Positions 1-64,000 of a DNA stretch of 64,000 nucleotides are shown here, in pieces. The notes below the pieces were generated by a model that had not been told where the DNA came from, did not search any database, and saw only the letters and a list, made by a program, of their open reading frames with translations. The DNA comes from Bolinopsis microptera (lineage: Eukaryota; Ctenophora; Tentaculata; Lobata; Bolinopsidae). Where the stretch lies: contig NC_087074.1 of NCBI RefSeq assembly GCF_026151205.1, positions 10,511,226 to 10,575,225 on the forward strand. Reading direction: 5' to 3'. The position numbers and the translations under genes were made by a program. Position 1 is the first letter of the stretch. Each line of letters begins with the position of its first letter.

Positions 1-128
1 ATATTAAAAATCATAATCCTAAGTCTAATAATAAATCTGTTAAAAACACTTTCTCACTACACTGCGCTTACACACGTTAGTAAGACAAAGGAAAATGCAC
101 ACCCAGTTAATTTTCAATTTCAAGATAA

Positions 129-3100
129 TCATTTTGGATGTGTGGACCCTAGGGTAGACTTAATGTCAAAATTTAGATTAGAGCATTCGAAATCTTTGTT
201 TGTCCAATCAAGATCAGCATGGTTATGCTGGTTGACGAGCAGTGATTGCTTCATCCTAGACTTCAGGCAGGCCACACTTAGACAGTAGTCACGTATACCA
301 AGCTTAGGCACAATTACGTTCCAAATACGAGTCGTTCTGCTATTGAAGTTGTCAGGGGGGTCTGCTTGGCTTAGTATAAGGGTGGGTTTCCTACTTGAGC
401 AGGTGAAATTTTCATGGAGGGAAATCGGAGCACGGAATTTCATGATTTTATAGAGCTCAAGGAAACAATGGTAAGTGTACAGGTTTTGGACGGCAAGTAT
501 TCCGTGTTCCTTGAACAAAGGTTTCGTGTGCTCTTTCAAGAAAAATTTTTTGTTCAGATTTTGGTTGCCAAACGGTCGAGCACGAGCACAGGTCTTAAAT
601 TTATCTAGGTATGCCTCCCTGTCGCCAAACAGTACCCTGAGACAATATTTTTGTGCTTTGAATACAGAACTTATACGAGTTTTGGCTGCCCCACCCCAAA
701 CCGTGATACAATAGGAGAGGTGTGATTCAAATAGAGTGTAATACAACTGGCGGTGTAAGAAATCTGGGAGGGAGCAGCGTAGGCGGCAGAGAGTTGATGT
801 TGCATGGCTGAGAGAACGCCTAAGTGATTTTATATGTTCTTCCCAGGTTAGCTTTTCATCGATGACGACTCCCAGAAACTTAGCAGATGCAACTTGTTTT
901 ATTGGAAAGTTATCAATGGTTAGAGTATATTCAGAATTATTGTCAGTCTGGGAGGACGATGCTGGTTTAAAGTGAATGAAACAGCATTTAGACATGTTGA
1001 CATGGAGTTTGTTTGCTCGCATGTAGGAATATAAACTAGCTAAAAGAGAATTACCACGCATATATGCCTCCTTTTTAGATTTCCCAGTCACAAATATATT
1101 GGTGTCATCAGCGAAGGTGACAAATGATCCCAAACTGGAGCTGTTGGCGATATCATTAATATATAGGAGAAATAAGAGAGGTCCAAGAATCGAACCCTGA
1201 GGGACTCCAAACTGTATTTTCAAGGCGTCAGATTTCTCACCAACAACTTCAGTATATTGTGATCTATTTGTTAAGTAACTTTTTATAAGATCATTTGCCA
1301 CCCCACGTATCCCATAGCCCTGTAATTTGACAAGTAATGTACCATGATCTATTGTATCAAAAGCTTTGCTAAGGTCTATGAATATGCCTAAGACATGATG
1401 CTTAAGTTTTAGAGATTCAGTTATAAGGTTTACTGAGTGATTAACTGCATGTGAAGTAGAGTGTGACTGCCTGAAGCCAAATTGTGTTTTAGATATTATA
1501 CCCTGTGAGCTAGCAAACGAATATATTCTTGAGTAAATGATCTTTTCAAAGATTTTACCAAATATAGAGAGAGTAGAGATTGGGCGGTAGTTTTCTATCT
1601 CTTCAGGGTTTCCCTTCTTAAATACAGGAGTTATTCTACCAGTCTTTAGAACGTCGGGGAACGTGCCATTGGACATTAAGATGTTGATGTATCGACTAAG
1701 GATCGGTGTAATTACGTGAGATGATCTTTTGATTACACTAACAGGAATATCACTTGCTTTTCCATTTTCAAATCCTTTTATTATTTCCGTTATCTCATAA
1801 GGTGTACAGTCTTCTAACATTATCGATTTTTCATTAGTCTTTCCAAGAAAATCATAGAATGTTTTTATAGGGAGAATTGGTAAACCAGAGGCCTCACTGC
1901 TACTAAGTGTTTCATTGAGCTTAGGGGCAATAGAAACAAAGTAAGAGTTGAATCCATTGGCTATGGCTCTACGATTCATGATTCGTTCGTTGTTTATGAT
2001 AAAGGGAGGCTTAGTTTGCTTCTTTTTCTTGCCCCTGAGCTCATTGATTATCTGCCACGTTTTTTTGCTGTTTTCTATATTTTTATAGATTTCATTGCAG
2101 TAGTACGATCGTTTGGCGACCTTGATAATACTTTTAAGCATTCTTCGGTAGTCACTGAAGACTTTATAGAGCAGTACATTACCCTCAGGGTTTCTATTTG
2201 TTACAGTGCTTGACCAGTCTCTACAGAGTTCATGTTTTCTTTCAACTGAGACAATGATTCCATCGGTAATCCACGGGTTGAGTTTGGGAGTCCTTTTGGT
2301 AACTTTTGGTACATCAAGCTTACAGTGTTTATCAAGTGTTTCATTGAAGCAGTCCAAGAACTCATTGAAGTTTACCGAGGGAGTTAAGTCATTCACCTTC
2401 ACCTCGAGTTCATTAACAAAATTAGTGAGTTTGGAACTTGAATAATCATAGTAGCGAACATGTTTAAGTTTTTCAGTACTGTTTTCGGTAGGAATTGACG
2501 TGAAGGTGAATATAAAGGCATGGTCACCAATCCTATCATTCAAAACACCGGAGAGAAGTACATGATCTATCTCTGATGTGAGGATATTGTCAATACATGA
2601 GTTTTTACAGTTAGGACGGAAGTGGGTAGCAAGTGATATAGTAGGATACATATTGTTACGAAGTAACGTGTCCTCAAATAGCTGGCTGGAGGTTTGTACA
2701 TTGAGGAGGTTAGAGTTAAAATCGCCAAGAATATGGAACTTTTTACCAGCCAACTGCTTAGATATATCCTCAAGAGTTTGACAAAAGGTCTCACTACAGC
2801 CATTTGGAGGACGATAAGCAACCCCATATGTCAGTTTATCACCCGAGCTAAGAGTAATTTCAACAAATAAGCACTCAATATCTTTTGTACAGTGTGATAG
2901 ATTTTCGATTACTACAGCATTCAGGCGATCAGAGACATATAAGGATACTCCTGTTCCTTTTTTCTTATCAGGGAATGGTACTTGACAAAATGTTGTATAG
3001 GAGGGGATTTGGTATAAGCCTTGTTGGCTTGGATCGATGTTGGTCTCAGCCAATCCAATGACATCAAAATTACACGGGAGGGTCTTATGTTCTATTAAAA

Positions 3101-3524
3101 AGCTGTCAAAATTACTAGCAAACCCATCTATATTGCAAAACAGAGCGGGCAGATAAGCAGAATTTTTATTTTTGTCAGGAAAAAGTTTGCTGATTGAGTT
3201 TGTTAGTTCTTGTTTTGTGTAACGCTTACAGTCTTCAAGTATTGAAGAGAATTTAGCTATGGTGACATCTTCCTGGTTGTTTGTATCATAGAATTTATCT
3301 GAATCATCATATCTTTGGCTGCTTGGAAATGGGCAATACCTATCTTCTATTGTACTACAGCAATCACTACACATCCATAGACCGTTTTTGCTTGTAAATT
3401 TCGCGGATCTGAAGCACTTAGTATGGACAACTTTGCTGCAATTTTCACATTCTAAGAGTGGCTGGCCAATATTAATGTATTTACTACAGGGGTCGCACAC
3501 ATCTTTAATAAGTTTCATAATCAT
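129..3524 (-). CDS. LINE ORF2: PHD-like finger, endonuclease and reverse transcriptase
   Basis: This 1131-aa protein would nick target DNA and reverse-transcribe the LINE RNA. Residues 11-56 form a Cys/His-rich PHD-like finger (CDPC, CENC, HTKC, CSDC). The endonuclease follows at about 125-345 with ETN, GVAYRPPN, LGDFNSNLL, SCIDNI and GDHAF. The RT (about 600-900) has ENYRPIS, GFRQSHST, DLSKAFDTIDH, GVPQGSILGPLLFLLYIND and the catalytic FADD. A CR1-like C-terminal region follows. The start ATG lies 6 nt after the ORF1 stop, which suggests reinitiation after termination. In CR1 elements a PHD finger is usually described in ORF1, so finding it in ORF2 is a variation. There is no frameshift or stop. 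Confidence 0.92.
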   Translation of the reverse strand: MIMKLIKDVCDPCSKYINIGQPLLECENCSKVVHTKCFRSAKFTSKNGLWMCSDCCSTIEDRYCPFPSSQRYDDSDKFYDTNNQEDVTIAKFSSILEDCKRYTKQELTNSISKLFPDKNKNSAYLPALFCNIDGFASNFDSFLIEHKTLPCNFDVIGLAETNIDPSQQGLYQIPSYTTFCQVPFPDKKKGTGVSLYVSDRLNAVVIENLSHCTKDIECLFVEITLSSGDKLTYGVAYRPPNGCSETFCQTLEDISKQLAGKKFHILGDFNSNLLNVQTSSQLFEDTLLRNNMYPTISLATHFRPNCKNSCIDNILTSEIDHVLLSGVLNDRIGDHAFIFTFTSIPTENSTEKLKHVRYYDYSSSKLTNFVNELEVKVNDLTPSVNFNEFLDCFNETLDKHCKLDVPKVTKRTPKLNPWITDGIIVSVERKHELCRDWSSTVTNRNPEGNVLLYKVFSDYRRMLKSIIKVAKRSYYCNEIYKNIENSKKTWQIINELRGKKKKQTKPPFIINNERIMNRRAIANGFNSYFVSIAPKLNETLSSSEASGLPILPIKTFYDFLGKTNEKSIMLEDCTPYEITEIIKGFENGKASDIPVSVIKRSSHVITPILSRYINILMSNGTFPDVLKTGRITPVFKKGNPEEIENYRPISTLSIFGKIFEKIIYSRIYSFASSQGIISKTQFGFRQSHSTSHAVNHSVNLITESLKLKHHVLGIFIDLSKAFDTIDHGTLLVKLQGYGIRGVANDLIKSYLTNRSQYTEVVGEKSDALKIQFGVPQGSILGPLLFLLYINDIANSSSLGSFVTFADDTNIFVTGKSKKEAYMRGNSLLASLYSYMRANKLHVNMSKCCFIHFKPASSSQTDNNSEYTLTIDNFPIKQVASAKFLGVVIDEKLTWEEHIKSLRRSLSHATSTLCRLRCSLPDFLHRQLYYTLFESHLSYCITVWGGAAKTRISSVFKAQKYCLRVLFGDREAYLDKFKTCARARPFGNQNLNKKFFLKEHTKPLFKEHGILAVQNLYTYHCFLELYKIMKFRAPISLHENFTCSSRKPTLILSQADPPDNFNSRTTRIWNVIVPKLGIRDYCLSVACLKSRMKQSLLVNQHNHADLDWTNKDFECSNLNFDIKSTLGSTHPK

Positions 3525-3530
3525 GATAAA

Positions 3531-4631
3531 CTAAGTGGGATAAACTCCCACTGGTCGGGTGGCCTTCCTTTGTCTTACTCTCTCCTGTCTCTCCCTCACA
3601 TACACCCACTGTTTCAGACATCTCACAAATTTAGCAATACCAAGCTCTCCGAGATGGATTTCATCACCATTTCTCGTGAGTTTTATAGCAAGCAACCCTT
3701 TACCGTCTAAAAAGTGGCCAACACCAAGGTGCCATACAGTCTGGTTAAAGCTAGAGTACAACATTTCATCAACCAAGCTGTTGAATGCCATAATGTTTTT
3801 ATTCATCTTAGGGAGTCTAGACGGTAAAACTGCTGTGACAAACAACTTCGCCTTAGGGCACAGTTTCTGGATCTGCTGGATTTTCAGGTGGAGAATGTCT
3901 ACCAGCTGGTGTATATCACCAGGTGACTGCACATTTTCAACTCGTAGATCGTTGGTCCCACAAACTAAGATGACGTTGCTATAACCAATGCAGAGCTTAG
4001 GGTCTATTGCACTGACCTTGTTGGCTTTAACACGTTCACCTGGGAAGGACTGTCCAAGGGTTCCAGTACCGACACCGAACTTGATGGGCTTGGTGTTAGA
4101 GTCGCCCATGATGATGCAGCTCCGGCTAAACTGTTTGCTCACAGTTCTCAGTGTGATGGAGAACCTTCCTGTCTGCACAGAAGACTGAGTTTCAGCAGGA
4201 CCTGTTTCATCAATACCGTGACGATACCAGGCTTGTGACGATCGTGTCATCACATACACTGAGTTAGATTCTGGACTCACACTATGAACATACTCAGTTG
4301 AGGCTTCGTTTCTGGTCTCATGGATGCACTTGAAGCACACCTTCCTGACGTCGCCTATGCTGATAGTAGCAATTTCTGAGTTAGCAATAATCTCAGACTC
4401 ATCGTCAGAGTGAAAAGGGAGCTTGCTACTAGTGGTGGTATCAACTGAGGGAGGGTAGTAGTTTATTAGGATGGAGTTGGGCTTATGGGTCAGTCTGCAC
4501 TTTGATGTAACTGCGTCTATGGCTGAGGCAAGGGGTGCTGGGATTGTGGGGGATAGGGGTGGGTCTGAATCACCAGTATAAGAGTAGTCTTCCCCAAACT
4601 TTAGGACCTGTCTTCTAGATTGTAAAACCAT
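3531..4631 (-). CDS. LINE ORF1 with SGNH/GDSL-type esterase domain
   Basis: This 366-aa protein starts at the ATG at 4631. Residues about 174-340 read as an SGNH hydrolase: GDSNTK (block I nucleophile Ser), CGTNDLR (block III) and GDEIHLGELG (block V, Asp and His). CR1 ORF1 proteins are known to carry such an esterase, thought to act on membranes or lipids during the element's life cycle. The N-terminal 170 residues are Ser/Thr-rich with a short Cys motif (VCFKC). No coiled coil or RRM is evident. It sits just upstream of ORF2. Confidence 0.85.
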   Translation of the reverse strand: MVLQSRRQVLKFGEDYSYTGDSDPPLSPTIPAPLASAIDAVTSKCRLTHKPNSILINYYPPSVDTTTSSKLPFHSDDESEIIANSEIATISIGDVRKVCFKCIHETRNEASTEYVHSVSPESNSVYVMTRSSQAWYRHGIDETGPAETQSSVQTGRFSITLRTVSKQFSRSCIIMGDSNTKPIKFGVGTGTLGQSFPGERVKANKVSAIDPKLCIGYSNVILVCGTNDLRVENVQSPGDIHQLVDILHLKIQQIQKLCPKAKLFVTAVLPSRLPKMNKNIMAFNSLVDEMLYSSFNQTVWHLGVGHFLDGKGLLAIKLTRNGDEIHLGELGIAKFVRCLKQWVYVRERQERVRQRKATRPVGVYPT

Positions 4632-4820
4632 CTATGAGGATAATTCTATAGATTTATACATTTTGAATTGTCATGAAACTCAGTTTAAGACACCTTGTTA
4701 CCTAATTGTAAGACAACGTCGCGTTGTACACTACGCTGTTGGATAATTCAACCTGAAAAAATTTAAAAGCTATTATTATAGTATTAAATACTTTTAACAC
4801 TAAAAATTTGAGATCATCAA

Positions 4821-5240
4821 ATGAAATGAAATGAAATGAAATGAAATGAAATAAAGCATTTATATCCCGCTTATATCAACAACCAATATTATTAAAATAA
4901 AAATTGTCGACTTCAAAGCGGCTGGCGTGGTGACAAAGTGATAATTTAAACTCCAGAATGCATGTATATTCCCATTAAATGTAAAGTGTAAAATGGCCAA
5001 AGAAATATGTAATATCTATATTATTGAATAAGAAATAAACTATTATATCTCACTCATCTATCTCACAAATTTTACCAGTCCTGATAAAATAACGTTTATT
5101 AGGATTTTCCTTGACCTTCTTCTTCAAATCTAGAACCAGCTGTTTATGTACTGCACGCTCCTCCGGCGATGTAGTTACATTTAAACGTAACGTTGAATAA
5201 TTCCTTCCCTGATCAATACAAATTTTGCCCAAGATACATT
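4821..5240 (-). pseudogene. 5'-truncated ORF1-only LINE copy with pentamer tail
   Basis: The minus-strand reading 5232-5050 (60 codons, beginning MGKICIDQ) matches the C-terminus of the ORF1 protein at 32.7-33.5 kb: SPEERAVHKQLVLDLKKK here against SPEERTIHQQLVLKMKQ there. Downstream, the two copies share a 3' UTR with the phrase TTGATATAAGCGGGAT and end in an (ATTTC)n tail (here about 4821-4850, seen as ATGAA repeats on the plus strand). Only the last part of the coding region is present, as expected for 5' truncation on integration. Confidence 0.75.
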
Positions 5241-6411
5241 ACTATAAAATATGTTATAAAGTAATAGTATTACATGACATATTAAGTCTTAACGCAGTAA
5301 CAAACCATAACGCACTTTAACGAACCAACTATGCCTTTATAACTATTGGTCGCTCAGGATCACGGAGCACATGGCTGCCCATCATTCAGAATAAATTTAA
5401 TTCAGTTTTATTATGATTGTTTAGTGTTGTTGGTTACCTACTTTGTGTTTATTTCATTTAAAGTTGCAAATTAACATATTGCAACAAACATTTCTCGCTG
5501 AAAATTGTGTTAGTATCCAGGTTTGATCAGTTAAGGTGACGATTGACTCGATCTAGGTCATGAGTAGAACCGAAGGGTTAAAATATATATAATGTTGCTG
5601 GTTGCTTGTATTAACTGTAAAACATCAATTTTGAGGAATAAGGAAGTGTTTGTAGGTTCTTCTTAGTTATATCGATTTCTCGTGACATTTTAGGTTAGGA
5701 ACAGACATCAAAATTAGTTAAGGCAAGAAATGGCACTTTTATAGGTTCAAATATTTGATAATAGCTGCTGGAGACAAACAAGAAGGAAAAAACCGGATCA
5801 AAATCTGACCTTGCGTTCCTGAGATATCGCGATATCACTTTTTATGAAAATTATGGACTTAGAATTTAGAGTTTACATTTGCTGACCGAAATAACAAAAA
5901 ATCTTGCAGTTTAATAAAATATTAACCTCAATGTTATTAACCTCAATGTTATATAGTTATTTTTCTGAAAACCAGTTAACCTCATTTATAAAAAAAAGTT
6001 AAGCAGCTACAAATATGTGAATGGCAGCAATGTTGTAGTCATCAACAAATCAATCCATTTAGTGAATAATATTTTTGTCGAATTTGTTGACCCCTTACCT
6101 TAATAACAAGGTTGACTTCTCGGTTATTTTCAAGCTTTGTTCAGAAAATAAATCTAAACTTCCAAAGGGGTACAAGGAGGGCCAGGGTACTGGGTAGCAG
6201 GAGTTACAAGTGTTACAAGGAGGGCCAGGGTACTGGGTAGCAGGAGTTACAAGCGTTACAAGTGTTCGAAAATACAAAATGTGCATCACCTCTGTCTTGT
6301 GCAGAACAGAACTTACCCTTAAAAGTAAACAAATGTGCCTCATCTCCCCACGAGAATCCGCATCTATAAATAATTGTATTAGTTTATATTATTATCTCTC
6401 AATAATTTTCC
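5241..6411. other. AT-rich stretch without recognised genes; one 42-bp duplication
   Basis: No coding exon, RNA gene or known element is recognised. At 6173-6258 a unit of about 42 bp beginning ACAAGGAGGGCCAGGGTACT occurs twice in tandem. At 6317-6366 a short segment matches, inverted, the fold-back sequence at 21.8 kb. The stretch is probably the 5' flank of the transporter gene and may hold noncoding first exons. Confidence 0.5.
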
Positions 6412-6465
6412 ATGACAATATTCTACAACTACTTAAACAAGACACAATTCTCCCTTAGGGCTATC

Positions 6466-9400
6466 ATGATTTACTCTCCTCGCTACCTGGTTGAACCAGT
6501 GATGCTATTCTTCATGTACACTTACATCATGCAGCTCATATTCTATTCCGGTATCTTCCAAGCTGACGTTTGGTATGAACAAACCAAAAACCAGTCCCTT
6601 GTCAGGTTTAACACTGTTTTTTGCATTGTAAAGTTTTCACTTTTCATCGCTAATATTCTTTACTTTACTTTACTTTTATTTTCGTTCTGTATATTGTGTA
6701 TATTGTATGTATTGTGCTGCTAATTACCACTGCTAATTACCACTGCCCATTCAGACACTGTCTTTACCACAAATCAGAAGATATCTGTCAGAACCTATCA
6801 GAGAATGGCACGCAAGAGTTCAGTACCTTCAACATGTACATTAGCATAGAGTCCAGCCTGGTGGGGATAGTAGTGAACCTACTAGTGGGGTACATTGCAG
6901 ACAGGGTTGCCAGGACTACTATCCTCAGAGTCACCGTCTTCACCTCTATATTCAGCTCTGCAGGTAAGGGGATATTATGTTTTTAGTAGTTATACAATTA
7001 TGTATTGTGTACTATTATTTATTTACTCTGATAATGTAACACAATATTAACCTTAATATTCAGCTCTGCGGGTAAGGGGATATGTTTTAAATAAGTGTGT
7101 ATTTAGTGTGTACTTATACTCTAATAATGCAACAATGTTTACCTCTGCATCTGTATTCAGCTTAATATTCAGGGGCCGTGGAGACTACTGACAGTTATCT
7201 AGTTTATGGAACGGTATTTAGTTTATAGAATGGTATCTAGTTTATGGAATGGTATCTAGTTTATAGAACGGTATCTAGTTTATAGAATGGTATCTAGTTT
7301 ATGGAATGGTATCTAGTTTATGGAATGGTATCTAGATTATAGAATGGTATCTAGATTATAGAATGGTAATTAGTTTATAGAATGGTATCTAGATTATAGA
7401 ATGGTATCTTGTTTATAGAATGGTATCTAGTTTATAGAATGGTATCTAGTTTATAGAATGGTATCTAGTTTATGAAATGGTATCTAGATTATAGAATGGT
7501 AATTAGTTTATAGAATGGTATCTAAATTATAGAATGGTATCTTGTTTATGGAATGGTATCTAGTTTATAGAATGGTATCTAGTTTATAGAATGGTATCTA
7601 GTTTATAGAATGGTATCTAGTTTATAGAATGGTATCTAGTTTATAGAATGGTATCTAGTTTATAGAATGGTATCTTGTTTATAGAATGGTATCTAGTTTA
7701 TAGAATGGTATCTTGTTTATAGAATGGTATCTAGTTTATCTAGTTTATAGAATGGTATCTAGGTTATAGAATGGTATCTAGATTATAGAATGGTAATTAG
7801 TTTATAGAATGGTATCTAGATTATAGAATGGTATCTTGTTTATAGAATGGTATCTAGTTTATAGAATGGTATCTAGTTTATAGAATGGTATCTAGTTTAT
7901 GAAATGGTATCTAGATTATAGAATGGTAATTAGTTTATAGAATGGTATCTAAATTATAGAATGGTATCTTGTTTATGGAATGGTATCTAGTTTATAGAAT
8001 GGTATCTAGTTTATAGAATGGTATCTAGTTTATAGAATGGTATCTAGTTTATAGAATGGTATCTTGTTTATAGAATGGTATCTTGTTTATAGAATGGTAT
8101 CTAGTTTATAGAATGGTATCTTGTTTATAGAATGGTATCTAGTTTATAGAATGGTATCTTGTTTATAGAATGGTATCTAGTTTATAGAATGGTATCTTGT
8201 TTATAGAATGGTAATTAGTTTATAGAATGGTATCTAGTTTATAGAATGGTATCTTGTTTATGGAATGGTATCTAGTTTATAGAATGGTATCTTGTTTATG
8301 GAATGGTATCTAGTTTATAGAATGGTATCTTGTTTATGGAATGGTATCTAGTTTATAGAATGGTATCTAGTTTATAGAATGGTATCTAGTTTATAGAATG
8401 GTATCTAGTTTATAGAATGGTATCTAGTTTATAGAATGGTATCTAGTTTATAGAATGGTATCTAGTTTATAGAATGGTATCTTGTTTAAAGAATGGTATT
8501 TAGTTTATAGAATGGTATCTTGTTTATAGAATGGTATCTAGTTTATAGAATGGTATCTTGTTTATAGAATGGTATCTAGTTTATAGAATGGTATCTAGTT
8601 TATAGAATGGTATCTAGTTTATAGAATGGTATCTAGTTTATAGAATGGTATCTAGTTTATAGAATGGTATCTAGTTTATGGAATGGTATCTTGTTTATAG
8701 AATGGTATCTAGTTTATCTAGTTTATGGAATGGTATCTTGTTTATAGAATGGTATCTAGTTTATCTAGTTTATGGAATGGTATCTTGTTTATAGAATGGT
8801 ATCTAGTTTATCTAGTTTATGGAATGGTATCTTGTTTATAGAATGGTATCTAGTTTATCTAGTTTATGGAATGCAGATGCCTGGTGCACTCTTTAAACCC
8901 TCCTTGATTTGGTGTGATATTGTAGATGTAATAATAATACATTGTACATCCTTTAAGTCACACTGTCCACCAATAGTAATTGTACTAAACACGGGTGGGT
9001 CTGTGTTGTTTAAAGTACACCGGAAGAGTGTTTTTGTGTACATTTGAGGAAGTAAATTAGTCGTAGTCATTATATGTTTGATCTAACTGAAAACCGAGTG
9101 GTATTTAAAAAGTTAGGGACGACAATAATGACATAGAGTTGATAATAATATATAATGGCTATTTAGTTGTGACCAAATGTATTGGCGACAGTGTATTTCC
9201 GGACCTGATGTCCCTTAAATTAAATAATTACTAGTTTTATGTGTAAACAAGTACAAGTACAAAAAGTATGTACTTATAATACGTTTAATATATTGTACTA
9301 ATAGGATTACACAATATTGACTACAGTTTCATTACAGTTCTGCTGGTGAACTCCTTGGTAATGCAGATGCCGAAATATATTTACTACATAGCAGTCTTCA

Positions 9401-12400
9401 TAGCTTACTTTGGTGGAGGATTTGGGGCTTTTATGGGGTAAGAGACGAGAGTAATCTTCTTATTAATGTTTAGATAAATGTTTATAATCATATTTAATTA
9501 GACTAACTTTTAAATTCAGTTCTGTAATTTAAACAAATTAGTTTGATCAATAACAACTCTTAGTAGTGTCCATCTGCAACCTCATGACAAGTTACAAAAG
9601 GTACTTAATTACACACACACAGCACTGTACATAACACCACTGTAATGGTACAGTACGCGTCTTTTAGTTACCACAAAGCGTGTGTGTGTGTGTGTGTGTA
9701 CGTGTTAGTTTTCTCTTACAATAATTCAAATTCCTTACCTTGAACATGATATCAGTTTTATCTTACAGTTCCTGATATCTGTAGAAATAGTAATAATATA
9801 ATCCTGTTTGCAAGGCTTCACATCACACGGTCACAAAGAAACGGTTGCAATTTGAGAAGATAATAATCATAAAATTTGTTCCAAGTTAGGGTTAAAAAGA
9901 CTGTGGAGATTTTCTAGTGATAATTTGGCCATCACCACAGCATCTGTAGATACAGTTCGGTGGGAATTTTTTTCCCTGCTCTTGCCGAAGGCAAAAAGAT
10001 CGTAGGGAATAAGTAATCGGGTTTGGATATATGAGGTGGCCCGACGGTCCTACGTTGACGACAAAAATCTGCTCCTTCGCAATATAGACCACTCCCCTAT
10101 AATTATGAGTATAGGAAGCGTCTGTTATGCTGCGCGCGACGCTCGGCATGTGTTAGTTAATTGCAGTATCCAACGCGAATTTCAATTGTCAAACGATGCC
10201 GTTCAAATTAAATTAGCCCAAAGTTTGTGCGCGGCGTACTAAATATTCGATTATCCTGCACGCGCGCAATGACAAATTACGATGAAAATATTGCAACTTT
10301 TTAACAACAAAATAATACAATATCTAATTTTTATTAATCGATAAAATTATCTTTTCGTTTAGTTGCAAATGTTAACGGTTTAAGCAGGGAAAATTAATCG
10401 TGCGTGGTGTAACCGCGGCGAAATTCTTGTTTTATATAGTTCATTCTTATAAAGTTCATTCTTATGAAGTTATAGTTCATTCTTATGAAGCAACTCAAGT
10501 ATAACTCACTTATTTATCCGTAGTTGATGAATTTAAATATGTCGCATCTTGCAAGCATATTAAGATATTACAATCTGTAATGAGAATTCAAGCGTACAGT
10601 AATCAAGTTTTAAATTCACAATACTTGATACTGCAAAAAGTTTAACTGTCCAATAATTCATTATAGTCTGATGTCACTTTATCAAGATCCTTTATATCAG
10701 TGTTACAGAGCAGGCATGCTTGACGCTCACTTATACTGCTTAGATTTGAGAATCGTTCATTGGACATTAAAGATAGTGAAAAACCAGTTTTGGCAGATAG
10801 TAACTTTATCACAACTATTCCAAAAATGTCAAAATCCACCATAATTTTTTCACCTTCTTAGTTACACGGTCACTAAGGATTAGTGGTTACCTTGGTTACC
10901 CTGGTTACCTTGGTTACCTCATGATATAAAAGAGTAAAAGTTACCTCTTGCACACCATTCTCATGATTTCTATTTTCAGGATAGAAATATTATCTCTCAC
11001 ACCATTCTCATGATTTCTATTTTCAGGACAGCAATGTTACCTCTCACACCATTCTCATGATTTCTATTTTCAGGACAGCAATGTTACCTCTCACACCATT
11101 CTCATGATTTCTATTTTCAGGACAGCAATGTTACCTCTCACACCATTCTCATGATTTCTATTTTCAGGACAGCAATGTTACCTCTCAGACCATTCTCATG
11201 ATTTCTATTTTCAGGACAGCAATGTTAGCTCTCACACCATTCTCATGATTTCTATTTTCAGGACAGCAATGTTACCTCTCACACCATTCTCATGATTTCT
11301 ATTTTTAGGATGTAGCAATGTTACCTCTCAGACCATTCTCATGATTTCTATTTTCAGGACAGCAATGTTACCTCTCACACCATTCTCATGATTTCTATTT
11401 TCAGGACAGCAATGTTACCTCTCACACCATTCTCATGATTTCTATTTTCAGGACAGCAATGTTACCTCTCACACCATTCTCATGATTTCTATTTTCAGGA
11501 CAGCAATGTTACCTCTCACACCATTCTCATGATTTCTATTTTCAGGACAGCAATGTTATCTCTCACACCATTCTCACGATTTCTATTTTCAGGACAGAAA
11601 TATTACCTCTCACACCATTCTCATGATTTCTATTTTCAGGACAGCAATGTTATCTCTCACACCATTCTCATGATTTCTATTTTCAGGACAGCAATGTTAC
11701 CTCTCACACCATTCTCATGATTTCTATTTTCAGGACAGCAATGTTATCTCTCACACCATTCTCATGATTTCTATTTTTAGGATGTAGCAATGTTACCTCT
11801 CAGACCATTCTCATGATTTCTATTTTCAGGACAGCAATGTTACCTCTCACACCATTCTCATGATTTCTATTTTCAGGACAGCAATGTTACCTCTCACACC
11901 ATTCTCATGATTTCTATTTTCAGGACAGCAATGTTACCTCTCACACCATTCTCATGATTTCTATTTTCAGGACAGCAATGTTACCTCTCACACCATTCTC
12001 ATGATTTCTATTTTCAGGACAGCAATGTTATCTCTCACACCATTCTCACGATTTCTATTTTCAGGACAGAAATATTACCTCTCACACCATTCTCATGATT
12101 TATATTTTCAGGACAGCAATGTTACCACTCACACCATTCTCATGATTTCTATTTTCAGGACAGCAATGTTACCTCTCACACCATTTTCATGATTTCTATT
12201 TTCAGGACAGCAATGTTACCTCTCAGACCATTCTCATGATTTCTATTTTCAGGACAGCAATGTTACCTCTCACACCATTCTTATGATTTCTATTTTCAGG
12301 ACAGCAATGTTACCTCTCACACCATTCTCATGATTTCTATTTTCAGGACAGCAATGTTACCTCTCAGACCATTCTCATGATTTCTATTTTCAGGACAGCA

Positions 12401-15400
12401 ATGTTAGCTCTCACACCATTCTCATGATTTCTATTTTCAGGACAGCAATGTTACCTCTCACACCATTCTCATGATTTCTATTTTTAGGATGTAGCAATGT
12501 TACCTCTCAGACCATTCTCATGATTTCTATTTTCAGGACAGCAATGTTACCTCTCACACCATTCTCATGATTTCTATTTTCAGGACAGCAATGTTACCTC
12601 TCACACCATTCTCATGATTTCTATTTTCAGGACAGCAATGTTACCTCTCACACCATTCTCATGATTTCTATTTTCAGGACAGCAATGTTATCTCTCACAC
12701 CATTCTCACGATTTCTATTTTCAGGACAGAAATATTACCTCTCACACCATTCTCATGATTTATATTTTCAGGACAGCAATGTTACCACTCACACCATTCT
12801 CATGATTTCTATTTTCAGGACAGCAATGTTACCTCTCACACCATTTTCATGATTTCTATTTTCAGGACAGCAATGTTACCTCTCAGACCATTCTCATGAT
12901 TTCTATTTTCAGGACAGCAATGTTACCTCTCACACCATTCTCATGATTTCTATTTTCAGGATGTAGCAATGTTACCTCTCACACCATTCTCATGATTTCT
13001 ATTTTCAGGACAGCAATGTTACCTCTCACACCATTCTCATGATTTCTATTTTCAGGACAGCAATGTTACCTCTCACACCATTCTCATGATTTCTATTTTC
13101 AGGACAGCAATGTTACCTCTCACACCATTTTCATGATTTCTATTTTCAGGACAGCAATGTTATCTCTCACACCATTCTCACGATTTCTATTTTCAGGACA
13201 GAAATATTACCTCTCACACCATTCTCATGATTTATATTTTCAGGACAGCAATGTTACCACTCACACCATTCTCATGATTTCTATTTTCAGGACAGCAATG
13301 TTACCTCTCACACCATTTTCATGATTTCTATTTTCAGGACAGCAATGTTACCTCTCAGACCATTCTCATGATTTCTATTTTCAGGACAGCAATGTTACCT
13401 CTCACACCATTCTTATGATTTCTATTTTCAGGACAGCAATGTTACCTCTCACACCATTCTCATGATTTCTATTTTCAGGACAGCAATGTTACCTCTCAGA
13501 CCATTCTCATGATTTCTATTTTCAGGACAGCAATGTTAGCTCTCACACCATTCTCATGATTTCTATTTTCAGGACAGCAATGTTACCTCTCACACCATTC
13601 TCATGATTTCTATTTTTAGGATGTAGCAATGTTACCTTTCAGACCATTCTCATGATTTCTATTTTCAGGACAGCAATGTTACCTCTCACACCATTCTCAT
13701 GATTTCTATTTTCAGGACAGCAATGTTACCTCTCACACCATTCTCATGATTTCTATTTTCAGGACAGCAATGTTACCTCTCACACCATTCTCATGATTTC
13801 TATTTTCAGGACAGCAATGTTATCTCTCACACCATTCTCACGATTTCTATTTTCAGGACAGAAATATTACCTCTCACACCATTCTCATGATTTATATTTT
13901 CAGGACAGCAATGTTACCACTCACACCATTCTCATGATTTCTATTTTCAGGACAGCAATGTTACCTCTCACACCATTTTCATGATTTCTATTTTCAGGAC
14001 AGCAATGTTACCTCTCAGACCATTCTCATGATTTCTATTTTCAGGACAGCAATGTTACCTCTCACACCATTCTCATGATTTCTATTTTCAGGATGTAGCA
14101 ATGTTACCTCTCACACCATTCTCATGATTTCTATTTTCAGGACAGCAATGTTACCTCTCACACCATTCTCATGATTTCTATTTTCAGGACAGCAATGTTA
14201 CCTCTCACACCATTCTCATGATTTCTATTTTCAGGACAGCAATGTTACCTCTCACACCATTTTCATGATTTCTATTTTCAGGACAGCAATGTTATCTCTC
14301 ACACCATTCTCACGATTTCTATTTTCAGGACAGAAATATTACCTCTCACACCATTCTCATGATTTCTATTTTCAGGACAGCAATGTTACCTCTCACACCA
14401 TTCTCATGATTAATATTTTCAGGTCAGCAATGTTACCTCTCACAGCATTCTCATGATTTCTATTTTCAGGACAGCAATGTTACCACTCACACCATTCTCA
14501 TGATTTCTATTTTCAGGACAGCAATGTCACCTCTCACACCATTCTCATGTTTTCTATTTTCAGGACAGCAATGTTACCTCTCACACCATTCTCATGATTT
14601 CTATTTTCAGGACAGCAATGTCACCTCTCACACCATTCTCATGTTTTCTATTTTCAGGACAGCAATGGCGTACATCTCGGATATTGCGGATAAGAACAGC
14701 AGGACATCTCGGATTGCAATAGCAGATGGCATGTTGCAACTTGGGGCCATGTTTGGTGAGTTGAGCCACTAAACTCATTGCCTTGATAAGACGTTAGTTC
14801 CTTATATCGGGAATGTAAGTACATGTCATATCTAGCAAACTATTTATAAGTACTAAGTAGGTCAATAAAAAACATCGGAGATACTACGTTATGTAAAGGG
14901 CATGTACATTGAGAGATTGAATTTGTTAGATGACTAGTACAACGTCAATCTCTTACTGATTGTAAGAATGCACTTTAAAAATTAATGCGGCATTGTTAAC
15001 TGTGAGGAATAGTTGCTTTATGACAGTAAATTACTTTATCTCAATCTGATATGAATGGAAGTTACCAGTGAAACACCATACATGCCATGTTATTATATAT
15101 AATAAAGCTGTACTTTATCAGTAATAAGTATTGAAAGATAACCTCTTATTGTAGGTACGTTTGTAAGCGGTCTGTTGATGTCCCATGCTACCTGGTACAG
15201 CACACCACTACTTTGCGTTTCTGTTAACGTGAGCTTTATTAATTATTTCCTCTGTTATTTTAGATCCCTGCCGAACCTACCTAAAGTAACCTAAAGTAAC
15301 CTAAAGTAACCTAAAGTAAGTAAGTAATTATTATGTATAATTGATGTAGAGGCTTAGATATTTGGTTTTCATAAATTATTGATGTAAAGACGTCAGACAA

Positions 15401-18400
15401 GTCGTTGAAATTGGTACGTGGTTTTTGATAATTCCAATTAGTTCCCCCTGTTCGTCAACTTTTAAATCGAAAAGGAGCTAGGAAATTACTTAGAAATTGG
15501 ATCAGGTGATTGAGTAATTTGATAGGGAACATGGTGGAGACTGGAGAGTGTATAATCTTACTGCCTACTGGTGTTAGGGTAATTCATAAACTAGCTCTAT
15601 CATATTTACTCGACTAACCTCTTAAACATTTAAATATTTTGATTTATCATAGCACCGAACATCTGGTCACTTGTGAGTTGTGAACAATCAAGGACGTCAA
15701 ACCTTGCAGTCCCGAGTTTCATTTTACACGCGACATTTGTTACGGAGCACGCGAAGTATTGTTATCTTTTTAATGTTCAAACGAAGCAACAGGGCTTACT
15801 TAGCACGCACGCGTTTTTAGCGCGCATTGCTGATTTATTTCTGGTCTGGCCATATGTTTACGTACCTTTTTGGGTGACACTCTATATTTTCGTCCCTTAC
15901 CTCATTCACTGCTTACATCAATTTTATCTTTCCACTTTGTGCTTATGCTCCCACAATTTACACCTCCATCACTGGCCACTTCGGTTCTCACACCATGTAT
16001 ATATATCTCTCCTAAGGTTAAAGGTACCGTAGTCTGACAAGTATAAGCCAGGGACGTAGCCAGGATTTTTCTTTGGCGGGGGCTAGGGGGTAACTCCACA
16101 ACAGCAATCTGCATTCTCCAATCGGAATTTACGACTTACTCAGGCCTCATCGTCTTAAGATTTTTCATTTCCTACGGTCTAGGGGACACTATTGACTATT
16201 TATAGAAGTCTTCTAGAATCTTAGAATGTTTGCTTGGATGTTATGACAGATATTTACTAATCCACAGTTCAAATCTTTGACTGGCTGCAGTCATAAACAC
16301 AGCCCAGTTACCAGGCGACCATGGGGACTAGGGGGCTTATCTTTTTTCTGGGGTTCGATTTTTTCCGGGGGGGGGGGGGGGGGGGGGGGGCTGCCGCCCC
16401 CCCTAGCCCCCCTGTCTACGTGCCTGGTATAAGCCGAACTGGAAATTTGCAAATATTTACAGTTCTTACCAAGACGAAATATCGAACGTTGCCACCTCAC
16501 TAAATCCCTTCAAATTCACGTGAGACCCTTAAATATATCAATACGATCATGGGCCACATGATTTGTATAACTTCTGTTGTAGGTTTATAACCTACCAGGA
16601 CGAGCGCCGAGTTGGACTCGTCGACGGTAATATATGGAACAAATATTTTACGAGTATCACCCGTTAAAACTTCTGACGCCGACCGCAGCTGATGAAGACT
16701 ATTGAGCACTTCCCAGATTACCCATAAAACAGTGTAGGTGACAGAGATAAACATTTAGCATATCATGAAAAATTAACGATTATAACGAATTCAGAAATAA
16801 TGGTCGCCATCTTTGTATGGGATGGAAGAAGGGCGCCAAGTTGAGCTCAAATGTAACATTTTGTAGTAGTCCGTGTGTGAGCGGAGAGAAGTTCAAGAAT
16901 CGAACTTTATGGTGGATCATATTGTAGATTCACCGAAAGTGAAAGAAAACGGAGCTGAGTGTTAGATTTATTGATTCTTTAAAATCTAGACTTTCCACTT
17001 TTTCACACATTCTTTTTGTTATAAGGGTTACTGTCCTAGCGCGCATTGCTGATTTATTTCTATGTTTTTATATGTGCATATCTGAGATATGGTGCTGCAT
17101 TAAAAGATTTTATCAATTCGATGACAATTCAAACTGCGAAGTTGCATGATTTTGAAATTCTTGGTAAAATTTTTGAAAATGTATTCTTAACTCAATTAAA
17201 GCTAACATGGAATTAACCAAATGCTTAAATGCATACTACTAGTCCACTGTTCATTACTTAAACACTTAATAACAAATCTCAAGTTCGTCTTTCCCCTCTC
17301 GTAAGTCTGATGACAGCCACGTGCTCTCCTTGTTCTTGAAAGTCCGGGAAGATTTACCTCGTGTAACTTTAATCTCGTCAAACAGCCAGGCATCATCTTG
17401 AGCAGCAGTGATGAAGATACAGCCAGTTTTTCCAATGTTCTTTAGGTTGGGCAGGATGAAGGTGTCTGTTGCTCCGGCAATAAAGTCGTCTTTACCTTTA
17501 TTGTCCAGAATCCCTGTGGTGGTGTTCCCCTTCCTGCTTTTAGTGCTGCTAATTGTCAGTCTAGCGTGGATGTTGTCCGTGCCGGCGTGATTCTCATTTT
17601 TAGTCGTGATCGCGAGAACGTAGGTTGCATCCCCCTGCTTGCAAAAGCTCATCTTATCCATTCCTTCACTTGTATCTGAGGACAGATAGCTCCCGTCAGT
17701 GTTGTACACGTATGTCTTCTCCGAGCCAGCAGTCACTGTTATGTAGTCCACCATCCACGCGTCATCTGATTTAGCTTCGATTTCCACGCACTTCACTTTA
17801 CCGATGTCAATGTCGGAATCGGCTGCAAAGTTGTCAGTTGCTCCCAACTGGAAATCATTCTTCGATGGGTCGTCTAGTACACCAAACACTACCTCGCCAT
17901 TGCTTCCTTTTACCTTTGCTACAAAGCTACCGTCAGTGCCGTCGTACTTCCGAGATCCAGTAACGACATCCAGCTGGTAGTGGACAGAGAGAGCTTGTGC
18001 GGCCAGGAGACCCAGGAACAGGAGTTGAGAAAGTTGTTGCTTCATTTTCAGCTTGAACGATGTGAATAGATAAAAATATCAAATGATGGTAGCTTTATAT
18101 ACTGCTTTGAACGCGGCTCATTGGATGTTTGAAGTTTAAACAATGGGCTACCTCATGGAGAATAAGAATTTTACTTCTGGTAAGAGGTAAAATACCTCCT
18201 TCGATGGTCAAATTTGTAATTCAATATCATAGTTTACTAAGTAACAAACGACTCTCTTCGCTTAACAACGTAGTTGCTCACGTAAATATATATATTGAAG
18301 CGGACAGTAACCTCAGTACCCAGATGGTGCTACACCGTTAGTCTAGATCTTCTTCTCGTCCGCACAGAACTCAAAACAGTTATTAGTAAATGACAACTCC

Positions 18401-18942
18401 GCTCCTCAGAAGTCCCCTGAGTGTTGAACGAACAGACGAAAAAGTTAATTTACTGCCAAAAGATTGGCCTGCAAATTTTCTGGTGTTAACAAATTTAGTC
18501 TAACATTTACAATTTACATACAGGGTGTGTTAAACAGATCAGATCATTTGACATTTTTCACTCATGACTCATTTAAAATTAAAGTTTCAACGATGTTTTT
18601 GACAAGGATAATCTCTAGACACTTTGGACTATAATTTCTATGAGTGTTTTGGAACTTTTTTAGAGCAAAAATAATTCGTTTAAGACATCATCGAGATTTA
18701 CCGTAAAGCTGGACCTTAACGGGTGATACTCGTAAAATATTTGTTTCGACAGGACCGTCGACGAGTCCAACTCGGCGCGCGTCCTGGTAGGTTATAAACC
18801 TACAAAGCTGGACCAAGATAGCGCCGATTAATTATATATTATGCCCTTTTACTGTTTTAGTAGTTAATAGTAATTTAGATTTTAGAGAGCAGTAAACCTC
18901 TATTATACCGTGTTTATCTCTATAATGTGAACCCCCTTCCCC

Positions 18943-18981
<39 letters not shown>

Positions 18982-21900
18982 TTAATACGACACTGTAACC
19001 ACAATACACGTGCACTAAACTAATAATACGCTCGACGCTTGACAGATACTGGGGATTAGCGTCATCTTTCTTATACCAAGTTCTTTAGTTCTTTCTGTAT
19101 CATTTATTTTTCGTTTCATCCGACATGCCCGGCATAGGGGGTTTTACTGTACAGTGTACATGAAAAAATAGTTATTAGTTGTTGGGCTGTTGGAGTTATT
19201 GAACGAAAAGCTTAAAGACTGTCACATGGAAAGGATGGTTTTAGTCCCTCCCTCACGACACGGTGTTCAGTCTAGGTAAATTATAGATTGTAGGTTGATA
19301 ATGTACTTTTATAACTTAATAAGAAACCATCCTGAATTTCTCAGATTCAAAAATAATTTCTAGCTTCTCATATGACCGAGATATGAAGCATAACGAGCTT
19401 ATTCATTTACATGTGAGGTGGTAAGGTACTAACTGCTAATACCTTTGCTCCTTTTTGAAAACTTACGGAATACTGCAAAGGGACGGGATAGAAAGAAAGG
19501 GGTGGCGTTATTTTTATCCATCCCGCTCAATAAATGATCTCTGCACATGCACAGTTTTAATAATCCCAGGGAGAGGTATTTATTTCACTGAACATAATAA
19601 ACCGCACAACGATAGTGTTAAACTGTAATACTAATTAGGACTTTAGGAGTGTGGAGGGTATACATACTGTTCGACACGTGCTTAGGTTCAACGCACCCTG
19701 AGGATTAATTCCACGCACTACACAGACAGTTCTTGGATACGTACAAAAGTTCGACAAAAAATTCTGTCGAACTTCTGCACTCATAAGTCATAATTGGATA
19801 CATTTTCAATTAATTCAGTTTCATCATTGAACAATCCGGTTATCTGCAGTCTGATATTGTACATTATATTTATAATTCAAAAGTTGGCGAGCAAGGAGGG
19901 CCTCGTAGATTATAAGTTCATTGTAACAAATATTCAGATTAAAATTTTTCAATAATTCGATTTTATTCGCAGTTGTGCCTGGGTTTCTACGTGCTTTTTG
20001 TCATCAGAGATCCTCAACGAGCGAAGAAACCAAGATCCGAATCCGTCAGTTTCAAGGAAGTAAGTTAATGCCAACTTTTCTCTTAGCATTTAGCAGTTTA
20101 ATATCGTCTTGCGAATTAAATGACCTTCACAGACTCACCCCACGTGTGCATATTTACAGGCTCGTGTTTTTAAAGATTGTCGCGCTATTCGAGATAATCA
20201 TTCGAACGCCATCTTATGCTGCGAATCAAGTATCGATTGATTTAAACCAAGTGATTACGTTTTGGTTAATTAGTTAATAAGTCGATCAGCTAATTAGTTG
20301 TAGACAGAGTTACTTTTTACTTTTCCCCGTCTTCTCAAACTATCGATTTCATCCAAGTACGGAAAGGAGGTGCCAACATACTGCTCTACGGATACCTGTA
20401 CCACCTCGACAGTAAGAGGGAACACCTCTGTAACAACTCCACTTTATAAGCCTTTGCAAGGGGTGAAGCGCCTTCTTATTGGATCACCTTACTGTATTAG
20501 TGTATTGCATGCTTCTGTAGTCTGTGCCGTTTAAATAGTAGTTCTATAAGCGCTACGAATTCGTTTAAATAGCGATGATTTTTTATGATTAAAAGTTTTA
20601 AATTAAGACTGGATCTGTAAACCATATCGGTAACACTTATGTTATGAACTAATGTTCCGAACATAAGTATTACCGGCCTTCTTCTGGCCACAAATCCTTT
20701 GGAACAAGTTGATCTTCTATCAATTTTGAGCTGGATCGATTAAATTATTCGACGCATGGTGGCAGCTTCATTCATTAAGCATTTAAGGACCATTTTAAAC
20801 AAAAAATTTACTTGAAGGGGATGATCATTATACTAATACTGGAGGATCGAAATCATTATGTGGTGAATCTGAAAGGATGTTAATTGGGAGACTAGGGAGG
20901 TCTCGAATAAATCATTAGGTACTGAATCTGAAAGGATGTTGATTGGGAGACTAGGGAGGAATAAATGTGTATTAAATACCATCTTAGAATGAACACTCAC
21001 TACGTTAAATGAATTTAATAAGGATTACCGCATTCGGCATTAATGTATTGTGTGCACAATCCTGTTAAATCATAATTAATAATAATAATAAAATGTTAAA
21101 ATGAGGATATCCTAAACATCAGACCCGTATCTCCATCTCCTTCATCTGACCGTTACTTTTACAGGCGTTTTCACAGATGGTAGACGTTTATACAGGACCA
21201 TCCAGATATCGTGCCAGAATTTACATTCTCTCGGCTGCATATTTGCTCCACTTCACCGCATTCCTCTCTTACGCAGGATTCTTTGTTAACTACTTGTTGT
21301 TGCCTCCATTCAACTGGCCTGCCGACAAAATTGGTCTCATCTCCTCCAGTGAGTATGAAACAAGTTTTAATTGGATCACCTTCCAAAACTACAAGTATTC
21401 TGTGGAGTTCTCGGCGGAATTACAAAAAATATCTAAAATAAAATCCGTTGTTCAAAGAAAGTTATCATCTTCAACCATATCACAATTTATTCAAGTTTCA
21501 ACAAATTAAATCTCGTGATATCGCCCTCAGGATCTGAAAGTCTATTCATAATCATTTCTTATTTTCAGTATCAAGTATAGCTAACTTCCTGATGGTGATA
21601 CTAGTTCCCTTCATGAAGATGGCAAGAATACCTGAGACCCTGATCGCCTCTATCTCCTGCGGAATGTGTTGTTTGGGTTTTGGAGTGGTCACGATTGCTA
21701 GGAGCTTTACCCTCATGACTGTTGGTGGGTACTGTGCTCTTCTCTTTTAATCTATAATTATATTATCTTCGACTTAAGTATAGTTTTCGTATCTATGGAT
21801 GCGGATTCTGGTGAGGAAGTGAGGCATATTTGTTTTACACGTGAGAGTGATTCTGCCCGGTTTTATTGGTCAATAGTGGAAGCTGATTGGTTAATTGCTG

Positions 21901-23222
21901 TCACGAGTAAAAAATATGCCTCACCTCCCCGCCAGAATTCACGACTAAAGATAATTTTATCGATGCTGATATTGTTGATAACTGAGTTAGTCTTAATTCT
22001 AAGCGCTGAATAAAGTTAAAATTTAAATTTTGTCCGGTAAAAAACAATTTTTAACGGAATCATATCTTGTTTGGAGACATCTTTTTAAAATGGGTTTATA
22101 TAACTTGGTAGGTAGCAGCAGCTATATTAATTGATAATATATAATACATATACATATTATATAATAAATATAGTGAGTAGTTAAAATTGAATTTATAATA
22201 AGGTGCATAATTCTTTTTTTCCATGATAGGTCAAGCATTGAATAGCTCGGATATATCGTTTTTTAGTATGTTTTTATTAACGAAGTGTGGTATAAATAAT
22301 AGAAATTAGTTATCTATAGATTAATATATTAATTGATTAATTATGACATATCACGACAGATCATTGTATCTCCAGCGAACCTGTTGAAAGGGGGCAGTGG
22401 TGTAGCGCTGGCTTTGTACAGATCTCGACTATCTAAAGTTGTGAAACCGACCCAGTATGGTCAGGTTTGTAAAACTTGTCAATTAAACTTGTAAAACTTG
22501 TCAGAGTGCCATGTTTTGTAGTCTTTTATATACGAGAAAGAATGTGTTAGTTTTACGGTAATTAGGAATATGATTAGCTGACTAATTGGTAACTAATAAC
22601 TAATTCGGAGGTACGTGGCCTGGGAGAGATTCAAAATCTCATATTTTTCCTCAACAGAACATATTTTATCAAATTCTCATTTCAGTTGTTTATGTTGCTG
22701 AACTGTTTCGAGTCCCTGGCCACTCTGATATCATCAGTAGGATTATATCAAGTTTATTTGTATACCAGGAAGTGGTTCCCGGGATTTGCGTTTACCATTC
22801 TCGTCGTATTGGAGGCAGTTGCTCTTGTACTCACTCTGTAAGCTCATATTATTCTCCCACGGTTGCGTGCAGTGTCATCAGTTTCATTTCTCTGATTTTG
22901 TCTTTTAAGCACTCCCATTTAAAATCTCAAAATCAAAAACTGCCGATATCTCTTGGGGGTATTTCAAGGGTCCATCTCATTATCCACATATTTAATTAAT
23001 ACCTAATTAACACCTAATTAACACGTGTTCAGATGGGACGGTTGGTTAGCACGACTGCAGGGTGAGCCGGACCACATGGACCCCGAACTTCTTCAAGAAG
23101 ACCAGCAAGAAGTAGACGATGATGAGTTACTCAGCCCTGATGATTATGTGAGCACTAGTGAGAATGGACAAGTTAATAATGGACTGGAAATTGAGGTGAA
23201 CCCGGGACGTTCGATCAATTAA
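6466..23222 (+). CDS. SLC46-like major facilitator transporter, 11 exons
   Basis: Predicted proton-coupled solute carrier of the SLC46 branch (folate, heme and related cargo in known members), a 12-helix membrane protein. Exons: 6466-6605, 6755-6963, 9338-9437, 14658-14755, 15155-15228, 19973-20059, 21165-21348, 21569-21720, 22360-22464, 22686-22837, 23033-23222. Phases agree at every junction and the total is 1,491 nt (496 aa), normal for the family. Helix 1 is VEPVMLFFMYTYIMQLIFYS; exon 2 carries the helix 2/3 loop GYIADRVAR; exon 4 has AYISDIADKNSRTSR; exon 9 has the RSRLSKVV segment typical of SLC46; the tail is acidic. Exon 8 uses a weak donor (GTTGGT), chosen because it alone keeps frame. 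An AG just before the start ATG may mark an upstream noncoding exon. Substrate unknown. Confidence 0.8.
7190..8873 (+). repeat. 19-bp minisatellite in intron 2 (about 88 copies)
   Basis: The unit TAGTTTATAGAATGGTATC repeats almost without break. Variants (CTTG for CTAG, GATTATAG, TTATGG, GGTAATTAG) recur in blocks. A variant run including TATGAAATGG at 7471 reappears at 7898, so a higher-order period of about 427 bp is superimposed. Irregular 9-bp insertions (TTTATCTAG) cluster toward the right end. The array lies wholly within intron 2 of the transporter gene. Confidence 0.95.
8874..10941 (+). other. Intronic DNA around exon 3; simple repeats only
   Basis: Apart from transporter exon 3 (9338-9437) I see no gene. 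There is a short (CA)n at about 9609-9621, a (GT)n at about 9680-9698, short GTTCATTCTTAT duplications at 10438-10490, and a GGTTACCTT-type short repeat at about 10885-10920. A 66-codon minus ORF (10642-10842) is open but has no recognisable domain. Confidence 0.5.
10942..14667 (+). repeat. 47-bp minisatellite built from the intron-3 splice acceptor (about 78 copies)
   Basis: Each unit contains TTCTATTTTCAGGACAGCAATG, that is, a pyrimidine tract, a 3' splice AG and the first bases of transporter exon 4 (GACAGCAATG). The last copy is the real junction at 14657/14658. Most units are 47 bp; a variant with GGATGTAGCAATG is 2 bp longer. A higher-order repeat of 1,132 bp (24 units) is visible: identical variant groups recur at 11529, 12661, 13793 and at 12001, 13133, 14265. 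The short methionine-rich ORFs inside it are by-products of the repeat. Confidence 0.97.
15280..15330 (+). repeat. Four 10-bp tandem units ending in a GTAAGT-like run
   Basis: CTAAAGTAAC appears at 15281, 15291 and 15301, with a last copy at 15311 that runs into GTAAGTAAGTAA. The last copy looks like a strong splice donor, but reading through to it crosses a TAA in the exon 5 frame. The GTGAGC donor at 15229 is therefore preferred. Confidence 0.7.
16367..16390 (+). repeat. G homopolymer (about 24 bp)
   Basis: An uninterrupted run of G in AT-rich surroundings, with C-rich sequence directly after it. Such runs can form quadruplex structures and are prone to length error in sequencing. A matching C run lies 2.5 kb away at 18944-18981. 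Confidence 0.9.
16577..16668 (+). repeat. Dispersed repeat of about 90 bp, copy 1
   Basis: It begins TTGTAGGTTTATAACC and contains GCGCCGAGTTGGACTCGTC, then AACAAATATTTTACGAGTAT and CCCGTTAA. The same order of blocks occurs inverted at 18716-18805, and again at 57017-57104 and 62855-62941. No target duplication or coding potential is seen. Confidence 0.85.
17266..18045 (-). CDS. Secreted protein with two PLAT-like domains, nested in transporter intron 5
   Basis: This 259-aa intronless protein has a clear signal peptide (residues 1-20, ending AAQALS). Two repeats of about 115 residues follow, each with the PLAT/LH2 signature: DDPSKNDFQLGATDNF then IGKVKCVEIEAKSDDAW, and NKGKDDFIAGATDTF then IGKTGCIFITAAQDDAW. 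PLAT beta-sandwiches usually bind lipids or proteins at membranes; with no catalytic domain this is probably a secreted binding or structural protein. It lies on the opposite strand inside intron 5 of the transporter gene. A TATA box at 18093-18101 sits about 50 nt before the ATG. No poly-A signal was found. Target unknown. Confidence 0.85.
   Translation of the reverse strand: MKQQLSQLLFLGLLAAQALSVHYQLDVVTGSRKYDGTDGSFVAKVKGSNGEVVFGVLDDPSKNDFQLGATDNFAADSDIDIGKVKCVEIEAKSDDAWMVDYITVTAGSEKTYVYNTDGSYLSSDTSEGMDKMSFCKQGDATYVLAITTKNENHAGTDNIHARLTISSTKSRKGNTTTGILDNKGKDDFIAGATDTFILPNLKNIGKTGCIFITAAQDDAWLFDEIKVTRGKSSRTFKNKESTWLSSDLREGKDELEICY
18093..18101 (-). promoter_or_regulatory. TATA box of the PLAT gene
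   Basis: TATATAAAG on the minus strand lies 48 nt upstream of the ATG at 18045. That leaves room for a start site about 30 nt downstream and a leader of some 20 nt. It suggests the nested gene has its own promoter. Confidence 0.6.
18716..18805 (-). repeat. Dispersed repeat of about 90 bp, copy 2 (inverted)
   Basis: The reverse complement starts TTGTAGGTTTATAACC, contains GCGCCGAGTTGGACTCGTCG and ends CACCCGTTAA, matching copy 1 closely, with a small substitution or indel block in the middle. With copy 1 it brackets the PLAT gene in inverted orientation. Confidence 0.85.
18944..18981 (+). repeat. C homopolymer (about 38 bp)
   Basis: An uninterrupted C run preceded by CCCCCTTCCCCT. It is unusually long for an AT-rich genome, and its exact length may be unreliable. 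Confidence 0.9.
20858..20968 (+). repeat. Two-copy tandem repeat of about 60 bp
   Basis: The phrase GAATCTGAAAGGATGTT followed by a GGGAGACTAGGGAGG block occurs twice, with one T-to-G change. It lies in transporter intron 6. Confidence 0.8.
21795..21945. repeat. Fold-back (inverted repeat) element in transporter intron 8
   Basis: Arms of about 40 bp read GTGAGGCATATTTGTTTTAC on the left and, inverted, GTAAAAAATATGCCTCACC on the right. An inverted relative lies at 6317-6366 (GTAAACAAATGTGCCTCA). It is probably a small MITE family; no ORF of interest. Confidence 0.65.
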
Positions 23223-24404
23223 ATTCTGTATTGATGTGGAACAAATAACTTAATGTCTAAAATAAAAGTGTCAGAGGATTGGGATTCCTGTCAGCCAAAC
23301 ATGATAATTAATATGTGGGTAACTGTTAAGTTTTAACTGAATTAAGTTGTCCAGGAATTGAATCCACCCCGCCTTTCTTGGAATATATTATTAGGTGGCA
23401 TGAGACTGTCGCCTTAATCTAAGACAACATATTTATATTCACTGAGTATATCTAGTCACGAGAAATTATTTCCCTAATTATCTTGAAACACCGGGATTGG
23501 TTCATCATATTTTTAGTTTCTTACAGATTGCCGTGAAGCGAATAAACGTCAGAATTAATCTTCCTTAAATGGCACGTTTTTAATGGTTTTGTATTGTTAA
23601 CTAAAACGTTTATTTTGTTATGAGTGTTGACCTTTTCAGAAGATTTTGTTGGCGAATGTCCTTTGTCTATGTTTAATCAAGTTCAATGTAAATTTAATCT
23701 AAACTTCTACTATACACTAATTTTTAAATTCGATTTTATTGTAAACTGTTTTTAGATTGTTACGATTTAGTTTCCGTTGATATGCCAATGGCATCCAAGC
23801 GTTGGCGAAATTAATAGATAGGATCGGAGTCGGCTGTCAAATTGTTCGCTGAATAGACCAATTTCAGCTTGATTAGTTGATTAGTTGATTAGTTGATTAG
23901 TTGATTAGTTGATTAGTTGATTAGTTGATTAGTCGATTAGTTGATTAGTTGATTAGTTGATTATTTGATTAGTTGATTAGTCGATTAGTTGATTAGTTGA
24001 TTCCTGAAATTCAGAGGAAAACGAAATAGCTGCATTCTGTAAAACGTAATATCTCTATAAAGTTACTTTGTACTGGTCAAATACACGATTATAATATAAA
24101 TTTGTATCACAATTATATATCATAATTATAGTCTACACTGTTGTATTAATCAATCAATGTAACGCGTTTGAAATAGAAAACAAATTATTGTTATCGTTAA
24201 CATAACATGATACACCACATCAAAAACATTTACAAAAATATTATATCATTGTTGTTGTTGATTGTATGATGTTTAAACTGTGATATAAATCACAATTGTT
24301 GTTAACCTAATTACACTAAAGAAAATCACCTCACTTTCTGCGATTATTTGAATATAATTTAAAAATTTCCCAATGAACAACTCTCTTTAGTTCATAACCC
24401 ATTA
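23223..24404. other. Flank after the transporter gene, no gene seen
   Basis: The transporter stop codon is followed within about 40 nt by AATAAA (in CTAAAATAAAAGTG, near 23260), a likely poly-A signal. Beyond it lie AT-rich sequence and the octamer array at 23869-24002. No exons were recognised. Confidence 0.5.
23869..24002 (+). repeat. Octamer tandem repeat GATTAGTT
   Basis: About 16 units of GATTAGTT, with rare GATTAGTC and GATTATTT variants. It resembles telomere-like simple sequence in composition only. Confidence 0.95.
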
Positions 24405-25734
24405 TAGTCCAGTCATTTAAGGACAGCTGCCTGCAAATCTTCAGATACTCACGAAACTTTGCACAGACCTTCCCAAAGGTATGAATAAACAATTTTCGGT
24501 TGGAGACATTTTTTACCGTGGGCAAAACCCAGGAGGGCCACGCCCATATTGACCCAATAACGTAACTGACCCCTTGCTTCTGAAGGTCGTAGAGACTTCA
24601 AAATAAGCTTAAACGAAGCCGCATATGCATGTTTATATAAGAGTTATTGATCAACACATGGCCTAAAATCCTTACTTTTCGAGAAATTCGCCAAAAACCA
24701 TTTTGGGCGTGGCGCTGAGCCCATTTTACTAACTTTTGATAGGATTGTGATAGAGTCTTTGGATAGAGTGCAAAAGAACCGCAATTGGCATATTTATATA
24801 TGACTTACGAAGAAACATATGCCTTAAAGTGCTTGCTTTTTCAGTTATTGGCGAAAAACTGATTTTCGGTTCCAGAAATCATGCAAAAATATGGGTATCT
24901 GGTATATTGGGCTATGAAGGCCCTAGAGATTTTTGAATAAGTGCAAATTGTGCAGAATAGCCATGTTTATATACAACTTATGAAGCAACATGCACCCTAA
25001 AATACTTACTTTTCGAGTTATTAACATAGAACGGGAGGCAAAAATGGCTGATATAACCAATTTTGCTCTATTTTGTGCAAATTTTCTCTGTTTTTTCCCC
25101 AAATATAAACTCGAAAAGTAAGCATTTTAGGGTGCATGTTGCTTCATAAGTTGTATATAAACATGGCCATTCTGCACAATTTGCACTTATTCAAAAATCT
25201 CTAGGGCCTTCATAGCCCAATATACCAGATACCCATATTTTTGCATGATTTCTGGAACCGAAAATCAGTTTTTCGCCAATAACTGAAAAAGCAAGCACTT
25301 TAAGGCATATGTTTCTTCGTAAGTCATATATAAATATGCCAATTGCGGTTCTTTTGCACTCTATCCAAAGACTCTATCACAATCCTATCAAAAGTTAGTA
25401 AAATGGGCTCAGCGCCACGCCCAAAATGGTTTTTGGCGAATTTCTCGAAAAGTAAGGATTTTAGGCCATGTGTTGATCAATAACTCTTATATAAACATGC
25501 ATATGCGGCTTCGTTTAAGCTTATTTTGAAGTCTCTACGACCTTCAGAAGCAAGGGGTCAGTTACGTTATTGGGTCAATATGGGCGTGGCCCTCCTGGGT
25601 TTTGCCCACGGTAAAAAAAATGTCTCCAACCGAAAATTGTTTATTCATACCTTTGGGAAGGTCTGTGCAAAGTTTCGTGAGTATCTGAAAATTTGCAGGT
25701 ACACCTCCATAAATTTCCATAAATGACTGGACTA
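24405..25734. mobile_element. 1.33-kb hairpin MITE (near-perfect palindrome)
   Basis: Left arm 24405-25019 and right arm 25108-25734 are reverse complements over about 600 bp, with an 88-bp loop. Termini are TAGTCCAGTCATTTA and its complement, flanked by TA. The first 40 bp or so inside each end differ between arms. There is no transposase frame; two short ORFs on opposite strands encode the same peptide because they lie in opposite arms. Family unknown; TA flanks would suit a Tc1/mariner-type mover. Confidence 0.85.
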
Positions 25735-25809
25735 TTAGTCTATTTAGTATTTACAATAGCTAACGTTAGCTCAGTTTACGATATAGTCATCTTGATAAAC
25801 CTTATTGTG

Positions 25810-26575
25810 CTACAGCAGAACCTGCAGCAGGAGGAAGAAGGTCAAAATTCCAGGTACTAATTTTACACCAACTCCCAAAACCAGCTCATCTGAAAATATG
25901 TAGATTAAATCTCTGAATTCTTTAGGTAAATTTGGAGTTACTTTTTAAAGTTTGTACTTATATTTTTAATCTAAACTTTTATCGGGTGTTAACGTCGGAA
26001 TATTCCTACTGTTGACTGGTCTCTCAAGAAGTGTCCAGAAATATTACCAAGCACAGTGAGAGTCATAGAATCAGATATAGTTTCGTTCAGTTCACTAGTC
26101 AGTTCTACGGTTATCACTCCTGATTGTTCCACTTTAAGGTCTACAAGTTTCAGTGTGTACGTTGTGATGTAGGTTGCTGGGTCGAAAGATTCCTCAATGA
26201 ATATAGTGGCCCTGATAATAAATGGAATTTAATTTCTTCAAGAGTATCAATAATAAGACTTAATTTTTAAGTAGTACCCTGGAAGCTGGATATATAAGCA
26301 ACATCAAAAACTAGGCACTGATGAAATGTATCATGTTATTTTGAGTTTAAAATTGTATATGTGCAATTTGATTAAAATTCGATCCAATTTGATATTGAAT
26401 TTCATTACCATGATAACGGACAAAACTTACTTATTATCCACAAGGTCAGTGTCATCAAGCTTCCAAGTTACTCTCTCTGGAACCGGCTTAGCAATCACAT
26501 GTACATCTAAAATCAGTTCCTCGCCATTGTTTAACTTCTGATCTTCAACAAAAGTTTTGGTAAATGTCATCGGAA
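25810..26575 (-). CDS. C-terminal Ig-like domain (two exons) and hydrophobic anchor exon
   Basis: Exons 26575-26431 and 26211-26048 split one Ig-like fold (WKLDDTDLVDN carries the core Trp; the second half ends SMTLTVLG in phase 1). Exon 25889-25810 joins in frame and encodes DELVLGVGVKLVPG followed by ILTFFLLLQVLL and TAG. A hydrophobic run ending at the stop is what a GPI-anchor signal looks like, and tectorins are GPI-linked. The second half lacks the usual Cys, so the Ig call is structural. Confidence 0.65.
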
Positions 26576-29500
26576 CTGAAATGTTATAGCTTTAGAAGTT
26601 TATAAGTTTATAGTGTCATAAAGTCCGGCAAAACTTCACCAGAACTGATCATCATTAATTCACTTTTCTGTCCATAATTTCAGGATCAGAATTGTAATTT
26701 TTATCTCACCTCTGATTTCAACGGGATGACTAGGCACTATCGGTCCTTGATAAATGTGGAACTGTAAACCGTTCAGATCACTTGATACTTCAGCGAATCT
26801 CTTCCGTCTGTTTTTTAAGCACAAGTCTGTACAGCCAAAACTGAAAGTGTTGATGAATTATGAATAAAGTCATAAGGATTGGATACAGTCGAGTTATATA
26901 AAATGAGTATATAAAATGATAATTAAATGATTGATGAAGTAAACACATATTCTAAAAATTAATCCTTGAGCTAAGTTCCCGGGAAATGGAAAGGTTCTAT
27001 TTTATTTTACTTTTACGGAAGAAAATTAATTTAGGAAGGCCGACTTTGAATATTCTTTAAACAGATGGTTTTTGAATGTGTTAACGTTTACAAAAAGAGT
27101 TCAACTACACTCAATGAAGATGCCTGCCTACATAGCTCAATGAATATAATCAATAATGACATCATAATACCATTACCTGTTATCCGAAAAACTACAGACT
27201 TTTATAACAGCGTGAATGTAGATCGGAGTCTGGCTGTCCAAAAAGCTAAAAGCTTTAAAGATAAATCGTTTAGATTTGGGGTCTGAATGAGGCTGCAAAT
27301 TCGAGTCTGTTTCAATAAACTTGAAGGTGGAGTCCACGATGCACCTGAAATGAATTTAAATTAATTAAAAGTAAAACCTAAAGGTCACAAGATTGTTTCG
27401 GAGTCTGATATCCTGCGATCCTGATATCCTGCGACTGCAGAAGGACATTGATTATCTCCATGACTGGTCACTTTCTAATAAAATGAGATTTCATCCCGAC
27501 AAATGTAAGGTCCTCACCGTCGCAGGAAGGATATCCGAAACAGTTTCCCTCCTTAGTGTCCTACCACTCTTTAACTTTGTATACTCCATGGGAAGAATCA
27601 CACTTGACTATGTTGATCATGAAAAGGATCTGGGTGTAATTGTGACATCAAATCTCGATTGGAAAGATCAGTGCTCCAAAGTCCTTTCTAAGGCAAACCA
27701 AAAATTAGGCATGGCGAGAAGAAATTGTTATTTTGTCCAAGACGTAAATCGTCGTAGAGTACTGTATCTCACTTTAGTGAGGAGCCTATTTGAGCATTGC
27801 TCGGTTATATGGAGACCAGTCACAAAATCCCAGATAAGCAAGCTGGAGGGCCTCCAAAAGCGTGCTATTAAGTGGATTCTTCACGAGGAGTATATGAGTT
27901 ATCCACCATCCACATACATTCAAAAATGCAGACAGCTGAAGATTATGCCGATTGAAGACCGCTTTGACTTCTTGGATCTCATCTTCTTCTTTAAAATTGT
28001 GAAGCAACATATACCTGTCACTTTACCCTCATATTTGCAACCATTTCAAGGCCACTCAAGGCTCAGAAATAGTCACATGGACTCTCTATGTTTTGTAAGC
28101 TCTATCTCACCTCGAGCAAGCTCCAACGCTTTTGCCAAGAATTTCTTCTATAGGACCCACACTAAGTGGAATCACATTCCTCTAGATATCCGTGAGATAG
28201 AGAGTATCACTGATTTTAAAAGTAAACTTTCCACTTACATGTGGGGGAAAATTATCCCGGTGGATTCGGACTCTGAACTTGACTATTCAATAGAAACAAA
28301 TCCGTAAAATAGTTTATTCAAGATTATCTATTCTTGCTGTCTGCATTCACATATTTCTCAATTTCATCTCACAGCACAATATTTTATGAATTGATTGAAT
28401 GGGTGTGTGATTTTGTTTAAAGTAACTTATTACAATTTTATAAGGGCCCATGCTTGTGCAGGAGCTGCATTTGCACTCAATATCTGTGTTTTGGTGACCC
28501 TCAGGTCCTTTGGTTACATACATTTTGTCCGAGACAATTTCAACTTTGACAATCCATGCTTAGAGGACAATATTATATTTAACTAATTCATTGTGTAAAC
28601 TTGTATGTAATTGACTGATTTGAAAGATTTCAATAAAAAAAAAACATATTTATCTAGCTATATGGAAATTAAATTCCCTTCGTTAATATTTCACTTTAAA
28701 AAAAAGCTTTGAAATTATGGATATAACTATAAGCAATAGTTTCGTGCTTTCTAAAAAGAAAACAGCATCGTTATCACTATTTTAACCCATTAGGGACGAC
28801 GAGTTTTAAAGTTTGCCGATTTTGATACCGTTTAACACACTAGGTCACTTTACAGCAAAAATGAGATATCCAAAAAAGCTAATCTGTATCTCGTTTACTT
28901 TAAAAGATACAGCTATGGTCGCATACGACCCACTCGTCCGGGTCGCAAACGACCCATCACGGTTTTTCGGCTTTAACTTCTGAAACAAAGACGTTAGGAT
29001 AAAATAAAAACTGTAGCATAAGTTAAAAACATATGGTCAATACTGTGTAACTCTAACTTTTTAAAAATAAAGAATTTGGGTCATTAACGACCCACTCGGC
29101 TCACTTGCTTATTACTACATATGTCCATGTAACTTCTTGAATTCAGCCTAAAGCATGACATCATAAGTTCAAAATCGCCTCTCAGCAAGTGATAATCATC
29201 ATAAACTGCGAAAAATCGGTTAAATGGGTCATTAGCGACCCACTAGGACCACAAAATTGATTAATTAAATATAATGTTGTCAAACTTTTACAAATATTAG
29301 TATAAATACATGTTATATCTTGGTCATTACTCCTGTACGTTGATTTAAATTTTAAAATCGATCAACTGGGTCAATAACGACCCACTCGGAAGTTGAACCA
29401 CGACATTAATTATCAGTATCATGTTGTTCTACCATCAAGAAAGACACTCGTAGGTCTTAATTCCACGCAAACCACGGGTGGCTGACTACTAGCCCTTCTG

Positions 29501-32500
29501 AGATCTGGAGTCTCACGGTAATCTGCAGATCACGTCACCCGATGACTGACGAATAATGGGCAGAATTGGATTGATAGGTAGGTGAGTTTATCAGCTGTTA
29601 GTACACGACCGTAATGCCGTGAGACAGCAAACAACATGCCTATCTTTTCCCGATTCCTATAACGTCCAAGAAGAACTATACAACTGCTGGATTCAGATTT
29701 CAGATGGCTGCATCTACTCTCTTCGCAGCTCCCTTTCTTTACTTCTTAGGGGCCGTTCATATATTACGTAATCACTTATTGGACAATTTTTACGCCCCCC
29801 CCCCCCCCACCGCATAGCTATTATGTCAAAATTACACAAGCGTAATCATTTGGAAACTCCCCTCCCTCTCGGCCGATTACGTAATACTTGTTTTCGTTTT
29901 GAAAGCTGCCTCGTTGTTGCGGGGTTTGTTACCCACAACGAGGTAGTTGTCTGAGAGATTGCAGGTTGCAGCACCGCCAGCCAAATGGGGGGGGGGGGGG
30001 GGGGGGGGCTTTTTCCTTGTACTTCTTCACAGAGCTGTAGATGTAGCCATCTGAATGCAGCAGTTGTTTAGTTATTCTCGTACTTTCTAGGAATGAAAAA
30101 AAAACAGATTGGCATGTTGGATTAGAATATGCAATTTGACCACTCGTCTTTCAGTATTTACCCAAGGTTACATGATATCTCGTATACTTCGTTCAGGGGA
30201 TTTTTCTTGAGTGACATGATCTGATCACCGTGGGACCCTGGGTCTCAAGCAGTGGGTTGTAGCAGGTCGTTTACCAAGATTCGAAATTGACGAAAAAGGT
30301 AACAGAATCTAATAAGCAACAACAACAGCATGGCTATACCTAGCAAGTTAGGAACGAGGGCCGATTCCTTTTCTTTTGCGGCACGGCCACGGTCCTTTCG
30401 GTACAGATTTCCACGCACCATAGTATTAGTCAGGACGCAACTCCAGGCATATGCAGTAGTGTTATTCTCGCAGCTCTTTGATGAGTGATGACGGCCCTTC
30501 AGTTGGCCCTGGATCTCAGAAGGGCTAGTAGTCAGCCACCCGTGGTTTGCGTGGAATTAAGACCTACGAGTGTCTTTGTTGATGGTGGAACAGCATGATA
30601 CTGATAATAATTAATGAGGTGGTTCAACTTCCGAGTGGGTCGTTATTGACCCAGTTGATCGATTTTAAAAGTTAAATCAAAGTACAGGAGTAATGACCAA
30701 GATATAACATGTTTTTATACTAATATTTGTAAAAGTTTGACAACATTATATTTAATTAATCAATTTTGTGGTCCTAGTGGGTCGCTAATGACCCATTTAA
30801 CCGATTTTTCGCAGTTTATGATGATTATCACTTGCTGAGAGGCGATTTTGAACTTATGATGTCATGCTTTAGGCTGAATTCAAGAAGTTACATGGACATA
30901 TGTAGTAATAAGCAAGTGAGCCGAGTGGGTCGTTAATGACCCAAATTCTTTATTTTTTAAAAGTTAGAGTTACACAGTATTGACCATATGTTTTTAACTT
31001 ATGCTACAGTTTTTATTTTATCCTAACGTCTTTGTTTCAGAAGTTAAAGCCGAAAAACCGTGATGGGTCGTTTGCGACCCGGACGAGTGGGTCGTATGCG
31101 ACCGCAGTTAGTAAACAGCGTCTAGCTCTGTTTGTGAACATCTGATTATCACGGGCTTTTCATATGTCTCAAGGAAATCGTTGCCCGCAACTATTTTGTC
31201 CTCAACAAAATAAGCCTACATAAAGTTTTAATGTCCCAATCAAGGCAAGAAGTAAAGTGAAATATTTTCCAATTATGACGACTAATTAGCCTAATTATTT
31301 AGTTGTTAGTAATTAATTGGGTCTCGACTGGAAAGTCAATAATGTAGCCCAATAAATTTTGAGCATATGTGCGAAAGATTCGTTGCGTTTAGTATTATGG
31401 TTTGTCCTCTATAGCCTCTAGAAAAGGTGGGTCGTAAACGACCCTATCGTCCCTAATGGGTTAACTCAGTCACACTCACTACTGTGTGATATGAAATATG
31501 AATACTATTTAAGGCACGTTGAGACAGCAATAATCCAATCAGCTTCCAGCGTTGACCAATCAAAATGTTTTCACCCCCCCCCCCCCCCCGCATAGGGGGA
31601 GGTGAAAACATGTTTCACCTCCCCCTATGCGGGGGTAGCGGGGGCAGTCGTATGGCCACTGGACTTCCACCTCCCAATTAAAGAACTGACCCTTCCTTCA
31701 CCAAGTCGTAGGACAAGTTTCCATCCTCCTCAGTTTCACTGTCCTTTGCTTGTATTCTGACCACACCCAGAGACTGGTCTGGATCTAATGAATCCAGTGT
31801 GACCTGGTTATGTGTTTTAGTTTATCAAAGCTATTCTTCTCAGTGCTTAAGTGATTATTATACAACCGTTGGGAATATCATAAGTTGCTATAAAGTGGTA
31901 AAGAATCGAAATTCTATTCCATCCTAATTAACACATCCCAATCAACTCCTAAATTGGTTTAAAGACTTTAAATTTCAGATGATACATGGTCTTTATATTG
32001 ATCCAAGGTCTTTATATTCCATGGTATAGTTGCAAAATGAAGTTGGCGATGAGTACTACAAATCAGTGGATTACAAATTTCACACAAGACCTGCATGTTG
32101 ATATTAGCGTTAAGTGTTAGCTGAAAGGGAAAGTTGACCACTTTGTTGGCATATGTTGCGTCCTCGTAGATATCTAGAAGGAAACGTAGCGAACCTTCAC
32201 CCGTCACCTTTTCCACAATGGCTGCACCCTTTACCTCCCAAGATGCATACTTGGTGGCACCTGGGAAATTAAATAAGTGTCAATCATGATTGTGGTTACA
32301 TTTAAGATTTATCAAGTTTTTATTTTTTAACTTTTAGCTTTTTTTCTATATAAATCTAGCAACTTTCGATCCGACAAAACTGCTCCGTCAAACTATCTTT
32401 TATCGTTTAAAACGTAAATTGCAATTTGAATTGTGTTTAAAAAGTATAATAATTATAGTTCATAGACAATAAAAACTTGTGAATGTGCAGTTTTTGTTAA

Positions 32501-35500
32501 CTGTTGATAATCTAGCTCTCTTATCTCTATTTTATCGCTACATTATAACTGCCATTGTGCGGGTACTGTGTTTTTACTTTATACAAGTACAAGTACACGA
32601 TGGATGATGATGAAATGGATACTCTTCAAAGATTGTCAAATTACTCTTCCTACATTACACCATCAGGTCTATAACGCTTGGGTCACTGAACTCGCGGGAG
32701 CTAGATGAACTGTGACAATGAATGAGTATGAATCAGAGTTTTCAGTTGAAACGTTCAAAAAGCCAGTGAAGGCAGTTTTAGTCAAACATTTGTATTCTGC
32801 GTATCGGACTACCAGTAATCATGTAAATATGGTTTTGGATATCAAGAAAGATATGGAGGAGTTGAAGAGCGATCTTATCCGATCGCAAAGTACTGTTATC
32901 AAGCTGCAGGCTGAACTTCTGGAAAGCAAATCGAAGCAGTTGGAATCCGTGCACTCCACCGTCAAGACCAGCGTTCGGGACACTGTTCAAGCTGGGATAA
33001 TCACATACAGTCAAGCTGTTTTAAAAGCCGCACCTGTACTCACAGAAGAGAGCTTGAAAAAGGTTGTACAGAATGTTATATCAGAAGAGGATCGAACTAA
33101 GAATGTGTTAATATTTGGTTTCGAGGAGACTAGTGAAGAGAATCTGAGTCATGAAGTTAGCGAGATGTTTCAGCAGATTGATGAAAAGCCACACTTCGAA
33201 GCTATCCGGGTTGGGAAGAAGTCAGCTGAAAAGATTAGACCAGTTAAAGTTTCTTTTGAAAATTCAAGTACAGTCCATCAGATATTAGTGAAAGCCAAAG
33301 AACTGAGACTGATTCCACGTCATAAAACTGTTTTTATTTCTCCGGACCGATCACCTGAGGAACGAACTATCCATCAACAGTTGGTCTTAAAGATGAAACA
33401 GATTGCCAAAGAAGACACAGATAAACATTATTATATCAGAAGTGATAAAATTTGTTGTAAGGACAAGGTAGTGGAGTGAACGATTTATAATAATGTTTAA
33501 TGATATACATCCATGAGTTGTTTTTTTTAACCGTTGCTATACTAACTTTTAATGTCAATAAGTAATTTGGTTTTGGATTTTTTATATCATACTCATTCAC
33601 TGAATATCTTAGTTTGGGGTATATTCATAGGCCAGCCGCTTTGACATCGGCAATCTTTATTTTTATTTGGATTGTTGATATAAGCGGGATAAAAATGCTT
33701 TATTTCATTTCATTTCATTTCATTTTCAATTAGATTAATTTCAATAATTTCCATGATATTTCACCTGTTCTATTGAATGAGCACTCAAATGATATCTTAA
33801 GTTCTCCTCCTCTGGTTATACCGTTACTGTAATCAATTTTACTGGAAATTCCTATCATCTGAAAAATTAATTTATAGGAAAATTTACAAGGAAAAAAACG
33901 TAATTTTCAAGACTTGATTTATAATCTTTTTTTAAGTTATAATTTATTTATTCTACCACCCGTCTCTTCAGCTCAATCGAAATTAAACGACAAAAATCTG
34001 CTAATAACTAACAAATATAACGGTAAATGAAGAGCATCTTACTTGGTTTTTGTAAATGACATGACTGTTATTATAAAATACCGTCGTACCGCATTTGTCT
34101 AAATCTGTTCTGATTTCTTGAGAGTCTCCCTTAAACTCACACTCTGTAATGAAGTATTGACAACGTGATTTACGGTATAAAAATTCTATCAGATATTCAA
34201 AAATAGATGCAAACAAACTCTAAAAATTATCAAATAAAATACCTTTGTCGTTGAGCAATATTGTATCAAAACTAATTTTCTCGGTAATGAACAACTTTAT
34301 TCCGTATCCATCACAAGTGACAGTAGCCACTGAAGACAACAAAATATAAATTATCACAGACAGAAGAAAGAAATTAATTTCCAATCCCTGTTGGTAAATA
34401 TGCAGTCAGAAATTTGGAAAATATTTCTCAATGAACATTGATCTATACAAAATATGAAAGTGTAATAATATTAACAAGTACTGAGGATAACCCGATTGAA
34501 ATTTATTCCTTATCAATGATAATTTCATTTGGAAACCATAATGTCTCCAAATCATATTTAGTAGATTAACCTGGTGGACAAGATGGGGATTCAGATAGGG
34601 TACCGTCAGTGCACACCATTGACGACGGTCCAGTTATGACAAATCCGCTGTCGCACCTTATTTCGTATGTTGAGCCTGAATCAATCGTCGAATATGGAGA
34701 TATGATGCCTTGTTCGATAACGGGCATGCTACAAGGTGCTGAAAGGGAAAATCTGATTAAGGGTAAAAAATGCTTCCACAGTTCAAAGTATTTTAGATAT
34801 ATACACTTTGTAGCGACTTACTCATGATTCAAAAATAAATTCTAATTTTACAATCCACATTTTGAGGACAAAGAAAGTTTTATGTTTTATTACGAGAGAC
34901 CGTCAAAGTTATTTTATGTGAGCTCTAACATCTTCAAGGGCGAATCAAACTATTGCAGTTGTATGTTTACTGCAACGTATAAGAAGACTATTAGCTAAAA
35001 GGGAATCAAAATATTATGGAAACAAGATCATACACAAATAATCGTCCTTAAACTTTTGTAGAACATTATTCTTAATTAAATCACCTAGAACGTTGACCAC
35101 AACTCCGTGGGTAGATACAGGTGAGTTTGGGTACTGTGTTGATGTTACCGAGCATTTGTAAGTGAATGTTGACTGGTTAGCAAAATCAGCAAGCTTGGTA
35201 GCCTTGATGGTGAGTTCTGCCACCTGTATGCCGGTTACATTGACTGTACCGTTGCTGACATCATAGTTCGTAATATCCGATACAGATACAGTCGTACCAT
35301 CAGGAGCCTTCCAGACTACATTAACAGGGGTTCCACCTACGTCTAGTTCTCCTACTGCACAGGTCAACGTCTGATCCTCACTAGTAATGACTGAATAAGT
35401 CACTGACGCTACAGCTGAAAGATGTATATGCTTATATGTAAATAAATCATTCAGTCTTTTTAAACTTTTGAAGATGGCTATAATTTTTTCACCCTGGTCT

Positions 35501-38500
35501 ACTGACCAGGAAGAAAAGTTAACGTGGGCAAAAACAAGTGTTTTTTGCCCACCTCAGAGGTAGGCAGAGCATCTCAATGCTATCCTCTCGTGGGCTATCT
35601 TGGCCCAACCTCTCTTAAAAAAAGGAAAAAAAAAGCCTAAATTAAGAAAGATTACTGCTGAAAAATTCGAATAAGACCTCGTTATACACATTGTGGTTTT
35701 CAAAATGTATCAAGATTACTCACTGAAAACGTTAGAATTGACATCAGTCTCTTCTGGAGACGCTGATGTTTTTGCATGCTCGTCAGATTGAATGACACAG
35801 GTGAAAAGAGCATCAGCCGTGTTTTCACCAGCAGGTATGGTCAGAATTGTAGTTTGACTGTTGGTGCCAGAAACGTAAGTTCCAACTTCAATAGCATAGC
35901 TGTCAGTACCGTCAGTTATAGCATCACCCGAAGGTTTCTTCCATGTTACCGCCTCCAGCTGCTTACTCAAACCACTTACTACACAAGATATCGTAGCTTC
36001 TGTGTTTTTCAGCACTTCGCTACCCTTAGCTTTTACATCTGAAACAATCAGTCATTTAAAGTAAGCCCGCAATAAAAAATATCAACAGTATTGTACAGGA
36101 ACTGAATCATTGAACTTTCTAAACTAAATTCACTGGATCCTATGATGAGTTTAATTTTGTTTTTACAGTAGGATGTAACAAGTTATATCTTAGATATAAA
36201 ATTAAAACAGCAGAGCATCATTTATGGGCAGTTATAAATACCACCAAGTCCTAAGAAACTTACCGAAAGTAAGGAAGTTGACAACAATCTCTTTGAAAGT
36301 AGATGTTGCTGAATCCGAATATTCTACAGACTGCGCAGCACATTTGTATGTCGCGGGATTTGCAGCGACAGCTACACTTGTAAGAGTGGCAACATCGATG
36401 GTCAGAGTTGATGTCTGAATTTTGGTACCAGAGTCAGCTGATCCCTGTGCGATGGTGTACCCTGCACTATCACTTGTTATATCAGCCCCAGCATTATCCT
36501 TCCACGACACAATGACATCTGTAACCACATCTCCGATATCACAAGTCAATGTCTGAGCCACAGCGGTGGTGGCTTTTTTAGGAGTCTCCGGAACGACGGC
36601 TAAAATAATTTGATTCTTTCAAACTCACAAAACATTTGATATGTTAAAGTATCATTACATGTAGTTGTAACTAAAATAGCCTAAATTAAGAAAGATTACT
36701 GCTGCAAAATTTGAATAAGACCTCGTTATACACATTGTGGTTCTCAAAATGTATCAAGATTACTCACTGAAAACGTTCGAGTTGACATCAGTCTCTTCTG
36801 GAGACGCTGATGTTTTTGCATGCTCGTCAGATTGAATGACACAGGTGAAAAGAGCATCAGCAGTGTTTTCACCAGCAGGTACGGTCAAAATTGTAGTTTG
36901 AATGTTGGTGCCAGAAACGTAAGTTCCAACCTCAATAGCATAGCTGTCAGTACCGTCAGTTATAGCATCACCCGAAGGTTTCTTCCATGTTACCGCCTCC
37001 AGCTGCTTACTCAAACCACTTACTACACAAGATATTGTAGCTTCTGTGTTTTTCAGCACTTCGCTACCCTTAGCTTTTACATCTGAAACAATCAGTCATT
37101 TAAAGTAAGCCCGCAATAAAAATATCAACAGTATTGTTGTGGGTTAGAAAGAAAGGGGGTAGATCGTCTAGGTTTGAGATATGTTGAGTAGATGTAGGAC
37201 TTTGTTCCAACAGATTATCTGTCTGTTCCCACGATGGAAGTTTGCGTTGTGTTTTAGTTAGGCTTTGTATTTGTAGTGTAGACAATAAAATACAATGGAT
37301 GTGGGTAATAAACAAATTAACAAGCAACCAAAGGACGATGGTAGATTACGTTTAAGTCTTTGTTAAAGTTGAGTGGGCGTTCAAGAAGTGGGGAATTATG
37401 GGTGTGTCTAGGGTTTTTATAGGTTGTATCATTGACGTAGGGTTTACAATCACGGAAACGATTATCTTAGTCATCGTTTCCGCTACTTGAAATCATGAAC
37501 AATGAGCGTGCACTGGACAAACGGGACAGAACAATGAGAACCCTCGCTCATCTATTACTCCATTAATTACTTTTCCCTATAAGATGATTCACCTATAGAT
37601 GATTCACCTTTACGTTGTGAAGCCAATTGTTTGTTAACCTCTGGCGTCACAATCAGTTCCGGTTTGCAGTCACAGGCCCTGTCTGTGACCTATTAACTAT
37701 AAGTTACCTCATTTGGAGATGTGCCAAGCACAAGCAGATAGCTGGCAACCTGCCAACAGGGGATAGCAAAGTTATATGGCTTAGAGTGTGCAAAGGGTGA
37801 TCCCACAACCTTCCCCCCTTAAGAAGAAAAAAAATTTTTCAAAATGTTGTTAGGAACCTACCATCGTTTTAAAAATAAATATCGTAATAAATCAATTTAC
37901 CATCTTTTAAAAGAAATAGTTTAATGTAATGAGTAGATATCTTGAATGAAGTCTTTTACCCTTTTTATTTGTCTATAAAATACACGAATACTTAAATCAC
38001 ACGAAAAATTAATTTTGAAAATAATAATTTATTTTTGGATTTCTATCTTTTTCTCTTAAAACACAAGAATAAATATTTTTATATAGTTTGTCACAATCAA
38101 TAATAACTAGAAACATCGGTAATTGAAACTTCTTTCCGCATTGTATTTTTAATTGGTTTTAACAAAATTCGTTTCTCGTTAAAATTGTCTGTGACCACTT
38201 ATAAATTCACACATAAATCAATTTAATATAATTCCAATATTTTACATACGTTTTTCAATTTTGAACGACACCTTGAAGGTTTAAAATAGAGCGTTGGTTG
38301 GTGATTCAAATTTGTGGTTAATCTTGGTTAAACCATTTTAGTGCTTTGTTCCTATTGAAGATAAATTTGTAATCAATGTGAGTCATAAGTTCACTTGGCA
38401 AATGATTGTAACTATTAGTATTATAAAGGCACGATAGTTCAATATAAATTTCCAGGATTATTGTTAGTTCTTTTAGCAAATGAAATTTTTTCCTTTTAGG

Positions 38501-41500
38501 AGCCTTTTTGCATATTACACTGTTTTGTAAAAGTCGTTTGAAGAATCTTTTATTATGTTGTTCTAGGTAAGCTGATATTACACACATTAATGGTTTTTTG
38601 ACAAGGTATTTCTGATATAACTGCTGGAAAATGAACTTTGATGTTTGGATGATACTTTGTGGAGATTTTGTTTTGGCTGCAAGGGTCAGTTCATTTTTGA
38701 GTTTTATGAGGCGAGGAAGGGATGGGGCACTGTACGATTTTCGGGTAACATCGAATTGTGAGTAGTGAGTTGCGATGCTAGATTCGCTTATTTGCACCCA
38801 TTTGTTGAGGAAATACGGGTCCAGCAGATGTCGCAATGTACGGCTCACAGCTCTTAATTGGAGGAGGTCGTCAAAGTGTAACAATAGCGCTATATTGAGT
38901 ATGATTTCCTGGGGGAGCAAAGAAAACATGGCGAAATGAAGGAACCAATGCAATAAGTGATGTTAGAGCAGGCCGGCCTCCAGGAAAACTGATTCTTGTG
39001 CCCGGAGTTGATGGCATTGTTCTATTGTAGTGAGTTAATTTGGATGCTGGTACTGTGTGTAAAGAAGCTTCATAGTTCAAAAGTTTTAAAATCTGTCGTG
39101 ATGCCGTGTTGTTTTAGAGATTGTGATACTCCCATTGTGGAAGAACTGCCCTCGATGGATATATGGATCCCTATGAGGCTGGTGCACGGGAGTAGAGATG
39201 GGGGTCTGGCGTACTGCATGGACCATTACATGAGTGCAGTACGCCAGTACAGCAGATTTAAAGGACACGAGAGCAGGGTATGTTGGTTTTGTTATTATTT
39301 GCTGGTCGTGATTTCGTTTTTGGATCATTTAGGATGTTAATGACGTGGATTGAGCAGTTTTTTTAATAGTCTTTATTTCAGGGCTTCGAACGTGGTCGCG
39401 ACGGCTTTAGGGTGACGGTGTGCAAAGCTCAAGACGCCGTGGCTGGTATAGCTGGTCGAATTCATTTCCAGCAATGTTTAAGGCCGGCTATAACGGGAAC
39501 CGGTCATATGTTCCATGCACAGCGGTTGTATGGGGCAATCATACGGCAGATTGCGCTTTGCCGGGGAAACCAATGGCTACACGTCAGTAGGGCAATTATT
39601 GATTTCGGCAAACAGAAGTTCGCCGAACTGGGCGACTGGTTATTTCCCGGGCCAGCTTCCCAGTTATGCTTGAATTGCAAGCATAAATCAAAATTCCATC
39701 TCGTCGAGCGTAGTCAGCGGCTACCCTTGTGCCATTATTGTATACTCAGGATACACGTTCGAGGTTAGATCTTTATGTGTGTTACAGTTTGATAGATGAA
39801 TTTTTCTTTGGTGAAGGTCATGTTTTACTATTGTTATGGTTATGTGCAATATCCAATTTTCAGTCCCTATGTGGCAAGGCAGGAACGCCATAAATCATTA
39901 TATGATGAGCCAGCGTCAGAGATGTTTCCTGCTAGGATAAAATGAGGTAATTAGCTAGCTGTTTTTATGCTGAAGTTAGGTACGAAATTGTAATATAGCA
40001 CAACTGATTTGTTACAAGGCTCAACAAAACAGATATGGGCGTATCTTGTTTTTGTTGATGTCAACCAAAGAATTCAATTTGTTTTTTGTAATGGTGTCGT
40101 TCAAAATTCGGAATTTCACGGTTTTGAAATACTTAGTTGATGCAGCTCCAAGTATGATATCGAGAGGCTCGGACACTGGGTACTTTTTAAGAGCTCTTTG
40201 AAATTGGTGCCTTTGCTTATTTAAAAATCGGTTTCTTCTTGATTTTGATGAATAATTTAAAATTTGGCATTTGACAGTTTCCGTAATTTTAATAAATATT
40301 TTAACACACAGCGCATCATTCAAAAATTGCAAAAGTAGCGGTACCGTTTCTAAAGGTACCAGAGTTCGGTATCTGTTTTTGGAAGAACTGAAATAATATC
40401 CACAGTTTCTTGATATTTTAGATTCTGAGCTATGTAATGCTTCAGATAATTTAACATAGTCAGTATTGTTTTTTAAAACTCGTAGCACAGCGTGTACCCT
40501 GTTTGATATATGTTGCATGAAGATGAAGTTGAGAGCGTCTCTTTTAGGTATCAGGTCTTGAACAGTCAGGTAGATTAGGATCAAGCATTTCTTGTGATTC
40601 GATGTCCAATTGAGAAAGGAGTCCATTTTTTGAGTCTCTGGTGGGCATTTAGCCATTATGGGGACGTTAAAAACGTCGACATTGAAGTCATTTAGGGGAC
40701 GTTGTGAGACGTCGACATTAAAGTCATTAGGGGGACGTTGTGAAACGTCGACATTAAAGTCATTAGGGGGACGTTGTGAAACGTCGACATTAAAGTCATT
40801 TTGCCAGCTGCCAATTTATACTGCCAATATCATGCTCATGTTTTGATGTGTTTGTGTGAATGATTTATCCAATATTTGCTTGAGCCTTAACCGATCTTGT
40901 TGAACGTTTTGGTGTTGATGAAGTGCTTGGATGGAATGATGTTGATGCTGAATTTGCGGGGGTGTTTTGATGAACGATGATTGATGTCTCTTCTGGTTCC
41001 TCGTCACTTTTTTCGACAATATTTTGTCGTGGAGGTGGAGCAGGTCGACTTGTTCCTCTGTGTCGTATTCCAGAACCTCTAGTAGTCGAATGTAATGGTA
41101 GTTCGTCTTGTTGCTCAAGGTGACGATATGACATCTCATCTGTCTCTGGTGTAGATTTGTCAGCACGTCTAAGCTTTAGGATTTCCTTTTTTAGTTGCAT
41201 TAACGTCTTTCCATGTTTGGTATGTCTTTTCTTTGAGTTTAACACGCATAATGCAATTATTGTGAAACACCACAATGCAATAGACAGGAATGAAGCGATC
41301 TGTATAATGATGCTATAGGCAGAATCTGTTAACAGTTTGCTCGGTTTGTACTTCAATAATCGAATTGTTTCGTCCTGTTTTTCGATAAGCTGATGAATCC
41401 GTGTGAAGTTTGACTTCTGATGTTTTCTTGCACTTGTCGCGAGTTCTTGAACCCATTTGTTAACGTCTAGAGAAGGCTTCCAATGAACTGTGTTGGTTAT

Positions 41501-44500
41501 GTCTTCTGGTCGGATAGAGTACAAAACTCTACTCTTTAATTGTACTTGAGAATATTCTTTCCATGAGTAAAGTTTTGTTTCAGTTTCGGGAGTGTCTATC
41601 CTATTGATCTTTTGGGAGCTTCCTATGTTAATCCCGTAAACTGGATTTCCGTCTCGGAACGTCAGGGCTCCTGCTGAAACTTGTGCAACATAAGGTTTAC
41701 AGTGCACTTCTTCCGTATCGCATTGAGAAGCTTTGTTTAGACAAGCAATCTCAGGTGCGTCTTTGTCTTTTTCGAAGTTATCGAGACAGACCAGCAGTCC
41801 TGATGGTCGAGTTTCACACTCTGACTGTTCCGCGGAGTAAAACTGATCAGCTTTAAGGTAGATCCGTTTAGGAAGTTTAATTCGAAGACAAGTTTCGTTG
41901 CTTTTTACAGGAACTATAGCTGGCTCAAAGTGAGGAAATACAGCATTAGGTTCCACGTACATTGTTGACAGCACGAAATGCATAAGAAAACTTTTGTCTT
42001 CTTTTTGAATTCGAACTAGAGTCAGGTCCCCGGCTCTGAGAAGTAGTTGACTGTTTGTTGCATATATGCTGTTTGCGAAAATTGGATTGTTATTGACGAA
42101 GTACTCAAGGTCTTCTGCTAACAGTATAGCTGGAGAAATTGGTTGCGTAAGCACACCTCTATTTACTCCATGAAATACGTTGTTAACTTTTTCCCTGTAC
42201 TCGTCAAATACCAGGTTTTCGATAGCATATGTGGACAGTGATGTTATTGCACATTGGAGTTCACTTAGTCTTTCATCCACGCTTTCTTGGTAATCTTTGA
42301 TTAAGTAGAGAACCTCTTTGTTGAATTGCCGTTGTTGTTCGATTTCATCATGAACTTGTTGGGTGAACTCAGAGAATTGCTGATCAAGGTGAGCAATATG
42401 AGATTTTAAACGTTTAATCTCATGACGATTGAAGAAATTGAAGGCCATACTTGCTAACAATCCAGCAACAGGAATAGCAGCAACTGCTACGGGCACTCCC
42501 CGTTTTACCCTTGTAGAAGGGGTGCTGTTAGTGATTGTTATGTCGTATGCAGATCGCAGGTCTTCAAATCGTCTTATATTGCGTTTCCAAATGTGATCAA
42601 CAGCTTGGTCTCGAGCTTTATTGAGCGTGGTATACAGTGCAGCATCTTTTTGTCCGCAAAACTCGGCTCTAGTTGCAAATCTTTCTGCACATACAATGTT
42701 TGCAGTGTATGTCTGGGTTTGATGCTTCGTTCATCTGTAAATTGTCGAGATCGGGCTCGTCTTTCCTTAGGAAGCACTGGCTTTTACCGTCTTTTCTGAC
42801 AGTTTGAAGTCCGAGGCATTCTGGGTCAGAGAAACAAAGAGCGACGCAAGAATTGAAGTGAGTGTTATCGTATGATCTTAGAGCTGAACGTTGGTGTTTT
42901 GTCCTCTGCCTACACATTCATCTTTAACCCAGTAAAGGTGTTTTTCAAATAAGTTTTGGTCTAAGTCACACTCGGTATTCATGCAAAGTGTTGACCGTGC
43001 AGTTGAATTGATGAGTGGTTTGTTTACCCGAACGAAGATGCTGGCAAAGATTTTGCTAGATCCTGATATGATATAGTTTTTTGGTGATAGGACTATTCCT
43101 TGAGATTCGAGCATGATAGAGTCACCAGATTTGTCGATCGTGGCGGCAGGCGATGCAGCGGCAAATAATATAAATATAACGTAGGGAATCATCACAGCGT
43201 TGTTTCACTCTCAGATGTATTGATCACCCTGAAAGACACTCTGGGTAGAGAAACTTGGGGCAACCCACGTGTGTGTATGTGAGCAATAAATAAGTATAAT
43301 ACTAAAGCACGTACAATCCACGTGATTGCTAAATCAACCCAATGTCCAGGTTTCAGAGATTTAAGACCAATAAATGATAATCCTCTTGCAGTGTCATGCG
43401 TTTCATCTGTGGAGTGATTCATTCTTTGTTCTATTTCGGCCAGCTGACTTGCGAGAAAATCGACTGATGCTTCACTTTGTGAGGTATGTGAGACGTCTCG
43501 ATTAGTTGTTGCCCAAGTGGTCGGAAATGTTATGAGTTCTGATGTATAATTTGACACAATCAGGGGCAACGGAACTGCAAGATGTTGTTGAAGCCTTGTG
43601 GGCATATGTCCAGGTTGGTATCTATATAGCACCTGATTATGCATAAAGATGTGTACTGTCGTGACTTCGCAAGATATTCGAGCGGCGTATTGATGCAGTA
43701 CTTTGTCGTCTGGAGACATATACCCTTCCCTCCAGGAAGTTGTGTTTCCTCTGTAACTTACAGGTAACATGTTTGTGCAAAATCCTGGTTTAGGGCGGCG
43801 AAATGTTATCTCTACTGGCTTGCAATGACCGACAAGAATGTATTCCGAGTTCGAAGCAACTCCTATTATTGTTGAATCATTGAAATGATGACGGAGGATA
43901 TCAGTAGGATTTTGAGCTGCAGCAGACCTTACAAGCATGCTGATCATTTTAAGTGCATCACACATGTTTGTAATTTTTGCTGTTCTCAACAGAATGCTAT
44001 CTTGCAAGAATTGCATTTTATGTGTCAGCTCTTGCAACAATGGTTTGATATCATCAACAGCCATCATTGGTCCTAACAGTTGGTGTGCAGTGATTCGGAA
44101 TCCATCAATTTCCGTTTTGTCGGGTAGTTTACTTGGGTTTTCCAAGGCAAACGATAACCCTAGTGTAGGAATGATGAGATGAGACGAGATTATTGTGCCA
44201 TTAAATGTTCCAACTTGTACGAACTTGGACTGTACCATTGGGTCTGGCACATATGTTACTGCAATCCCTTGTTTTGGATCAAAGCAGTATCCTGAATCAT
44301 AATTGCAGTCTGATATATCGGCAAGGTTGGAAATAGGCTGGTGAGTGTGTGTTTTTGTGATGTAACCTTCCCTGTAATTACATAATATAACGTCCGTCTG
44401 AACAGTTGTCATCCATTTCATAGGACAATCGAAATCTGTTTTTGTTTGCTGGGTCAGTGATCCAGTTTCGTCAATGCATGATTTGGTCCTCATCAAGTCT

Positions 44501-47500
44501 TGGTATTGGCTTTTCGGTAGAATCTTATTCTGGATTGTTTTCTCTATCTCTTTGGATCCAAAAAATTGCTGCTTTGTTGTGCATCTCAGCAGCTTTACTT
44601 GGAGAGACAATGCTTTAGTTTTGTATTCCTGATTGTTAGTGCGCTCAAGTATAATAGTAACATTTTTATGGTCCGTAGTATCACAGCTTTGAATTTGTTC
44701 AGGCCATTTCATTAAGGTGAGGTGGTTTTGTGTATCGCATATCATAGCACTTTGGCAATAAGTTATTAGCAATGTGAGGAGTAGTATTCTTTCGGTGTCG
44801 TATCGTGTCATCTGAAATATTGTTTCTCTGAGTCGAAGGTACCTATCCATCCTTTGGGAATCAGTGATAAGGTGTACAGTCTTATATAATTCTCCGGATC
44901 ATTTTAATGTTTCACGTGTAGCTACACATTGCACAACCATGACTCTGAACTGTAGGAAGACTCCACCCTACGGCTGTGTACTATTATCTTATTATAATGG
45001 GACATTTAAGGTGAGTACCGAATCGGCGCTTTTCTCACGCGGGCAGATCGTCTTAGATATGTTTCGGGCGTGAATTGACTTTGAATTGAATGGTGAGAAG
45101 GTTGAGGAGATGATACTCTACCGCTGGCTGTAGAGCTTGATCTAGAAACGGCTTGATGGCCGCCCTGGATTTGTTGCGGTGATATAGAGCTTGCTCTGTC
45201 ATTTTGTTGCCGACGGGACAAAGTGTCAGAACTTCTGGAAAAAGTCTGGTGGCGCGGTGTTGACATCCTATGTGACGAAAGTCTTCCCTCAGAATGGCCA
45301 TTTCCGAGAGGCAAGGATGTGTGATACTCGCCATCAGCTTCTGCATCGGTGTTCTGGACAAGTGTTGACCGTGAGCATGGTAAAAGGAGCATTTCATCAT
45401 CATCCTCGTATCTTCTCGAGGTAGTAGATGGTTGCGGACCTGGCTCAGGTGAATCTCCAGTGATTTGTATTTCTTCCAAGTTTTCCAATTGAAGATTATG
45501 TTGTTCCATAATTTCTTGAGTTCTTGATTGTATCTTGCATTTAGTGTTTGCTGTAGTTGAGACGGGACCTTCGTGTTCTGTCGTGATGTACCATGATCAC
45601 TTTACCAGTCTTAATGTCGCAGACTTTTAAGGTAAATTCGGAGGACTTTGAAAGAACAATGTATGGTCCTCTGTAGTAAGTTCTAAATTTAGCGTAGGGT
45701 TTATCATCTGTTTTCAACTGAGGAAAGTGGATAAACACGATGTCGTTTGGATTGAACTTCACAATGTGTGTACCATATCCGTCATATTGTCTTTTGCTCT
45801 GTTCCATTTTCTTTTTTGCAACTTCTTGTACTGTTCTGAAAGCTTCCGAAAGTGCTTGTTGTTGAGACATTGCGTGTTGACCTGGCGTTTGAGTTGTTTC
45901 CAACTGAACTCCATTTACTATCTGATACGGTGTTCTCAGATTTCGTCCAAGGAACAAATATGACGGAGTAAATCCTGTTGTGTCGTTTTTGATAGAATTT
46001 AGCCCATAAATGACAAATGGGAGCATAGACTTCCAGTTTTGGACCTTTGCAGCGATTAACTTCCGGAGGCATTTGACAATTACTCCATTGTACCGTTCAC
46101 ACAGTCCATTAACGTTTGGTCTGTATGGTGAGATAACAACCTTTTTCATGTTTATGGATTCAAAGAACGTTTGGAGCACTCGTGACCCGTGTAAATTTGC
46201 TGCATTGTCAGACACCAGGGTATGTGGAATTCCGTAACTCATTGCAAACCGATTAAATGATGTGAGAACATCTGTTTCCTGTTGTCTATTCAAGACTTCG
46301 GCATACAGAAATTTCGAGAATCGATCGACAAAAACAAGGATATACGACTTGCGGTTATTGTGGTCAGTAATTGGTCCAACAATATCATAGTGTACGCACT
46401 GAAGTGGGAAGCTAGCTTGTGGAAAGTATTGCATTGGAAACCGGTTCTTTCGTTTGAACTTCAAGTTAAATAAGAAGCATTCCTCGCAGTTTCGAACGAA
46501 GTTTATGACTGATTGCTTCATTTGGGGCCAGTAAGCAGTTTCTTGGAGTGTTTCTAGCGTTTTCCCTTCACTGGGATGAGGAGATAATGTCGAGCGATGG
46601 ACTAGTTTAATTGACTCTTCCTGCAAAGCTTGTGGCACGATGGGCAGTAGCTTGTATTTCTGAGATTTCTTGAGGAACTTTTTGTAGCACAATATCTTCT
46701 GAACATTAACCGTACATTGGTCAAGCTTATTCCATAGAGCTTTCAGAGTTTGATTGAACATTTGTGCATCCTTCCGTTTTGGTTTCTCAGAATTTAGCCA
46801 GTCTAACACAAGCTTGAGGTTGGAGTCTTGCTGTTGTCCACGAATTAATCTTGCTGGGTTTGAGAACTTTGGTGCAGGGAGAGGACGGTCCTCAGTTCCG
46901 TTATAAGAAGTAGAATCGTCTCCCCGGACTGCAGAGCAAGTCTGCTCATCAGTTATTGTGGCTATAACCTTTGAATGCGTGTCCGGCGATTGTTCTTTAA
47001 TCTTCTTTGACCAGTAGGCATACAGATCGTCCGATTGTACACGTGACAGGGCATCAGCGATTTGGTTGTCTTTACCCGGTCTGTGTATAATGTTAAAATC
47101 ATACTGACTAAGATGAATTGCCCACCTGAGGAATAGGGTACCGTCTCCTTTAGACAGTAAGTTCTTGTAAGTAAGAAGCATTAAGTCTGTTTCGACAATG
47201 AACTTTGCTCCGTGTAGCAGGTAGTTATGTTTCCGTATAAAATGGTAAACTGCCAGAAACTCGATTTTGTAACTAGCCCACGTAGATTCTCTTTCGGACA
47301 ATGTTCTGCTATCGTATAAGATGGGATGAAACTTTGAGTTTGTCTCCCTATGACCAATGACACAGGCAATTGCAACCTTTGATCCGTCAGTCATTACCGT
47401 TATGGTCTTGTTTTTGTCTGGATTAACAAGAACTGGTGGATTGGTAATTAACTGCTTGAGACCTTCGAATGCGGCAATAGCTTCAGGGGTCGATTTGATT

Positions 47501-50500
47501 CTGGAGATTTCCTGGTTCCCTCTCAAGAGCATGGTTAAGGGTTTGATCACTTCGCTGAATTTTGGAATGAACCTCCTTACGAAGTTAAACACACCGAGGA
47601 CTCGTTGCAATCCTTTACGTGTTGTTGGAAATTCTAAAGACAATATGTGTCGTATTCTATCATGGCACATGGTGAAACCTTCCTTTGAAATGAAACTTCC
47701 AAGAAATTTGACTCTCTTCTGGTATATTTCACATTTTTCCGGTGCTAATTTCACTTTGGCCATGTGCAATCGCTCTAGAACAATTTCGAATTTCTTGACG
47801 ATTCCATCAAATGAGTCATCTGATATCAATAGATCGTCAAAGAAAACACATATCTGGTGCAACTGGTCTTGGAAAACTCCCTGTAGAAACTTTAAGTAGT
47901 AAGCAGGAGCATTTTTAATGCCTGTTGCAAGACGCGTCCATTGGTATGTCTTACTTCCGACACTGAAGGACGTGAGGGACTGGTGTTCTTCTTTCAACGG
48001 CAGAGTGTGGTACGCACTTTTGATATCGAAAGTGCAGTAAAACATTTTCCCTCCAACTGAGTGAACGATCTCGTCAACGGACTGAATTGGACACGTATAT
48101 CCTATAGTATAGGAGTTCAGAGTACGATAATCCACAACCAATCTAATCTTTCCGTTTGGTTTTTTAACGATGACAGCAGGTGAGTTATGAGGAGAGAGAG
48201 ATGGTGTTATTACACCTGAATCCAAGAGTTTTTGAACTTCCTCCTCTGTTTGTTCGACCAGATGTAGTGGTAAACGTCTCGGTTTAACGAAAATTACCTC
48301 GGGTGCATCAGGAGTAAGATGGATCTCCGCTGTGAGAAGGTCAGTTGGTGTGACATTCAGTGCATCTGTAGAGAAAACATCAGAGTATTTAGTAACCATC
48401 CGTTTAAGAATGTTCTTATTCTGTTCTGAGAGATGGGGGTTTTCGTCAATTTTAAGAAGTTTGATTATCTTTTCGACCTCGTCCTCCGATTGTTGCTCAA
48501 TGGAGTTGACATTTGTTCGTAGTTGAACAAGTTTTCCCAAAATAGTTGAAGCTGGTAAGAATAATTGTACATCGCTGTTGGTCGCAACTGCGATCTGAAA
48601 TATTCCGTCGACAATAGAAACCACAAAGTTTACAGGCAGTTGGTCATTAGTTTTCCAGAGCGTGATATCCGGAACATAAAGGAAATATCCAGATACAGAA
48701 CAAGGGGCATTTGATTGCACCAGTTGAGCGTCAATAACTCCATATTGTGATATAGTTACAGCTTCTTTTTGCATTGCCATAAAAACTGGCGGTGAGTTGA
48801 ACTGTTTTATCTCTGTGACGTCCTTTTTTGATTTTCCTCGAAGAGTCATGGTGTGATAATTAATTGTCATTTTGTTTTCTTTTAGAAAATCGCCTCCGAG
48901 AATAGCGATATGTAGGAGTTTTTCGACAATCAAAAAAGGCCAATTGTATTTCATCTTTCCAATTACAATAGGTAGTTTTATTTTCCCTAAAACTGACAAA
49001 GATGATCCATTAGCTGTCATTAGCTTAATGTTAACTGCAACCATAGACCGTTTATTTATTTCAGGCACATATTTGCTGTCTATAATGGTGTATACACTTC
49101 CTGTATCCAAGAGAGCGTATACATTTGAGTTCATAATGTGTATTTGTACATAAACCGGTCCATTTGAGCTGGTAGTGTGTTGCAGTGAGCTAATGTTCTG
49201 TGACTCGGAGGCTCTTAAAAATTTTCAGACTTTGGCGTGTCGTCGTCATCTGACAAGAGGAGCTGGGATACATCAATGTATGGAGAATAATTTTCCATAG
49301 TCGTTCTCGATTCGCTTCCGTCTTCTAGGATTGTGTTTACTTGGGGTCGGCTCTGAAACGTGACCCTCTGTTGATTTGGTTGTACTTCACGCTTCCAATT
49401 TGGTGATTGTTGTCCTTCTCTTGTCTTCCTTTCTCCTGTATTGGTTTCCCTAGAATTTGGATATGGCCGTCTCGGCATGGGTGGACGAGCCGGGGTATCA
49501 GCTCGTTGGTATTGTTGAGGCTGATATTGGTATCTCGGTTGACTCGAGTAATTTGGTCTCGACCGGCCGAAGCTGTTTGGCACAGATGGATACCAACCAT
49601 TAGAATGTTGAGCTCTTCCTTTCTCGACGCTCCGCATGCGATTGTTTCTGTTATCTTGATCTTCACGGCGTTCCTTTTTGAAACATTCATGAGTCCAATG
49701 ATTCTTCATTTTGCAATACTGGCAAAATTTTGCCATTCTGCAATCTCGTCGCAAATGTCCAATCTTTTTGCATGAATAGCACGTTCTCGTTTCTGGTCGT
49801 TTCATAATCTGCACAGGAACAGCAGGAGGCTGAGATTTGGGAGACTTTTCTTGTTCTTGGTCTTGGATGTTCAAGAGCGCAGCTGTGTCAGACAACCCAT
49901 CGCCTCCAATTGGTCTGCTTTTCAGTTTCCCGATGATTTTGTCCAGATGTTGGCTATGCTCAACAAGTTTCCCGTATCGGTCTAGTCCAGATGTTGTGAG
50001 AAGCGAGTATGCTACTCGCTCAGATCTCAGTCCATTGATGAATGCATCCTGGAGTAGCTCTTCTTTAGTGCTACCAGGCATCTTCTTGCAAGTAGGAATT
50101 AGATTGATCATTTTCTCGAGTCGCTCCGCAAAATCGAGGATGGTTTCTTCTGAAGTTTGTTTGATGTTGAACAGTTCGTCGACCGACATTCTGCTGTTGT
50201 AGTTCGGGTCGAGCTTCTTGACGATCATCTCTTTGGCTGCATGCCAATTTGTTGTTTGTTTATCTGTTAGGTTCAGTGACATAACTCTTGACAAGCTTTT
50301 GTTATCCAGAAATGTGCAGAAGACTTTGAATGAAGCAGACGGAGGAAGACCGATGACTGTGCAGTAGTTGTCGAATGCCATAAGGAAGTCGTGTACGTCA
50401 TCCCCGTGATTGAATTCATGGGGTTTCTTCCCCCCGAAAAGCTTAAAAGAATCTCGATTTGGAGGTGTTATATCTCCAAGGCCAGGCATATTGTTGTAGT

Positions 50501-53200
50501 CAAACTTGTCGTTGTCATAATGTAGGTTGTCATGGTAAAGCGCTGTCATATTTGGTTTATAAGGAATTGACCCAGTAGGCGGTTGGTATGGTGTGTGTTG
50601 TGGAATATTTGTCGTGTTCTGCAATTGATTTGTGTTGTTTTGAAGGATGGGTTCTGTTGCTGCAGTTGTAGTAACTACATTTTGAGCTTCGGTTGTGGCA
50701 GGATTTGTGACAACGATGTCAAGATCTACGTCTGCCGAATGATGGCTCATATTGGCAGATAAAATCGACAGCGAAAATTGGCAGAAAAGGCAAAAAGAAA
50801 TGTGTTGTAGCTCTAACCTTGTAATTAGTAATCCAATTTGGTTTAGAGTCGCAGCACCACTTGTGGGTTAGAAAGAAAGGGGGTAGATCGTCTAGGTTTG
50901 AGATATGTTGAGTAGATGTAGGACTTTGTTCCAACAGATTATCTGTCTGTTCCCACGATGGAAGTTTGCGTTGTGTTTTAGTTAGGCTTTGTATTTGTAG
51001 TGTAGACAATAAAATACAATGGATGTGGGTAATAAACAAATTAACAAGCAACCAAAGGACGATGGTAGATTACGTTTAAGTCTTTGTTAAAGTTGAGTGG
51101 GCGTTCAAGAAGTGGGGAATTATGGGTGTGTCTAGGGTTTTTATAGGTTGTATCATTGACGTAGGGTTTACAATCACGGAAACGATTATCTTAGTCATCG
51201 TTTCCGCTACTTCGAAATCATGAACAATGAGCGTGCACTGGACAAACGGGACAGAACAATGAGAACCCTCGCTCATCTATTACTCCATTAATTACTTTTC
51301 CCTATAAGATGATTCACCTATAGATGATTCACCTTTACGTTGTGAAGCCAATTGTTTGTTAACCTTTGGCGTCACAATCAGTTCCGGTTTGCAGTCACAG
51401 GCCCTGTCTGTGACCTATTAACTATAAGTTACCTCATTTGGAGATGTGCCAAGCACAAGCAGATAGCTGGCAACCTGCCAACAGGGGATAGCAAAGTTAT
51501 ATGGCTTAGAGTGTGCAAAGGGTGATCCCACATTGTACAGGAACTGAATCATTGAACTTTCTCAACTAAATTCACTGGATCCTATGATGAGTTTAATTTT
51601 GTTTTTACAGTAGGATGTAACAAGTTATATCTTAGATATAAAATTAAAACAGCAGAGCATCATTTATGGGCAGTTATAAATACCACCAAGTCCTAAGAAA
51701 CTTACCGAAAGTAAGGAAGTTGACAACAATCTCTTTGAAAGTAGATGTTGCTGAATCCGAATATTCTACAGATTGCGCAGCACATTTGTATGTCGCGGGA
51801 TTTGCAGCGACAGCTACACTTGTAAGAGTGGCAACATCGATGGTCAGAGTTGATGTCTGAATTTTGGTACCAGAGTCAGCTGATCCCTGTGCGATGGTGT
51901 ACCCTGCACTATCACTTGTTATATCAGCCCCAGCATTATCCTTCCACGACACAATGACATCTGTAACCACATCTCCGATATCACAAGTCAATGTCTGAGC
52001 CACAGGGGTGGTGGCTTTTTTAGGAGTCTCCGGAACGACGGCTAAAATAATTTGATTCTTTCAAACTCACAAAACATTTGGTATGTTAAAGTATCATTAC
52101 ATGTAGTTGTAACTAAAATAGCCTAAATTAAGAAAGATTACTGCTGCAAAATTTGAATAAGCCCTCGTTATACACATTGTGGTTCTCAAAATGTATCAAG
52201 ATTACTCACTGAAAACGTTAGAGTTGACAACAGTCTCTTCTGGAGACGCTGATGTTTTTGCATGCTCGTCAGATTGAATGACACAGGTGAAAAGAGCATC
52301 AGCCGTGCTTTCACCAGCAGGTACGGTCAGAATTGTAGTTTGACTGTTTGAACCAGGATCGTAAGTTCCAATATCAATATTATAGCTGTCAGTACCGTCC
52401 GTTATAACACCACCCGAACTAGGTTTCTTCCATGTTACTGCATCCAGCTGCTGACTCAAACCACTTACTACACAAGATATTGTAGCTTCTGTGTTTGTCA
52501 GCACTTCGCTACCCTTAGCTTTCACATCTGAAACAATCAGTCGTTTAAAATAAGCCCGCAATAAAAACTATCAACAGTATTGTACAGGAACTGAATCATT
52601 GAACTTTCTAAACTAAACTCACTGGATCCTTAGATCCTATGATGAGTTTAATTTTGTTTTAACAGTAGGATGTAACAAGTTATCTTAGATATAAACTAAC
52701 TGACCACAGCGTTTCACCAGCTCAGTGTCTAAGAGCTGCAATAATACGTAATAATTTGGCCCTTTATTGAATGAATTGTTGCACGAAAATCATTAAACTT
52801 CTAGCTTACTTGATCATCAGTATGACAGATAAAACTGTCAGCCTAGATATGTTACGCTCACCCAGTGTTAGAATGGTAGCTTCGACTTCTACGTTGCTGG
52901 TTGCAGGAGAATCTGTGTATTGGCCAGACTGGACTGAGCACTTGTAGGTCACTGATGATAGACTAGTAAAATCAGGCAGCTTCGCAGCTTTGATGGTTAG
53001 TTCTGCTACCTGATTTCCGCTTCCATCTACTGATCCTCGGCTGAAACCATAGTTGTCGGTATCCCCTGTCAAAACTTCAGCACCATCATTATCCTTCCAA
53101 GTTACAGTAGCAGGGGTTCCACTAGGGTCGAGCCCTCCGATATTGCAAGTCAATGTCTGGTCTACAGTGATGGTGATATCCTTGGGAGTCGAAGTAACAT
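25810..53200 (-). CDS. Tectorin-like matrix glycoprotein gene: Ig array, sushi, ZP, Ig, C-terminal anchor
   Basis: Minus-strand exons: 53200-52862, 52527-52210, 52041-51706, 37082-36768, 36599-36264, 36038-35724, 35414-35085 (seven Ig), 34738-34571 (sushi), 34329-34243, 34143-34043, 33858-33765 (ZP-N), 32260 to about 31970 (ZP-C start), 27344-27177 (ZP-C), 26840-26710 (ZP end, furin-type site), 26575-26431, 26211-26048 (Ig-like), 25889-25810 (tail and stop). Module exons are mostly phase 1, which lets them shuffle and duplicate. VWD modules at 54.6-62.8 kb share strand and end in a phase-1 donor, so they are probably the 5' part of the same gene, giving the VWD-ZP order of alpha-tectorin. The exon between 32.0 and 27.3 kb is incomplete. 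Introns are loaded with mobile DNA. Function inferred: extracellular filament or apical matrix. Confidence 0.7.
26710..26840 (-). CDS. ZP-domain end with furin-type cleavage site
   Basis: The exon encodes FGCTDLCLKNRRKRFAEVSS and continues to a GTGAGA donor. The paired Cys followed by RRKR fits the consensus cleavage site that ends ZP domains and releases them for polymerisation. It lies directly after the ZP-C exon 27344-27177. Confidence 0.7.
27177..27344 (-). CDS. ZP-C subdomain exon
   Basis: The exon begins CIVDSTFKFIETD and has the hallmark KRFIFKAFSF, then IYIHAVIKVCSFSD before a GTAATG donor. The F-x-F-x-x-F-x-F core and the IYIH strand are typical of ZP-C. Boundaries are TTTCAG and AACAG/GTAATG. 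Confidence 0.75.
27392..28648 (+). mobile_element. 5'-truncated LINE fragment (RT C-terminal half)
   Basis: The open frame 27393-28307 encodes the region after the RT active site: LQKDIDYLHDWSLSNKMRF, HPDKCKV, DLGVIV, LEGLQKRAIKWIL. This pattern is seen in CR1/jockey-type proteins. The catalytic motifs are missing, so this is a dead 5'-truncated insertion. A 3' UTR and an A-rich tail (AATAAAAAAAAAAC) end at about 28648. A 16-bp duplication (CCTGATATCCTGCGA) lies at the 5' edge. It sits in an intron of the tectorin-like gene, opposite strand. Confidence 0.85.
28786..31460. mobile_element. piggyBac-like nonautonomous element with long internal palindrome
   Basis: TTAA at 28782-28785 and 31461-31464 flanks 14-bp terminal repeats CCCATTAGGGACGA; TTAA targets and CCC ends suit piggyBac. 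Internal arms of about 595 bp (28917 to about 29511, and about 30505-31103) are reverse complements around a 1-kb spacer. The outer 130 bp (left) and 357 bp (right) are unrelated to each other. No transposase is visible. A GGGTC-N6-GACCC-like motif recurs at 28940, 29078, 29226, 29368, 30637, 30779, 30927, 31065 and 31429, with shorter forms at 28917 and 31089. The spacer has C and G homopolymers (about 29791 and 29985). Confidence 0.85.
31573..31640. repeat. C run plus short hairpin
   Basis: A run of about 16 C is followed by GCATAGGGGGAGGTGAAA and, after a few bases, its reverse complement TTTCACCTCCCCCTATGC. It forms a strong 18-bp stem just outside the right end of the piggyBac-like element. 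Confidence 0.75.
31968..32260 (-). CDS. Start of ZP-C subdomain (exon, 3' limit uncertain)
   Basis: After a TTTCCCAG acceptor the frame encodes ATKYASWEVKGAAIVEK, GSLRFLLDIYED and FPFQLTLNANINMQV, matching the first strands of ZP-C (L-x-x-Y-x-D, then a hydrophobic strand). A good donor is not evident; AACATGCAG/GTCTTG near 32094 is a candidate. A further frame at about 31684-31800 (LDPDQSLGVVRIQAKDSE) has an acceptor-like start but was not placed. Confidence 0.55.
32580..33725 (+). mobile_element. ORF1-only LINE (HAL1-like) with (ATTTC)n tail
   Basis: The element carries one coding frame (32718-33479) that resembles a LINE ORF1, then a 240-bp 3' UTR containing TTGATATAAGCGGGAT and a tail of about four ATTTC units. 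No endonuclease or RT frame lies between ORF and tail. The truncated copy at 4821-5240 shares both the coding end and the 3' UTR, so the ORF1-to-tail junction is a family feature, not a local deletion. The 5' end is not defined. Confidence 0.75.
32718..33479 (+). CDS. LINE ORF1-type RNA-binding protein (coiled coil plus RRM-like)
   Basis: About 253 aa from the ATG at 32718; a GTG two codons upstream is not used. Residues about 35-75 are a charged heptad-like helix (DIKKDMEELKSDLIRSQ), likely a trimerising coiled coil. An RRM-like part follows (NVLIFGFEETSEENL, then KIRPVKVSFEN) and the conserved C-terminal block VFISPDRSPEERTIHQQLV. In LINEs such proteins coat the RNA. It is intact, which is notable in an element without RT. 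A 24-codon upstream ORF starts near 32600. Confidence 0.8.
   Translation: MNEYESEFSVETFKKPVKAVLVKHLYSAYRTTSNHVNMVLDIKKDMEELKSDLIRSQSTVIKLQAELLESKSKQLESVHSTVKTSVRDTVQAGIITYSQAVLKAAPVLTEESLKKVVQNVISEEDRTKNVLIFGFEETSEENLSHEVSEMFQQIDEKPHFEAIRVGKKSAEKIRPVKVSFENSSTVHQILVKAKELRLIPRHKTVFISPDRSPEERTIHQQLVLKMKQIAKEDTDKHYYIRSDKICCKDKVVE
33765..34329 (-). CDS. ZP-N subdomain, three small exons
   Basis: Exons 34329-34243 (VATVTCDGYGIKLFI), 34143-34043 (TDLDKCGTTVFYNN, VIYKNQ) and 33858-33765 (ITRGGELKISFECSF) build the ZP-N fold: C-D, then CGT with Y-x-N, then an I-x-R strand and a Cys. Donors are GTATTT, GTAAGA and GTGAAA, and acceptors all end CAG. Confidence 0.75.
34571..34738 (-). CDS. Sushi (CCP) domain exon
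   Basis: The 168-bp exon encodes PCSMPVIEQGIISPYSTID, GSTYEIRCDSGFVITGPS and CTDGTLSESPSCPP. The four-Cys pattern, the tyrosine before the second Cys and the terminal CPP identify a complement-control module. It lies between the last Ig exon and the ZP exons, like module linkers in other ZP proteins. Confidence 0.85.
35085..37082 (-). CDS. Four Ig-domain exons left of the retroelement
   Basis: Exons 37082-36768, 36599-36264, 36038-35724 and 35414-35085 each encode one Ig-like domain with the Cys-Trp-Cys core (for example TLTCDIGD, VSWKD, TYKCAAQS). Two types alternate: a 315-bp type B (37082 and 36038, differing at a few residues) and a type C (36599). The last exon is a type A relative. Introns between B copies are also nearly identical, so the block arose by recent tandem duplication. 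All junctions are phase 1. Confidence 0.8.
37134..37137. repeat. Target-site duplication, left copy (TTGT)
   Basis: TTGT directly precedes the left LTR and is repeated at 51533-51536 after the right LTR. The duplicated introns near 36095 and 52575 show the empty site AGTATTGTACAGGAAC, which confirms a 4-bp duplication. Confidence 0.95.
37138..37807 (-). repeat. 3' LTR of the gypsy-like element
   Basis: 670 bp with 6-bp terminal inverted repeats TGTGGG/CCCACA. It differs from the 5' LTR by a missing C (ACTTGAAATC against ACTTCGAAATC) and a C/T change in GTTAACCTCTGG. A TATAAAAA box lies at 37414-37421 on the minus strand. Confidence 0.95.
37808..37820 (-). promoter_or_regulatory. Polypurine tract
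   Basis: AAGGGGGGAAGGT on the minus strand abuts the 3' LTR. This is the expected primer for plus-strand DNA synthesis. Confidence 0.85.
38318..38929 (-). CDS. F-box protein encoded in the retroelement
   Basis: The first ATG of the frame is at 38929 (203 codons); the frame is open a few codons further upstream. Residues 3-45 read as an F-box: LLPQEIILNIALLLHFDD then LLQLRAVSRTLRHLL and a Trp near the end. F-boxes bind Skp1 and recruit targets to cullin ubiquitin ligases. The rest is Lys- and Leu-rich with no known domain, possibly the target-binding part. It is the last gene before the polypurine tract and diverges from the antisense gene, with 81 bp between their start codons. Role inferred: degradation of a host factor. 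I know of no established precedent in LTR elements. Confidence 0.6.
   Translation of the reverse strand: MFSLLPQEIILNIALLLHFDDLLQLRAVSRTLRHLLDPYFLNKWVQISESSIATHYSQFDVTRKSYSAPSLPRLIKLKNELTLAAKTKSPQSIIQTSKFIFQQLYQKYLVKKPLMCVISAYLEQHNKRFFKRLLQNSVICKKAPKRKKFHLLKELTIILEIYIELSCLYNTNSYNHLPSELMTHIDYKFIFNRNKALKWFNQD
39011..39940 (+). CDS. Antisense spliced Cys-rich gene in the retroelement
   Basis: Plus-strand model with exons 39011-39277, 39382-39763 and 39864-39940. Donors are AGG/GTATGT and CGAG/GTTAGA; acceptors are TTTATTTCAG and CAATTTTCAG. The frame is kept through both junctions and ends in TAA, giving 241 codons from ATG 39011 or 211 from ATG 39101. Introns are 104 and 100 bp. The protein has CCFRDC and CMDH near the N-terminus and CLNCKHK with CHYC near the end, possible zinc ligands. 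It matches no family I recognise. Introns on this strand survive because the element's genomic RNA is the other strand. Transcription could start in the 3' LTR or just upstream. Confidence 0.5.
40021..40656 (-). CDS. Unknown accessory protein of the retroelement (211 aa)
   Basis: Starts at the ATG at 40656 and is open for 211 codons between the env-like genes and the antisense gene. It is Lys- and Asn-rich, mainly helical in appearance (LVPLETVPLLLQFLNDAL) with a basic stretch SSKSRRNRFLNKQRHQFQ, which could be a nuclear or nucleic-acid-binding patch. No signal peptide or membrane segment. Not recognised; nearly the same length as the F-box protein but not clearly related to it. Confidence 0.5.
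   Translation of the reverse strand: MAKCPPETQKMDSFLNWTSNHKKCLILIYLTVQDLIPKRDALNFIFMQHISNRVHAVLRVLKNNTDYVKLSEALHSSESKISRNCGYYFSSSKNRYRTLVPLETVPLLLQFLNDALCVKIFIKITETVKCQILNYSSKSRRNRFLNKQRHQFQRALKKYPVSEPLDIILGAASTKYFKTVKFRILNDTITKNKLNSLVDINKNKIRPYLFC
40660..40801 (-). repeat. Four 36-bp tandem repeats between env and the accessory genes
   Basis: On the plus strand, units begin GGACGTTGTGAAACGTCGAC; the first copy is variant. Each holds a small inverted pair (GACGTT/AACGTC) and a GTCGAC site. It lies just before the 211-codon ORF start on the minus strand, so it could be a promoter or enhancer for that gene. Confidence 0.9.
40865..43192 (-). pseudogene. env-like gene 2: furin site, fusion-peptide-like segment, coiled coil, TM (disrupted)
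   Basis: The ATG at 43192-43190 overlaps the env-like 1 stop (TGATG). A signal peptide (IPYVIFILFAAASPA) leads a short frame that stops at 42878. A Cys-rich, PAN/apple-like stretch (NSCVALCFSDPECLGLQ) is open in another frame (42917-42669). The original frame then resumes after a stop near 42730 and stays open to 40865. It holds a furin-type RVKR site, a hydrophobic fusion-peptide-like segment (GVPVAVAAIPVAGLLASM), a coiled coil, several Cys, a membrane segment about 395-419 residues into the downstream part and a tail of about 120 residues. This is the plan of a class-I-like surface/transmembrane glycoprotein. Two compensating frame changes, or sequence errors, break it. Confidence 0.65.
43192..44850 (-). 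CDS. env-like glycoprotein 1 (552 aa)
   Basis: A single open frame with an internal signal peptide (ILLLTLLITYCQS, about residues 22-34), many Cys (CDTQNHL, CDTTDHK, GYCFDPKQG), several N-glycosylation sequons and a C-terminal membrane segment (WVDLAITWIVRALVLYLFI, about 505-525) with a short tail. The plan is a type I viral surface glycoprotein, but there is no obvious furin site or fusion peptide. It follows pol and the Ser-rich ORF, and its TGA overlaps the next ATG. The fold class was not assigned; a captured glycoprotein of another virus group is possible. Confidence 0.6.
   Translation of the reverse strand: MDRYLRLRETIFQMTRYDTERILLLTLLITYCQSAMICDTQNHLTLMKWPEQIQSCDTTDHKNVTIILERTNNQEYKTKALSLQVKLLRCTTKQQFFGSKEIEKTIQNKILPKSQYQDLMRTKSCIDETGSLTQQTKTDFDCPMKWMTTVQTDVILCNYREGYITKTHTHQPISNLADISDCNYDSGYCFDPKQGIAVTYVPDPMVQSKFVQVGTFNGTIISSHLIIPTLGLSFALENPSKLPDKTEIDGFRITAHQLLGPMMAVDDIKPLLQELTHKMQFLQDSILLRTAKITNMCDALKMISMLVRSAAAQNPTDILRHHFNDSTIIGVASNSEYILVGHCKPVEITFRRPKPGFCTNMLPVSYRGNTTSWREGYMSPDDKVLHQYAARISCEVTTVHIFMHNQVLYRYQPGHMPTRLQQHLAVPLPLIVSNYTSELITFPTTWATTNRDVSHTSQSEASVDFLASQLAEIEQRMNHSTDETHDTARGLSFIGLKSLKPGHWVDLAITWIVRALVLYLFIAHIHTRGLPQVSLPRVSFRVINTSESETTL
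45006..45509 (-). CDS. Ser-rich ORF with integrase-tail-like end (167 aa)
   Basis: Begins 32 nt after the pol stop, in another frame. The body is acidic then Ser/Gln-rich with no domain, and it ends RRSARVRKAPIRYSP. That ending resembles the basic tail that many Ty3/gypsy integrases carry after the GPY/F module. Either it is a separate accessory protein or the pol tail detached by a frame change. The latter seems more likely. Confidence 0.5.
   Translation of the reverse strand: MEQHNLQLENLEEIQITGDSPEPGPQPSTTSRRYEDDDEMLLLPCSRSTLVQNTDAEADGEYHTSLPLGNGHSEGRLSSHRMSTPRHQTFSRSSDTLSRRQQNDRASSISPQQIQGGHQAVSRSSSTASGRVSSPQPSHHSIQSQFTPETYLRRSARVRKAPIRYSP
45541..49134 (-). CDS. pol: pol: protease, reverse transcriptase, RNase H, integrase
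   Basis: 1197 codons from the first ATG, but the frame is open further up to the gag end, so it is probably made as gag-pol. Protease LLDTGS (about residue 9), RT with LVVDYRTLNSYTI (331) and FFDDLLIS in place of YxDD (about 431), RNase H VMTDGSK (581) and ETD, integrase His-His-Cys-Cys zinc finger (H846, CEEC 883-886), then catalytic HYDIVGP (D about 917), VSDNAA (D about 976) and GLCERYNG (E about 1013), and a GPY/F-type YRGPYIV module (about 1165). Domain order and GPY/F place it in Ty3/gypsy (Metaviridae). No internal stop. Confidence 0.93.
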   Translation of the reverse strand: MNSNVYALLDTGSVYTIIDSKYVPEINKRSMVAVNIKLMTANGSSLSVLGKIKLPIVIGKMKYNWPFLIVEKLLHIAILGGDFLKENKMTINYHTMTLRGKSKKDVTEIKQFNSPPVFMAMQKEAVTISQYGVIDAQLVQSNAPCSVSGYFLYVPDITLWKTNDQLPVNFVVSIVDGIFQIAVATNSDVQLFLPASTILGKLVQLRTNVNSIEQQSEDEVEKIIKLLKIDENPHLSEQNKNILKRMVTKYSDVFSTDALNVTPTDLLTAEIHLTPDAPEVIFVKPRRLPLHLVEQTEEEVQKLLDSGVITPSLSPHNSPAVIVKKPNGKIRLVVDYRTLNSYTIGYTCPIQSVDEIVHSVGGKMFYCTFDIKSAYHTLPLKEEHQSLTSFSVGSKTYQWTRLATGIKNAPAYYLKFLQGVFQDQLHQICVFFDDLLISDDSFDGIVKKFEIVLERLHMAKVKLAPEKCEIYQKRVKFLGSFISKEGFTMCHDRIRHILSLEFPTTRKGLQRVLGVFNFVRRFIPKFSEVIKPLTMLLRGNQEISRIKSTPEAIAAFEGLKQLITNPPVLVNPDKNKTITVMTDGSKVAIACVIGHRETNSKFHPILYDSRTLSERESTWASYKIEFLAVYHFIRKHNYLLHGAKFIVETDLMLLTYKNLLSKGDGTLFLRWAIHLSQYDFNIIHRPGKDNQIADALSRVQSDDLYAYWSKKIKEQSPDTHSKVIATITDEQTCSAVRGDDSTSYNGTEDRPLPAPKFSNPARLIRGQQQDSNLKLVLDWLNSEKPKRKDAQMFNQTLKALWNKLDQCTVNVQKILCYKKFLKKSQKYKLLPIVPQALQEESIKLVHRSTLSPHPSEGKTLETLQETAYWPQMKQSVINFVRNCEECFLFNLKFKRKNRFPMQYFPQASFPLQCVHYDIVGPITDHNNRKSYILVFVDRFSKFLYAEVLNRQQETDVLTSFNRFAMSYGIPHTLVSDNAANLHGSRVLQTFFESINMKKVVISPYRPNVNGLCERYNGVIVKCLRKLIAAKVQNWKSMLPFVIYGLNSIKNDTTGFTPSYLFLGRNLRTPYQIVNGVQLETTQTPGQHAMSQQQALSEAFRTVQEVAKKKMEQSKRQYDGYGTHIVKFNPNDIVFIHFPQLKTDDKPYAKFRTYYRGPYIVLSKSSEFTLKVCDIKTGKVIMVHHDRTRRSRLNYSKH
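49215..50750 (-). CDS. gag: gag: capsid and two zinc knuckles
   Basis: 511 aa from the ATG 111 nt after the 5' LTR. The central part (about 105-270) matches retrotransposon capsid (FLMAFDNYCTVIGL, FAERLEKMINLIPTC, DAFINGLRSERVAY). Two CCHC knuckles follow: CYSCKKIGHLRRDC and CQYCKMKNHWTHEC. The C-terminus is Arg/Gln/Pro-rich, then acidic. Translation ends at a TAA directly after a slippery AAATTTT. Confidence 0.92.
   Translation of the reverse strand: MSHHSADVDLDIVVTNPATTEAQNVVTTTAATEPILQNNTNQLQNTTNIPQHTPYQPPTGSIPYKPNMTALYHDNLHYDNDKFDYNNMPGLGDITPPNRDSFKLFGGKKPHEFNHGDDVHDFLMAFDNYCTVIGLPPSASFKVFCTFLDNKSLSRVMSLNLTDKQTTNWHAAKEMIVKKLDPNYNSRMSVDELFNIKQTSEETILDFAERLEKMINLIPTCKKMPGSTKEELLQDAFINGLRSERVAYSLLTTSGLDRYGKLVEHSQHLDKIIGKLKSRPIGGDGLSDTAALLNIQDQEQEKSPKSQPPAVPVQIMKRPETRTCYSCKKIGHLRRDCRMAKFCQYCKMKNHWTHECFKKERREDQDNRNNRMRSVEKGRAQHSNGWYPSVPNSFGRSRPNYSSQPRYQYQPQQYQRADTPARPPMPRRPYPNSRETNTGERKTREGQQSPNWKREVQPNQQRVTFQSRPQVNTILEDGSESRTTMENYSPYIDVSQLLLSDDDDTPKSENF
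49218..49224 (-). promoter_or_regulatory. -1 frameshift site at the gag end
   Basis: A AAT TTT in the gag frame fits the X XXY YYZ rule and is followed immediately by the gag stop TAA. Shifting back one base opens a frame that runs without a stop into the protease. No downstream pseudoknot was worked out. Confidence 0.8.
50846..50859 (-). promoter_or_regulatory. Candidate primer-binding site
   Basis: TGGTGCTGCGACTC begins 2 nt after the 5' LTR, as expected for a site pairing with a tRNA 3' end (GCAGCACCA). The tRNA was not identified with confidence; a serine tRNA with one wobble is a guess. Confidence 0.65.
50862..51532 (-). repeat. 5' LTR of the gypsy-like element
   Basis: 671 bp, nearly identical to the 3' LTR. 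A TATAAAAA box at 51138-51145 on the minus strand gives a plausible start of the genomic RNA. No AATAAA was seen on the minus strand within the LTR. Confidence 0.95.
51533..51536. repeat. Target-site duplication, right copy (TTGT)
   Basis: Follows the CCCACA end of the LTR and continues into ACAGGAACTGAATC, the same sequence that follows TTGT in the two uninterrupted intron copies. Confidence 0.95.
51706..53200 (-). CDS. Three Ig-domain exons right of the retroelement
   Basis: Exons 53200-52862 (type A: TLTCNIGGL, TWKDND, TYKCSVQS), 52527-52210 (type B) and 52041-51706 (type C). The type C translation is identical over 109 residues to the exon at 36599-36264, with about two silent or edge base changes. 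Before the retroelement landed, the order along the gene was A-B-C-B-C-B-A. Confidence 0.8.
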
Positions 53201-53344
53201 CTGAATTGTTTGGTTCGTGGTAGAGGATATTTTTATTATACATGACAGAAAATTCATACAGCCTAACAATAAAATTTGCACTCCTTAAGGAATGCACGAC
53301 TGCAAGTTGCAATATCAATAAAACGTTACTTTCAGGATTTATAA

Positions 53345-53495
53345 TAAATGATTTGACCAAAACCCATAATTGGGTTCTCGATATCATTTTGCATTTGCAT
53401 ACGGTCATTCAAATTAATATCATCTATTTTTGTTTGGGAAAGAGAGACACTGGCAGCGGTCCACTCTACCCATAATTATGGGTTTTGGTCAAATA
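53345..53495. repeat. Inverted repeat, arms about 25 bp
   Basis: ATTTGACCAAAACCCATAAT (from about 53351) is repeated inverted as ATTATGGGTTTTGGTCAAAT (about 53474-53493). No coding. Probably a small fold-back element. Confidence 0.8.
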
Positions 53496-53499
53496 TCAT

Positions 53500-54365
53500 C
53501 TCTTATTGATTATAATGTCAGGGTACTTTACTAAGTCGAAATGTAAACTCATAACTTCATTAATAACGAGGTTATTTCAATGATTTCGAAAATTTACCTT
53601 AAAAAACATTTTCTTGTGTTTAGGTAAGCAAATCTGTCGATCACTGACTGAATATGGCACTTTTTACTCATTCAAGTTGGCATTAAATTCATATATAATG
53701 CCATTTAAATGTCGTGGGAAAGCAAAATTTATTCGAATAACGAATGAGCAAAATTCTCACCTTTCGCGCGTGCCGCGTGCAAACTTTGAGCGGACGTTGC
53801 GTGCGCATATAATATTGAATCACGGCCGTAAATTTTTGCATAGCGGTATTTTATACATTGTTTGATAAGCGTGCAAAGTTTCAAAAAATTTCAAATAGAA
53901 CTTGGATCACAACGGGACTCCAAAGTTGATAAAAATCGTGAAAACACCAATTTTCAATGATTTTAGCAATTTTCTATCAATTTGGGCTTGTCCTCACGTG
54001 TGCAACTTTTTGATTTACAACTTTAAAACTAGCCTATAACACCATTTAGACCTTTAGGAAGCAAATTTGAGCTTTACAACTTAAGGGATGGCCCAACACC
54101 AGAGAATATTACATATATCTTTATGAAAGAGATTTCTAACTCAATCTTAATTTTTAACAGGTTTTTTAAGGCACCTGAATATGGCGATTTTGGGTTTTTT
54201 ACCGTATTTCGTATAACAGTGCTGGCGCGTATTTTGCGCAAATTTCTTAAAAACCTCCACATAACTATTTCTTATTTCTGTCATATTTGACATTGAATTA
54301 GAATGTTTTAAACTTAAAATATGCATGCTGAACTACTTTCGGTGAGTCTTAATGCCTGAAAACAA
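53500..54365. other. No gene recognised
   Basis: AT-rich intron or spacer between the VWC exon at 54641 and the first Ig exon at 53200. An 83-codon plus ORF (53614-53865) has no domain and no splice context. Confidence 0.5.
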
Positions 54366-54490
54366 TTAAGGGGGTATAATAGTAAAGGGGGTAAATAGTA
54401 AAGGGGGTATATTAGTAAAGGGGGTAAACAGTAAAGGGGATATAATAGTAAAGGGGGTATAATAGTAAATGGGGTAAATAGTATACCCCC
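54366..54490 (+). repeat. Minisatellite, units of 16-19 bp (about 7 copies)
   Basis: Units of the form AGTAAAGGGGGTATAAT with AAATAGT and ATATTAGT variants. It lies in the intron after the VWC exon of VWD module 1. Confidence 0.9.
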
Positions 54491-54640
54491 AATAAAGGCA
54501 ACGCTCGTGCTTGCCAGCACTGTGATAATATATACAATCTTTCACCCAACGTATTTCTTTATGGTGTCGATTCTTTTTTATTCTCATTGCTGTATATTGT
54601 ATATGTACTATTTGTAAAAGTTTCAAATCAGTGGACTTAC

Positions 54641-56954
54641 AACTTATAGATGAGCAGTAGGAGCAACACTCATCATCATTCCTAGCCTCCAGCTGGTCTT
54701 CCTTACAATTAAGAGTTGGACACACTTTTTCTTGGCACGTCATCTCCCCTACATCTTGACAGGTACAGGTTTGGCACTCTGCTTTCTTTTCTATAATTTC
54801 TCCGTTCTGCATATTGATAAGGTTTATAATAATAGAAATAAATTCTTATTTCTAAAAAGCAATTGGAAAAAGGTTCCCAAGATGTGTTATTTCTCGTATC
54901 ACTGAATGTCGTCATAGTCACTTACATCGCATATATATCCCTCGTAGAGACACTTGCACCCACTAGCTTCCACACAAAGTCCATCCTGTAGGAACTGGCC
55001 TTCTGGACAGAAACACCCTGCAACAGTCCCGGTCTTCGACGGGTCCCTGTTGAGGCAAGTTGGTACTGGGGTGGCTCCGTCAGGTATGTACACTGTTGGT
55101 TCAGGACAATCGTACGCTGAGGAAAAGATAAGAGTCAGCTCAGTTTTTTTAGATTTCTTATACCAGAAATAGGCCCAGTTCCAAGCTCTGTCATAATATT
55201 ATGTCGGAATAAATAAGTTCAACCGGAACATTTTTGTAGAAAAATAAAAAAAGTTTTGGAACTTAGGAATTACTTTTAATTGCAAATGTATCATCGTATG
55301 GTTTCCAATAATATTAATAACTTACGACAGAATGCGACATTTTCTCTCCATTGGGCGGCATCAAAGCCGTTATTTTGACATTGCGTGGCGTACACGTCAA
55401 ATTGAGGACAAGCACACGCCTGAAGAAAGATCATTACAGGTAAAACTGGAAGTGTTTTAGTATGGATATAGAAGGAACATTGGACAGAATCATGCCACCA
55501 ACAAAAAATATTGAGACTTTTTGTTTCTTTAAGTCAAAACAACTGCCGGGTACTTTGCTTGGCTAAAAGTATACAGCTTAAAACGAATTCGATTAATGCG
55601 TTAATGTGCTCTAACTTTTTCCAAATGACATTGACACACGTCCATCATACAGTCCTTCATGGGACCACCGTTTCTATCTCCAACCGGTACTGCGTCATTA
55701 CATTGCTTGAACGGGTCATCTAGGAGAGATTGGTTTGATAAGTTGTTCTCTGAACCGTTAACGGGGTCAAACAGGTCCAGTTTTTAAGTTCGGGAATATT
55801 ATCAGAGATTAAGACACAATTCACTGTCCTAATACCTTGTCCAGTGAATTTTATGAAAATTATAATTGAGACTGCTTACTCAGGAGAGCAGAACATATAG
55901 CCTCAGCTTCGTTGTGCAGGTTCCCGTTTTCCGTGCAAACATCTAGTTCGGGAGGAGGAGCAGGATCACAGTTCTCATCAGACTCCTGGTGCATTATTCC
56001 CAAGCTGTTTGCACTTCCTCCCGTCAGATCATCGTTAGGGTCCCCGTTCCAGTTCCCACACATACCCTCCGTTATAGCAGCACACGACCCGTGGAGCCAC
56101 ATTTCAGCGTTGATATAAGAACCACCGTTGGTAGCACGCAGACGCACGGACGGGTTTCTGTCCTTGTTGTGCAGCCTTATTTCAAGTTGACCATTGTTGA
56201 TGATTTCAACCTTATCTCCGTTGTTGTAATGTTTAATGTAGGGAATTTGAACCTGGTAAGTTTATCATTTGCAGATTAATATATTATGAGATTTGGGAAA
56301 GCCTGTTATTCACAATTTTGAATTTTGTACGAAAGTCTTGATTAATAATATTTTGGGACTAGGTGGCAACCCACAAATTTTGATTTAACACTATAGCACT
56401 TGACATTTGTAGAAAATTGTAATAAATATTGAATTACTCACTGCGGTATCATCGACCTTTGACTGCCAACCCCTCTCAATGGAAAACTTGGTTCCCTTGA
56501 AAATCAACTTAATTTGTTCGGTGTATCTTGGTGCTCGATTATGAAGATCAACGTTCTTGAAATTTACGTGAAATAAGAATTGTGATAACAAATGTTGCAG
56601 TTTGTAATATTCACAATTTATTGCAGTATCTCATTAAATTATAACATGAAATTCGGGTATGAGCAGATCAAAAGGGTAACTGGGATCGCATAATACTATG
56701 TTTGAATGTTGTATAAGGAAACCACGAACTAATAAGGTCCTGTTAATTAATTTCTTGATAACATTTGAAGCACATTTACTGACCACAATTGTACCTAATC
56801 ACAATTCTATGATAAAGAAGAAGCTAAACAATAAAACTTACAACAAAGTCGCCACAGCTGGCTGCCTGGTAAGTACATTTTCCATGAAAATCATAGTATT
56901 TTCCGTCAAACGACCTGTAGTGAGGATCACTAGAGCTGGAACAATAACCTGGTA
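54641..56954 (-). CDS. VWD-C8-TIL-VWC module 1 (one splice acceptor lost)
   Basis: Exons on the minus strand: 56954-56842 (VWD start, SDPHYRSFDGKYYDFHGKC), 56567-56442 (VWD), 56252-55880 (VWD end, GMCGNWNGDPNDD), 55749-55616 (C8 first half, CMMDVCQC), 55419-55326 (C8 second half, WRENVAFC), 55116-54926 (TIL), 54806-54641 (VWC, CQTCTCQD to DDECCSYC). The acceptor of exon 56567-56442 reads TTTCAC instead of TTTCAG in module 2, so this exon may be skipped or the module impaired. GDPHY is SDPHY here. Exon lengths otherwise equal module 2. The last donor is phase 1, compatible with the Ig exons. Confidence 0.75.
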
Positions 56955-57016
56955 CTGAAATTAATTTGGTGAGGACTAATTTACTGTAGTAATAAATCCT
57001 TATCAACATTGTACTA

Positions 57017-57104
57017 TTGTAGGTTAATTACCTGCCAAGACGCACGCCGAGTTGGACCAGTCGAAGGTTCGGAACAAATATTTTAAGAGTATCACCTGTT
57101 AAAA
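57017..57104 (+). repeat. Dispersed repeat of about 90 bp, copy 3
   Basis: Starts TTGTAGGTTAATTACCTGCC, contains GCCGAGTTGGACCAGTCG and ends ATCACCTGTTAA. It precedes VWD module 1 in the same relative place as copy 4 before module 2, so these two copies share the segmental duplication. Confidence 0.85.
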
Positions 57105-57112
57105 TCAACATA

Positions 57113-57480
57113 GCGTGTCTTTTAAGGATCTGTGTTGGGTCCTTTACTTTTTCTCATTTATATTAAATTATAAACATTTACAGATGTAGTATCTTAAAAT
57201 ACATTAGGTCCTCGAAGCATTTGTACCATGTTTGCTGAAGATACGAATATCATAGTAGCGGCAGAAAACAAGGAACAGGCATATAGAATTGCAAATGGAA
57301 TTTTTGTTGAAGGTGTATATTAAATAATATGCGCCATAATCTTTTGCACTTAAATGTTGAAAAAATCTTGTTACATGTACTTTTAGCCCACGAAACGTAA
57401 AAATGTAAATAAAAGGGAAAGTAGTGAGAGTCTAGAAATTGATAGTAGATCCCGATCGAACAAGTCACCGAAATGAAATT
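57113..57480 (+). pseudogene. Decayed CR1-like LINE RT fragment
   Basis: Reading across frames on the plus strand gives GSVLGPLLFLIYIN, then MFAEDTNIIVAAENKEQA (the FADD box altered to FAED) and LHLNVEKSCYMYFSPRN, in the right order and spacing for a CR1/L2 RT. Frame changes and stops separate the pieces. It lies between the two VWD modules. Confidence 0.75.
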
Positions 57481-57821
57481 TGTAAGTGTTAACATTTACG
57501 ATATAAACTGTGTTGGATACCTCTTATCAAGAAAGTAGAAACTAATTAAGAAATTAAACAGTATTTAGGTGGTCTTATCTATGGAATAAAAACGACTTAT
57601 TTTTTATCATTTATGCCTTTTTACATTAACCATTATGCAACTAACGGAACGGAATTTTTGAAGTATATGAGTATAATATGGCAATACCCAGTGAAATAAT
57701 TTATTTGGTTGTTATATTATTATTAATTGATTGATGATAAGTGATAAAATTGTTTTTTTTTCTAAAAGGAAACAAATTGTCATTTCTAGTACCAACCCAA
57801 TATTCTACTCTCCGTTATCAG

Positions 57822-60800
57822 TTATAACCTACATTTAGTACACGTGGACTTGCAATCCTCAGGATTTGTCCATTTCTCAGTGCTTCCCGGACAGACAAGA
57901 GTTTCGTCACCACACACACAGTTGATACCCGCCTCAAAACAAGTACAAGTTTTTCCATCTTCTCCAGGCCACTGCTCTCCTCCAGAGTAGACTGTTCCAT
58001 CTTCAGCAGTACAGTTTATAGATTTACAGTAGGAACAGCACTCATCATCATTCCTAGCCTCCAGCTGGTCTTCCTTACAATTAAGAGTTGGGCACACTTT
58101 TTCTTGACACGTCATCTCCCCTGCATCTTGACAGGTACAGGTTTGGCACTCTGCTTTCTTTTCTATAGTTTCTCCGTTCTACATATTGATAGGTTTTATA
58201 ATAGGAATAAATTCTTATTTCTAAAAAGCAATTGGAAAAAGGTTCTAAAAATGTGTTATTTCTCGTGTCACTGAATGTCGTCATAGTAACTCACATCGTA
58301 TATATGTCCCTCGTAGAGACACTTGCACCCACTAGCTTCCACACAAAGTCCATCCTGTAGGAACTGGCCTTCTGGACAGAAACACCCTGCAACAGTCCCG
58401 GTCTTCGACGGGTCCCTGTTGAGGCAAGTTGGTACTGGGGTGGCTCCGTCAGGTAGGTACACTGTTGGTTCAGGACAGTCGTACGCTGAGGGAAAGATAA
58501 GGGTCAGTTCAGTTTTTGAAGATATCTAATTCCAGAAATAGGCCCAGTTACAGGCCCTGTCATAATATTATGTCGGAATAAATAAGTTCAACCGGAACAT
58601 TTAACAGCATATTTTCCCTGCATTTTTCAAAAAGATTTTTCAAAAAAAAACGGTTTTGGAACTTAGAAATTACTTTTCATTGCAAATATATCATCGTCTG
58701 GTTTCAATAATAACTTACGACAGAATGCTACATTTTCTCTCCAATGGGCGGCATCAAAGCCGTTATTTTGACATTGCGTGGCGTACACGTCAAATTGAGG
58801 ACAAGCACACGCCTGAAGAAAGATCATTACTGGTAAAACTGGAGTCTGGAAGTGTTTTAGTATGGATATAGAAGGAACATTGGACAGAATCATGCCACCA
58901 ACACAACATATTGAGACTATTTGATTCTTTAAGTCAAAACAACTGCCGGGTACTTTGCTTGGCTAACAATACTTACTTACTTGTACTTGATTAGGTCTCC
59001 TCAATCATTCGAGTGGCCTGCACCAATGAACTCCCGTTTGTGACGTATCATCTCCCTCCAAAGTTTGCGGTCATTAGCCATCTCGCTCGCTCCTTCTAGG
59101 TCTATGTCAGTGTTTCCTGTAAACGCTGCAGCATCTTCCAGCAAACATTTCCTCCAGTTCTTTCTTGGACGGCCCCTAGATCTTCTCCCATGGGCAGGGG
59201 TCCAGTTAAGCAGGTACTTAGGAAGCCTAGTGTCTGGCATTCTGGTGACATGGCCAAACCAACGCAGGCAGTTTGCTCCTATGTACGTCTCTACTGGATT
59301 TATCTTTGCACGCTCCAGCACTTCAGTGTTTCTAACCCGATCGAGCCATCTTATCCTAAGTATTCTCCTCAAGCAACGCTGATGGAACACTTCAAAGCGA
59401 TGTAGCTGCTTTTTGGTTGTGTTCCAAACCTCACTACCATATAACAATATTGTCAAAACCGCTGCCTTATAAATCCTGATCTTTGTATAAGACTGGATGT
59501 TGCGGTTTTTCCATATATTACTCAGTTGATTGAAAGCTCCGGAAGCTTTCTGAATCCTGGCTGACAGCTCACGGTCGATAGTACCGTCGCTGGAAATAAT
59601 TGTACCTAAGTACGTAAAGTCACTAACTTGCTGCACTGGCGTGTCTTCAACAGTACTTTTAAAGTACGCTGGTACGATTTTTATCTTATTAAATTGCTGT
59701 TCAATATCTATTTTAGTAAACATTAACTGGGGTAGTAAAACCCAGTTCCCAATCAAACAGTGATGTTCACTGTGGCTTCTTTCGTGTATGGCCGTTGAGA
59801 GGTTGCTTTACCAATGACCATAGCCTCAGTCTTTTTACCATTGATTCTGAGACCTCCCTGGGCACCATACATACACAAAAGGTCAGTTGTTTCTTGAAGA
59901 CCTTCCTCGCTGTTATCCAGTACAGCCATGTCATCTGCATAATCTGTATCTAACACAGTGATATCATCAACAAGCGGACTGATAGATCTTTGAAGAACCG
60001 CTCCGTGGGACACCACTTTGTTGCTTTCTGTTCTCTCAGCAGCCACATTGAGGCAGACATTAAAAAGTGGGGGACCCTGAATGTCTCCTTGGCCACTGCC
60101 TGAACTTACTTCAAACCATTCTGATAGTTCACCATTGTGTCTAACAGCACTAACAGTTCCATTAAAGAATGCCTGTATTATTCGAATGTATTTACATGGC
60201 AGGCCATAATGACTGAAAGCTTCCCAAATATAATTCCTGTCGATGGAATCAAAAGCTGCCTTGAAGTCCACAAAATTTACATACAGGGGGAGATTATATT
60301 CAATGCAGTTATGTATAATAGTGCGGAGTGAATAAATCTGATCAATGCATGATCTGTTCTTTCTAAACCCACACTGATTGTCTCGTAGCAAACTTTCTAA
60401 ACCGTCACTCATGCGTTGTAATATGATGATTTGATACAGTTTAGATGCTGTAGATCTTAGAGTGATCCCCCTATTATTGGAGCAATGAGAGGTATCACCC
60501 TTCTTTGGTACAATTATCACGATGCCTTTCAGCCAGTCGTCAGGCATTGCTTCTGAATTCCAAACTTTAGAGAACAATTTCTCCATCCTATCCACAAGAC
60601 CACTTGCCCCATACTTTAACTGCTCATTAGAGATTTCGTCGATCCCAGCACTTTTGTGGTTCTTCAATTTTTTGAGACAGTTTAAAATCTCAAGTCTAGT
60701 GGGGGGACCATCACCATCACCAAGATAAGGAAAGCATGGAACCACTTCAAGATGGTCCAGGTCAGACAGATCCGCATTCGTGGGAGGAGGGTTTAATAGC

Positions 60801-62792
60801 TCCGAAAAATGTTCTCCCCATCTCTCTCTCTGAGCAGAGGGATCAGCAATCAACTTCCCGGATTTGTCTCTTACAGCAGTTGATTTTCGATTCTTCTTAC
60901 CGGACAGTGTTTTTATCCGTTGCCAGACTTCCCTTTGCCGGCCATGAACAGCAGCTGTTTCCAGATCTGCTGCAACTCTAAGAGCCCAATTCTCGTCGTC
61001 TTTCCTGCAGCTCTTTTTGACAAGTTTGTTGGCCCGAGAATACTCGCTCCTATTGTTGTTGTCACTAGGCGCCATCTGTTTAATCTTACTGCGTTCTGCA
61101 ATAAGGCTTTTTGTCTCCTGAGACAAATGCTGCTGCTTTCTGCGCCGGGGGCGCTCACCCAGTACCTCCATAGACACTTCTTTAATAGTATCCTTAACTA
61201 ATGTCCATTCTCCATCAAGATTCTCCTCCATTGGTAGGCAGCTAAAACGATTTTGAAGAGCAATGCAGTACTCTTCAACCTTGGACTGATCTCTAAGATT
61301 CTCAATTGCTGGAGATATCCTACGAGAGGCGTTCATTTTTTGAACTGCCATAAGTTTGACTCTAAATTGACCCCGAACCAAATAATGATCGGAGCTAACA
61401 ATAAACAGCTTAAAACGAATTCGATTAATGCATCAATGTGCTCTAACTTTTTCCAAATGACATTGACACACGTCCATCATACAGTCCTTCATGGGACCAC
61501 CGTTTCTATCTCCAACCGGTACTGCGTCATTACATTGCTTGAACGGGTCATCTAGGAGAGATTGGTTTGATAAGTTGTTCTCTGAACCGTTAACGGGGTC
61601 AAACAGGTCCAGTTTTTAAGTTCGGGAATATTATCAGAGATTAAGACACAATTCACTGTCCTAATACCTTGTCCAGTGAATTTTATGAAAATTATAATTG
61701 AGACTGCTTACTCAGGAGAGCAGAACATATAGCCTCAGCTTCGTTGTGCAGGTTCCCGTTTTCCGTGCAAACATCTAGTTCGGGAGGAGGAGCAGGATCA
61801 CAGTTCTCATCAGACTCCTGGTGCATTATTCCCAAGCTGTTTGCACTTCCTCCCGTCAGATCATCGTTAGGGTCCCCGTTCCAGTTCCCACACATACCCT
61901 CCGTTGTGTTTGCACAAGATTCGTGGAGCCACATTTCAGCGTTGATATAAGAACCACCGTTGGTAGCACGCAGACGCACGGACGGGTTTCTGTCCTTGTT
62001 GTGCAGCCTTATTTCAAGTTGACCATTGTTGATGATTTCAACCGTATCTCCGTTGTTATAATGTTTAATGTAGGGAATTTGAACCTGGTAAGTTTACCAT
62101 TTGCAGATTAATATTTTATGAGATTTGGGAAAGCCTGTTATTCACAATTTTGAATTTTGTACGAAAGTCTTGATTAATAATATTTTGGGACTAGGTGGCA
62201 ACCCACAAATTTTGATTTAACACTATAGCACTTGACATTTGTAGAAAATTGTAATAAATATTGAATTACTCACTGCGGTATCATCGACCTTTGACTGCCA
62301 ACCCCTCTCAATGGAAAACTTGGTTCCCTTGAAAATCAACTTAATTTGTTCGGTGTATCTTGGTGCTCGATTATGAAGATCAACGTTCTTGAAATTTACC
62401 TGAAATAAGAATTGTGATAACAAATGTTGCAGTTTGTAATATTCACAATTTATTGCAGTATCTCATTAAATTATAACATGAAATTCGGGTGTGAGCAGAT
62501 CAAAAGGGTAACTGGGATCGCATAATACTATGTTTGAATGTTGTATAAGGACACCACGAACTAATAAGGTCCTGTTAATTAATTTCTTGATAACATTTGA
62601 AGCACATCCACCAACCAAAATTATTGTACCTTATAATCACAATTCAATGATAAAGAAGAAGCTAAACAATAAAACTTACAACAAAGTCGCCACAGCTGGC
62701 TGCCTGGTAAGTACATTTTCCATGAAAATCATAGTATTTTCCGTCAAACGACCTGTAGTGAGGATCTCCGGAGCTGGAACAATATCCTGGTA
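57822..62792 (-). CDS. VWD-C8-TIL-VWC module 2 (split by a LINE insertion)
   Basis: Exons: 62792-62680 (VWD start, GDPHYRSFDGKYYDFHGKC), 62399-62274, 62084-61712 (GMCGNWNGDPNDD), 61581-61448 (C8, DDPFKQCNDAVPVGDRN), 58812-58719 (C8, WRENVAFC), 58485-58295 (TIL, CFCPEGQFLQDGLC), 58178 to about 57822 (VWC, then a second Cys-rich stretch GEDGKTCTCFEAGINCVC). The LINE 58972-61394 lies in the C8 intron. Such modules build disulfide-linked polymers in mucins, tectorins and zonadhesin. The last exon ends in a stop at 57822 unless a donor such as GTACTA or GTTATA is used, so the link to module 1 is unproven. Confidence 0.7.
58972..61394 (-). mobile_element. 5'-truncated LINE inserted in the C8 intron
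   Basis: A 10-bp target duplication GCTAACAATA flanks it (58962-58971 and 61395-61404). The intron of module 1 near 55560 shows the uninterrupted sequence. The 3' tail on the minus strand is a short AAGT repeat (CAAGTACAAGTAAGTAAG), not poly-A. The 5' end starts within the last part of the endonuclease (SSDHYLVRGQ), so most of the endonuclease is missing. Confidence 0.9.
59001..61381 (-). pseudogene. LINE ORF2 remnant: RT and C-terminal domain in two frames
   Basis: Frame one (61381-59753) holds the RT: NHKSAGIDEISNEQLKYG, NRGITLRSTASKLYQIIIL, FRKNRSCIDQI, DFKAAFDSIDR, SGSGQGDIQGPPLF and the YADD active site, then KKTEAM. Frame two (59756-59001) continues with FTYLGTIISSDG, YGSEVW, LRWFGHVTRM and GRRSRGRPRKNWRKCL. 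The break lies near 59755. The C-terminal pattern is common in RTE-like and related LINEs. With the endonuclease gone and the frame broken, it is not functional. Confidence 0.85.
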
Positions 62793-62854
62793 CTGAAATT
62801 AATTTGGTGAGCACTAATTTACTGTAGTAATAAATCCTTATCAACATTTTACAA

Positions 62855-62941
62855 TTGTAGTTTAATAACCTGCCAAGACGTTCGCCGAGTTGGACTCGTC
62901 GAAGGTTCGGAACAAATATTTTACGAGTACCACCTGTTAAA
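62855..62941 (+). repeat. Dispersed repeat of about 90 bp, copy 4
   Basis: TTGTAGTTTAATAACCTGCC, then GCCGAGTTGGACTCGTCG, AACAAATATTTTACGAGTAC and CACCTGTTAA. Paralogous position to copy 3. Confidence 0.85.
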
Positions 62942-62963
62942 AATAAAATCAGCATAGCGTGTT

Positions 62964-63196
62964 GTTCACTATAAACTAACCTGTTATTCCTAATAGGCAT
63001 GTTTGTTTTATACCTACTCAGCAAAGTCAGCTACATCATCAGCTACAACATCAGACAGTGACCTGGTCTCCTTTAGGGTGTTATACAAGAACTAATTGTT
63101 TATCTTTATTAATTGTTTGTATTTATATTTATCATTTGATTAAACAGTATTCGATTAAAGTGTTTCACGGTCAATCTAATAGGAACAAATTAAACA
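62964..63196 (+). repeat. Putative 5' LTR of a copia-like element
   Basis: TGTTCACTATAAAC to AAATTAAACA gives TG/CA ends and 233 bp. The left edge is where the segmental duplication with 57.1 kb stops matching (AGCATAGCGTGT). A primer-site-like TGGTAGCAGGAAC begins 1 nt after the end. The partner LTR lies outside the window, so the call rests on these signs alone. Confidence 0.6.
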
Positions 63197-63197
63197 T

Positions 63198-63210
63198 TGG
63201 TAGCAGGAAC
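63198..63210 (+). promoter_or_regulatory. Candidate primer-binding site of the copia-like element
   Basis: TGGTAGCAGGAAC resembles the initiator-methionine tRNA sites typical of Ty1/copia elements (TGGTAnCAGAGC) and sits 1 nt after the inferred LTR. Confidence 0.55.
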
Positions 63211-63265
63211 ATTGGTAACGTCACACACCATCATTTTCATTGTCACGTAACCCTCTCCCACAGGT

Positions 63266-64000
63266 ATGGTCAAGCAGATAAAAGCTCCTAAGTGGAATGG
63301 AGACTATGACAGATATAAAAAGATGTTGATTATATGGCTCCGAACAATCGAAGAGACCAATACGGATAGTGACATAGTATCTGCAGTAATTCTGGGATTG
63401 GATAAAGCAACTGGAGATAACAATCAGGCTTGTGATTTAATACTGGACATGGATGAAGATAGACTCTATCCTAATTTGGATATAATGGCAGGAGTTGGAG
63501 AAGAAGTTACTGGTGCAGATAGAGATGCAGCCATTAAGAAATATTTTGATGATCAAATGAAAGAGTTTCCTGAGAAGAAAGTTACTGTGGGTAACAAGGA
63601 AAGAATAATTCCTGGATTAAACACAATTCTAACAGCTCTGCATGAGAAATTTGGTCTAAAAAGGGAAGAAAAGATGTTCAGAGACTATGAGGAATACGCC
63701 AATCTTTGTAGGGACAAGAGTAAAGAGTCTATGAAGGATTATATAATCAAAGCAGAGACACTTACAAGAAAGCTGGCTAAGCACAAAATTATGATTCCTG
63801 ACATGGTGTTGGCTTATAACCTATTAAAAGGAGCTAATCTTGGAAAAGAAGAAAAGTTGGCTAGAACATCAGTAGACAGTATGACATTTGAAAGCATGAA
63901 AAAGACTTTGATAAAAATGTCTGATGGTATCATGGAGATTGGATCTAGTGAATCCAAAATTACTCCTAAAATCAAAGTTAAAGAAGAACCTATCATGTAT
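63266..64000 (+). CDS. Copia-like gag, partial (runs off the window)
   Basis: The frame is open from ATG 63266 to the window end (245 codons). It begins MVKQIKAPKWNGDYDRYKK and has copia-gag features: an N-terminal W-N-G-x-Y segment, the helix SMKDYIIKAESLTRKLAKHK followed by MIPDMVLAYNLLKGA, and a Lys/Glu-rich continuation. The zinc knuckle, protease and RT would lie beyond the edge. It is intact so far. Confidence 0.7.
   Translation, partial: MVKQIKAPKWNGDYDRYKKMLIIWLRTIEETNTDSDIVSAVILGLDKATGDNNQACDLILDMDEDRLYPNLDIMAGVGEEVTGADRDAAIKKYFDDQMKEFPEKKVTVGNKERIIPGLNTILTALHEKFGLKREEKMFRDYEEYANLCRDKSKESMKDYIIKAETLTRKLAKHKIMIPDMVLAYNLLKGANLGKEEKLARTSVDSMTFESMKKTLIKMSDGIMEIGSSESKITPKIKVKEEPIMY

What the first reader, a model, noticed from the sequence alone, without database searches (positions are those of the whole stretch)
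37138..51532. Young 14.4-kb gypsy-type element organised like a complex retrovirus
Beyond gag-pol it has two env-like genes and a 3-kb region with three further genes, one antisense and spliced. Only two LTR differences were seen, gag and pol are intact, and duplicated empty sites in the same gene prove the insertion. Ty3/gypsy elements with one env are known; this much accessory content is not, as far as I know.
Basis: partly seen in the sequence, partly recalled or inferred. Interest (0 to 1): 0.88.

Follow-up and report, generated by a model that had tools for sequence, protein, structure and literature searches.

The report
Retrovirus-like element with two envelope genes
This is a recently inserted retrovirus-like element in what is probably a comb jelly genome; it belongs to a lineage that carries two unrelated virus-type entry proteins plus extra accessory genes, an arrangement that recalls complex retroviruses.

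Summary
The element is real: 14,395 bp, minus strand; LTRs differ by one substitution and one indel; 4-bp target duplication; near-identical empty site next door. Gag and pol are open. The two env genes differ in kind. Env1, through relatives, is of bornavirus-G/Monjiviricetes type. Env2 is an F-type class I protein with furin site, fusion peptide and PAN domain, but frame-broken in this copy. The accessory block holds an F-box gene, ORF211 and a spliced opposite-strand gene under purifying selection (dN/dS 0.12-0.18). Four fetched loci of three diverged families repeat pol-env1-env2, and a Mnemiopsis protein joins an env1 tail to env2: a lineage trait. Ten close copies keep env and accessory sequence but lack most of gag-pol; the one LTR pair measured is identical, implying helper-driven movement. 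Host probably Bolinopsis (inference). Envelope-carrying gypsy elements in ctenophores are already reported (Chary and Hayashi 2025, seen second-hand); I found no report of this two-envelope plan but could not read that paper. New variant of a known kind.

The parts
50862..51532 (-). 5' LTR (element lies on the minus strand), 671 bp
   Evidence: TG...CA ends, 1 substitution and 1 indel against the other LTR
37138..37807 (-). 3' LTR, 670 bp
37134..37137 (.). target site duplication TTGT (other copy 51533-51536)
   Evidence: read from the flanks; empty sites at 35894-36290 and 52382-52695
50846..50859 (-). putative primer binding site, 2 nt inside the 5' LTR
   Evidence: sequence read; tRNA not identified
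37808..37820 (-). putative polypurine tract before the 3' LTR
   Evidence: sequence read
49215..50750 (-). gag, 511 aa: Retrotrans_gag (1e-7) and zinc knuckle (8e-5)
45541..49134 (-). pol, 1197 aa: protease, RT, RNase H, integrase; frame open back to 49224, overlapping the gag end
45006..45509 (-). ORF167, low-complexity, probably the pol tail in another frame
   Evidence: dN/dS 0.16-0.53
43192..44850 (-). env1, 552 aa, C-terminal membrane span; bornavirus-G / Monjiviricetes fusion type through relatives
   Evidence: dN/dS 0.24-0.38
42878..43195 (-). env2 N-terminal part (signal peptide), same frame as the fusion part but separated by stops
   Evidence: dN/dS 0.30-0.58
42723..42893 (-). env2 PAN-domain part, read in another frame in this copy
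   Evidence: tblastn with P0001 and P0003; PAN_1 in P0001 and P0002
40865..42496 (-). env2 fusion part, 543 aa: fusion peptide, heptad repeat, membrane span; furin site just upstream in the open frame (to 42730)
   Evidence: dN/dS 0.26-0.50
40654..40800 (.). 36-bp tandem repeat, 4.1 copies, between env2 and ORF211
40021..40656 (-). ORF211, unknown accessory protein
   Evidence: no Pfam match above cut-off; dN/dS 0.24-0.33
39101..39277 (+). opposite-strand gene, exon 1 (GT donor follows)
   Evidence: dN/dS 0.12-0.17 in 9 of 10 short copies (no match in C4)
39382..39768 (+). opposite-strand gene, exon 2 (AG acceptor precedes)
   Evidence: homolog P0007 51% identical; dN/dS 0.18 over 64 codons against C12:4.16M
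38318..38953 (-). F-box protein ORF (first ATG near 38929)
   Evidence: F-box-like 3.7e-7, above cut-off; dN/dS 0.52-1.21

Best explanation
A young Ty3/gypsy-type endogenous retrovirus of a (probable) ctenophore, from a lineage whose basic plan is LTR-gag-pol-env1-env2 with accessory genes around env2. Shown by sequence: env1 belongs, through its relatives, to the bornavirus-G/Monjiviricetes glycoproteins; env2 is a furin-cleavable class I F-type protein with a PAN domain in its N-terminal part; the pair recurs in order in three very diverged families and, as a tail of env1 before env2, in Mnemiopsis; env1, env2, ORF211 and the opposite-strand gene carry coding constraint. Inferred: particles bud with two glycoproteins; env2 binds (PAN) and fuses after furin cleavage; env1 adds attachment or a second fusion step; the F-box protein links host targets to an SCF ubiquitin ligase as a countermeasure; the opposite-strand gene is made from its own spliced transcript and may regulate expression; the pol-less copies of about 9 kb are moved in trans by full-length members.
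For: Insertion and youth. Gag-pol. env1: P0005 Monjiviricetes_fusion 4.4e-8; L057 BDV_G 7e-13 and Monjiviricetes_fusion 1.4e-11, L058 BDV_G 1.2e-6 and Glycoprotein_B 8e-4, the last below its cut-off; at E up to 1, 4 of 6 members match Monjiviricetes_fusion and 3 of 6 BDV_G. env2: L060 Fusion_gly 4.7e-10 above cut-off; PAN_1 in 4 of 8 members at E up to 1; furin motif followed by a hydrophobic stretch in 3 of 3 relatives examined (L057, L059, L060) with a C-terminal span, and in the window. Order pol-env1-env2 in 4 of 4 fetched loci, gag seen upstream for L057, L058 and L059; env1 tail before env2 in Mnemiopsis P0004, E 3e-36. L057 and Mnemiopsis are closest to each other for both env1 tail (43%) and env2 (58%). 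Constraint. Short copies; C4 LTRs identical over 726 bp.
Against: Only one of 8 env2 proteins matches the F family by Pfam directly and the window's env1 itself has no viral Pfam hit; both rest on relatives. Structure models were poor (pLDDT 33.5 and 43.0), so fusion class is unproven. F-box scores in relatives are below the cut-off, no F-box was seen in the four ORFs scanned around L057, and F-box dN/dS against the short copies is 0.52-1.21. The window copy's env2 is frame-broken. The rearranged C12:4.16M copy has env2 but no env1 match. No expression or particle data. A genome-wide census of env2 did not complete.
Confidence: 0.8

Rival explanations
1. An envelope system with one fusion protein: env2 fuses and env1 is only its attachment partner, as HN/G is for paramyxovirus F (recalled), or the two are subunits of one envelope.
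For: The genes are adjacent and co-inherited; only env2 has a furin motif followed by a hydrophobic stretch.
Against: env1 has its own membrane span in 3 of the 4 proteins scored (window, L059, L060; none over threshold in L057) and its relatives match families of viral fusion glycoproteins; env2 has its own signal region, cleavage site, heptad repeat and anchor.
Confidence: 0.3
2. A composite: a plain gypsy element into which host or viral genes were inserted once, so that the accessory block is a passenger.
For: The opposite-strand gene lies in the other direction relative to env in several relics, so it has changed place or direction; F-box dN/dS is not clearly below 1.
Against: The ten close copies share the block apart from exon 2 (and exon 1 in C4); dN/dS is well below 1 in ORF211, env1, env2 and the opposite-strand exons; ORFs with weak F-box matches sit beside env2 in two other families.
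Confidence: 0.07
3. The short copies are not moved by a helper but are relics that lost gag-pol one by one.
For: Their env and accessory frames are broken.
Against: 9 of 10 share the left deletion edge at 45650-45651 (C10 ends at 45626) and 10 of 10 lack 39351-39772, in two deletion types; C4 has identical LTRs, so a broken copy moved recently.
Confidence: 0.12

Closest known systems
Envelope-carrying Ty3/gypsy elements (metazoan errantiviruses), Chary and Hayashi 2025 eLife RP108449
   Same: Ty3/gypsy gag-pol plus env; reported from ctenophores according to PMC12859917 (passage)
   Different: I could not read the paper, so whether two envelopes, F-box or an opposite-strand gene were described is unknown to me
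TelKA LTR retrotransposons of bdelloid rotifers (PMC5408684; abstract, passages and section 3.2 read)
   Same: env of paramyxovirus F type (pfam00523) with furin site and fusion peptide
   Different: One envelope in the text read; other ORF3 types there are GDSL esterase or DEDDy exonuclease; no PAN domain, second glycoprotein or F-box seen in what I read
Type III (chuvirus-type) envelopes in BEL/Pao and gypsy elements (PMC13172572, passages)
   Same: A type III fusion glycoprotein in an LTR retroelement
   Different: Here env1 relatives match the bornavirus G and Monjiviricetes families, and env1 is paired with a class I protein
Complex retroviruses (lentiviruses, deltaretroviruses; recalled)
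   Same: Accessory genes beyond env, ubiquitin-ligase hijacking, a spliced antisense gene (HBZ-like)
   Different: Ty3/gypsy-type pol and two envelope genes here; no Pfam family of retroviral accessory proteins matched
Non-autonomous LTR elements lacking pol (recalled, e.g. TR-GAG)
   Same: Keep LTRs and part of gag, lack pol, moved in trans
   Different: These keep long, decayed env and accessory sequence

Membership tests
Ty3/gypsy (Metaviridae) | Pol order protease-RT-RNase H-integrase, gag with zinc knuckle | tested here: met
   domain coordinates
Ty3/gypsy (Metaviridae) | LTRs with TG...CA and 4-6 bp target duplication | tested here: met
   TTGT
Ty3/gypsy (Metaviridae) | RT tree position among Ty3/gypsy | not tested
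   no reference RT set was used; RT searches of the own genome did not complete
Errantivirus (gypsy genus with baculovirus-F-like env, recalled) | env related to baculovirus F | tested here: inconclusive
   No baculovirus F family among matches at E up to 1; one relative matches paramyxovirus-type Fusion_gly
Retroviridae | Second (retroviral) RNase H domain and a retroviral env family | tested here: not met
   Neither is among the Pfam matches of pol, env1 or env2 at E up to 1; no tree was made
Class I viral fusion protein (env2) | Furin site, adjacent fusion peptide, heptad repeat, C-terminal membrane span | tested here: met
   Fusion_gly 4.7e-10 for L060, 1 of 8 members
Class I viral fusion protein (env2) | Class I fold | tested here: inconclusive
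   Model of P0002 pLDDT 43.0; no fold search was run
Bornavirus G / Monjiviricetes fusion (env1) | Profile match above curated cut-off | tested here: met
   Met by relatives: L057 BDV_G 48.2 bits (cut-off 27), P0005 Monjiviricetes_fusion 32 bits (27); the window protein itself has no hit
Class III viral fusion protein (env1) | Class III fold | tested here: inconclusive
   Model pLDDT 33.5; Glycoprotein_B 8e-4 below cut-off for L058; class III for bornavirus G is a prediction (PMC2753318, abstract)
F-box protein (SCF substrate receptor) | F-box domain above cut-off | tested here: met
   window ORF 30.2 bits, cut-off 24.3; ORFs of L058, L059, L060 below cut-off
F-box protein (SCF substrate receptor) | Binds Skp1 | not testable with these tools
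   needs pull-down

The most novel reading that the evidence does not exclude
Ctenophores host an old lineage of complex, retrovirus-like metaviruses that enter cells with two unrelated fusion machines (class I F-type and class III G-type), carry an F-box protein to hijack host ubiquitin ligases and a spliced opposite-strand gene, and support their own pol-less satellite elements: complexity like that of complex retroviruses evolved independently near the base of the animals.
Probability: 0.45. Interest if true: 0.88.

Novelty: new variant of a known kind. Interest (0 to 1): 0.74.

Why it matters
Retroviruses and retroelements normally carry one entry glycoprotein (recalled). A conserved pair of unrelated fusion-type proteins, each akin to glycoproteins of negative-strand RNA viruses, raises the question of what two fusogens do together and how RNA-virus glycoproteins enter retroelements. 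The F-box and opposite-strand genes suggest that accessory-gene complexity arose outside Retroviridae, in a phylum near the base of animals. The pol-less copies offer a natural test of helper-satellite dynamics in an endogenous retrovirus.

Tried and rejected
Structure prediction of env1 (pLDDT 33.5) and of env2 P0002 (43.0) was too poor for fold searches, which were not run. Sequence searches against solved structures gave PAN-type micronemal and plasminogen chains and one unrelated weak chain for the wider env2 profile, one weak unrelated chain each for the narrower env2 and env1 profiles, and nothing for the wider env1 profile. Viral contigs (IMG/VR) gave no relative of P0005 or of the window's env2 part. 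NCBIfam added nothing. LTRs of the C2:5.05M and C3:6.12M families were not found in the stretches held. Troyka was considered (PMC12440569, abstract and first of five parts read) and rejected: this element has TG...CA ends and a 4-bp duplication. No tRNA in the window to name the primer. A genome census of env2 (P0004) was asked thirteen times and never answered; RT censuses did not complete too. So among the diverged env1 loci an env2 neighbour was looked for, and found, only at the 4 loci fetched; the window and the ten short copies also match both regions.

Full report
OBSERVATION. The window lies in a 264.65-Mb genome of 232 contigs. The element runs on the minus strand from 51532 to 37138, 14,395 bp without N. 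Its LTRs (670 and 671 bp) differ by one substitution and one 1-bp indel, have TG...CA ends, and are flanked by TTGT on both sides. The joined host flanks match an uninterrupted neighbouring repeat at 35894-36290 with 99.2% identity over 397 bp and another at 52382-52695 with 91%. The insertion is therefore certain and young; I give no age because no rate is at hand.

HOST. An env2 relative is named Mnemiopsis leidyi. A published table gives Bolinopsis microptera 265 Mb, 13 chromosomes, 38.5% GC and 346 scaffolds (PMC11797021, passages). The window genome is of that size but has 232 contigs here, so I infer Bolinopsis or a near relative.

GAG AND POL. Gag (511 aa) has Retrotrans_gag and a zinc knuckle. 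Pol (1197 aa) has protease, RT, RNase H and integrase in the Ty3/gypsy order. Pol is open back to 49224 and so overlaps the end of gag by about ten bases, which would suit a frameshift (inference). ORF167 (45006-45509) overlaps the pol end in another frame; the pol-end ORF of L058 has a similar acidic tail ending in basic residues, so I read ORF167 as the pol tail (inference).

ENV1. The window protein itself has no viral Pfam match. Its relative P0005 (68% identical) matches Monjiviricetes_fusion at 4.4e-8. L057's env1, 26% identical to the window's, matches BDV_G at 7e-13 over residues 24-422 and Monjiviricetes_fusion at 1.4e-11; L058's matches BDV_G at 1.2e-6 and Glycoprotein_B at 8e-4, the last below its cut-off; L060's Monjiviricetes_fusion match (26.5 bits) is just below its cut-off of 27. 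Of 6 aligned proteins, 4 match Monjiviricetes_fusion and 3 match BDV_G at E up to 1. Bornavirus G has been predicted to be a class III fusion protein (PMC2753318, abstract).

ENV2. P0001-P0004 are relatives. The plan of the gene is: signal region, PAN domain (PAN_1 in 4 of 8 members at E up to 1), furin motif, hydrophobic fusion peptide, heptad repeat, membrane span. A furin motif directly followed by a hydrophobic stretch is present in L057, L059 and L060 and in the window just upstream of the 543-aa ORF. L060's env2 matches Fusion_gly (paramyxovirus F0) at 4.7e-10, above the curated cut-off, over residues 219-556; it is the only one of 8 to do so. In the window the PAN part reads in a different frame from the parts on either side, so this copy's env2 is broken.

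A LINEAGE TRAIT. One search found 73 env1 matches (pieces, not loci) in the genome; besides the close copies there are diverged loci with long open frames. I fetched four of these. All four show pol, then env1, then env2; open-frame lengths are L057 557 and 845 aa, L058 534 and 727, L059 534 and 741, L060 552 and 714. Gag was seen upstream for L057, L058 and L059; L060's stretch begins inside pol. L058 and L059 are copies of one family, 99.5% identical over 9.18 kb; the C8 copy has 371-bp LTR stretches with one difference. In L058 the pol region is split into two open frames. Between families the integrase-side part of pol is 26-36% identical. The Mnemiopsis protein P0004 carries the tail of env1 (E 3e-36) directly before env2, and for both genes it is closest to L057 (43% and 58%). 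The pair has thus been inherited together across two ctenophore genera, if the host is Bolinopsis, or moved together. The other diverged env1 loci were not examined for env2.

ACCESSORY BLOCK. The F-box ORF scores 30.2 bits (cut-off 24.3). An ORF between env1 and env2 in L058/L059 and one after env2 in L060 have weaker F-box matches, below cut-off: 8.9e-4, 1.5e-3 and 0.018 (alignment). None was seen in the four ORFs scanned around L057. ORF211 has no match above cut-off. The opposite-strand gene has a GT donor and AG acceptor; its exon 2 has a relative P0007 on a 542-base contig, 51% identical, and P0007 has six matches in the genome besides the window. In the C12:4.16M copy the gene lies inverted, hence in the sense direction relative to env2. 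Four of the six matches (two at C7, C12:4.16M, C12:4.56M) lie on the minus strand beside env matches in the window's direction; the two at C12:10.58M lie in a rearranged relic with matches in both directions. So the gene has been turned round in the window's lineage or in theirs.

CONSTRAINT. Comparing the window with the ten short copies: env1 dN/dS 0.24-0.38 (10 of 10), env2 fusion part 0.26-0.50 (10 of 10), its N-terminal part 0.30-0.58 (10 of 10), ORF211 0.24-0.33 (10 of 10), ORF167 0.16-0.53 (9 of 10; not held for C6:5.28M), gag 0.21-0.39 (9 of 10, same reason), F-box 0.52-1.21 (10 of 10); opposite-strand exon 1 0.12-0.17 (9 of 10; no match in C4), with 0.10 changes per amino-acid site and saturated silent sites against C12:4.16M; exon 2 0.18 over 64 codons against C12:4.16M only. 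The short copies are related to each other, so these are not independent tests, and the F-box values do not show selection.

SHORT COPIES. Ten loci (C2:12.88M, C4:8.0M, C6:0.12M, C6:5.28M, C6:11.2M, C9:3.1M, C9:16.4M, C10:5.15M, C12:12.45M, C13:8.65M) match the accessory block, the env region and only the 5' part of gag plus scraps of pol. Their LTR starts lie 8.1-8.9 kb apart. There are two deletion types: C2, C4 and C9:16.4M lack all between about 45651 and 49899, seven keep scraps of pol; 9 of 10 share the left edge at 45650-45651, C10 ends at 45626. Ten of 10 lack 39351-39772, which holds exon 2; C4 lacks exon 1 as well. No second full gag-pol appeared, though counts there are lower bounds. 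Five more decayed or rearranged copies (C12:4.16M, C12:4.56M, C12:10.58M, C150, C7:18.09M) were left out of these counts. LTR matches at C8:17.04M and C10:14.87M stand alone within the 1.5 kb held on either side; those at C5:20.96M, C7:6.80M and C11:10.10M had no accessory match and were not examined. The env and accessory frames of the ten are broken: 125 frame-changing indels in 4,410 env1 codons over 10 copies, against 2 in 1,946 gag codons over 9 copies (sums; the permissive gap costs inflate the counts, and part of gag was not held for several copies). C4's LTRs are identical over 726 bp, so a copy without pol moved recently, which implies a helper; other pairs were not measured. The gag stretch may be kept as a truncated Gag or as a packaging signal (inference).

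MECHANISM. Shown: anatomy, homology and constraint. Inferred: two-glycoprotein particles with env2 as binding-and-fusion protein and env1 as a second fusion or attachment protein; SCF recruitment by the F-box protein; a separate opposite-strand transcript; helper-driven movement of short copies.

PRIOR WORK. Envelope-carrying gypsy elements are reported to be widespread, ctenophores included (Chary and Hayashi 2025, seen only as cited in PMC12859917 and PMC13172572, passages; the paper is not held). Rotifer TelKA has a paramyxovirus-F-type env (PMC5408684, abstract, passages and section 3.2). My searches listed no report of a two-envelope element of this kind, judged from the rows shown (in several calls only part of the papers found), by title and start of abstract; the library is incomplete.

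VERDICT. A real, young, unusual element of a conserved two-envelope lineage; a new variant of envelope-carrying Ty3/gypsy elements.

Noticed in passing
window 129-4631: A largely open non-LTR retrotransposon: a 1131-aa ORF with endonuclease- and RT-like sequence and a 366-aa upstream ORF, minus strand (by eye; no family search).
   Followed up: no
window 7196-8873 and 10940-14667: Large tandem arrays (19 bp x 90 and 47 bp x 79) that explain the extreme GC skew of opposite sign seen there.
   Followed up: partly
window 35894-37137 and 51533-52700: The insertion sits among near-identical host repeats with a 109-aa immunoglobulin-like ORF (36232-36561, 51674-52003; by eye); no Pfam match at 0.01.
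   Followed up: partly
L033 2983-3476 (C12:4.16M); C12:4.56M, C7:18.09M: The opposite-strand gene lies in the sense direction relative to env in these relics, so its direction is not fixed in the family.
   Followed up: partly
short copies, e.g. L030, L031, L032, L041: The 5' part of gag stays open almost without frame changes while env and accessory frames in the same copies are decayed.
   Followed up: partly
window 40654-40800: A 36-bp repeat, 4.1 copies, between env2 and ORF211, of unknown function.
   Followed up: no
L060 2707-3258: An ORF between pol and env1 whose end looks by eye like a hAT transposase tail, perhaps a nested insertion.
   Followed up: no
window 27393-28307, 59001-61381: Further ORFs resembling reverse transcriptase fragments of other retroelements (by eye).
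   Followed up: no
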